DNA from: Cytauxzoon felis
Taxonomy: Eukaryota > Apicomplexa > Aconoidasida > Piroplasmida > Theileriidae
Length of the DNA stretch: 46,417 nucleotides
Direction of reading: 5' to 3'
Assembly (NCBI GenBank): GCA_020283715.1
Contig: JAIQCW010000144.1
Location: forward strand, 1 to 46,417
Translations under genes and position numbers: made by a program
Notes under the pieces: model-generated
Databases searched by the model: none
Seen by the model: only the letters and a program-made list of their open reading frames with translations
What the model was told of the DNA's origin: nothing
Shown: positions 1 through 46,417 of the stretch, in pieces
Numbering within the stretch: the first letter of the stretch is position 1
Layout of the letters: each line of letters opens with the position of its first letter

Positions 1-1059
1 GTCCTCAACATCACCAACTAGATGATGAGTTTTCCTAGGAGGTAATACTACATCCTCCTCATCCGCCTTGTGTTCATGATGAACTGGTGTAACTTCAACA
101 ACTGTAGAACCATCCACATCACCAACAAGATGATGTGTTTTTTTAACAGATGTTAAATCCTCCACCTTTTGATCTTCAGATTCTTGAACATCAGGAGTTG
201 ACTCTTGTACAGATTCATTTGATTCTTGAACATCAGTTGTTGGTTCTTCAACCAAAGGTTTATCTTCTGGAGTCTCTGATGCTTCTTCAGTTGCATGTTT
301 ATCTTCAACAGATTCTTGAACAGATTCATTTGATTCTTGAACATCATCAGATTTAGGTTCAGCAGAGGCTTCTGGTACTTCAGTTGTTGATTCAGATTCT
401 TCAGGTACATCAGGAGTTGACTCTTGTACAGATTCATTTGATTCTTGAACATCAGTTGTTGGTTCTTCAACCAAAGGTTTATCTTCTGGAGTAGCTGATG
501 TTTCTTCAGGTACATCAGGAGTTGACTCTTGTAATTCTTGAGCAGGAGATTCAGTTACATAGACTTGTTTATTTTCATCATTCCCTTCTTCACCTTTCCA
601 TTTGTTAAAATCACCGATAACATCTACACCAACATCTTCTCCATCATTCATTAGCGTGCATAGATACTCATAAAATTTGTCTTCAACTGCGGTCCATTTA
701 TCAGTCAGCTTATAATAAAAGGATAGTTTTTCTCCTTCCTTCTCTACGGCCTTTAGTACTAACATCAAAGGCTCATTACCATCCTTGAATTTTTTGTACC
801 AAATTACTTCAAAGCTTCTGAATTCATCCTTTTTTCTCTCAAAAACAACATCATCGTCATCATTGAGTTTAAATACTTTATACTCTACTTTCGGAACAAA
901 TTGATATAATGTTGTATCTCCATCCTCCTTATGCGTAATTGTTACATGTTCTTTGCTTTCTTTATCTTTAACGTCCACTTCTAACTTATCAACAGCTAGT
1001 TGGTCAGCACTGATCTGGTACCAGGTTAATGCGATAAAGAGAACAACTATATTTTTCAT
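1..1059 (-). CDS. Secreted FAINT-domain (DUF529-type) protein, C-terminus cut by window edge
   Basis: The ORF begins at the ATG at 1059-1057 and stays open for 353 codons to the window edge. It starts with a signal peptide (MKNIVVLFIALTWYQISA). One FAINT-like module follows at about residues 20-135, with patches such as VEYKVFKLNDDDDVVFE and FYYKLTDKWTAVEDKFYEYL. Domains of this kind are frequent in secreted Theileria proteins, which can enter the host cell or sit at its surface. From about residue 160 the protein is acidic low complexity, with imperfect repeats of VQESNESVQESTPDV and EDKPLVEEPTTD, then KTHHLVGDV repeats near the edge. No transmembrane segment is seen in the part present. The family call is from composition and pattern; the exact role is unknown. 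This gene has no copy of the mosaic repeat. Confidence 0.8.
   Translation of the reverse strand, partial: MKNIVVLFIALTWYQISADQLAVDKLEVDVKDKESKEHVTITHKEDGDTTLYQFVPKVEYKVFKLNDDDDVVFERKKDEFRSFEVIWYKKFKDGNEPLMLVLKAVEKEGEKLSFYYKLTDKWTAVEDKFYEYLCTLMNDGEDVGVDVIGDFNKWKGEEGNDENKQVYVTESPAQELQESTPDVPEETSATPEDKPLVEEPTTDVQESNESVQESTPDVPEESESTTEVPEASAEPKSDDVQESNESVQESVEDKHATEEASETPEDKPLVEEPTTDVQESNESVQESTPDVQESEDQKVEDLTSVKKTHHLVGDVDGSTVVEVTPVHHEHKADEEDVVLPPRKTHHLVGDVED
153..515 (-). repeat. Coding tandem repeats in the FAINT protein tail
   Basis: Two longer units (about 150-345 and 390-515) repeat almost the same bases within the reading frame of the FAINT gene. They encode E/S/T/P-rich peptides such as VQESNESVQESTPDV. 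Repeats of this kind usually vary in copy number between isolates. Confidence 0.8.
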
Positions 1060-1497
1060 AGCTGCATACAGGTGATAAATACCAAGTAGTAATTATTTGA
1101 AGGAACAAGATTCCATAGGCATAGCGAAATGCGGCAATTAACCCTTACGCAACTTGGCAGATTAACAATGGGGAAATAAAATCACAACAAAGGTAATGAC
1201 AATTTTAAGGTGAAATTCGAGTCAATTAATGACAAGAAGATAATAATTAATTAGAATAAGTTTTAGGCACATTAAAGAGAATAATAATATAATCTCCAGA
1301 CGTTTTTTGACATTAAATCCGTGACGTAATTGTAAATGAGTTAGTGAAGAAATTTACAGCGTAACCGGTCCATCCGGTGGTAATTAGTCTTAATATAATC
1401 TTCAAAAGTTTGTATTATGAAGGAAATATGTTTTTATTTCATGAGTACTTGTAATAGCAGTGGTATAAATACTAAATATTATATGACACGTATAACT
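1060..1497. other. Intergenic, no gene seen
   Basis: AT-rich spacer upstream of the FAINT gene, which reads away to the left. It should hold that gene's promoter. I see no ORF with splice signals, no tRNA-like cloverleaf and no mosaic repeat. Confidence 0.5.
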
Positions 1498-1746
1498 TTA
1501 AGACAACATACTAAATTTCTGTGTAACAGCCATACCACACATTGCAGCATAAGTTGATGTACCAATTAAAAAGCTCATTGGGAGCTAAATGAAATATAAC
1601 AAATTGAATAGGCTATTTACAATTTCAAAAGTTACCATGTAATTGTCGTCATTAAAATATTTTTCCGATTGTATAATCTTGTCTTGAGCCTTAAATAACA
1701 ATTGTAAAAGTATAAGTCCTCTTGTGGTGCGCCATCCCTGTGACAT
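1498..1746 (-). CDS. Small unrecognised protein, 65 aa, two exons
   Basis: Exon 1 is 1746-1636 (ATG at 1746-1744) and exon 2 is 1584-1498 (stop TAA). The 51-base intron starts GTAACT and ends TTTAG, and both exons are in phase 0. The product begins MSQGWRTTRGLILLQLLFKA and ends in a small, hydrophobic, glycine- and methionine-containing segment (SFLIGTSTYAAMCGMAV) that could be one membrane pass. The size and the basic amphipathic start would suit a small mitochondrial inner-membrane subunit, but I do not recognise the family. It is supported by clean splice sites and phase only. Confidence 0.55.
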
Positions 1747-2041
1747 TGTCTAAGATATTAGAAATATCACTAGTTAAATCATCAATTTACCCATTGAAAT
1801 TTACTAAATTTAGTTGACCCTATCGGCGTACGACTTAAAAAATGACGTAAAAACGCATAAAAAAATGATAATTCTATGGTAGTTACTAGTGTTTTTACAT
1901 GATCTTTATACTTGTTCCATAATTTATATACATTTGGAACACACAGCTGACGTAATTTATCAGAATCTGACGATATAAATGAATTATAATATAATCATAA
2001 TACAGATGTAGGAACACTAAAGGATAAATGAGCGAGTGGTT
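1747..2041. other. Intergenic, no gene seen
   Basis: AT-rich spacer between the small 65-aa gene and repeat block R1. It contains isolated TGACGTAA-like octamers (about 1840-1850 and 1950) but nothing that can be called a regulatory element with confidence. Confidence 0.4.
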
Positions 2042-2336
2042 GTCCACTCCACCTGAGGTTACATCCACTTCTTTTCCACTAGGCGTGGTGCTTCTCTATT
2101 TACTTCCACGTAAACGGTATAGCCACTCCCGGAGATCGTGGTGAAAGTTGGTATTTATTATTACACAGGGGCATAGGGTAACTGGGGATAACTAACACTA
2201 TAGTCCCCATAATACCCCATAATATTCACTTTCACCACGATCTCCGGGAGTGGCTCTACTCTTTAGAGATAGGTAATTAGAAGAGCTGTCTGCAAGACGA
2301 CCTCAGGTGGAGAAGCCTCCACCGCAGTGGGAACAG
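2042..2336. repeat. Mosaic palindromic block R1, inverted pair
   Basis: A plus-orientation M1-M6-M3-M4 arm (2047-2148) and a minus-orientation arm (2228-2336) flank a G-rich segment. The two M4 arms form a perfect 26-base inverted repeat (2123-2148 and 2228-2253). Intergenic, just past the 3' end of the 2392-3528 gene. Confidence 0.9.
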
Positions 2337-2391
2337 TTGTTGTATAACCTTTGGTAATCGATTACTCGCGCATTACGCTTTTTGTATAATT

Positions 2392-3528
2392 TTACAATGA
2401 GTTTATCATACCTTTAATTTTATCGTTTATATAATCTATGCATTTTGCATGTATAGAAACTACGGGGAACAGTTCGGATGTCACCTGTATATTTATGAGG
2501 GGTGCCTGTATAAATCCACATACGGATAGAGTTGAATCACTATCTAGCTCTATGGAGCACAAATATGAAAGTACTGTGTCATTGTTCAGCATGTAATTAT
2601 CATGTTCAGCTTTAATTAGCTCTTGGACATTATCCTCGTTCTAAAGGTAGTGATTTGATGGGAAACTTAACAAACCTCCAGTAATAGACAAAGAACTTTT
2701 GAAATAGACTCTTTGGAAGTCGAAGTTGTATAAGTCTTGGATAATTTCACCAAGTCTTTCATGTATTGCAGTTGAATCTTGCGACGCTGAAGGGGTGATT
2801 GATATTCTAAAGAGTATTGAACAAACCTCAGGATTCAGATTACTAAGGAAGTTTTCTATACATTTCATTTTCATATTAAACAAAATTTCGGGTTCATCGA
2901 GCTCTTTATTATCATCATACACCTTTTTAGGATACAAAACGCCTCTAAATATCGACATGAAGCCTCCTCCAGATGAAGTGGACAATGAGTCATCATTTCC
3001 ATCCCTTTCATCACCTTTACGTTCTAATGAAGTAACATTCCCGCCACTTTTATCCGCCATCTTCAAATGATCACTCACACTTTCGTCACAAATGCGTTGG
3101 ATGGCCTGCTTGCTTGAAGTAATTTTAAGGAGTGCTGTGATGGAATTAGTGAAATATGGGTTTAATCTCACCGGAATAGGTTGTAATTCTCTGCTTTAAA
3201 CTACTCTTATCCTCATTTAGGTTCTTGTATACATTAGACATACAGTTGCCCTTTATAAAACTTGAGGTCAAGTATGGTGACAGATGCGATATGAAATAAC
3301 AAGTAAAAAACTAAAGGGCAAATTAAAGATATAAATGAGGTAAAAATAAACCTGAGGTATAGGATCTTCGATGTTGTTATAGTCCTTCGTCAACTTCTTA
3401 ATGACTTTAATGTACATTATAATGCCTGATGTATAAATGTATGAACATCCTATACCCAAAATTAGAAATCTAGATTTCACTTCATTTGTAAAACGCTTAT
3501 TTAAGAAACTCTGTAAAAAATTGTACAT
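2392..3528 (-). CDS. Unrecognised membrane-anchored protein, 330 aa, four exons
   Basis: Exons: 3528-3352, 3310-3172, 3134-2676 and 2609-2392. All introns are GT-AG and the phases agree, so the product is one 330-residue chain starting MYNFLQSFLNKRF. Residues about 20-45 (FLILGIGCSYIYTSGIIMYI) are a probable membrane anchor near the N-terminus. The middle is serine/glycine-rich (about residues 135-170) and the rest looks helical and soluble, with VSDHLKMADKSGG and PEVCSILFRISITPSAS. No known domain is recognised. A PEX3-like topology came to mind, but piroplasms are thought to lack peroxisomes and no PEX3 motif is visible. The last junction (acceptor at 2611-2610) is the least certain. Confidence 0.65.
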
Positions 3529-3612
3529 TTTTTATCATCCTTCTTTTACCCATACCCTCAGTAATTTCCTCTTACTTCCACACATCCTCAGTCGATTTTA
3601 TATATTCCACTG

Positions 3613-4261
3613 ATGATTTGTAAATTACAGCTTAGATTTTATAACAACTTGATAAATAAGGAATTTGAAGAGATTATACAGAAAAAAATCAATAGAATCC
3701 CCTTTCACGTAAATAGAACCGGTATGTTGGATTCCAGTAAGTCTTGTCTATCCCATAGCCTCAGACAATTTGGCGGTTTTTGTAAAGCATAAAAACAACG
3801 GAAACTTGGCATATACACACGTACGAAAGGTCAAAGGTAGAAGGACGTTATTAAAGGAGGAGTTGAAGGAGTTAGTAGGTAAAGCACATATTGAAGATAC
3901 AAAAGATTCATTTATCATACACGGAAACTATAAAAACATCATTAAAATGGTGAGTTATATTGATATAATTATCATAAAATCATACACAGTATCTAAAATC
4001 TATCGGATTTTAATCGTCTAATAATGAAGTTTATACTAGAAGTTAGTTCAATTAAGAATTGAGGGGTTTTATTTCACCATACTTATTAACTGACTTTGAC
4101 TCATCATTTTACTTTAGGGTTTGAAGAACATTTCCACAAATTTGGTGATATTTGTGATATCTTATGGCATCCTTTTTCTATGTTGGTATATTTATGGCCG
4201 CGAAATCTCAGAATTTTATCAACAACATGTAACAAAAGATTTTACTGATAATGTTAGATGA
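3613..4261 (+). CDS. MRPL49: Mitochondrial ribosomal protein mL49 (IMG2 family), three exons
   Basis: Exons: 3613-3721, 3765-3949 and 4118-4261, giving 145 aa. Splicing exon 1 to exon 2 yields FHVNRTDNLAVFVKHKNNGN followed by a basic HVRKVKGRRT stretch. This matches the mL49/IMG2 core pattern (xxV.RT..gNL.VY...knG....T.iRki.G). The N-terminus is basic and suits mitochondrial import. The protein would be part of the large mitoribosomal subunit. Exon 3 is unusual: after IIKMGLKNIS it encodes a strongly hydrophobic stretch (about residues 105-122, LVIFVISYGILFLCWYIY) that most mL49 proteins lack. Exon 3 has a good acceptor (ACTTTAG) and is open to its TGA, so a membrane-tethered C-terminus is possible. 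Confidence 0.7.
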
Positions 4262-4622
4262 ATTATATAATGATGATTCATGTCTAATTCATATTTATCT
4301 AATGGGTTTCTAGATGTTATTCACATAAGTTTTTTGCTGTATTGTGAACTAGATGCACACTCCTACAAATATATATAAGCTGAAGTTATCTATGGTTAGT
4401 AGTATATATATTTGAAACTGTATATATGACTAAAGTCACCGCTTGCCGTGATATACTAATGATACCCAAGGAAAAAAGGTAAAGTGATTGACCCAGACAC
4501 TAGATAATCTACATCTAAGATAAATGAAGGGCTAAATTGAAATTGTATCATCTTCTGATATATATTTCCAGACTATTGAAGATCAGGATTCTAGTGCCGG
4601 AAATCTCAATGTCTCGTTGGGC
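4262..4622. other. Intergenic, no gene seen
   Basis: About 360 bases between mL49 and the next gene, both on the plus strand. AT-rich. No ORF with splice signals, tRNA or mosaic repeat was found. It should contain the promoter of the 4623 gene. Confidence 0.4.
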
Positions 4623-5165
4623 ATGGTAACCACAATAAATATTACAAATAGAAAATGTAAATTAATCCTTAGAAAGATGTTGAAAAATAATAAGTTATTA
4701 GTTTTTAATAATAGTATTTATAATAAAATCGGAAATTATGCGTTTTCTACAAATTTGGTAAAGAATGACCCATCTAAATTATATGCGCCAACAATAATCA
4801 GGGAAGTTGAAGCACCTGTTGGTGGTGGCCCATTATACTGGAGTTTACGTAGATATATTTTTAATTTTAAAAGGGGTGTATTACTATCAACTCGTACACG
4901 ACGTTGGAATTGGGATATCGTTCGAGCTGCATTTGCAGGATGTCCAAAGGTTTCATATGATCCAAAGATTAATCAATGGATAACTCTTATGGATAATGAA
5001 GAATGGGGAGGTATTGGTGGAAGATTTTGGATCCAATTTTCTAACGCCGTTCTATTCAACTTTTTATTAGCGTTCCTACTATACTTCTCATGCTACAGAT
5101 TAGTTGTCAATAATAAACATAACGTCTTTGCTAGATGGGCTAAAACTGAAGAAGACGAAGATTAA
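4623..5165 (+). CDS. Probable mitochondrial inner-membrane protein, unrecognised, 180 aa
   Basis: Uninterrupted ORF. I choose the ATG at 4623 because the upstream in-frame codon at 4617 is TTG. The N-terminus (MVTTINITNRKCKLILRKML) is rich in basic residues and lacks acids, as a mitochondrial presequence would. The middle has a tryptophan/arginine-rich region (STRTRRWNWDIVRAAF, NEEWGGIGGRFW). It is followed by one membrane segment (about residues 138-158, NAVLFNFLLAFLLYFSCYRL) and a short acidic end (TEEDED). The layout of presequence, matrix domain and one membrane pass suggests an accessory subunit of a respiratory or ATP synthase complex specific to Apicomplexa. I cannot name it. Confidence 0.75.
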   Translation: MVTTINITNRKCKLILRKMLKNNKLLVFNNSIYNKIGNYAFSTNLVKNDPSKLYAPTIIREVEAPVGGGPLYWSLRRYIFNFKRGVLLSTRTRRWNWDIVRAAFAGCPKVSYDPKINQWITLMDNEEWGGIGGRFWIQFSNAVLFNFLLAFLLYFSCYRLVVNNKHNVFARWAKTEEDED

Positions 5166-5319
5166 ATTATCGGAAATTATAACAATAGTTGAGATGAAAA
5201 GATTATAATTATGGAGATACATGAACATAATTATAAAATGTATCGATTAATTTGATAACACTTGTAAAATTTTAATTTAATATCAACTATATATCTCATT
5301 TAATATCATGTAAACTTTC

Positions 5320-5680
5320 ATCAAGGTCGTCTGCAGACAGCTCCTCCACCGAGGTCCAATCCAACTCTTTTGGTCCTGCAGACAGCACTTCTAATTACTT
5401 CCCCGTAAACGGTAAAGCCACTCCCGGAGATCGTGGAGAAGGTAGTGATGGATCATCCATCATGGGAATGATGGAAGATAGTGCTAAGGATCTGTTGGAT
5501 GTAACCTCAAGTGGAATACCCGTAGCTGATCTCAGGGAAGCGGAGGGGGAGGTAAATAGAAGGCCACCACGGCGAGTGGAACGACCTCATGTGGAGAGCT
5601 GACGGCAGGACGACATCAGATGGAGAGCTCTTTGCAAGAGAAAGAGAGTTGGATTGGAACTCGAGTGGATAGTAACCTTT
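5320..5680 (+). repeat. Mosaic palindromic block R2
   Basis: Plus-orientation block in the order M2, M1, M2, M3 (CCGTAAACGG), M4, M8, M1', M5, M6', M2'. It lies in the spacer between convergent genes (the 180-aa protein and centrin), so it is non-coding here. The peptide frame is still largely open. Confidence 0.9.
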
Positions 5681-5767
5681 GATAGGCAACGTCACTGTTT
5701 CTTTGTGTGTAATGAATGAAATTGTATAGGGTATATTACAGGTGTTAGAGATTGAAATTATGGTATG

Positions 5768-6370
5768 TTAGAAGCTTTTTTTAACCATTATAGTGTAAAA
5801 ATCATCAAATGATAATTGTCCATCTCCATTAGAATCGGCTCTGTTAATCATATCTCTTAATTCATCATCTGTTAGACTTTCACCTAATTCCATGGCGACA
5901 CGTTTTAGGTTTCTAAATGTTATAGCACCTGTATTATCATCATCGAATAGGTTGAAAATACGTCTAATGCCTTCTTTAGTTTCACGATTACCCTAGAATA
6001 TTTTTTTATTAATTAATGAAATATACTTACAATTTTAAGTGTAATAGAGTCGAGAAAATCATTAAAATTAATAGCCGATGTACCTAATTTTTCCATATCA
6101 GTTATAATTTGATATACAAGTGGATTCTTTTTATCAATGCCTAGACTTTGCATAGCACATTTGATTTCCTTTGGATCGACGGTACCTAAATTGACAAAAA
6201 AAATTTTTTTTTGAAAAAATGTGTAGATGGATATATAAAAATTACAGTAAAATATTTATGAATTATGAATAATTATACTTACCATTGCCTTCAGTATCGA
6301 ATAAATTGAATGCTTCTTGGATCTCATATATTTCATCATCAGTAAGACCATTATATTTATTAAGATTCAT
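5768..6370 (-). CDS. Centrin-like EF-hand protein, 155 aa, three exons
   Basis: Exons: 6370-6283, 6185-6031 and 5992-5768, with GT-AG introns and consistent phases. Four EF-hand positions are visible. The first loop (DTEGNGTVDPKE) and the fourth ([12 protein letters not shown]) keep the acid ligands. The second is degenerate, and the third ([12 protein letters not shown]) lacks the final acid. The start [16 protein letters not shown] and the linker [19 protein letters not shown] are typical of centrins rather than calmodulin. Centrins act at centrosome or basal-body-like spindle poles and in cell division of Apicomplexa. The length is close to the family norm, but the usual long N-terminal tail is absent. 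The subtype (centrin 1, 2, 3 or 4) cannot be fixed by eye. Confidence 0.9.
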
Positions 6371-6474
6371 TATTAATAACTAATATACAAATCAATTATT
6401 TAATTTAATAAAACTTAATTAAAATTAAAATTATTATGTCAAATTATAAAATGTGTCATTTCCCCATTGTCTAT

Positions 6475-7914
6475 TTACACATTTGAGTCATTATTACGTA
6501 ACCTGCTAACTCTATTCAATATTTCATCATAATCTCTCTAATTAAATAAAATTAAATCTCAAAAAATAATCATTCAAACATACATTTCCAGTATGAACTA
6601 CATTTTTTACATCAGAGGAAGGCTTATTTACACCCTCTAAATTACTCTTGTACATATTAGTCACCATTGCAACTCGCTCCTTCAACTCCTCCTCATCTGG
6701 TATAGGAGGAAATAAATGAACCAACAACTATAAATATTAATAAATCTAATACCTCAAATGAGCTTTAAATCGTGATGTTGTACAATCCAACTCTATTCTA
6801 CCCGAAGTCCAATCCTGCTCCTTGTGTTCCACTCGCCGTGGAGGCTCTCCACCTGAGGTCATCCTGCCGTCAGCTCTTCTATTTACCTACCCGTACACGG
6901 TATAGCCACTCCCGGAGATCGTGGCGAAGGTATTCCACTGAGGTTACATGTACTAGACCCGATGTCTGTTCTTCCATTGAACATTACGTTATTCGGGTAG
7001 ATTTCCTGTTCTTAGGGGTTGATTATCTACGTTCTTCCGGGTAGACATTTCCTGTTCTTCCGGGTTGACATCGCCACGATCTCCGGGAGTGGCTTTACCG
7101 TTTACGGATAGATAATTAGAAGAGGCCTCCACGGCGAGTGGAATGAAGAGGTGGACTGGACCTCAAGTGAAGAGACCTCCACGGCGAGTGGAACACAAGG
7201 AGCAGGATTGGACCTCGGGTGGAATTGCGAGTATAAGAGTATTACGTACTTGTTTATCGACTAGGTTATTATTATTGATGATATCTTGATGATATTTTTT
7301 CCCGTAGATATCGATGATGATTTTATTGATTGGTATTGATTCTTCTAGATCTTATAATGTTTTATGATTTGAATGATGATATAAAATATACTTAATTTAT
7401 TGATACAGTATATAAAAGTGTGTAGATATGTAATGATTTGATCGATGGTATCGATATTTAATAGATGCTGAATGATAATATATAGATTGTTATTATTATA
7501 AATATAATAATTATACCTTTCTAGTGGTTAAGATATTTATATTTTTCATTAATATTTTTAAAACTTCTATATTATGCTCTTGATATATACTTTGTTCTGC
7601 TTTTATATTAGGATCATTACCATTCCTATTATATTTTATTATATAATTAATAATAATACTTACTTGATATCTTGTTCTATATTATGGTACATTATTATTA
7701 GTTCATTTCTATTCTTCTTCTCTAATAATCCAACTAATAAGAAGATAATGATTAATATATCAGATAATCTATTTAGTTATAGAAATACCTCTACATGATG
7801 TTAAATTCATATACTTTATAAATTCATCTCTATGCTTGGACCAATCTTTGGAACCTATAGTTATAATAAAGAGAAGTTTATATATAAAAGAGAAATTTTA
7901 CCTTGTGAGCCCAT
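6475..7914 (-). CDS. IST1: IST1-family protein (ESCRT-III regulator), 213 aa, eight exons
   Basis: Exons: 7914-7902, 7854-7789, 7733-7664, 7625-7517, 7467-7392, 7350-7250, 6727-6584 and 6537-6475. All are GT-AG with agreeing phases. The spliced chain has the IST1 signature: an N-terminal LLEKKNRNEL helix, the helix around IKAEQSIYQEHNIEVLKIL, then IDIYGKKYHQDIINNNNLVD and LVHLFPPIPDEEELKERV. These correspond to the LLEKKK, R.RVE.II..., YGKEF......VNERLV and L....P..E.LV... segments of known IST1 proteins. IST1 binds VPS4 and ESCRT-III and tunes membrane scission and endosomal sorting. The C-terminal VPS4-binding MIM tail seems short or absent. The intron 7249-6728 carries an inverted pair of mosaic repeats (R3); splicing across it restores the IST1 fold without any repeat-encoded residue. 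Confidence 0.8.
6785..7226. repeat. Mosaic palindromic block R3 (intronic, inverted arms)
   Basis: The plus-orientation arm holds M2, M3 (CCGTACACGG) and M4 (about 6785-6950). M7 units fill the centre (about 6970-7065). The minus-orientation arm follows (about 7070-7220). The whole block lies in IST1 intron 6. Confidence 0.9.
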
Positions 7915-8123
7915 TTTAATTGAAGATAGATGATAATAGCCTATACATTTTATAACGAAGCTAGGTCTGGAAATATCCTAGACGTATAGTAAAAAAAGTT
8001 AGTGATGGAAATATCCTACACATTTATATAGGGGAAATGAGGGTTGAATATTTTCATGTGTTGAAAATTTAACAGAAAAAAATTTTCAATATATATTAAT
8101 GGGTACTTTATAAAATTTCAACA
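7915..8123. promoter_or_regulatory. Divergent promoter region between IST1 and the C2 protein
   Basis: About 210 bases separate two genes that read away from each other, so both promoters must lie here or overlap the first exons. A direct repeat GGAAATATCCTA occurs at about 7968 and 8008. It is a possible regulatory motif, inferred from position only. Confidence 0.35.
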
Positions 8124-11100
8124 ATGAAGGAATGGTTCAAGAGTAAAGTGAGTGAGATTGGTGAAAAGGCGGTGGATTCTATGGTTAATATAATAATGTC
8201 AAAGAATGATACATCATCAATTACACAATTTCATAATGTAAGTATAATGATTTTATAATTTATTATATATAAATTTATAGACACCATTATTAACAGCTAT
8301 TAAGAAGAGTATAAATTCAAAGGTACAGATAAAACAACCAAATGTAATATATAATACATCTTCATTAAAAGATGAAAAATTATGTAAAATGAAATTATTA
8401 ATATCTGAAGGGATATTTTTATTATTACCAAATGGTACATTACCAACAACTACAGATAATGTACGTAGAAAATTTTATAATTTCAATAGAAATTTAAATA
8501 ATATTGATGATATAAATACACCAATCACTAATGAAACTACACCAACTTCTATAATTAGTAATTTTGAAATACCATTTAATCATCTAGATGATAGAAAAGG
8601 CCGTTTAGAATTTCAACCATTCGGTCATATTAAAGCTCATAAATGTAAATATACATTAACTATAGAATGTAATAATAATATACAAAAATCTGAACCATAT
8701 GATATGGATGATGATCCAATGAATAGAGTAGTATGGAATTATCTATATGAAAATGAACTATCCGATTTCAATGATGATATCATCATAACTGTATCTTCAA
8801 ATCTAGATGTCACTAAATACCTAAATGATCCATTCGATACTACACCAAAAACATTCAATAGAACAATACAATCCAGAAAAAATCTAATCAATACACATAA
8901 TAGAAAAAATGACAACTATTATACACAAACCGTTGGTAGAGCCATCATTTCACTACCACTCATACTAGATTCATTCCATAACAACTATACACCTGATGTC
9001 CAATCCAACTCTCCTTCCATTAGGCATGAAGCCTCTCCACTTGAGGTTACCACCACCGTTGGTCCTGCAGACAGCTCTTCTAATTACCTATCTCTAAAGA
9101 GTAATGCCACTCCCGGAGATCGTGGCAGTGAAAAAGGCGGTGAGGATGTAACCTCGAGTGGATGTGTTCAACCCGGAGGAACAGAGAATTCTACCCGGAA
9201 GAACGAAAATGTTCAACCCCTAAGAACAAAAGATGTTAACCCGGAAGAACAGACTTCCACCGAGGTCCAATCCGACTCTCCTTCTCCTGCAGACAGCTCT
9301 TCCAATTACCTCCCCGTAAACGGTAAAGCCACTCCCGGAGATCGTGGCGGAGAGATGTCAGTGATTGGGCCTCAAGTGGAACCCGCAGCTGATCTCAGGG
9401 AAGCGGAGGGGGAAATAAATAGAGATGCCTCCACGGCAAGTGGAAGACAAGGTGTATTGGACAAGACCTTAAGTGGAGAAGCTGACGGCAAGACGATATT
9501 AGGTGGAATGTCTAATGTAAAGGATGGATTGATATTGGATGGTAAAATATGTAATGATAATATAATTAGTGTAGAAAGGAGAGAATTTAGTACTATTGTA
9601 TCATTTTGGTTGGAATTATTACCATTGAATGAGCATAAGATGGATAGATCAAAATATATAAGACCATTTAATGGTTATCCATTATATGGTATGAAGAATC
9701 CAAAATATTCATTAGGATATATATTAATAACATTAGAAATTTATTGGTATAATATGCCATTATATTTAAATATATTAAATAATATGAATAAATCATATCA
9801 AGAATGGATAGTACAACCAAAATTTGAATTAATACATTTTATGTCAATAATTGATCGTTATATATATTTATATAATAATAAACCATTATGGATAAATAAT
9901 TTATTAATACCAAAAGTATTTAATCCAAATGAATTTTTATTTATTTTTATATTTTGGTTATTATTATTTAATCTAATTGTAAATACTGATCTTAATGCAT
10001 TACCACTTGCAATTTTTTTTATTATTATATTTATATCATTCTATTATAAAATTAATAATCATTATAATTATAATCGATTCAAATATCATAATATACAATT
10101 ATTCAATAATTATAATCAATGGAATCATCCATTCAATCTTAATCATATACAAAATAACACCAATATATCAAATAATACAGATAAATCTCCATCAAAAATC
10201 AACTCCATCGAAAAATATAATAACACAACTCCACTTGAGGTCCAATCCAACTCTATTCCACCTGAGGCTACAACCAACTCTCCTTGTCCTGCAGACAGCT
10301 CTTCCAATTCACTCCCCGTAAACGGTAATGCCACTCCCAGAGATCGTGGCGAAGGTGATGAGGAAAAACAGGAAATGTCTACCCCTAAGAACGAAAATAT
10401 TCAACCCGGAGGAACAGAGAATTCTACCCGGAAGAACGAAAATGTTCAACCCATAAGAACAGGAAATCTACCCGGAGGAACAAAAGATGTCAACCCAGAA
10501 GAACAGACTTCAACTATATTAGATCTAACCTCAAGTGGAAAACCCGCAGCTGATCTCAGGGAAGCGGAGGGGGAAGTAAATAAAGAAGCTGTCTGCAAGA
10601 CGACATCAGGCACCACGGCGAGTGGAATGGAGAGTATGACTGTAATCTCGTGTGAAAAACAGGATGAATGTGGAGTGGATAAGTTAAGTTCCTTGAGTAT
10701 AAGTGTTGAGACTCCTAGATTTCATGATTGTACTCCTGAGAGTAATTTAAATGAAATGGATGTACAATTAGATAATGAGGTTACTACTCCTATTGGTAAG
10801 ATAGATGATTGTAATATAGGTATACAAAATTCTAATAGACATAATATTATTGTTAGTAATCCTTCTTATAGATCAGTATTTAGTGGTGAAGTATCAGATA
10901 TTGAATTAGATATTATAGATGATATGAATATAGAATATGATAATTCATATTTGAATAAACCAATTGTTAAATTAAATGAAGGATTACAATTAAATGAAGA
11001 AACATCTATAATAAAATCTATATATGGTGAACATTATATGAATATAATACGTGGAATAGATGAACAATGTGCTATATTTTCTGATGATAAAATAGAAATA

Positions 11101-11691
11101 GATTTAGGTGATATATTAGATATAGTATTAAAAATTATAAATTATATACAATTTATATTAGGACATATAATAATATTTATAGAAAAAATAAAATATTCAT
11201 TAATTTGGGAATCAAATATTAATACAATTTTTACTTTAATTATATTAAGTACATTATTAATACCAATTTATATAACATTTTATATTATATCTATTATATC
11301 ATTTAAAATTTATAGATATATCTTGTTCTTACTTTTATTATTATTATGTCTATTCCCAAATTATTTTAATAATAATTTTATAAATAATAATTATAAATCT
11401 AATATTTTCTATAAATTTATTATTAATATTATCAATTGGTATCTTAATTGGTATTATAAATTACCAGATCAAAGAGAAATCGATCATAGAGATATCTGCT
11501 CATTACAATCTATTAATAGATTAACCAAATTATTACCAAATAATCATTATATCAATTGGGATCATTATCAAAATATACTCAAACAAGATTTTATCAATCT
11601 CCATAATCAATATGATATCTATAAATTCACACAATCAATCTCAAATATCGAAAGAACTATCATCAAAGATTACTACCTCTCCAAATTGTAA
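8124..11691 (+). CDS. C2 / MCTP-like multi-pass membrane protein with in-frame mosaic repeats
   Basis: Exon 1 is 8124-8237 and exon 2 is 8281-11691, separated by a 43-base intron (GTAAGT...TTATAG) in phase 0. The product is 1174 aa. Residues about 80-190 look like a C2-type beta sandwich (GRLEFQPFGHIKAHKCKYTL and EPYDMDDDPMNRVVWNYLYE). Membrane segments lie at about 590-630 (FLFIFIFWLLLFNLIVNT and on) and in a C-terminal cluster at about 1018-1065. The motif IWESNINTIFTLIIL resembles the W.(D/S)P..T hydrophobic region of the PRT_C/MCTP C-terminal domain. Such proteins tether membranes or assist calcium-linked traffic; this role is inferred. Two in-frame repeat stretches (residues about 276-453 and 687-825) lie between the domains, and the reading frame stays open through both. 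Confidence 0.7.
8992..9525 (+). repeat. Mosaic palindromic block R4 (exonic, in frame)
   Basis: Two M3-M4 cores (M3 at 9092-9101 is CTCTAAAGAG, at 9314-9323 is CCGTAAACGG), with four M7 units between them and one M5. It encodes SSNYLSLKSNATPGDRG and related peptides within the C2-like protein. Confidence 0.93.
10225..10640 (+). repeat. Mosaic palindromic block R5 (exonic, in frame)
   Basis: Order: M1, M1, M2, M3 (CCGTAAACGG), M4, M7 units (about 10380-10510), M1', M5, M2', M6'. It is translated in the C2-like protein, just after the first membrane segments. Confidence 0.93.
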
Positions 11692-11769
11692 TCTAATTAA
11701 ATAATATATTCACACAAAACTAATGTAATTATATCAATTCAAACACACTAATGAATGTAAATAGATCTC

Positions 11770-12052
11770 CATCTGAAGTGCTTTACTTGTCCTGCCGTCA
11801 GCTTCTCCACCTGAGGTCTTTCCACTCGCCGTTGAGCTCTTCTATTTACCTCCCCCTCCGCTTACCTGAGATCAGCTACGGGTTCCACTTGAGGTTAGAT
11901 CTACTATAGTTGAAGTCTGTTCATCCGGGTAGAATTCATGTTCTTAGGGGTAGACACACCTGGAAGCGATCTATGGGAGCTGGAAGGGGAGATAAATAGA
12001 GAAGCTGTCTGCAAGACGAACAGAGTTGTATTGGACCTCAGGTGGAACGGCT
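11770..12052. repeat. Mosaic palindromic block R6 (M5 in both orientations, no M4)
   Basis: Intergenic block with M5 in minus orientation (about 11850-11890) and again in plus orientation (about 11960-12000), two M7 units between, and M1/M2 at the ends. It is unusual in lacking the M3-M4 core. Confidence 0.85.
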
Positions 12053-12195
12053 GAGTTCTGGTGATCGTTTTTATGTGATTATTAATGGTGTATATTGATC
12101 CCTACACATTGGGTGTTTTATAATGATAAATAATTTCAATGTTGATATTTGATGGTATAAAATTAATTCATTTCAATCGCATAATATATGGTTTC

Positions 12196-12349
12196 ATGGA
12201 ATTATTACGTCCTCGTAAATTATCAATGAGACAAGATCGTAGAAGGTTAATTTATAATATATAAATATTTCAATTACATTAGAACTAAACGTGAATATCG
12301 TTCCAAGAGACATAAATATGGTTATCATTATAAATGGTTAGGTGAATAA
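12196..12349 (+). CDS. Tiny basic protein, 38 aa, two exons (tentative)
   Basis: Exon 1 is 12196-12245 and exon 2 is 12283-12349, joined across a 37-base intron (GTTAAT...CATTAG) in phase 2. The product starts MELLRPRKLSMRQDRRRTKR and is almost entirely basic and aromatic, ending HYKWLGE. The size and charge suit a small ribosomal or mitoribosomal protein, but no family is recognised and a further upstream exon is possible. It converges on the FASTK-like gene, with only two bases between the two stop codons. Confidence 0.45.
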
Positions 12350-12351
12350 AT

Positions 12352-15336
12352 TTAAAACGTCCATTTACGCTTTCGCACATTCTGTAAACGCCTAATTATC
12401 ATACCATTTGTACTATTACGCCAATAATAACGCGGTAATTCATCTTCTCCATTCAATCTGTTATATATCTCATCTATACGCCTAGATACCTCCGGATAAT
12501 ACAATCCCAAACGATCAACACTCAATTTTAAACGCTATATACATATATATGAAGTATACACACTACACTCGAGGTCCCATCCAACTCTCTTCCACTCGAG
12601 GTCTTTCCACTAGGCGTGGAGCCTCTCCTATTTACTTCCCCTCCGCTTCCCTGAGATCAGCTACGGGTATTCCACTTGAGGTTACATCATTACCTTCAAC
12701 ATTGCCACGATCTCTGGGAGTGGCTATACTCTTTAGAGATAGGTAATTAAAAGAGCTGACGGCAGGACCGACCTCGAGTGGAACAGAGGTTGTAACCTCA
12801 GGTGGAATGTAGATTTGTATAGACATACTTGTAATTCGATGGTTGAGTTGATTTCCTTAAGATTTATATATTCTAATAATTGGTTATTGAATTTAGTATT
12901 AGTATAATTGAGTTTACTGAAGTATGAGAGTAATTTGATTGAAGATTTTGTATTGAGATTTTTTGTATTGAAGATATGGTTGATAATTTTATTGAATAAT
13001 TTATCATTAATAAGATGTATTTTAGAATATGATTGTATAATTGTAATAGCATCATGTATTAGAAATTCATTTAATACTTCTTCTTTTTGTATAATTGTAC
13101 TTATAATATTATAGAATTTTAATTCTTTACATTTAAATCTACTAAATCCTAATAATAAATTTGTTATTATATGTGGATCTAAAATAGAATCTTCATCTAT
13201 AAATGTATATACTGATCTTAATAATAATGATATTATACCCCTATTATTATAATTCAATTTTGATAATGATATTATTATATAAGATATATCCAACAATTCA
13301 AATTCTCTAATCCTTCTCCTCATATCTATCATCATCCTATCCAATAATATACATGATATATCCTCACCATATACCTTACCAAATATCCTCAAACATAATA
13401 CCAACATCGTAGAAGATAATACACTTGAGGATACAATCCGACTCTCCATTCCACTAGGCGTGGTGCCTTCTCTATTTAGTTCCCCCTCAAGCTCCCGTAG
13501 ATCACTTTCGGGTTTTCCACTTGAGGTCTGTTCTTCCGGGTTAACATCATTAGTTACTCCGGGTAGAATTCCTGTTCTTAGGGGTTGAACATGTTCGTTC
13601 TTAGGGGTAGACATTTCCTGTTCTTCCGGGTTAAGGCCACGATCTCCGGGAGTGGCTTTACCCTTCAGGGATAGGTAATTGGAAGAGCTGTCTGCAAGAC
13701 CAACCTTCGGTGGAGAGCCTCCACGGCGAGTGGGAGTGGAAGTGGAAAGTGGGTTTTCTTTGCATGTATATTTAATATTTGATTGATTTTTATATTTCAA
13801 TTGATAAATTTCATGTAATTTTTTTATAAGTGTATTAAATAAGATATTATTTTTATGATATTTGATGGTATGTTTTAATATTTCTACAACGTCTTCAAGT
13901 GTAAATTTATTATTAAAATTGGAAATGACATTATCAATTAAATCATTATGTAATTGTAATTGCAATAAATAAATACATAAATCAATAGAATGATTTTTTG
14001 TTAATAAATTAATATTATCCTTTATATAACCACAAAAATAATCCAAATATACTACATCTAATAACATCAAACCATCCAATACAAATTTACAATAACCACA
14101 TAAATAATTCATACATATCACCATACTCTTATAATCATCCATTACCAACTCCAACGATGAACCACCATAGTATAAATTTCCAATAGTAGGTCCAGATGAT
14201 GTCACATCATTTCCACTAGACGTTACACTTGAGGTTACGACATTGTATTCCTCTTGCAGAGAGCCTTCCTTATTTACCTTCCCCTCCGCTTCCCTGAGAT
14301 CAGCTATGGGTGTTCCACTTGAGGTCTCCACTTGAGGTCTATTAATTGTATTACGTTCTTCCTGGTTGACATCTTTTGTTCCTCCGGGTTGAATATTTTC
14401 GTTCTTAGGAGTAGACATTTCATGTTCTTCCGGGTTAACGCCACGATCTCCGGGAGTGGCATTACTCTTTAGAGATAGGTAATTGGAAGAGCTGTCTGCA
14501 GGACCAACGGTGGAAGCGAGTGGAACATTTGTGGTAACCTCAGGTGGAGAGTTGTTTGGATCAGTAGATGGATGATTTTGATTGGGGATATTCAATTGTT
14601 GTAGTATTTCGTGTGCAATATCGATTCCTTTGCGGCATTCTGCTAATGTACGGAAGAGTATATCTTTACCGTACGTATTGAGATTGATTTTGACAAGTAA
14701 ATCATCGACATTACAATTGAAGGAGTTCAATGTTAATAATAAAATAGACATTTCTTTACAGTCCTTAATTTCCAATTCCAATGCTTTCAGTTCCAAATTC
14801 TTCTTATCAATGCTATTCAAATTACCAACACCATATAAACGTCCAATCAATTCATCAATAGATGTACATCCAGCAATATCCAACGAAGAAAGGTTGTAAG
14901 TCGAACGAACGGAATGAAATAGACGTCTTCCAGTACATCTTGTCTTAGTCTTGCAGAGAGCTCTACACCTAAGGTCCATCCTGCCGTCAGCTCTTCCATT
15001 TACTTCCCCCTCCCCCTCCCTGAGATCAGCTACGGGTTCTCCACTTGAGGTCCAATCTACTACACCTATACTTTTGCCACGATCTCTGGGAGTGGCTATA
15101 CTCTTTAGAGATAGGTAATTGGAAGAGCTCTCTGCAAGAGAATGCGAGGTTGTAACCTCAGGTGGAGAGCCACCATGGCGAGTGGCAACGGCAGGAGCAA
15201 TAGTTAAGGTCTGTTCTTCCGGGTAGAATAGTTTATTATATATAATGGAAACATGTTTGTATAATAAATTCCTATTAGTAGATGATATAGGTAGACAATC
15301 ATATAACTTGTTGATAAATAATATATTCTTCATCAT
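12352..15336 (-). CDS. FASTK/heptatricopeptide-like organellar RNA-binding candidate, 896 aa, with in-frame mosaic repeats
   Basis: Exon 1 is 15336-12829 and exon 2 is 12534-12352. The intron 12828-12535 (GTATGT...TATAG) is in phase 0 and contains repeat block R7. The C-terminal third (residues about 640-895) is a chain of degenerate helical hairpins, for example IITNLLLGFSRFKCKELKFY and LIHDAITIIQSYSKIHLIND. Splicing completes another helix (STIELQ joined to RLKLSVDRLGLYYP). Helical repeats of this sort are typical of FASTK/RAP and heptatricopeptide proteins that process mitochondrial or apicoplast RNA. No RAP domain is seen at the end. Earlier helical segments lie at about residues 140-260 and 380-530. 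Three exonic repeat blocks separate these segments. Naming is by fold pattern only. Confidence 0.6.
12560..12812 (-). repeat. Mosaic palindromic block R7 (intronic)
   Basis: Minus-orientation M1, M2, M3 (CTCTAAAGAG), M4 (CCCAGAGATC variant), M1', M5, M6', wholly within the FASTK-like gene's intron and in its sense direction. The repeat frame here ends in a stop shortly after M5, as expected if it is spliced out. Confidence 0.9.
13425..13740 (-). repeat. Mosaic palindromic block R8 (exonic, in frame)
   Basis: Read on minus: M6, M1, M2, M3 variant CCCTGAAGGG (13670-13661), M4, M7 units, M1', M5, M6', M1'. It is translated in the FASTK-like gene. Confidence 0.93.
14205..14555 (-). repeat. Mosaic palindromic block R9 (exonic, in frame)
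   Basis: Read on minus: M1, M2, M3 (CTCTAAAGAG), M4, three M7 units (about 14430-14350), M1', M5, M2-like end. It is translated in the FASTK-like gene. Confidence 0.93.
14930..15225 (-). repeat. Mosaic palindromic block R10 (exonic, in frame)
   Basis: Read on minus: one M7 half-unit, M6, M1, M2 variant, M3, M4 (AGAGATC variant), M1', M5, M2', M1'. It is translated close to the N-terminus of the FASTK-like protein (residues about 38-135). Confidence 0.93.
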
Positions 15337-15351
15337 AATTAATACATCTTA

Positions 15352-15833
15352 CTAAGTTTTTATGACAATCTCGTCTGGTATTTTACCGTCTTTGAAAAGA
15401 CTTTTACCAGATTTATCAATGAGATAGTATGAGATCGACTTGGAACCCAGATATTTCGGTAAAACATCATTAGACCTTAATCCAATGGTAAGTTCATTAT
15501 GTAAAACAGAGTTTTTTTTGATCAAAATTTTGTAGACTTGTCTTAAATAATGATGTTACAAGGCCTATATGGTAATGATGAAGAATGTGTAGAATATAAA
15601 TTACCATTAATGTAATATTCTCCAGCGTTGGCGTTATTTTGTTTAAAAAGTATCCTATATATTTTATCATCGATACTGCATTTAGTAGTTTTATCAAATG
15701 AACTTTCATAATGGTCTAATTCTAATTTCAATAGAATCTCACGTACAAACTTGGGGTTCTTACCAGGCAGATCATCGAATGATGATACCACGCCTATTAA
15801 GCATAATATACTAATGACTAATAATCTATACAT
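15352..15833 (-). CDS. Small secreted protein, unrecognised, 137 aa, two exons
   Basis: Exon 1 is 15833-15605 and exon 2 is 15536-15352. The intron (GTAATT...GACAAG) joins phase 1. The first 18 residues (MYRLLVISILCLIGVVSS) are a clear signal peptide. The mature part has one cysteine (KCSIDDKIYRILF) and ends GKIPDEIVIKT without a membrane segment or retention signal. A shorter intron ending at ATATAG (about 15587) is possible, but it leads to a less protein-like frame. The stop codon lies 15 bases upstream of the FASTK-like ATG, head to tail. I do not recognise the family; export from the parasite is an inference from the signal peptide. Confidence 0.65.
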
Positions 15834-16159
15834 TGTTTATAATATATACAGATTCGTCTATCAGTTTTAATCCCCCATCCAATAACTCTATATTCGTGTT
15901 GCGTATTTAGATCTAGGAAAATATACACATTTACAAATAATTTAATAAGATTAAAACAATCATAAGATTTAATAATATTATTTCAAGATCTCGCGTAAAT
16001 TTTGATATTTTCGACCAAATATCGCGGGAATCTATACCCTAGTCAGTACCCCTCTATAATAGGAAAGGGATATATAAACACTAAACAGATGACAAATTAA
16101 TTTTAAACATTCATTAATTGAATAAAAATTACCCAATAATCTTCTAAGTTACACATAAT
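15834..16159. other. Intergenic, no gene seen
   Basis: AT-rich spacer between two minus-strand genes. It should hold the promoter of the small secreted gene. A CTCGCGTAAATTTTGATATTTTCGACC-region (about 15990-16020) has two CG-containing spots, but no defined motif. Confidence 0.35.
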
Positions 16160-16633
16160 TCAAGAGTATTGATAATTAGGTGCAGCTATATATGCCCTAT
16201 GTTTACTTGATGGCCTCGGCTCTATATAATTGTAACCAAATTTCATCTTATGTTCATCCCATTTACACTGAAACCATTCATTATACCATTTGACACATTT
16301 AGTTGAAGCTAATTCAGGTTCCTGTAGTAATTTCATGAATAAAGAGCCATATGAGGCTTCAATAGATACCTCGTGGAAGTTGTATTTATTAAGACATCTA
16401 AATTCCTCAATTAATAAAGAATTACAAGCAGAATTAGGATTATCCGATTTTACCAATTTCTCAAATTTATCATTCAGTTCCAATTCAGTCAACTCGTCAT
16501 TTTCATGTTCATGAGGGTACCTATAAAATCCAGCGTTACGCGCTAATGATCTCAACCATGAATCATTAGGTTTATAATTACTGTAACCCGGAACCTCATG
16601 AACAGTACCAGTCATTATTATATAAACTGACAT
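16160..16633 (-). CDS. Twin CX9C (CHCH-type) protein, about 157 aa
   Basis: Single-exon ORF. The first ATG in frame is at 16633, and a second at 16615 (MTGTVHEVPGYSNY) may be the real start. The C-terminal half holds two CX9C motifs, CNSLLIEEFRC and CVKWYNEWFQC. They are the hallmark of CHCH proteins folded by disulphide relay in the mitochondrial intermembrane space. Here they are spaced further apart than in most family members, with a helical region (EVSIEASYGSLFMKLLQEPE) between. It is likely a respiratory-complex or MICOS-type accessory protein. The tail is rich in K/R/P (FGYNYIEPRPSSKHR). The assignment rests on the cysteine pattern; the specific protein is not identified. Confidence 0.75.
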   Translation of the reverse strand: MSVYIIMTGTVHEVPGYSNYKPNDSWLRSLARNAGFYRYPHEHENDELTELELNDKFEKLVKSDNPNSACNSLLIEEFRCLNKYNFHEVSIEASYGSLFMKLLQEPELASTKCVKWYNEWFQCKWDEHKMKFGYNYIEPRPSSKHRAYIAAPNYQYS

Positions 16634-16727
16634 AAACAAGTGTTATAGGGCATGGTGTAATAGACATACAACTTCCAAACTAAAAAACAAATGAATTATT
16701 GTATACCAATACATCTACAATCATCAT

Positions 16728-16972
16728 CCCACCTGAGGTCGTCCTGCAGACAGCTCTCCACTCGAGGTTACAACCTTATCTTCCACTAGGCGTGGAGCCT
16801 CTTCTAGTTACTTCCCCGTAAACGGTAATGCCACTCCCGGAGATCGTGGCGACAAACCCGTAGCTGATCTCAGGGAAGCGAAGGGGGAAGTAATTAGAAG
16901 AGCTGACGGCAGGACTGCCCTCAGGTGGAGATCTATATGTATGACGACCTAGGATGTGTAAGGCCTTCAGTG
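16728..16972 (+). repeat. Mosaic palindromic block R11
   Basis: Intergenic, plus orientation: M1, M2, M1, M6, M3 (CCGTAAACGG), M4, M5, M2', M1'. It lies between the CX9C gene and eL28, which are divergent. Confidence 0.9.
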
Positions 16973-17349
16973 GATACCTATGTAGTGATCTCTTTCGGAT
17001 ATATTATAAATGTATAGTTGTTATGACTTAATAATAATATAAAATATTAATGTTATGTCACTTAAATTTTAGATAATTCAGACACTATTCTGTAGAATCT
17101 AATGCCTCTCTCCCATGGGATGAACGGATTTTTCAATAAAAAAAATTTTTTTACAAAAATTGAATATAAGTTGAATAATAATTTAATAAATCATATCACA
17201 ATTATAATTAATCTTAATATTCTATAATTTACTGGAAATTCGATCATTGATATCATCCATGCTAGTATAGACTGACCCCATTACTATAATTAATGTAGAT
17301 AATTCATTTTTAATTAATTTATTATTATTATAATATAAATTTACCTATA
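16973..17349. promoter_or_regulatory. Upstream region of eL28
   Basis: AT-rich 377 bases directly upstream of the eL28 ATG. It should carry the promoter. No motif stands out beyond A/T tracts (for example A- and T-runs at about 17138-17160). Confidence 0.3.
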
Positions 17350-17843
17350 ATGGCACCTAAATCTACGAAGGGGTCTTACCAAGTACAAGCTCCAGATTGT
17401 TTAATATGGGAATTGGTACGTAATAATCATGCCTTCTTGAAGAAATCTGGTTCTAAGACATTTTCATTGGAAAATTATAATCTTTTAGGCAAACATACAC
17501 CAAAATTAACTGGTAAATTTATTATTTTTTGAATTCTTAATTATTCTTATAGGATTTTCTAATAAATGTGTTATGGATGTACGCCTTAGTTCAGGTGGCT
17601 CTGTAATTACACATGAAACTTTGAATCCAAAAAACACTAGGTATGTTTCATACATTATTTCATCAATCATTCATAATCAGACGTGTATATAATAAAACTC
17701 AAGTCAAGAAATACTCAAAGTGCCTAAAGAACCTATCAGAACTACGTACAACCGTTAGAAAACTTAGACCAGACCTAGCCAAACATGCCATTATCAAATT
17801 CGCTAAACTAACTAGAGCAAAAACAGATGAAAAAGTAGAATAA
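17350..17843 (+). CDS. RPL28: 60S ribosomal protein eL28, 137 aa, three exons
   Basis: Exons: 17350-17512, 17553-17640 and 17681-17843. The introns are 40 bases each (GTAAAT...TATAG and GTATGT...TCAG) and phases agree. The start IWELVRNNHAFLKKSGSKTF matches the eL28 opening (VRN.s.FL.K....fs.ep.nL). The basic C-terminus with RVYNKTQVKKYSKCLKNL and VRKLRPDLAKHAIIKFAKL matches the L28e end, where RPDL..aAi..A is characteristic. The length equals that of other eL28 proteins. It is a structural part of the large cytosolic ribosomal subunit. A repeat block begins about 40 bases after the stop. Confidence 0.93.
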
Positions 17844-17884
17844 ATTTACTACCATATATATTATATCATTACATATTCTGTAAA

Positions 17885-18140
17885 CTCTACTCCACTCGAG
17901 GTCCAATCCGCCTCTCTTCGTCCTGCCGTCAGCTCTTTTATTTAGTTGTCCCTCCGCTTCCCTGAGATCAGCTGCGGGTTCCACTTGAGGTCCAATCATT
18001 ACCTTCACCTCTTTGCCACGATCTCCGGGAGTGGCTATACTCTTTAGAGATAGGTAATTGGAAGAGCTGACGGCAGGACTGACCTCAGGTGGAGGCGAGT
18101 GGAGAAGATAGTTTGATTGGACCTCGAGTGGAGTGCTATA
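17885..18140 (-). repeat. Mosaic palindromic block R12
   Basis: Intergenic, minus orientation: M1, M2, M3 (CTCTAAAGAG), M4, M1', M5, M2', M1'. It lies between the 3' ends of eL28 and the cyclin-like gene. Confidence 0.9.
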
Positions 18141-18173
18141 TGTATGAGTGTATAGATATATAAAAGACTATAA

Positions 18174-20630
18174 TCAATCTACTACGATATTTACAAGGTG
18201 TTGTAGATGTTGTTTGGTATCATTGAGTTCGATGGTGTGGATATTATTGATATTATCGAGTAGATTGATGATAGTTTTGGTCCAAAATGCGTAGCATGTA
18301 GCTTCAGCTGATCTGAATTTATATGCGGAGATTTGAAAGAGTGTAGCGATTTCATGTAATCTTTGTGATGATTTTTCTATACAATTAAGGAATCGTTTTA
18401 TATTTTCTCTGAAAACTTTATACCATAGTGCTAAATCTGTATCAAAATACATACGAAAGACTTTAAAACAAAATCTTCTACACCATATTAAATGTACTTC
18501 ATGATTTATACCATAAAATTCTACAAAGAAATGAAATATTAATACTGCTGCTACTCTACTTGGTGGTATAAATCTATTCCAATTCCTAGCCACATAAAAA
18601 TCATCCCATTTACTTAAACAATGATATACCCATGCAAATCCACCATTATCTATTAAAAATCTATATGCTGTATTCAACATTAAATAATCATCAAATATAC
18701 TCTCATCTACTATATCATATCCATCTTCCATCTCCGATGTTGGTATTGTTGGGCTGTGGGGGTAAAAAACACCATAATTCCCCACTGATGATCCATCTGT
18801 TTTTCCAGTTGTGGTCATATTTTTCCACCTGGGATCGTCTTGATGTTGCCATTCGCTTCCACTCGAGGTCGTCTTGCAGACAGCTCTTCTATTTAGTTGT
18901 CCCTCCGCTTCACGTAGATCAGCTACGGGTTCCACCTGAGGTTTAATTTCACTACTTCCTTCCAGGTTGGTATATTTCGTTCCTCCGGGTTGATGTCTAT
19001 TGATTAGAGATTTATAATTCTTAGATGTTCTTGGTAATGTATATTGTGTACCATCAGCTAAATTTATTTTATTCGTATCTGTAATTAATAAACCACCTTG
19101 TTTATTATCCCTTTTTATATCATTTCCACCCGAGGTTGTCCTGCGGTCAGCTCTCCACCTGAGGTCATCTTGCCGTTGCCATTCGCTTCTACCTGATTTC
19201 GTCCTGCCGTCAGCTTCCACCTGAGGTCCTTTCTTTCCATTGCATGGAGCTCTTCTATTTAGTTGTCCCTCCGCTTCCCTGAGATCAGCTTCGGGCATTC
19301 CACTTGAGGTTACATCAAACACATCCTCACTTCCGCCACGATCTCCGGGAGTGGCTTTACCGTTTACGGGGAAATAATTAGAAGAGGCTCCATGCAATGG
19401 TAACTGTCCTACACTACCAGATTTATCTCCATGATGACCTGCATTATTTTGAAAAGGTGTTACCATTTTCGATGGATTACCATTACCATATCCAATGTTA
19501 CGTGATATAAGACTACTATCATCAGTTGGTTCATCATGGAGATCATTACCCCGGATATTTGCAAGATAAAATAAACCATACTCCATAGCAACATATGTGT
19601 TTGTAAAACCTTTAGGCATAGATTGAAGGATATCCAATTGTGTAAAGATTATTTCATCAGCAATGAATGCATCCTTTGCCATGCTGATCGCATGAAGTAA
19701 ATATGAATCCCTTGAGGCATCAATCCAATGCTCCCTCAATGCAGCAGCTAAAAGATAAGATGCTGTACCAATCCTCAAGAATACATTATAATTCAACTCA
19801 TCTACATTCAATGATTTACTCTCTAAACATTTATTGATATAAGAATCAAAATATAAAATCGCTAAATTATGAGTGCATTTATCAATATCAAATTTCTTAC
19901 TCAATTGCTTTAAGAATTCCAATACCTTTCCACGCTCTTTCTTAATCACCTCTTCACGATGTAATAAATGCTCCTCAGAAATATAATACAAACGACTCGT
20001 AACATTTTCATAATATTCTCTAGGCTCCGACATTACATCACTCAATCTCTCATTAAATACTATCATACCATTAATTATTTTCAATATCTTATACTCGTCA
20101 GATGTTGGATATGAATCGTCAAATACACTTCTACATGTCTCATCACCATCTGAACTTCCACCATCAAATCTAGATTCACCATGCTGTATCTCTACCATTA
20201 TAGGTATATTATACAAATGAACTTTAGTCTCTCTACGACTCATCTTCAATGCCCAAATCCTCATTATATTACCCAATTCTATATTCGTATCCAATAATAA
20301 CCTGTTACATAACATCGATACCTCCGTATTAAATAAATCCGACCATATACCAGGAATCGTATTCATTATACGCATCTCATATGGTTTTGGCAAGTGAGTA
20401 GACAATGTTATCGATCTACGCTTATATTCCACCAAATCTATACTCAACTTCTTACATACCTCAGATAATAATATCCTGCCATATGATCTAATCACAGTAT
20501 CATAAATCCTACATAATTTCATCACCGCATCAGATATCAATGCATCTCTATCCACCGTTGAGGATTTCATGTCACAAATTGACACATCATCATCCAAATC
20601 CGATGTGTACACTAACCTCATCATCCACAC
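18174..20630 (-). CDS. Cyclin-box-like protein, 818 aa, with in-frame mosaic repeats
   Basis: Single long ORF. Residues about 235-350 resemble a cyclin N-terminal box: CTHNLAILYFDSYINKCLES, LRIGTASYLLAAALREHW, then DAFIADEIIFTQLDILQSMP. These match the pattern t...A..yfDryl, L.lvg.a.llLAaK.eE and y...eil..E..iL. The C-terminal 180 residues (after about 640) are helical (PPSRVAAVLIFHFFVEFYG) and might be a second, divergent cyclin fold or a GLE1-like domain. Residues about 400-600 are encoded by repeat blocks R13-R14, and about 610-622 by a copy of a second repeat (18755-18792). If it is a cyclin it would partner a CDK in cycle or transcription control; this is tentative. Confidence 0.5.
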   Translation of the reverse strand: MWMMRLVYTSDLDDDVSICDMKSSTVDRDALISDAVMKLCRIYDTVIRSYGRILLSEVCKKLSIDLVEYKRRSITLSTHLPKPYEMRIMNTIPGIWSDLFNTEVSMLCNRLLLDTNIELGNIMRIWALKMSRRETKVHLYNIPIMVEIQHGESRFDGGSSDGDETCRSVFDDSYPTSDEYKILKIINGMIVFNERLSDVMSEPREYYENVTSRLYYISEEHLLHREEVIKKERGKVLEFLKQLSKKFDIDKCTHNLAILYFDSYINKCLESKSLNVDELNYNVFLRIGTASYLLAAALREHWIDASRDSYLLHAISMAKDAFIADEIIFTQLDILQSMPKGFTNTYVAMEYGLFYLANIRGNDLHDEPTDDSSLISRNIGYGNGNPSKMVTPFQNNAGHHGDKSGSVGQLPLHGASSNYFPVNGKATPGDRGGSEDVFDVTSSGMPEADLREAEGQLNRRAPCNGKKGPQVEADGRTKSGRSEWQRQDDLRWRADRRTTSGGNDIKRDNKQGGLLITDTNKINLADGTQYTLPRTSKNYKSLINRHQPGGTKYTNLEGSSEIKPQVEPVADLREAEGQLNRRAVCKTTSSGSEWQHQDDPRWKNMTTTGKTDGSSVGNYGVFYPHSPTIPTSEMEDGYDIVDESIFDDYLMLNTAYRFLIDNGGFAWVYHCLSKWDDFYVARNWNRFIPPSRVAAVLIFHFFVEFYGINHEVHLIWCRRFCFKVFRMYFDTDLALWYKVFRENIKRFLNCIEKSSQRLHEIATLFQISAYKFRSAEATCYAFWTKTIINLLDNINNIHTIELNDTKQHLQHLVNIVVD
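18755..18792. repeat. Second repeat family, exonic copy (GGGGGTAAAAAACACCATAA core)
   Basis: It shares its core with 24255-24325. Here it lies inside the cyclin-like ORF and is translated on minus as GNYGVFYPHSP. A palindromic feel comes from CCCCAC/GTGGGG ends. Confidence 0.7.
18830..18990 (-). repeat. Mosaic palindromic block R13 (exonic)
   Basis: Read on minus: M7-like piece, M1, M5 ([15 protein letters not shown]), M2', M1'. There is no M3-M4 core. It is translated in the cyclin-like gene. Confidence 0.9.
19125..19420 (-). repeat. Mosaic palindromic block R14 (exonic, in frame)
   Basis: Read on minus: CCATTGCATGG variant of M6, M3 (CCGTAAACGG), M4, M1', M5, M6-variant, M1', M2' (GACGGCAGGA), M1', M2'. 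It is translated in the cyclin-like gene. Confidence 0.93.
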
Positions 20631-20687
20631 ATCACACTAACTCCATATATATTGAATTACTAATACAAAAAAAAATTATAATAATTA

Positions 20688-21118
20688 TTAAATACTAGAT
20701 GGATACAAGAAGACACGTACCCTACGACCCATCGATGATGGAGGGAGGTTCCTTCTAAATGATGCACGGACTACACCAACATTACCATGAGGTCTGCGTA
20801 TCTTACCCCAAATCACCTATCATATTTATATATTATCCACTAATAAATCAAACATACCCTTATCTTCTTACCATTTTTCAATGTCCTAGCCTTATATACA
20901 TACGCAACCTTCTTACCAAGATAAAATGCAGTGTCCTCACGAGTCTTCACACCCTCCAACTTCAATAAACTCGTCTTCTGATATTGGTTCACCAATGATC
21001 TATAAAATTATGCATCAACATATACAAATCCATACCTCTTGTAACCCAATACCACCGCCTTGGTATACAAGCGAACCTCCTCCTTCTTCTTGTTCACCTT
21101 CTTACCAGATTCCACCAT
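20688..21118 (-). CDS. RPL35A: 60S ribosomal protein eL33 (L35A), 117 aa, three exons
   Basis: Exons: 21118-21036, 20999-20858 and 20816-20688, with introns of 36 and 41 bases and agreeing phases. The spliced product has the eL33 signature: [17 protein letters not shown], then [19 protein letters not shown], then [18 protein letters not shown] and [13 protein letters not shown]. These line up with the human L35A pattern (GYKRg, ARDETEFYLGKRCAYVYKA, VIWGKVTRAHGNSGMVRA, IRVMLYPS). The N-terminus has an extra lysine-rich stretch ([11 protein letters not shown]). It is a structural protein of the large ribosomal subunit. It lies head to tail with the cyclin-like gene, whose ATG is 57 bases downstream of this stop. 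Confidence 0.95.
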
Positions 21119-21589
21119 TTTGTATTTTTTAAAAATAAATCTACTATAATAATATTAAAAATAGTATACAAAAAAAGAGTAGTGGTAATTTCCATACAAA
21201 TGCCATGTGGGATGGCAGTAACTTCAAAAAAAGTTCAAATTAAAATAAAAACTTACATTTACTACGATAATATTAAAGTTGATATGTGATTGAACTATTT
21301 TAGTCAGTTAAAGTTGTAAACCTCTATAATTAATCGATCTCTGTTACATGGTACTACCCCACCCATATCAATTTACCAGGCTTATATTTCCATAGCCAAA
21401 TTTTAGAGATATAGTTCACACATTAAAACGTCAATGAAAATTTATATCTATCACATTAAAATATAACTTATAAGAGTGATCCTGTAATAATAAACTTTAG
21501 TTGTCAAATATTATACTTATGGCTCAAGATCCATCACTAGAGGTCCATATTACTTCGTCTCCACTTGCATTTACATCTAACCCTCCACA
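21119..21589. other. Intergenic, no gene seen
   Basis: AT-rich 470 bases that include the eL33 promoter. There is no splice-supported ORF. The short plus ORF beginning near 21501 is a reading of the following repeat block. Confidence 0.4.
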
Positions 21590-21835
21590 TATTAGTATTA
21601 CTTTAGATCCGCTTGCCTTTCCACCTGAGGTTACATTCCCGCCGTCAGCTTCCTTTATTTACTTCCCCCTCCGCTTCCCTGAGATCAGCTACGGGTACTC
21701 CACTTGAGGTCCAATCCTCACATTCAACATCGCCACGATCTCTGGGAGTGGCTATACTCTTTAGAGATAGGTAATTGGAAGTGCTCTCTGCAAGAGGAAG
21801 AGAGGTGGATTGGACATTAAGTGGAGAGTTGTCTG
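21590..21835 (-). repeat. Mosaic palindromic block R15
   Basis: Intergenic, minus orientation: M2', M2, M3 (CTCTAAAGAG), M4 (AGAGATC variant), M1', M5, M2', M1'. Confidence 0.9.
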
Positions 21836-22244
21836 CAAGACAGAGAGAGAATATAATATTAAACAAGAAGCTGACGGCGGGATTAATGCTTTATGTTGTT
21901 AGATAATTTGTTATACATCAGAGTTACAAATTTATGTTAAAATTTTAATGTGTGTTTAATATATAAGACAGGTGCTGAATGGAGTTGCTGACATGAGAAG
22001 ATTTGAAAACAATGAATGACTGATAATAATCTAATATTGATATGGTCATGATAAAATAAAATTATGATGATGTTGGGAAAAATTTGTCCAAAACTTCGAT
22101 TTGATGTATAACATATAATTATGTGGTTGGTATAGTGATGTTGTTGATGAGTGGGTACATCATTTCAAATAACTTGGTGAAGAGGTTTTAATTTCTTATT
22201 ACTTTCTACTGAAGAAAAATATTAAATTTGATATTTAATTGAAA
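21836..22244. promoter_or_regulatory. Upstream region of VDAC
   Basis: AT-rich 400 bases between repeat R15 and the VDAC start codon. It should hold the VDAC promoter. No distinct motif or ORF is seen. Confidence 0.35.
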
Positions 22245-23983
22245 ATGAAACCTTTGAACTTTACGAAATTATTGTGTGGCCCTTCTAATGATCTCTTCAC
22301 AAAGGACTTTGCTCATAATAACCATTGGGAATTTGAATACTTATCAAAAGGACCTGTAGCTGATCTTAATAATAATTTACGCCTAGAAAAATCTGGAGAA
22401 TTTGTAGGATCTTCAACATTCAAGCATAACTTTAACAAATTCACATCCGAACTCAAATTCAATACCAATGCCACACACCATCTAGAAGTATTAGGTAATG
22501 TAAGTTATACTATATAAAGCACCCTTCTACTAAGATTTAGTACACATTGTCTCTTCCACTCACCGTCCTACTTGAGGTCTTTCCTGCCGTCAGCTTCCTC
22601 TGTTTACCTCCCCTCGGATTCCCGTAGATTATCCTCGGTATTTTGTTAACCCGGAAGAACAGACATCCACTTGAGGTTACAACCTCGCGTTCTCCTGCAG
22701 AGAGCTCTTCTAATTATCTATCTCTAAAGAGTATAGCCACTCCCGGAGATCGTGGCAGAGGTAGAGATAGTACTGTACCTCAAATGGAACACCTGGAAGC
22801 GATCTACGGGAGCTGGAAGGGGAGGTAAATAGAAGAGCTGACGGCAGGATAAAGAGAGGTGTATAGGATCTAACCTTAAGTGGAAGTATTTGTTTGATAT
22901 ATTTTATATATTTAGTTACCATTTGTTCCTGGTTTATTATTTGGTAGTAGATTTGTGTATAATTTTGCAAAGAATACAAACAATTTGGTGTTGTTTACTG
23001 AACATGCATCTAATAATGTTAGTTCAAGAGTAGAATTAAAGCCATTAGAAAGTGTTTATAATGGATTTGCATTATTCCATGATGGAACAGATAAAAAATG
23101 TCTATTAGGATTAGAAGTCAATAGCAATAAAACAACCAAATTCAGTTATACACTTGGTGCCGGATATAAACACCTATTAGGAGACAAAAATGTACAATTG
23201 TCATTCAGAGTGTAAGTTTTTACCATACATCCAAACTAAATATTCCACACGAAATCCAATACTACTCTCTTTTCCACTCGCAACTCCACCTGAGGTCGTC
23301 CTACCGTCAGCTTCACCACCGATGTCTTTCCACTCGCCGTGGAGGCTCTCTCTACTTAGTTCCCCCTCCGCTTCCCTGAGATCAGCTGCGGGTATTCCAC
23401 TTGAGGTTACATCCTCACTTCCGCCACGATCTCCGGGAGTGGCTCTACTCTTTAGAGATTGGTAATTGGAAGTGCTCTCTGCAAGAGGAAGTTAGGTGGA
23501 TTGGACCTCGAGTGGAGGCTAGTGGAAGAGAGTGGGATTGGACCTCAGGTGGACTGGAGTTCTTATATTTTGTTTTATAAATATATTTAATTATATAGGT
23601 TTGGTGGTGATAATAAGTATTTTGATAAGTTGGTTGGTAATTTATATTTGACAAAGGATGAGTTTGTACAACCATTGGTGGTTGGTGCATTATTTGAACA
23701 AGGTTTTAGTGAGCAAGTATCTAAATTATCATTAGCTGCTTCATATCATTTAACACCATTAACTAATCAACATGCTACATTTTTAAGGGTTAGATGTGAT
23801 GACTTAGCTAATGTAGCATTAACACTTGGACAGAAATTTAATAAAAATCTAACTTTATTATTTGGTTGTGAGGTATGTTTATTATATTAAAATTCAATCT
23901 TTATATAATCATTTCAGTTTAATGGCAAAAAATTAGACTCTAAAGATCTCAAATATGGTGTCAAATTCAGCTTTACTGATTGA
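22245..23983 (+). CDS. VDAC: Mitochondrial porin VDAC, 296 aa, four exons
   Basis: Exons: 22245-22499, 22916-23211, 23599-23872 and 23918-23983, all GT-AG with agreeing phases. The ATG at 22245 is preferred over the in-frame TTG at 22239. The chain has the VDAC layout: an N-terminal helix region (MKPLNFTKLLCGPSNDLFTK), where LF.KDF is the usual porin entry, then alternating beta strands such as FEYLSKGPVADLNNNLRLE. The end DLKYGVKFSFTD matches the last strand of eukaryotic porins. It forms the metabolite channel of the mitochondrial outer membrane. Introns 1 (22500-22915) and 2 (23212-23598) are long for this genome because each holds a mosaic repeat (R16, R17); intron 3 has the normal 45 bases. 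Confidence 0.93.
22550..22890 (+). repeat. Mosaic palindromic block R16 (intronic)
   Basis: VDAC intron 1. It starts with an M5 in minus orientation (about 22590-22640), then M7, M1, M2 variant, M3, M4, M1' and M5 in plus orientation, so it has M5 at both ends in opposite directions. The core is sense to VDAC. Confidence 0.9.
23265..23560 (-). repeat. Mosaic palindromic block R17 (intronic, antisense)
   Basis: VDAC intron 2. The M3-M4-M1'-M5 core is antisense to the gene. It has M1 and M6 at both ends. Confidence 0.9.
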
Positions 23984-24114
23984 TACACATTTATATGAAT
24001 TATTTAACTTTAAAAATAACTTAAATTAAATTCCAATTTTAATATATCTTCTTATATTAAAACATATACATTTATAATTTATAACATCCAACATTCAAAC
24101 GATGAAGATTCCAA

Positions 24115-24705
24115 CGTACCACCTGAGGTCCAATCACTATCTTCACCTGTTCCATTACGCCTTATTTTCGTCTTGCAGACAGCTCTTCTATTTACCCATC
24201 TCTAAAGAGTATAGCCACTCCCAGAGATCGTGTGATGGGGGTATTGTGGGGAATGTAGGGGTAAAAAACACTATAATTATTATGCACCCCATGACACAGA
24301 TTAAAAAACACCATAATATTCCACCTGAGGTCCAATCCACCTCTTTATTTCATCTCGCCATTCCACCCGAGGTTACAACCTTCCCTTCCACTCGCCGTGG
24401 TGGCTTCCTCCAATTACCTATCCCAAATGGGTAAAGCCACTCCCGGAGATCGTGGCGGTGAAGGTAGTGATGAAGGTTGTGATGGATCATCCATCATGGG
24501 AATGATGGAAGATGGTGCTAAGGATGTGTTGGATGTAACCTCATGTGGAATGAAGTGTAGTACTGGACCTCAAGTGGAACCCGTAGCTGATCTCAGGGAA
24601 GCGGAGGGGGAGGTAAATAGAGAAAGCTGTCTGCAAGACATGAATGTAACCTCAAGTGGAGAAGCTGACGGCAGGATGGACCTCAGGTGGAGAAGATACA
24701 AAACA
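24115..24705 (+). repeat. Mosaic palindromic block R18
   Basis: Intergenic and convergent (VDAC to the left, HAD gene to the right). Two M3-M4 cores. The first M4 is broken at GATCGTG|TGATGGGGG by the second repeat family. The second core has the M3 variant CCCAAATGGG (24422-24431), then M8, M1', M5, M2'. The last part closely resembles the exonic copies at 38134-38325. Confidence 0.92.
24234..24325. repeat. Second repeat family, two units
   Basis: Two tandem copies of a G-run followed by TAAAAAACAC(T/C)ATAAT. The segment directly abuts an M4 module, as it also does at 2149-2227. Confidence 0.75.
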
Positions 24706-24765
24706 ATGAGAGGTTGGATAGAAAGTTATATATGATGATATATATATATATATATATGAACGTGA

Positions 24766-26402
24766 TTAAACTACATTATTTGTTTGCAAATATTGCAATT
24801 GTGTGTTATTGTAGAGAAAATTGAGAACATATGCTACAGCAGCTTCATTATTTGTCAATTTGACAACATATTTAGCGGATTTTTTTACATATTGATCTGC
24901 GTTATCAACAGCAAATGATAATTTTGAAAATCTCATTGCTTCGATATCATTTTCATAATCACCAATAAAACCACATGATGGTGGATCTTCTCCCAAATGT
25001 TCCATTAATATCTTTAAACCTTCAGCTTTATTACTACCAGGTGGTAATATATAAATTGCATTACGCCCACGTTTAATTAAAAAATGATCACCATATTTAA
25101 TATTTTTAAATAATGGCATTTCAGTTATAAATAACCTAATTTTAGTTATTGTAAGATCTTTTAATATATCTTTAGTAACAAGTTTAAATGGATATAGATT
25201 TAAATAACCATGATCCCTATTATAACATGCATCAAGTATATAATCACAATCTAAAGAAGCAAATGATATATCACATAAACGATTATTATCATATGCATAA
25301 TCTACAATGTTTAATAATACATCAGGAGAAAAATTTAATAATCTCAATAAATTTCCATGATCATCATATACTACAGCTCCATTATTATATACACCTGGAA
25401 ATCCTACATATCCCGTCCTAAAAATAAAATCCGATGGAAATAAATCAAATAACTTCACAAATGAACGACCTAAAAGTATATATTAATGAAATCTTAATTA
25501 TAATAAATAAAATATCATACAAAATATTATACATATCCATTGTATCATTTGAAACTAGTACAGTTGTTTTCACCATTCTAATAGATTCTACACCTGTACC
25601 ATCATCTCCTCCACCTCAGGTCCATCCAACTACCTTCGTCTTGCAGACAGCTCCTCTATTTACTTCCCCTTCCAGCTCCCGTAGATCGCTTCCAGGCCAG
25701 CCTCCTAAATTTCATTATCCAGTTCCATGGCAGATTCCTGTTGGAAATTTCAGGAAATAACTGACAATATGTACATGCATATTGGATGAAACATAGATGT
25801 CAATATTTCATTGAACATGAAAGTTATGATTATATTGAATTGAATAAACTTCGCTTGAATTGAATTTATATTCATTGAGATATCCTCACTTCTGTGAATT
25901 CCGTCACTTTAGTCATATCTCGTTGAGATTCGACTTTATACCCTCAAGTGGAGAACCCGTAGCTGATCTCAGGGAAGCGGAGGGGGAAGTAAATAAAAGA
26001 GGTACCACGCCTAGTGGGAATAGCAGGATATACCTGAGGTGGAAGGTGAATATATATAGGTAATATACAATAGTAAATAATAGATGAATAGGAAGTGTTT
26101 ATGAAATACAATGTATAATATAAATCTATTGGCTATATCGTAAACATACCAGTGCAAAAGAACGGTGTGTAACCCTTATCTCTGATGTTCTCAAGTGCCT
26201 TTATATTTTCATCAAAGATATTGTCATGCACTGTATAGAATGTACCATCTATATCTATAGCAAAGTATTTGGGAGGATTATCTGGTTTATCAAGGTGAGG
26301 TTTTATAAGCTCTTGATTATTTTGACATAATATACTATCGAATGCTATCACACTTGTTTTAAAGCCAATCAATATGATAGATAATACTATATATAGTACC
26401 AT
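24766..26402 (-). CDS. Secreted HAD-superfamily (Cof-type) phosphatase, 318 aa, two exons
   Basis: Exon 1 is 26402-26150 and exon 2 is 25469-24766. The 680-base intron (GTATGT...TTTTAG) joins phase 1 to give FFCTGRSFV. The first 20 residues (MVLYIVLSIILIGFKTSVIA) are a signal peptide. HAD motifs are complete: DIDGT at 50-54 (nucleophile and acid aspartates), the T of CTG as motif II, K of SNKAEGLKIL as motif III and GDYENDIEAM near residue 254 as motif IV. The large C2B-type cap between motifs II and III places it with Cof-like sugar-phosphate and nucleotide phosphatases. Secretion suggests a role in the parasitophorous space, host cytosol or an endomembrane compartment; this is inference. 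The intron holds two repeat pieces (R19, R20). Confidence 0.9.
25600..25710 (-). repeat. Mosaic palindromic block R19 (intronic, M2-M5 piece)
   Basis: HAD gene intron. Reading plus: M1', M2 (GTCTTGCAGACAGC) and an inverted M5 variant (CCAGCTCCCGTAGATCGC). There is no M3-M4 core. Confidence 0.8.
25935..26045 (+). repeat. Mosaic palindromic block R20 (intronic, M5 piece)
   Basis: HAD gene intron: M1', M5, M6 variant (CCACGCCTAGTGG), M1'. It forms an inverted M5 pair with R19, about 220 bases apart. Confidence 0.8.
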
Positions 26403-26689
26403 AATGTAACATATAACATGATTTAAATATACACGCCATTTATTTCAAATTTTATTTTTTCTGTTTCAACCACACATATGGGGATTATTTACTTGACATA
26501 AATTTCAAAATATAAATTCAATTTTTACTTATAATTTTAATCTTTTACGTTGATGGTACATTCTTTATGATTGAGCTCTGTTCTACATAAAAATTAATTA
26601 AAATAAGAATAAGGTCCCATGTAGTGTTATTAATTGGTCATTGCCCAACTACATAATCCACCAAGCTTTGTCTATTCTATCTCCTCTAG

Positions 26690-26905
26690 AATTCGCTACT
26701 ATATCTGAGATCTCTCAACTGCTGTGGTGGCTTTCACTATTTACTTCCCCTTCCAGCTCCCGTAGATCGCTTCCAGGTAGTCCACCTGAGGTTACATATA
26801 CTACACTTCGCCACGATCTCCGGGAGTGGCTTTACTCTTTAGAGGAAGGTAATTGGAAGTGCTTTCTGCAAGATGATGACTAGACATTCCAATAGCTGTG
26901 GTAGC
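26690..26905 (-). repeat. Mosaic palindromic block R21
   Basis: Intergenic, minus orientation: M2-like, M3 (CTCTAAAGAG), M4, M1', M5 variant (AGCGATCTACGGGAGC), ending with a decayed inverted M5 (about 26905-26945). Confidence 0.85.
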
Positions 26906-26996
26906 TCTTCTATTTAGTTGTCCTCAGCCTCTCTGTGATTAATACGGGGATTATTCATTATTATGAACATATATATCTACAAATATATTTATGTAA

Positions 26997-28667
26997 TTAG
27001 AATATTGATCTTTTTTTATACAAATGAATATGAATGAGAATTTTAACACTCTTGTAAGCTTCATCACAAGGACAAGTCTTACAATTGTAAAAACAACAGC
27101 ATTCTCCTGGTTCACCACTTGTACAAGCTGGACAGTCGCACGCACAATTAGTAGAACCACCGTCATTACATGTGCCACTGGCTCCGTTGCCATTGGTATA
27201 TGCATCACATGTTTTTTCAATGTTTCCAGTACAATCAGAAGTACCTTGACTTCCAGTCTGAGCAGCTTGACCTGCAGACGAAGTTACAGTCGAAGGGGTA
27301 TCAGAACAAGTTCCACAAGTAGCACCGCCTGTCCCCCCTCCGCCAGAACCAACAGTCGTCCCATCACAATTAGAATCTTCATTTAAACCATCAATTACAC
27401 CATTAAGACTCTTCTTACTATTAACTTCCTTCAACTTCCCCTCAATTTCAGTTTTCTTAGTGATAGAAGAATTAATCTCAGATGTCTTGGTCTTAAGAGT
27501 TACAGATCTATAATCCTCAACCTTAACAAGAGGAGACATCATGGATATGACATCAGAGAGTATACCGTCACAGTCATCTGTATCCTCTAATCCTGTTTGT
27601 AGTAGTGTCAGTATATCATCTAATTTACTGCTGTATTTATGACAGGTACATGTACCATCATTAACTCCAGTAATAGTATTTAATAACAATGACCCTATTT
27701 CAAACACAAGATTGGTCGTAAGTGTGAGTAATGACTGTTTTGGACACGTGTTTTTCTCTTTACATGTACACTTGTCTTCTTCAACCATATAATCCGAGCT
27801 GATATACTCATTAAAGTAGGAGGTTATTAAGATAATAGATCGAGTTAGGGATAATGATGGTATAACTTTATATAAATCTTCATCAGATTCTCCTTTCATA
27901 TAACCAATAATCTTACAATACCTATCATGGAGTGACACAGTTGCTTGAAATAATTTATAGAATATAGTACAGAGACATTTACCATCTATAGAACAACATC
28001 TATTAATGTTATTTCCACACGTACATGATTTAATTGTATCATAATTCTTTTCTAAATTATCTATAATATTTGTAAAATAATCTCTTAATAAAGAGAATTC
28101 CTGTATTATTCTCAAATATAATTGTAGACCTATCAATCTCAAGACTATTGGATTTAGTAATTGAGGTGATATATTCTCATTCAATTGTATAATCAAATCC
28201 CTAGCTTCCTTCTCACAGTGTTCCATAGTTACCTTAATGAAATCCTTACATTTGTCATTTGAACCTGTACATTCATTACATTCTTTATATTTTTCACACT
28301 CATTCTTAATCTCCTCCAACACTTTACATGTATTATTTGTACTACTCTTAACTTTTCCACAAAACTCCTTAAGAATACATTTGAGTTCAACAGTAGTCTC
28401 ACACATGCTAGCACTAAGGGAAACACATGTATTACCTGTACAGAAAGTAAATTTCGAAGATTTACATCTTTTAATAATATAACCATTTGACTTAATTACA
28501 TGAGTACTCTTTATCCTGGTAGAAGTGAGTGTTTTAGATCGAATAACAGTGGCACATGTAGTCTTTTTTACACTTTTAGTAAAAACAACAGTCTCAGATA
28601 CATGATTAATTACACCACCCATGGCTTTCCTTATACTCTCACAACTATTGATATAATCTGAAAGCAT
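26997..28667 (-). CDS. Cysteine-rich orphan protein, 556 aa
   Basis: Uninterrupted ORF from the ATG at 28667, of visibly higher GC than its flanks. There are many cysteines, often as CXC or CXXC (CTCGNNINRCCSIDGKCLC, CTCKEKNTCPK, CTCHKYSSK), arranged in a helical core (about residues 70-390). A glycine/serine/threonine-rich linker follows (GSGGGGTGGATCGTCSD), then a dense cysteine cluster near the end (about residues 505-540, NCACDCPACTSGEPGECCCF). No signal peptide or membrane segment is seen. A further 3' exon is possible, because the last 15 residues (KILIHIHLYKKRSIF) read like run-on intron. The style recalls variant or surface cysteine-rich proteins of piroplasms, but I recognise no family. 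It contains no mosaic repeat. Confidence 0.7.
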   Translation of the reverse strand: MLSDYINSCESIRKAMGGVINHVSETVVFTKSVKKTTCATVIRSKTLTSTRIKSTHVIKSNGYIIKRCKSSKFTFCTGNTCVSLSASMCETTVELKCILKEFCGKVKSSTNNTCKVLEEIKNECEKYKECNECTGSNDKCKDFIKVTMEHCEKEARDLIIQLNENISPQLLNPIVLRLIGLQLYLRIIQEFSLLRDYFTNIIDNLEKNYDTIKSCTCGNNINRCCSIDGKCLCTIFYKLFQATVSLHDRYCKIIGYMKGESDEDLYKVIPSLSLTRSIILITSYFNEYISSDYMVEEDKCTCKEKNTCPKQSLLTLTTNLVFEIGSLLLNTITGVNDGTCTCHKYSSKLDDILTLLQTGLEDTDDCDGILSDVISMMSPLVKVEDYRSVTLKTKTSEINSSITKKTEIEGKLKEVNSKKSLNGVIDGLNEDSNCDGTTVGSGGGGTGGATCGTCSDTPSTVTSSAGQAAQTGSQGTSDCTGNIEKTCDAYTNGNGASGTCNDGGSTNCACDCPACTSGEPGECCCFYNCKTCPCDEAYKSVKILIHIHLYKKRSIF

Positions 28668-29044
28668 TGATAATAATAAAGTTTTATAATCTGATTCAAG
28701 GAAGAAGAATATTTATAATTGAAGTATGATATTATAATAATTTTATATGATATATAATTATTTACATATATCTACTACTATACTATATAGCTAGTATACT
28801 TCATATCATGTTAGTAGTTATATAGTATATATATTATTATAAATATCTATATTAATAGTTATATAGTATCATATAAGTATACTTCACCCTTCAATTTTAT
28901 TGATATACATAATAAATTACTAGAAGTATATGGAATTGATATATGTATTTGGATTATGGGGCGTGCCACATAATTATAGTGTTTGTCTAATTAGTACATG
29001 TATTAACGACATTACATTATTAAAATACGATATAATACATTACC
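28668..29044. other. Intergenic, AT-rich; second-family repeat copy at about 28953-28985
   Basis: Extremely AT-rich spacer with a tract of TATAGTA/ATATAGTATA repeats (about 28745-28880). It has a copy of the second repeat family core (ATTATGGGGCGTG and ATTATAGTGTTT) at 28953-28985. No gene is seen. Confidence 0.5.
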
Positions 29045-29100
29045 CGAAAGTGACCTACGTGAGCTTGAGGGGAAGTAAATAGAGAAGCTGTCTGCAAGAC
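29045..29100 (+). repeat. Mosaic palindromic remnant R22 (M5-M2' only)
   Basis: A short isolated M5 variant followed by M2' (GAAGCTGTCTGCAAGAC). It looks like a decayed or minimal copy. Confidence 0.8.
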
Positions 29101-29190
29101 AATAGAAAATACCGCATGCATATTTTTAAAAGTATTTTATGTAAAAGTTATGACTATTTAATGTATATATGAAATGATATATTAGAATAT

Positions 29191-30860
29191 TCAATAAATA
29201 TATGGTATTAATGCTGTTTTCGTTTTGGAATAGTTTGGAAATTCTTTAAGATAACGTTGATGTTTTTTATTTGCCCATTGGCATAAAATAAAAGTAACGA
29301 CGATAACAAAGAAATATGATGTAACTGTATTCGTAAATAAAGCAAATGATATCCAAATCAATAACTCCCATAAATAATTTGCACAAGATACATACTGAAA
29401 TCCCCAACTAGTCGGTATACCACGAGCCTTTGTACCTATATCATATATATAACCAAACACAATTTCCACTCGAGGTCCAATCACTATCTTCTTTCATCTT
29501 GCAGACAGCTCTTTTAAATACCTATCCCTAAAGGGTAATGCCACTCCCAGAGATCGTGGCGGAAGTATAGTGATTGAACCTCAAGTGGAGTACCCGTAGC
29601 TGATCTCAGGGAAGCGGAGGGAGAAGTAAATAGAGAAGCTGACGGCAGGACGACCTCAAGTGGAGTGGAATGAAAGGTAAGATTATAACCTCAGATGGGA
29701 TGGAAGGTGTAGAAGATACCTTTTGGTCTGAGTCTGCGTAGTGTGATATGTGACATGAGTAATAGGAATTGAAAGAAGAAGAATAATACAAAAAGTATTC
29801 TTTTTTCAATTTTAGTACTAAAGAATGAGATTGTTTGATAATTTGGATGGAATAAATAATAACTGATACCAAATCCACAAATTAACCTAAGAATAGAAAT
29901 TTATAAATAATTTTATAAAAAATACCAATAATGAAAACAATTTTTAAATAAATTCCTAATCGGCATCGTATCTTTTGAAAATTTATGTATAAATAACGTC
30001 TCAAACTCTCTCTTTAAAAAATGAAACATCAACATTATAAAACCCATACTATAATATATACATATAATACCAATTTACTTCATAGCGATATAGCCACTCC
30101 ACTCGAGGTCCAATCCACACCTTCTCCACTCCATCCTCTCTTCGTCTTGCAGACAGCTTTTCTATTTACCTATCCCTAAAGGGTGATGCACTCCCGGAGA
30201 TCGTGGCGAAGAGAACTTAGTGATTGGACCTCAGTTGCAGACCTCGAGTGGAACCCGCAGCTGATCTCAGGGAAGCGGAGGGGGAGGTAAATAAGAGAAG
30301 CCACCACGGCGAGTGGAAATATGGAATGACATCATGTGGAGAGCTGTCTGCAAGACGAAGTGATGTGTATTATTTTCGAGTGTAATTGTATTAGAATAGT
30401 AATGTTTATTATTGAACTTACACTTGTACGCAGGATTTTTTTTGCTTCGGTACGATAGAATAAGGATGGGAAGTAGTATATGAGTGGTACGATTATGAGT
30501 GGTCCTAGATATTCGAGGAAGAAAACAAGTCTCCATGAGATTTGTACTCCTAGATCTTTGAAATATAATGAACAATCATCTGTAACTTTATAATTTTTCA
30601 ATTTATCATCGACTAGACATGGTCCATTGGCTATATGTAATATTATATAATGAGGGTGTATTGATTTATAAACATACGAGAACTGACATTCCATTGTTGT
30701 CTTTGTGGATAGAAATGATCTAAAGAATAAATTATAATTATATTATAAAATAATTACATTTATCATAGAATAAATTTTTTAAATCTTCAACGGTAGCATC
30801 ATCATGAATATTAATACGATCAATAAACGCTCCATTGGAACGTTTTAATAATAAATTCAT
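29191..30860 (-). CDS. TECR: Trans-2-enoyl-CoA reductase (TECR/TSC13), frameshift at an A-run
   Basis: Exons: 30860-30758, 30719-30678, 30630-30422, 30048-29926, 29886-29720 and 29435-29191. It starts with a ubiquitin-like domain ([19 protein letters not shown]). Then come [20 protein letters not shown], the family's DLG.Qi.W..vF..EY.GPL motif, and [20 protein letters not shown], matching ETLFVHRFS..TMP.rN.F. It ends [17 protein letters not shown], matching the K.YL.eF..Y end. It carries out the last reduction of very-long-chain fatty acid elongation in the ER membrane. Phases agree everywhere except between exons 3 and 4. Reading one A fewer in the eight-A run (30443-30436, coding strand) restores both the phase and the family pattern. 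Introns 3 and 5 each hold an antisense repeat block. Confidence 0.85.
29460..29700 (+). repeat. Mosaic palindromic block R23 (intronic, antisense)
   Basis: Last intron of TECR. Plus orientation: M1, M2, M3 variant CCCTAAAGGG (29526-29535), M4 (AGAGATC variant), M1', M5, M2', M1'. Confidence 0.9.
30095..30362 (+). repeat. Mosaic palindromic block R24 (intronic, antisense)
   Basis: TECR intron 3. M1, M2, M3 variant CCCTAAAGGG (30174-30183), an M4 missing one C (GCACTCCCGG), M1', M5, M6', M2'. The one-base loss would break a coding frame, as is tolerable in an intron. Confidence 0.9.
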
Positions 30861-30999
30861 TATTAATTAATAAATAATAAATATATAAATATAACGAAAT
30901 TAATTTTAATTGTATTTTAATTTATATTTTATTATACATTAATAATTATAGTGTTAAGTTGTTCTTACTTTTTTAAAACTTTAGAATAAAAAAAATGAA

Positions 31000-33900
31000 T
31001 CACTTTTTAATCATCGATCTATAAATATCCATTAATTCCATATTGTGTATAATCAAATTATTATTATTAACATCTCTTATACATAAATCCTCATCACCCT
31101 TATCAAACCATTGATTTCCAATTATCGAAAAACCAACATCATAAAATGGATAATTCGGTACATATGCTACACCATCATAACTATATATACCATTACTACA
31201 ATTCTCATTCTTACTACGTACAAAACAACCATCCAATCCCATCGAAGATTCAATTCTTTCACTCGCCGTTCCACCTGATGTTGTCTTGCAGACAGATCTT
31301 CTATTTACTTCCCCCTCCGCTTTCCGTAGATCAGCTACGGGTAGTCCACTTGAGGTTACATCCATACCTTCTCTACTTCCACGATCTCTGGGAGTGGCAT
31401 TACCGTTTACGGGGAGTGAATTAGGAGAGCTGTCTGCAGGACCTACGGTGGAAGTGAGTGGAACACTGGTTGTAACCTCAGGTGGAGAAGCTGACGGCAG
31501 GACGACCTCGGGTGGAAGTGGAGAAGAATTGGAAGATATTTTGGTAATATGTTTGTTTATATTTGCTTCATTATCATGTATAGAATTATTATTTGGATAG
31601 AAATTTGGGTTGATATCGATATCATCGAAGATATTTTCTTCTTCAATAATTTCAATATTTTTATCAATGGCTGTAAAATTAGGTATAAGTCCTACCCAAT
31701 TTCTTTTATATTTTGGTTCAATCATATATAATTCACCATTATTTTTAGTTAATACAACAATTTTATTACTATTTGGTATCCAATATAAATGACTAAATCC
31801 TTTACATTTAGATACATCTAATATTAATCTTATAGCATCAACACCACTTTGTGATATCAAATCATAAAAATAAAGATTAAATTGACTTGTATAACTTGTA
31901 CCTATTACTAAATAACCATCAATCATATCAGTACTAAAACATCCAACACAATATCTCATCTTCAATACAGGATCATAATGATTATACTGCATCAATATAT
32001 CATATGCAATATCCCTTTTAATATAATCTACTCTATAATAATTCTCCCTTACTTTCTTCATCACTATATCATCTACAGTAGGAACAGATCGATCAGAATG
32101 TTCAACTGAAGTCTGTCCACCCGTTGTTCCACTTGAGGTCTTATCCTCGACACATTCCTTTCGACTAGCCATTCCACCTGAGGTCGTCTTGCAGACAGCT
32201 TCTTTATTTACTTCCCCCTCCGCTTCCCTGAGATCAGCTACGGGTTCCACTTGAGGTCCAATCCTGACTATATTACGTTCTTCCGGGTTAACAGTTTCTG
32301 TTCTTCCGGGTTGACATTCTTGTTCCTTAGTCTTGCAGACAGCTTCTCCACTTGAGGTCCTTTCCTTGTCTTGCAGACAGCTTTCTTTATTTAGTTGTCC
32401 CTCCGCTTCCCTGAGATCAGCTACGGGTTCCACTTGAGGTCCAGTACTACACTTCATTCCACACGAGGTTACATCCAACATATCCTTAGCACCATCTTCC
32501 ATCATTCCCATGATGGATGATACATCACCTCCTCCATCTTCGCCACGATCTCCGGGAGTGGCTTTACTCTTTAGAGGAAGGTAATTGGAAGAGGGCTCCA
32601 CGCCGAGTGGAACAGTGGTTGTAACCTCAGGTGGAGGTGGAGAAGATTTTGATTGGGCTTGTGATGTTGTATTGGAATTGGATGGATTTTCGATGGTGAC
32701 GACATGTTTGATTTTATGTGATGTGGAATGTTTATGGCTTTTGGTTGTATATTTGAGTAGGTAGAATTTATCGGCAGCGATGACGGTGAACATGTTATCG
32801 AAACCTCTATTAATGATGCTATGTACACGTCCACCTAATGCTGATAATTGTAGATCGGCCATAATAGAGGAATCGATAAATATTGAATGTTTATTATAAA
32901 TGAAATAATCATTACCAGATGGTTTAATTATATAACGATTTAATATTTTCGTCTTTATCAATATTATTGATGATACAGGGACCAATGACGAATATAAATA
33001 TTCCTCAATAAATTCTACACATATTTTTACAGACGTCGATGAGTTTTTATTTCCATTAGATATATCATTATAGGTATTATCATCTCTTATAGTTTTACAA
33101 GAAATCTTCTTACCACCAGTTCTCCACTTGATGTCGTCTTGCAGACAGCTTCTTCTAATTGGTTCCCCTTCCGCTTCCCATAGATCAGCTACGGGTATTC
33201 CACTTCCACTTGAGGTGATATAGTCTTTTCTTCGGATTTTATATTTTTCTTTCCTCCGGATATAATTTTCTGTTCTTCCGGGTTGACGAGATACCGAGGA
33301 TGATCTACGGGAATCCGAGGGGAAATAAATAGAAGAGCTCTCTGCAAGAGAATGCGAAGTTGTAGAAGATTTGACTTCAGATGATTTAGTAAAAGAATTT
33401 GATGACATAAACTTTAATTTATCATCTACATCAAGTTCGATTGGTGTATTTGAAAGTATATTTAAAATAGTATCCGATGATGGTAAATAATTAAATAAAC
33501 CAGAACCCATATCTATCTTAATACCATCAACTATAGGCTCTAATAACCTTTCATCATAACATAAATCCATCGATGATATATCTCTCTTAACAACATGTCT
33601 TTTATCCAGAATCATGTTAACTTCAGATTCTCCATCCAAAGTCCTTTTCAAGTCAACTCCACTTGAGGTCGTCTTGCAGACAGCATCTATATTTACTTCC
33701 CCTTCCAGCTCCCGTAGATCGCTTCCAGGTATTCCACTTCCACCTGAGGTTACATCCCTATTATCGCCACGATCTCCGGGAGTGGCTTTACTCTTTAGAG
33801 ATAGGTAATTAGAAGAGCTGTCTGCAGGACGAAGAGAGTCGGATTGGACCTCGGTGGAAGTCTGTTCTTCCGGGTTAACATCTTTTGTTCTTAGGGGTTG

Positions 33901-35103
33901 AACATCTTCGTTCTTCCGGGTTGAATTCTCTGTTTCTCCGGGTTGACCACTTCCACTTGAGGTTACATCTAACACATCCTTAGCACCATCTTCCATCATT
34001 CCCATGATGGATGATCCATCACTACCCTCACCACGATCTCCGGGAGTGGCACTACTCTTTAGAGATAGGTAATTGGAAGAGGGCTCCACGCCGAGTGGAA
34101 CAGTGGTTGTAACCTCAGGTGGAGAGCTTACGGCATGATTGACCTCGGGTGGAGGTGGAGAAGAGTTGGATTGGACCTCGAGTGGAGTTGTAGAAGAATT
34201 GGATGAATTGATAAGATTTTTGAGATGTTTGATAATATTATAATCATTATGTGAGATTAATTTTTTGAGTAGGCAGAATGGATAATAGATATTACGATCG
34301 AAATTAGTGATTGGTTTTTTACCGATGATATCTTTGAATCGATTATGTTGATGATGATTAAGATTTTTAATAAAATAATGATTGAATATAAAATAGGGTA
34401 CATTATCATCAATAGAATCATATGGTATAATAGGGAATGTATTATAACAATCAATAACCCATGATTTATTAAATTCATTAAATAAGATACGATAATAAGT
34501 TGGTATATATGGTTTAATAGAGATAATAAATTCTATAGATGATAATGATTGATGATAATGATTAATATGTATAGTATTTCTAATTAATTTAATAATATTA
34601 AATGATAATATTAAATTATTATTAATATTATCATTATTAAAACCAAAACATCTAGTATCAATAGTAATTAATGGATTTAAATTATTAATATCCATAAGAT
34701 TATAAATAATAAATATAGATGGACCAATACCAATTAAATATTCATTATTATTACCATAAAAATATAAATATTGTATATTACCATCTAATATTATTCTTTG
34801 TCTAGAATTTTTTTTTATTTTATCTGATACTATACGTATAAATGGTACCATATATTGTTTATATATACAATTTATATTATTACATATAATACATTGTAAT
34901 TCTTTATTTATATTACCCATATCTATTGGTATATTATAACTTATACATGGTAACCATATTGATGATACTGGATATATATTTATATAATCATCTGTAGCTG
35001 TTGCTATTGTCATACCATCATTACTAACTGTTAATGCACTAAATCCTGTACCACCTAATGATGTTACTTTTGATGGTAATAATGTTGATTTTATTATCGT
35101 CAT
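31000..35103 (-). CDS. Very large protein, WD-like segments, 1367 aa, four in-frame mosaic repeat stretches
   Basis: Single ORF from the ATG at 35103. The N-terminus (residues about 15-45, TGFSALTVSNDGMTIATATD, then DYINIYPV) is typical of a WD/beta-propeller blade. Blade-like segments recur at about 90-200, 690-800 (GRVHSIINRGFDNMFTVIAA) and 1040-1160 (DGYLVIGTSYTSQFNLYFYD, SHLYWIPNSNKIVVLTKNNG). Together they suggest one propeller scattered over the chain. Repeat-encoded stretches separate the segments at residues about 304-484, 579-663, 818-998 and 1194-1281. The function is unknown; a scaffold role is plausible for a propeller. The stop lies at 31000, and the gene starts 15 bases after the RS-protein stop, head to tail. 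Confidence 0.65.
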   Translation of the reverse strand: MTIIKSTLLPSKVTSLGGTGFSALTVSNDGMTIATATDDYINIYPVSSIWLPCISYNIPIDMGNINKELQCIICNNINCIYKQYMVPFIRIVSDKIKKNSRQRIILDGNIQYLYFYGNNNEYLIGIGPSIFIIYNLMDINNLNPLITIDTRCFGFNNDNINNNLILSFNIIKLIRNTIHINHYHQSLSSIEFIISIKPYIPTYYRILFNEFNKSWVIDCYNTFPIIPYDSIDDNVPYFIFNHYFIKNLNHHQHNRFKDIIGKKPITNFDRNIYYPFCLLKKLISHNDYNIIKHLKNLINSSNSSTTPLEVQSNSSPPPPEVNHAVSSPPEVTTTVPLGVEPSSNYLSLKSSATPGDRGEGSDGSSIMGMMEDGAKDVLDVTSSGSGQPGETENSTRKNEDVQPLRTKDVNPEEQTSTEVQSDSLRPADSSSNYLSLKSKATPGDRGDNRDVTSGGSGIPGSDLRELEGEVNIDAVCKTTSSGVDLKRTLDGESEVNMILDKRHVVKRDISSMDLCYDERLLEPIVDGIKIDMGSGLFNYLPSSDTILNILSNTPIELDVDDKLKFMSSNSFTKSSEVKSSTTSHSLAESSSIYFPSDSRRSSSVSRQPGRTENYIRRKEKYKIRRKDYITSSGSGIPVADLWEAEGEPIRRSCLQDDIKWRTGGKKISCKTIRDDNTYNDISNGNKNSSTSVKICVEFIEEYLYSSLVPVSSIILIKTKILNRYIIKPSGNDYFIYNKHSIFIDSSIMADLQLSALGGRVHSIINRGFDNMFTVIAADKFYLLKYTTKSHKHSTSHKIKHVVTIENPSNSNTTSQAQSKSSPPPPEVTTTVPLGVEPSSNYLPLKSKATPGDRGEDGGGDVSSIMGMMEDGAKDMLDVTSCGMKCSTGPQVEPVADLREAEGQLNKESCLQDKERTSSGEAVCKTKEQECQPGRTETVNPEERNIVRIGPQVEPVADLREAEGEVNKEAVCKTTSGGMASRKECVEDKTSSGTTGGQTSVEHSDRSVPTVDDIVMKKVRENYYRVDYIKRDIAYDILMQYNHYDPVLKMRYCVGCFSTDMIDGYLVIGTSYTSQFNLYFYDLISQSGVDAIRLILDVSKCKGFSHLYWIPNSNKIVVLTKNNGELYMIEPKYKRNWVGLIPNFTAIDKNIEIIEEENIFDDIDINPNFYPNNNSIHDNEANINKHITKISSNSSPLPPEVVLPSASPPEVTTSVPLTSTVGPADSSPNSLPVNGNATPRDRGSREGMDVTSSGLPVADLRKAEGEVNRRSVCKTTSGGTASERIESSMGLDGCFVRSKNENCSNGIYSYDGVAYVPNYPFYDVGFSIIGNQWFDKGDEDLCIRDVNNNNLIIHNMELMDIYRSMIKK
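31260..31525 (-). repeat. Mosaic palindromic block R25 (exonic, in frame)
   Basis: Read on minus: M1, M2', M1, M6-like, M2, M3 (CCGTAAACGG), M4 (AGAGATC variant), M1', M5, M2', M1'. Confidence 0.93.
32105..32650 (-). repeat. Mosaic palindromic block R26 (exonic, in frame)
   Basis: Read on minus: M1, M6 variant (CCACTCGGCGTGG), M3, M4, M8, M1', M5, M2', M1', M2', M7 units, M1', M5, M2'. Bases 32521-32330 are identical to 38134-38325 in the methyltransferase gene. Confidence 0.95.
33120..33370 (-). repeat. Mosaic palindromic block R27 (exonic, M5 in both orientations)
   Basis: It contains M5 antisense to the gene (about 33285-33335, translated as SIYFPSDSRRSS), M7 units, and M5 in sense (VADLWEAEGE). 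There is no M3-M4 core. It is the only exonic antisense M5 I saw. Confidence 0.88.
33650..34195 (-). repeat. Mosaic palindromic block R28 (exonic, in frame)
   Basis: Two M3-M4 cores (at about 34030-34065 and 33765-33800), M8, three M7 units (about 33950-33855), and an M5 variant (AGCGATCTACGGGAGC). Confidence 0.94.
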
Positions 35104-35117
35104 TTTATTATTTAATA

Positions 35118-35900
35118 TTATTTATTTATTAACGCACATGAACCTTTTAAACCTTTACAACTTAAACATGCATAATTTGATAAATAATTCATATATGAAC
35201 ACTTTTTACATTTCCAAAATCTATCTTTATGTAATTCCATCTCTTCACGTTTATATCTACGACGTTCAGATCTTGTATATTCTTTCTCCATTGATAATGT
35301 ATTTATACTCAATATCTCAGATGATATATCATCAAATCCAGATAAATCTAAACCATATGCTTTATTATAATTATTCAATTCAAATTCTCTACGTATCTCA
35401 CTCGATTCCAAACTCTCCAAAAAATATCCCCTATTAAATAATAAATCATTCCTACCTTCATTGGATATTATAGGGATATCATCCCTTGAATTATTATACT
35501 TTATCTCTATCCTTCTATTATTATTCTTTTCAATTGATGATCTATCTATCCTTCTATTATTATTCTTTTCAATTGATAATCTATCTATCCTTCTATTATT
35601 ATTCCTTTTATCTCTATCTTCTTCTATTCTTCGTCTCCCTTCTCTAGAATATCGTCTATTTCTTGAATATCCTTCTCTTAATCGTTTATTATGACTATCG
35701 TCAATAAAATGACGTCTATGACTAGTTTGGGTAATACTTTTACGACGTCTGGAATCACTACGACTTTTATAGCGACTAGAATTACTCCTACTACGATTAC
35801 GTATAGGATAACCCTTGTAATTATCTATATGTCTACTTCTATCCTTGTAAAATCTATACTCTGTTGATGACCTATGATCCAATTTATCAACAAAGCTCAT
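35118..35900 (-). CDS. RS-rich protein with C-terminal RanBP2-type zinc finger, 260 aa
   Basis: Single ORF from the ATG at 35900. The first 100 residues are rich in arginine and serine (RNRSRSNSSRYKSRSDSRRR). Residues about 100-135 hold two and a half tandem units of RRIDRxSIEKNNN. The end has FWKCKKCSYMNYLSNYACLS followed by C, i.e. the W.C..C...N....C..C pattern of a RanBP2 zinc finger, which in ZRANB2-like splicing factors binds single-stranded RNA at GGU sites. RS repeats plus this finger suggest a pre-mRNA splicing or RNA-processing factor. The finger keeps all four cysteines and the tryptophan. The gene carries no mosaic repeat. Confidence 0.8.
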   Translation of the reverse strand: MSFVDKLDHRSSTEYRFYKDRSRHIDNYKGYPIRNRSRSNSSRYKSRSDSRRRKSITQTSHRRHFIDDSHNKRLREGYSRNRRYSREGRRRIEEDRDKRNNNRRIDRLSIEKNNNRRIDRSSIEKNNNRRIEIKYNNSRDDIPIISNEGRNDLLFNRGYFLESLESSEIRREFELNNYNKAYGLDLSGFDDISSEILSINTLSMEKEYTRSERRRYKREEMELHKDRFWKCKKCSYMNYLSNYACLSCKGLKGSCALINK

Positions 35901-37277
35901 CTTCTCAAGGTAATATTATATATACCACGGAATACAAAGAATCCGCATTTAATTTTATAATCAACTACAAATAAATACTATCATTCATCTTAAGCAAATT
36001 ATCCCATCAATAATATCTACTGATCCAACAGCATCATTGGAGGGGACCTTACTCCAACAAAATTGTAAACGATTCCAATTTTATACAATATATTCCACAA
36101 AATTATATATTTTTATACATTATTTATCAAGTTATTTCAAGATCAAAGCTGTAAATACAACTGAAACTGACCATAGGTAAGTCATCTAGAAATGCTAATT
36201 AAACAGATGTTTAACTACTAAATATCAATTATTCAAGAAGATAAAACATATTTAATGAAAATATAACTATATACATGTATATCGTAGTGTAATATCAAAA
36301 TATGAAAAAATGTGTATAGACACCGGCCATCGGACGATCAAGGCTACATATAATGATTTTCAAGGTGTAAAGGGTATAATATAGTAAATAATATCTAAAT
36401 ATATATCATAGGTGGAGCATTCTACAATTATGTGTCTACCGAAACTCATTGGAAGATTATAATAGGCTAAACCTATATAAAATGGCAGTTTGATCAAATA
36501 AAAATGATAAAGCATCAATAATTTATATCGTATTGAGCTGTTTATGCTGAGATAATAGACATGTGTGAATGAGATTTTGCATGCGCTAGTATGGTTACAC
36601 TGGCGATGTCGACGCATGCTAGTGTGGTTTGGCGTGAATACATAGTGTGTTACAAATTATAATCAGAATAAATACATTAATAAAGGATCTTTGATTTGAG
36701 ATCTGAATTTAAGCTAATCGCCTAATTATTGGTGTATGTGTTGTCACTGCCCGTTGGTATTATCGTCAGACACGACACACTATAGTTGTTGGATGTCTGA
36801 ATTTTTAATTTCATGATAATGTATAAATGTAGAAGAATAAATACACAAAAAATTCTTCAATTTTAATATTTTAAATTTAAATCTTTGGATTTGTGAAATT
36901 ATTTAGAAAATAGGTCTTTTTATGTACCCAGAAGGTATTGGTGATACTGTGGGCCAGAATTGCCATTTTTGCGGCTATTTTTATTGATTTGATGTTGATT
37001 AATATATTTTAATACTATATCAAAGTATTGGATTTTATTTGTGGCTAGAAAGCAAAATAATAATGATTGGTACTGACGGTACCTCTGATGCTTACAATGT
37101 ATCCTTCGTTGTTAAATAAGGGATTATACTAAACTTTAATGTGTTGTATTACACTTCTGTTATCCAGGGTTGAAGATTGTATGAAGTTTCTATTATCCAG
37201 GGTTTGTATAACATTTCCGTTATCTAGGAGTATAAAACTGTAGCCGATCTCAGGGAGGCGGAAGGGAATTAAAAAAA
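35901..37277. promoter_or_regulatory. Long divergent intergenic region with GCATGC motifs
   Basis: About 1.4 kb between two genes reading apart, the largest gene-free stretch of the window. Two GCATGC sites (36579-36584 and 36614-36619) sit in a direct repeat GCATGC..TAGTRTGGTT. GCATGC is a known target of some ApiAP2 factors in Plasmodium; a role here is inference. At 37155-37225 three degenerate copies of TTATCCAGGGTT occur. The minus ORF at 36360-36617 is not supported as a gene. Confidence 0.4.
37232..37268 (+). repeat. Mosaic palindromic remnant R29 (M5 in 5' leader)
   Basis: A lone M5 variant (GTAGCCGATCTCAGGGAGGC) ends about 10 bases before the methyltransferase ATG, so it is likely transcribed as 5' leader. 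Confidence 0.85.
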
Positions 37278-39223
37278 ATGAACAAGAGAAAGAGATCTGA
37301 TTCATCGATTGGTATTGATTTTAATGAAACACCAATAAGAAGAAGAGGTAGAGGTACTTCTACAATTTGTTATGATATACCATCGATAGAATCTGAATTT
37401 AATCGTATATATACAAATAGTCCTATTAAGGATATAACATTAGATGATAATATATCATTTTTATTTAGAGGAGCAACAAAAGATATTTCAACATCAACTG
37501 TTGGTATGTATGGTGAAATAAATTTGAAATCATTATCAAATATTTGTAATGTTATGAAAGATTATGGTTTAGATGAAAAATCTATTGTATTAGATTTAGG
37601 TAGTGGACGTGGTATACCAAATATACTTTTTTCACGTAATGCTAATATATTTTCATCAATTGGTATAGAAAAATGTCCATTAGCATATTTAGGATCTATT
37701 AATAATATTTATACATTATTATCTAGAGATATTTCAAAAATTAAATCAGATTTCTATACACAAACACCATTAAAATATAAAGATGATTATGATGAAAATT
37801 CATCTATCAATTCCGTAAGTACACAAATCATTGATGATTCCAGCCCAAATTTTAATGAATATGATAATACACCCGATATATATAATACAACATTTAATAA
37901 AAATATAATTTATATCAAGAATTTGATGATTTTTATACAAACACAGAATTCATATCCAATGATGGCATTCCACCTGAGGTCCAATCCAACTCTCCTTCTC
38001 TTACAGAGAGCTCTCCACCTGAGGTTACAACCATTGATCCCACTCGCCGTGGTAGCTCTCCTAATTATTCATCTCTAAAGAGTAAAGCCACTCCCGGAGA
38101 TCGTGGTGAAGGTAGTGAAGAGGGTAGTGATGGATCATCCATCATGGGAATGATGGAAGATGGTGCTAAGGATATGTTGGATGTAACCTCGTGTGGAATG
38201 AAGTGTAGTACTGGACCTCAAGTGGAACCCGTAGCTGATCTCAGGGAAGCGGAGGGACAACTAAATAAAGAAAGCTGTCTGCAAGACAAGGAAAGGACCT
38301 CAAGTGGAGAAGCTGTCTGCAAGACCTACAGTGGGACGCCTAGTGGCAATGGGAGGACCTCAAGTGGAGGCGAATGGAAAGAAAAGGCTTTGGATGGAAG
38401 TGTTGTGACTGGGCTTCCTGAGATTGGTGATTATATTGGTTATGAAGTACCACCATGTGAATTGAGTACACCTATTAGGGATTTATGTTCTATAGAGACA
38501 GCTTTTGAGGAGTTTAAGAATAGGACATCTTCTAGGGGTTTGGCATTTGCTAATGAAGATATGACAGCTTATGATGATTTTGAAGGTGTTACACATTTTT
38601 ATAGTTTTGATATTGCTATGGAAAGGGCATTAATTAATAATATGGTATATCAATTTATGAATACTAGTACAGCTTGGCTATTTGCTTCATTCATTGGTGA
38701 TCTTATACCAAAATATGGTCTCAATAATTGCTTCTTAGCATCCAAAATACCAGCAAAAATGTTCGGTAGTGGTGAAGGACATTGCTGCTATATATATGTC
38801 AAAAATAATTGGAAAATTATTAAACATAAACATGATACCACCATATTACACAAATTACAATGCCCCACAAAAAATGGGGTGGCTTCATCATCAGAATATA
38901 TATTTAATGGGAAAATAGAGGTGAATAAATTTAATGAGCCGACGAGTACGTTGGATTTGATAAAATTATCGAAATTACCATTATATACACAATATTTATG
39001 GTATTTAAATAAGATAAATAAAATGACGAAGCCGGTGGTAACAAGATCATATTCAGATTATAATTTAGGCTTTTCTAATAAATTAAGAGAAAATTTATGT
39101 AAAGAAAGAGATGAACTCATTGAAAAATTAGCTACTTGTGATGAAAAAACATCAAAACATTATCGAAAATTACTCAAAACACACATTAAAACACATTTTA
39201 ATACACACAATACATTCCCATAA
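37278..39223 (+). CDS. DOT1-like SAM methyltransferase with in-frame mosaic repeats, two exons
   Basis: The 5' exon starts at the ATG 37278 and the 3' exon runs in another frame from about 37920 to the stop at 39223. The junction is not settled. A donor after 37818 (GTACAC) with the acceptor TATCAAG at 37919 keeps phase; the stronger-looking GTAAGT at 37815 does not. Residues about 75-130 show the DOT1 pattern: VGMYGEINLKSL (Y.GE motif) and IVLDLGSGRGIPNILFSR (SAM-binding loop). SIGIEKCPLAYLGS is the acidic end. The 3' part has FYSFDIAMERALINNMVYQF and MFGSGEGHCCYIYVK, like the second half of the DOT1 fold. It would be a histone or protein lysine methyltransferase. Repeat block R30 lies between the two halves. 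Confidence 0.65.
37970..38375 (+). repeat. Mosaic palindromic block R30 (exonic, in frame)
   Basis: M1, M2 variant, M1, M6, M3 (CTCTAAAGAG), M4, M8, M1', M5, M2', M1', M2', M6 variant, M1'. Bases 38134-38325 are identical to the reverse complement of 32330-32521. Confidence 0.95.
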
Positions 39224-39254
39224 TTTATTATATTCATTATATACATCACAAATA

Positions 39255-39640
39255 CTTCCACTCAAGGTCCAATCTATCGAAGATCCAATCCACCTCTTCA
39301 TTCCACCTGTTACAACCATCGTTGGTCTTGCAGACGGCCCTCCACTTGAGGTTACAACCACCTTTCCTTCGTCTTGCCGTCAGCTCTTTTAATTACCTAT
39401 CTCTAAAGAGTAAAGCCACTCCCGGAGATCGTGGCGAAGGCAGTGATTGGACCTCAAGTGGAATACCCGTAGCTGATCTCAGGGAAGCGGAGGGGGAAGT
39501 AATTAAAAGAGCTGACGGCAGGAATGTACCTCAAGTGGAACGGCGAGTGGAAGACCTCAGGTGGAGAGCCGTCTGCAAGACGAAGGAAAGGTGGGAGTGG
39601 AATGAGGTGAAGGTAGTGATTGGACCTCAGGTGGATGTAA
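39255..39640 (+). repeat. Mosaic palindromic block R31
   Basis: Intergenic, plus orientation: M1, M2, M1, M2, M3, M4, M1', M5, M2', M6', M1', M2', M1'. It lies between the convergent methyltransferase and FAINT genes and has a long open frame (39322-39678), although nothing suggests it is a gene. Confidence 0.92.
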
Positions 39641-39663
39641 CTTCGGGTATATCATCTAAATTT

Positions 39664-40788
39664 TTATTGTTGACATGATTTATTTTCCTTTGTAATATTA
39701 TCATCATGTATTGAAAGTGCCATGTAGAAATTACCTTCTTCGATATTTTTCCATCCATCATTTCCATTTTCGAAATATAAATCACCATGTTGATTACCAT
39801 TATCAAAATGTATTTGTAGATAAATATTAATATTATTTTGATGATATAAAATAACATATGGTGAAATACATTCTTCAATATCACATTGCCATATAATATA
39901 ATTATTATCTTTTACTTGTGTTAATATATAATTCATTGATGGTGTAAATATTATAGATGGTATACCATCATGTTTATTATTATGTATTATATTAAATATA
40001 AAATTTGGTATTATTATATTATTAATATCTAATGTAACTTCACCTATTATTCTAGAGACTAATAAATTATATTCTTCTTTATCTATACTCTTCCATACAT
40101 CATTTATTTTTTTAAAATAAATTTTCTTCTTCTCATTATTATCTTTATTCTTTAAAGGTAAATATAATAATCTACGTATATTCTTTCTTGTATATATAAT
40201 TACACTTGTACATTCATAATTTGGATCATCTCTTGACCAAATTTTTAAATCATCCTCTATAACTTCTATAAATGATACTTTCATACTATAAAATGTAGTC
40301 AATAAACTATTACTTGTATAATATTGTGAATATAATGATACATGTGTATGAGTTTTTGTTATATCTAATATATATAATCTCAACATATTACTTAATTTCT
40401 CATCAAATATTGATGTTACTGTCTCAATCCATCCATCATTATATCTCATATAATATTTATAAGCATCTTTACCATCACCTTTAAATAATCTTAATACTAC
40501 AAGTTCAATCTTATTACAAAGTAAATATGCAAGTACTTGTATACAACTCTTAAATGTACGAGATTTCTCCCATATCAATTTATCACCTTCAACCACTTTA
40601 ATCACCTTTTTATCAAAATCTGCAACATAACGATAATAATTCACACTATTCAAATTCATAATATATCTCCTACCAAATCTTTCATTATCCAACAAGTCTA
40701 ATACTTGATCAATACAATCACTATAGTATATAGAATACAAGAGAGATATCACAACTAAATAACCATATATCTTATTCATTTTACACAT
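39664..40788 (-). CDS. Secreted FAINT-domain (DUF529-type) protein, about 374 aa
   Basis: Single ORF. The likely start is the ATG at 40788 (MCKMNKIYGYLVVISLLYS) or the next one at 40779; both give a signal peptide ending near YSDC. The rest shows about three FAINT-like modules of roughly 90 residues. Each has a pattern of VxxWxSxDPNYECTSVIIYT and a K..W..I....Y ending (NDGWIETVTSIFDEKL, NDVWKSIDKEEYNLL, NDGWKNIEEGNFYMAL). Tryptophan and aromatic positions repeat once per module. The protein is probably exported, as other proteins of this family are in Theileria. It has no membrane segment after the signal peptide and no mosaic repeat. Confidence 0.82.
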   Translation of the reverse strand: MCKMNKIYGYLVVISLLYSIYYSDCIDQVLDLLDNERFGRRYIMNLNSVNYYRYVADFDKKVIKVVEGDKLIWEKSRTFKSCIQVLAYLLCNKIELVVLRLFKGDGKDAYKYYMRYNDGWIETVTSIFDEKLSNMLRLYILDITKTHTHVSLYSQYYTSNSLLTTFYSMKVSFIEVIEDDLKIWSRDDPNYECTSVIIYTRKNIRRLLYLPLKNKDNNEKKKIYFKKINDVWKSIDKEEYNLLVSRIIGEVTLDINNIIIPNFIFNIIHNNKHDGIPSIIFTPSMNYILTQVKDNNYIIWQCDIEECISPYVILYHQNNINIYLQIHFDNGNQHGDLYFENGNDGWKNIEEGNFYMALSIHDDNITKENKSCQQ

Positions 40789-40949
40789 TTTTAATACTAT
40801 AATCAACCCATGTTAATATAAATGTATAAGATAGCTAATCATATTAATTTCAAGATTTCATATCTCATCCATTACCGCTGATCACTTGATCATATTGAAA
40901 ATTCTATACATGAAAACAGACATAATACCAATTTTACCCAAAGGTAATG

Positions 40950-41255
40950 CAACCTCTCTTCGTCTTGCAGACAGCTTCTCCACCTGAGGTTACCTCCTCC
41001 TCTCTTCGTCCTGCAGACAGCTCTCCACCCGAGGTCAATCCTGCCGTCAGCTCTTCCAATTACCTATCTCTAAAGAGTAGAGCCACTCCCAGAGATCGTG
41101 GCGGAAGTATAGAGATTGGACCTCAAGTGGAGACCTCAAGTGGAATACCCGAGAACGATCTCTGGGAGTTTGAGGGGGAAGTAAATAGAAGAGGCCACCA
41201 CGGCGAGTGGAACACTGGATGTAACCTCAGGTGGAGGAGCTGAAGATAGGATGAA
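40950..41255 (+). repeat. Mosaic palindromic block R32
   Basis: Intergenic, plus orientation: M2, M1, M2, M1, M2', M3, M4 (AGAGATC variant), M1', M5 variant (ACGATCTCTGGGAG), M6', M1'. Confidence 0.92.
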
Positions 41256-41309
41256 TGGTGGTGATAGGGTGTGATATATATATGTAATATGTTGATGGAA
41301 AAATTAATA

Positions 41310-42824
41310 TTATGTATGGTTTGTATCTGGTGGTGAGTGTAATTTATTTTGTCGGATGCGGACATTCCAATGTAGGTGTTCTTTGAGTGTTTTACACCAT
41401 TCAGTAGTTGTGAGTGTATCTTTAGGTAATACGAGTGGGAATAATGTTTCTGATGTTGTAATACGTACAGTTGATCCATGTTTTATATCACAACTATAAT
41501 TCCCATCAATACATACACGCGCATTACCACGATTATCATGAGGTATCAATACCTCAATCAATGCCGAACATGGCAATACCAATGGCCTATATGATATCGA
41601 ATGTGGACATATCACCGTAAATAACATCGATGGTACCTATACATTTATTATTTATACATTAAATCATATTCTAATCTCCACCCGAGGTCAAATCCGACTA
41701 CTCTTCCACTCGCCGTGGAGGCTCTTCTATTTATCTCCCCCTCCGCTTCACGTAGATCAGCTGCGGGTTTTCCACTCGAGGTTACATCCAACACATCCTT
41801 AACACAATCTTCCATCATTCCCATGATGGATGATCCATCACTACCTTCACCTCCGCCACGATCTCTGGGAGTGGCTATACTCTTTAGAGATAGGTAATTG
41901 GAAGAGCTGACGGCAGGACAGACCTCAGATGGAGAGGCTCCATGCAATGGGAACAGTGGTTGTAACCTCAGGTGGAACGCCGAGTGGGATGAAGAGGTGG
42001 ATTGGACCTCGAGTGGAGATGTTCATATTGATAAAACTTACATCTGGGTGAACGATGGATCCTCCGGCGGACATGGAGTATGCAGTGGATCCGCTGGGAG
42101 TACCGATGAGTAATCCATCACCAGATACTGTAGTAAAGTAGTTACCATTATAGTAGACATCGAGTGTTGTGATATAGGGTGACAATCCTCGATCGATGAC
42201 GCATTCATTGAGTGCATTTCTTTCGATGATGCATTTACCATCTTGATTATAGATGCTGACGGATAATTGCGATCTTAATGACATTTTGAAACCTTTGGTT
42301 TCTATAGATTGTAATGTATCTTTAACTTTATCGATATTGAATTTGGATAGGTATCCTAATGATCCCATAGATAATCCTATAACGGGTGGTATATCATTAA
42401 GGAATATTTTATTAACGATAAGTAATGTACCATCACCACCCATAGTAATAACAAGATCGACATTATTAAGATTTAATTTATCATGTAGATTATCTTTATC
42501 TATACTAAGATATTTAGATGAGATATGACATCCATATATATCAGATGTTTCTAATGGGCATATATCATCAGAAGATGATAATAATTCATCATATACTATA
42601 ACTTCACATTCTAATATATTATTAATATATAATACTAAATCTTGTATAGTATTTTTTATATTATTATTACAATCAAATGGTGATGCTAATATAAAAATTT
42701 TTCTGGGTTTCCATTTATAAACCATTTCCATACTACTAGTTCTTTTTAAAATTTTATCATCTCTAGATGATGATAATAAATCATTAAAATTTCTACCTGG
42801 TTCATATAATATACATTTATTCAT
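41310..42824 (-). CDS. NADK: NAD kinase, 369 aa, two exons
   Basis: Exon 1 is 42824-42042 and exon 2 is 41636-41310, joined in phase 0 across a 405-base intron (GTAAGT...TATAG). Splicing gives SIVHPDVPSMLFTVICPHSI. The family motifs are all present: GGDGT near residue 130, the NE of LNECVIDRG and GDGLLIGTPSGSTAYSMSAG with the conserved GTPTGSTAY-like loop. The intron falls directly after the conserved GG.I..P motif, and exon 2 supplies the C-terminal PL..R..VLP strand pair. It makes NADP from NAD and ATP, feeding antioxidant and biosynthetic NADPH pools. The first 60 residues are a variable extension. The intron contains mosaic repeat R33. Confidence 0.93.
41680..42025 (-). repeat. Mosaic palindromic block R33 (intronic)
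   Basis: NADK intron, sense to the gene: M1, M1, M6 variant, M2, M3 (CTCTAAAGAG), M4 (AGAGATC variant), M8, M1', M5, M6', M1'. Confidence 0.92.
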
Positions 42825-43069
42825 TTTGTTAATTATATTTAAATTAAGAAATTACATTTTAAAAAATTAATTTAATATTATATCTTCAGTACACATTATA
42901 TTTATAGTCACATCATATTAATAATATAACCTATACAATATACACTATATAAATATGTCCATTAATATTGTCTAGATTTTTTTTCATATAAATTTCTATA
43001 AAAAATAATAAATTAATCTTCATAACCATTAATAAAATCATATCATAATGATGGAAACATAAATTGATT
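42825..43069. promoter_or_regulatory. Divergent promoter region between NADK and the acidic protein
   Basis: 245 bases between two start codons reading apart. AT-rich, with a run of T's at about 42976-42985. Promoter function follows from position only. Confidence 0.35.
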
Positions 43070-46013
43070 ATGGAAACACATAATGAATCAAATACAATAC
43101 CCATAGCTGATCTCAGGGAAGCGAAGGGACAACTAAATAAAAAAGCCTCCACGGCGAGTGGATTGTCTAGTCATACTCTTCCATCTGAAGTCCAATCCAA
43201 CTCTGATCCCACTTCCACCCGAGGTCGTCCTGCAGACAGCTCTCCTAATTATTCATCTCTAAAGAGTAAAGCCACTCCCGGAGATCGTGGCAATGTTAAC
43301 CCGGAAGAACGAAAATTTTCAACCCGTAAGAACAGGGATAATCAACCCGGAATAACAGAGAATTCTACCCGGAAGAACAGAACTCCACCTGAGGTCCAAT
43401 CCACCTCTTCATCCCACTCGGCGTTCCACCTGAGGTTACAACCACTGTTCCCATTGCATGGAGCCTCTCCATCTGAGGTCTGTCCTGCCGTCAGCTCTTC
43501 CAATTACCTATCTCTAAAGAGTAGAGCCACTCCCGGAGATCGTGGCGGAGGTGAAGGTATTGATGGATCATCCATCATGGGAATGATGGAAGATGATGCT
43601 AAGGATATGTTGGATGTAACCTCAAGTGGAAAACCCGAGATCGATCTCCGGGAGCTTGAGGGGGAAATAAATAGAAGAGCCACCACGGCGAGTGGCAACG
43701 GCAGGAATGTAACCTCCGGTGTGACGGCGAGTGGAAGGAGAGATGGAGGTAGTACTGGACCTCAGGTGGAACCCGCAGCTGATCTCAGGGAAGCGAAGGG
43801 GGAAGTAAATAGAGAAGGCCACCACGGCGAGTGGAAGACCTCAGGAGGATACGGCAGGAATGTAACCTCCGGTGGAAGACTATTTGATATAGATGATGAA
43901 GAAGAAGGAGAAGTAGATATAGATGAGGATGATGATAGATTATCATTTATTGTAGATGATGATGATGATTATAAATCTGATGATGAAGATGATGATTATG
44001 AATTTTTATTTGGTATAGAGAGGAATAAGAAGAAGTTGGATGTGAATAAGAGGGAGCGTCATTTAGAGAGATTATTAAAAGAGAGGAGTAGTATATATAA
44101 TGAATATGAGAATGATGATGAAGATGAGATAATAGATAATATAGATATATTAAATGAATATTATATACATAGAATATCAATAGAATCAGAAATATTATCA
44201 TTATTTTCAGGTTTAATAAAAAAAGAACAATTTAATATAGATAGAAATACAAATGATAATAATAATGAGAATGAGAATAAGAATGAGAATAATATAAAAG
44301 ATGATAATAAATTAACAAATAAATTAATAAAAAAATAATAAAAAATACATTTAATGGACGTATACCTATAGGTAGATTTGGTAATTATAATAATAATAAT
44401 AAAAAAGATAAATTAATAGATACAAAATTAAGTACAATAATAATAATAAATAATGATATATTAAATAATTTAAAAGATATAAATTTATTATTAAATAGAG
44501 AACGTAATAATGATTATAATAAATTATTTAATATATCATTATATAAATATCCAAAAATATGTACTTTATATATATTTAATAATAATTTTATACAATTATA
44601 TATATTACCATTATGTAATCTTATTATTAATAATAATTATAATGATACTGATATCAATCTTGATCTTATTATACAAGAAATCATCTATCTCATCTATCAA
44701 TTATTACAACCACCAACTCAAAATTGGTTCAATTATTGGATCAATGCACAAGAATATTATACCAAATTATCCGAAAATTATTACAATGTCCAATCCAATT
44801 CTTCTTCCAATTCCAATTCTTTTTCCACTTCCACCCGAGGTCGTCCTGCAGACAGCTCTTCTAATTACTTCCCCGTAAACGGTAATGCCACTCCCAGAGA
44901 TCGTGGCTATGATGTAGATGATGAGTACATGACCTCAAGTGGACTACCCGCAGCTGATCTCTGGGAAGCGGAGGGGGATATAAATAGAAGAGGCACCACG
45001 CCTAGTGGAAAGACCTCAGGTAGAGCTGACGGCAGGACGAAAAGAGATGATATAAATACATCATCAAATATATATAATGAGATAAAAAAGAGGACAAGGG
45101 TTGTACAAGAGTATATAAATGGTCTTAAGAGATTAAAGGAGGTATTAACGAATAATAATTTTTGGAATATAATAGGTGATTATAGGATAAAATTAGAGAA
45201 TATTAAATTAATGGGTTATAAAACATTAATACAATCTGAGAAATTAAATGAATTAACTATAGAAAAGGATAAATTAATTAAAGAACGTGATGAATTAATT
45301 AATGATGAGATGATATCATCATCAGATGATGAAAATGAAAATGGATATAAAAGATTAAAAAAAATAAATTATTATATAAAGAAAAAATAATAAATTAAAA
45401 TTAATAAAAAAAATAATATTTAATATTACTAATAAATTATATAATCTTAATTTAGAAATTAATAAAATACAACAACAAACATTAATACATATACAAACTA
45501 TTAGATTATTAATATTTAATTATTTATTAATACCAAATAATAATAATATTATACATATCTCATTACTTAATGAATATAATTTATTATCTATTATTAAAAA
45601 TGAAATTATACAATTATTTAATAATATTAAAAAATCATTTATTATTATCAATAATGATAATATTGAACCACATCCTACTTATCTATCTGAAAAACAAAAA
45701 TCTATATTATGGGAATATATTAGATTAATACATGCTATACTCTCTTCTATTAATATCAATGATTTATTCATACATTCAAATAATCATTATAAAATTGATA
45801 CATATACTAATACAAATACACATTTCTATAATAATGATCATATATACCTCACCAATCTTGCCAGAATCAATCCAAAATTAGCCAAATTGAAAATTAATCA
45901 AAATATAGATAAATTCAATACATACCATCATAAATATACACATAAAAAAAATTATCATAAAACCTTTTTATTCCCAAATAATAAACTCATTACACCTTTC
46001 GATGTTTATAAAG
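43070..46013 (+). CDS. Long acidic protein with repeat-derived N-terminus, frame interrupted twice at A-runs, continues beyond window
   Basis: It starts at the ATG at 43070 (METHNESNTIPIADLREAKG). Mosaic repeats encode most of residues 10-270 (R34), followed by an acidic stretch (DIDDEEEGEVDIDEDDD) and a coiled region. The frame at 43070-44338 is followed by a second open frame (about 44340-45390, carrying R35) and a third (about 45389-46013). Each change falls in an A-run (A7 at 44329-44335 and A6 at 45382-45387). The protein pieces (KYPKICTLYIFNNNFIQLYI, KQKSILWEYIRLIHAILSSI) read on without a gap. This is either one gene with sequencing or real frameshifts, or unseen introns. The last exon ends in a donor (AAAG|GTATGT) at 46013, and R36 lies in the following intron. 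No domain is recognised. Confidence 0.55.
43090..43880 (+). repeat. Mosaic palindromic block R34 (exonic, largest)
   Basis: M5, M6', M1, M1, M2, M3, M4, four M7 units (about 43295-43390), M1, M1, M6-variant, M2, M3, M4, M8, M1', M5 variant (CGATCTCCGGGAGC), M6', M1', M5, M6', M1'. It encodes the N-terminal region of the acidic protein. Confidence 0.94.
44820..45040 (+). repeat. Mosaic palindromic block R35 (exonic, in frame)
   Basis: M1, M2, M3 (CCGTAAACGG), M4 (AGAGATC variant), M1', M5 variant (GATCTCTGGGAAGC), M6 variant (CCACGCCTAGTGG), M1', M2'. Confidence 0.93.
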
Positions 46014-46074
46014 GTATGTTGATACGAAGTCGATGGAGCCTGCGACTGACGAAGGAGTGGAACGACTGAGGTGT

Positions 46075-46417
46075 TGTCCATCCTATGGATTATATACACC
46101 CGAGGTTACAGTCCACCTCCTCATTCGTCTTGCAGACAGCTTCTCTATTTATCTATCTCTAAAGAGTATAGCCACTCCCAGAGATCGTGGCCATGATGAC
46201 GAACGAAGCATGAGCGAGATGTTGTCCACTCCACCTGAAGTCCAATCCTACTCTCTTCGTCTTGCAGACAGCTTCTCTATTTATCTCCCCTTCCAGCTCC
46301 CGTAGATCGCTTCCAGGTTCCACTTGAGGTTACATATATTACATCATCCTTAGCACCATCTTCCATCATTCCCATGATGGATGATCCATCACTACCTTCA
46401 CAGCTTCTCTATTTATC
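46075..46417 (+). repeat. Mosaic palindromic block R36 (intronic, runs past window end)
   Basis: M1, M2, M3 (CTCTAAAGAG), M4 (AGAGATC variant), M1, M2, inverted M5 variant, M1 and inverted M8. It follows the splice donor at 46014 and runs off the window edge. Confidence 0.88.

Follow-up and report, generated by a model that had tools for sequence, protein, structure and literature searches.

Background

Rickettsia palindromic elements (RPE) are palindromic repeats, many of them inserted in frame in unrelated genes, each with a conserved peptide reported to fall in non-structured segments, and coding palindromes are also described in Wolbachia and in Methanocaldococcus jannaschii (PMC10969869 and PMC2996958). 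PARCEL, palindromic coding DNA that is shuffled in bacteria and in some eukaryotic microbes, comprises tandem 25-residue amphipathic DUF285 repeats in ORFs without assigned function (PMC2996958). In the organelle genomes of Volvox and of fungi, short palindromic repeats are seen as selfish or mobile (PMC2670323 and PMC7218506).

The repeat described here comes from the piroplasm Cytauxzoon felis, which parasitises cats. Like RPE it consists of short palindromes which lie in frame in unrelated protein genes and also in non-coding DNA; RPE, however, are prokaryotic, about 150 bp long and reported at 44 copies in R. conorii, as against thousands of copies in C. felis. Unlike RPE, the C. felis blocks are mosaics of swappable hairpins and are also found in spliceosomal introns. 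The repeat differs from PARCEL in being dispersed, in its hydrophilic inserts, in its intronic copies and in the lack of a DUF285 match in the proteins scanned, and from the organelle palindromes in being nuclear with translated copies. The best reading is that, within a eukaryotic nucleus, it behaves like RPE without any sequence relationship to them. NCBIfam contains RPE domain models; a scan of eight element-bearing proteins at E-values up to 1 returned no family, and the element gave no NCBIfam or Pfam match among the proteins scanned. A first-pass annotation of this DNA had named RPE as the nearest analogue, which agrees with the in-frame insertion in unrelated genes, and had stated that no such family was known from piroplasm nuclear genomes; none was found in a search of open-licence papers, and Rfam gave no match in the window.

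Block architecture and copy number

The window, that is the whole stretch of DNA analysed, comprises positions 1–46,417 of C. felis contig JAIQCW010000144.1, with the first block starting at 2048 and the last ending at 46383. The sample consists of the window and 19 further loci, of which L002–L008 were picked by similarity to the window and L009–L020 by position. An independent module parser revealed one modular repeat, present in the window as 35 blocks that cover 10,327 of 46,417 bp. There were 374 module matches, compared with six in one first-order Markov control in which no block was formed, and the GC content was 0.501 within blocks and 0.281 outside. These values, together with the hairpin analysis below, bear out the earlier description of a mosaic palindromic element in piroplasm nuclear DNA, with about 36 blocks of recurring modules that are GC-richer than the host DNA. 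The blocks, as placed by the parser, and one internal core are as follows.

2048–2311, type I/type I inverted pair (modules 2048–2137 and 2239–2311)
5373–5669, I-Q-II block, canonical plus frame open for 108 codons
6829–7310, I-P-I block
9036–9493, plus strand, in-frame block in the 1136-codon ORF 8281–11691 (plus)
10230–10625, plus strand, in-frame block in ORF 8281–11691 (plus)
11790–12046, block
12564–12806, II-I block
13451–13733, minus strand, in-frame block in the 871-codon ORF 12733–15348 (minus)
14224–14548, minus strand, in-frame block in ORF 12733–15348 (minus)
14948–15226, minus strand, in-frame block in ORF 12733–15348 (minus)
16728–16929, block
17891–18132, minus strand, block in a 119-codon ORF directly 3' of the cyclin-like gene
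18858–18992, minus strand, in-frame half block in an exon of the cyclin-like gene 18174–20636 (minus), within the elongated linker
19125–19401, minus strand, in-frame block in an exon of the cyclin-like gene 18174–20636 (minus)
21620–21882, block
22582–22884, block
23285–23553, block
24118–24691, block, canonical frame open for 146 codons
25610–26043, II-C-II cassette in the HAD hydrolase intron, halves 25610–25687 and 25941–26043 flanking a 240-nt core
25698–25943, minus strand, C core, about 240 nt conserved
26758–26825, short II-I block
29465–29664, block
30098–30356, block
31270–31516, minus strand, in-frame block in the 1373-codon ORF 31000–35121 (minus)
32128–32635, minus strand, in-frame block in ORF 31000–35121 (minus)
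33123–33350, minus strand, II-II block in ORF 31000–35121 (minus)
33658–34186, minus strand, in-frame block in ORF 31000–35121 (minus)
37969–38368, plus strand, in-frame block in the 440-codon ORF 37901–39223 (plus)
39257–39635, plus strand, block in a 158-codon ORF
40962–41235, intergenic block with the NAD kinase stop on one side and the FAINT-protein ORF on the other
41677–42017, block in the NAD kinase spliceosomal intron (GTAAGT...TATAG), T modules at block ends
43109–43876, plus strand, in-frame double block in the 428-codon ORF 43052–44338 (plus)
44830–45037, plus strand, in-frame block in the 355-codon ORF 44323–45390 (plus)
46095–46383, block near the contig end

The length is 200–530 bp in 27 of the 35 blocks. 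A common module order, read by eye, is T- H3- (H2-) core- / filler (P, Q or T) / core+ (H2+) H3+ T+, with the modules of the left arm mostly reversed and those of the right arm mostly forward. Short hairpins in an inverted array make up each block and are joined by a 12-nt connector, ACCTCRRGTGGA.

A wider copy count had been proposed as a check, and it showed the family to be genome-wide and larger than the first-pass annotation had claimed. The core loop pattern has 7,128 genome matches (reversed control, 7), connector T has 8,274 (control, 0) and module Q, at up to two mismatches, 458 (control, 0). In the sample, the module parser assigns 28,888 of 182,927 bp (about 16%) to the repeat. Repeats are common in apicomplexan proteins, which would favour ordinary low-complexity coding repeats; this candidate was rejected, as copies occur in introns and between genes and in both orientations. 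An assembly artefact, contamination or a chimera was also rejected. The cf76 antigen is encoded in the genome at 100% over 723 aa (genome search); among the matches listed, core matches lie on contigs C1–C4 and other patterns reach C1–C44 and C175; one core pattern has no match in GTDB contigs; and cf76 was sequenced from the PCR products of 11 samples (PMC3748084). The probability left to low-complexity repeats or an artefact is negligible.

Hairpins and compensating stems

The loops (e.g. GATCTNNGGGA, TTTA, TGCAA) are kept while the 3-bp stems change on both sides. In counts that include related copies, so that independent stem changes are fewer than they suggest, perfect stems were found in 200 of 213 H1 cores of seven types (shuffles: mean 68.0, maximum 87), in 91 of 94 H2 hairpins (mean 48.7, maximum 61) and in 182 of 235 H3 hairpins (mean 62.9, maximum 84), the H3 test taking only sites with seven listed loops and leaving out the unpaired form GACGGCRGGA. 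That form is frequent (56 sites) and has no pairing in the H3 register; with it included, H3 stands at 182 of 291. As a register control the H1 partners were slid by 1–3 nt, and only 0 or 1 of 213 remained perfect. Loop conservation is built into the search pattern; using an AT-spacer anchor, 159 of 208 sites had exact loops, 14 had one mismatch and three had two, the remaining 32 probably being chance anchors. RNAalifold analysis of 14 half-elements from the window recovered the core stem, and in the three pairs of this stem both sides have changed. Stem quality is alike in exonic (38/42) and other (125/132) pairs. In 99 of the 213 H1 units an A.G adjoining the core stem has been retained, which does not fit a simple arm-by-arm template correction.

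Compensated stems with fixed loops are also expected of a domesticated structured RNA or DNA element, its hairpins bound in transcripts or chromatin, with possible roles such as splicing, termination or the organisation of chromosomes. The H1 mispairs on one strand (G.T 10, A.C 3, other 7) are too small a sample to decide between RNA and DNA, and their lean to G.T over A.C would fit with RNA structure; the setting of the C cores, described below, points the same way. We nevertheless regard such a domesticated element as improbable, given blocks in both orientations and several contexts, a density that varies among loci between 3 and 20 cores per 10 kb, and the lack of Rfam matches in the window.

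Coding copies and the cf76 antigen

ORFs of at least 200 codons contain 14 of the 35 window blocks. Within such ORFs all 20 heterotypic pairs are read on one strand and in one frame of six, an agreement partly built in by choosing exonic pairs through their open ORF, while outside long ORFs 23 of 50 are out of phase. The canonical frame is open in all 20 exonic pairs (shuffle expectation, 0.25) and in 16 of the 27 other in-phase pairs (0.65), and the other five frames in 1/100 and 0/135, respectively. Exons, introns and spacers, and both orientations, had been given as the placement of the modules; each of these was observed, except that exonic copies keep to a single orientation and frame.

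In-frame copies add a shared peptide to many predicted proteins, recurring as ATPGDRG...ADLREAEG. In the cyclin-like protein the linker, with two blocks, is 288 aa compared with about 43 aa in T. equi, and the Theileria and Babesia orthologues have much shorter linkers; structure prediction for this ORF gave a mean pLDDT of 36.5. The cf76 ORF carries two element blocks and is the only element-bearing ORF for which transcript evidence is known, having been amplified from cDNA and reported as a single exon (PMC3748084). Alleles of 723 and about 706 aa are documented in that paper. Two cf76 alleles have their differences confined to residues 119–298, around element 1, with in-frame gaps. In the same text the C-terminal fragment of cf76 is seroreactive and the N-terminal and central fragments reacted less (PMC3748084). 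The C-terminal fragment holds a full block, and the other two also carry element sequence. A search with cf76 also matched 41 further frames, each free of stops over at least 300 aa (hand count; 62 of 3,347 candidates scored).

The full block in the seroreactive fragment and the 41 further frames would suit an antigen-diversifying repeat, i.e. a shuffled peptide common to many parasite proteins and kept for misdirecting antibodies. That explanation is improbable, since the two fragments that reacted less carry the element as well, 66 of 87 sample pairs lie outside ORFs of 200 codons, and blocks are also present in the cyclin-like protein.

Intronic copies and the C core

Two gene models, NAD kinase and HAD hydrolase, put blocks in introns. 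The C core, which in the sample is found only between two type II halves, has at least 224 genome pattern matches, and in seven of nine copies there are same-strand ORFs within 450 nt on either side, which is what an intronic position would give. The two models might suggest an introner-like element, each copy of which creates or is an intron and is spliced from the mRNA. In both genes the splice sites lie outside the block, the cf76 ORF with both blocks, reported as a single exon, came from cDNA (PMC3748084), and blocks in ORFs of at least 200 codons have no in-frame stop, which follows from the choice of ORFs. An introner-like element was rejected for the modelled cases and is very improbable overall.

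Proposed exchange between blocks and mode of spread

A 199-nt segment at 32330–32528 is 99% identical to 38127–38325, in a different ORF, and a 313-nt segment at 43383–43695 matches a stretch of the NAD kinase intron block at 93% identity; inside this second segment the core hairpin has been replaced. Such sharing between different genes suggests recent patchwise copying. All-against-all BLAST of the blocks gave 38 segments of at least 96% identity over at least 70 nt; it did not list the 199-nt pair, which was checked directly, and two of the 30 rows listed were self-overlaps of neighbouring flanks.

Miniature inverted-repeat elements (MITEs) are non-autonomous, short and numerous. The repeat could be a conventional MITE whose terminal inverted repeats are the T modules, mobilised in trans by a transposase that is lost or has escaped detection, and then scrambled by recombination; inverted T modules bound 41 of 125 sample blocks, and the copied NAD kinase intron segment ends at the outer edge of T. 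We consider this unlikely. No target-site duplication stands out in 41 blocks (lengths 2–8, offsets -8 to 8), the best excess being 7 versus 2.45 in shuffles, for a 2-mer; T is also found inside blocks and many outer block ends are not T; and the patchwise exchange inside blocks is a further difference from MITEs. No transposase or other mobility domain was present in the 12 window ORFs scanned, in keeping with the first-pass statement that no protein in the window could move the modules. A profile search of the genome returned one RVT_1 locus, the same profile having matched in only three of 14 control genomes, so that diverged reverse transcriptases may be missed. No poly-A tail was seen by eye at the listed block ends.

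On balance this modular palindromic repeat of the C. felis nuclear genome is probably selfish and lineage-specific. Its mobility is inferred, as no insertion event or empty site was observed. New copies and patches would arise by DNA-level copying between blocks, the shared palindromic modules priming either ectopic gene conversion or template switching; blocks would turn into mosaics, with single hairpins swapped as units. Insertions in exons would persist only where a flexible linker receives them and the one open frame fits the gene, and foldability would be a replicative requirement of the repeat and not a property of the peptide.

A more specific form of the selfish-repeat reading is put forward tentatively, with the chances leaning against it. 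The single hairpin, a short loop with self-complementary arms, may be the replicating unit, re-templated whole, its arms staying paired without selection on the peptide. The hairpin arrays would then be a translated selfish element in a eukaryotic nucleus, their shared, shuffling peptide occurring in about one quarter of long ORFs, including that of the vaccine-candidate antigen cf76.

Significance

In-frame palindromic selfish DNA has so far been described mainly in intracellular bacteria, and in an archaeon. Here the same behaviour is seen, far more abundantly, in the nucleus of a eukaryotic parasite whose introns and exons both carry copies. These serve as natural replicates for two questions: is spread limited by the foldability of the hairpins or by tolerance of the peptide, and is it selection or templated repair that makes the stems co-evolve? 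There are also consequences for the serology and gene models of C. felis, as the block in the seroreactive C-terminal part of cf76 is shared with many predicted proteins.

Abundance and host

Words of 12–20 nt were found to be repeated in the window (contig C84 of an assembly totalling 8,623,106 bp), with a maximum of 38 occurrences in its 46 kb. The module parser delimited 35 blocks covering 10,327 bp, the GC fraction being 0.501 within them versus 0.281 elsewhere; a Markov control gave 0 blocks. In the sample comprising the window and 19 further loci (L002–L008 picked by similarity to the window, L009–L020 by position), 125 blocks occupied 28,888 of 182,927 bp. Genome-wide pattern counts returned 7,128 matches to the core loop GATCTMNGGGA (control 7), 8,274 to the connector T, ACCTCRRGTGGA (control 0), and 458 to the filler module Q at no more than two mismatches (control 0). 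Core density was 3–4 per 10 kb in L020, L009, L010 and L017, and 20 per 10 kb in L011.

When the repeat-encoded portion of one ORF was searched, both proteins matched were alleles of the Cytauxzoon felis surface antigen cf76, and so were both matches to a second element-bearing ORF, scored among the best 7,999 candidates by common words. The repeat-encoded queries found no Theileria or Babesia match, though the database includes both genera and yielded seven orthologues of the cyclin-like protein.

The repeat resembles the Rickettsia palindromic elements in its mode of working, but differs from them in both sequence and host. PARCEL identity was rejected, the scanned proteins being without a DUF285 match. 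One core pattern had no match in GTDB genome contigs and another had none in IMG/VR contigs, and nothing among the titles and abstract openings listed for open-licence papers pointed to the present repeat family.

Hairpin structure

The cores are paired inversely, with 87 minus-then-plus pairs among the 213 cores of the sample. The three bases on either side of the 11-nt core form a perfect stem in 200 of 213 units (shuffle mean 68.0, maximum 87), using seven stem types: CAC (92), GCT (67), AGC (25), GAT (8), AAC (5), AGT (2) and GCC (1). Shifting the partner by 1–3 nt reduces perfect pairing to 0 or 1 of 213. In the second hairpin the loop is mostly TTTA and the stems are CTC/GAG, CCG/CGG and CCC/GGG; 91 of 94 are perfect, versus 48.7 in shuffles. 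For the third hairpin, tested at sites with one of seven chosen loops (TGCAA and GGCGA among them), 182 of 235 stems are perfect versus 62.9 in shuffles; the form GACGGCRGGA (56 sites) is unpaired in that register, and its inclusion gives 182 of 291.

RNAalifold recovered the core stem from 14 window half-elements, with both-sided changes in four of ten predicted pairs, three of them core-stem pairs; one pair was broken by one sequence. An A.G beside the core stem is preserved in 99 of 213 units; an ever-corrected perfect palindrome was therefore rejected in favour of a short, well-defined stem carrying an internal loop. A search with its anchor beyond the core located 17 units with one or two loop mismatches, of which 12 retain a perfect stem.

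Copies within exons

Cores of type I and type II are unlike in stem and context. A type I core read antisense followed by a type II core read sense specifies ATPGDRG ... ADLREAEG in a single open frame. ORFs of at least 200 codons contain 21 of the 87 core pairs, and the 20 heterotypic (I + II) pairs in such ORFs all show the predicted strand and frame (20/20) and a core spacing in phase (20/20); since exonic pairs are chosen for openness, this agreement is a consistency check. The other 50 heterotypic pairs divide into 27 in phase and 23 out of phase (12 and 11). More telling is the openness of these 27 in-phase pairs outside long ORFs: the predicted frame is open in 16, against a shuffle expectation of 0.65, and the 135 alternative frames are all closed.

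Among ORFs 200 codons or longer, blocks occur in 11 of 41 in the positional sample (L009–L020) and in 7 of 16 in the window. The element peptides are hydrophilic, with a hydrophobic fraction of 0.194 versus 0.382 in the remainder of ORFs of at least 200 codons, a comparison set that takes in ORFs without a block too. The cyclin-like protein has 288 aa of linker (residues 362–649) separating two conserved regions, where T. equi has about 43; the linker is likewise short in the sequences aligned from T. orientalis, T. annulata and B. duncani. The two blocks contribute about 137 of the 288 aa.

Introns, spacers and the C core

In the NAD kinase gene a block is enclosed by GTAAGT and TATAG, with adjoining reading frames that specify ...IVHPD and VPSMLFTVICPHSISYRPLVLP. 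Another block (40962–41235) occupies the spacer that separates the stop codon of NAD kinase from a FAINT-domain protein, a class typical of theileriids. This protein and two other window ORFs are:

39664–40812, minus strand, protein with a FAINT domain (PF04385) and a signal-like N-terminus
26997–28712, minus strand, cysteine-rich ORF of 571 codons with no match in Pfam, which gives the impression of a piroplasm variant-antigen protein
153–554, minus strand, low-complexity ORF rich in K, N, Q and L, with internal repeats, close to the contig start

In the HAD hydrolase gene a II-C-II cassette, in which two type II half-elements flank the conserved C core of about 240 nt, stands between GTATGT and TTTTAG. 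The nine sample copies of the C core, all located only between two type II halves, include:

L014, 1619–1867, C core
L014, 4054–4304, C core
L015, 2993–3230, C core
window, 25698–25943, C core

The nine score 186–247 bits against a profile made from those same copies, which detected no tenth copy in the sample. Genome-wide, a 35-nt C core pattern has 224 matches at no more than three mismatches (control 0). Seven of the nine copies have ORFs of a single strand on either side at a distance of no more than 450 nt. The window copy had no match in Rfam; the C core may represent an element in its own right or a structured RNA.

Probable exchange between blocks

Two ORFs on opposite strands share a 199-nt segment (99% identical), which begins at an H3/T junction and ends within or just past Q. 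An ORF and the intron of NAD kinase have a 313-nt segment in common (93% identical), with one limit at the outer edge of T and the core hairpin swapped within. Both segments are consistent with blocks copying patches from one another. Across 41 blocks the search detected no target-site duplication. RVT_1 was found at one locus in the genome, possibly the telomerase reverse transcriptase:

C56, 73693–74436, plus strand, RVT_1 domain in a 1010-codon open frame

The surface antigen cf76

The cf76 gene was located at C114:6540–8708 (100% identity over 723 aa). The cf76 paper describes it as a single exon, the 723-aa form being that of the published genome isolate and about 706 aa being found in most samples; amplification from cDNA yielded the ORF as well as its three fragments (PMC3748084). 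The protein carries two blocks, at about residues 178–272 and 577–657. The C-terminal fragment, which starts at about residue 499 judged by the printed primer and includes the second block, was strongly seroreactive, the N-terminal and central fragments being weaker (PMC3748084). Since both of these weaker fragments include some of the first block, the element is a candidate epitope at most.

Two cf76 alleles are identical over residues 1–118 and 299–723 (longer-allele numbering), and their differences, in-frame gaps included, are confined between residues 118 and 299, in or near the first block. The word "repeat" appears once in the main text of the paper, and the sole C-terminal variation reported is a 30-bp tandem repeat (PMC3748084). 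We take this to be the doubled H3-T unit (third hairpin and connector), read here as 33 nt.
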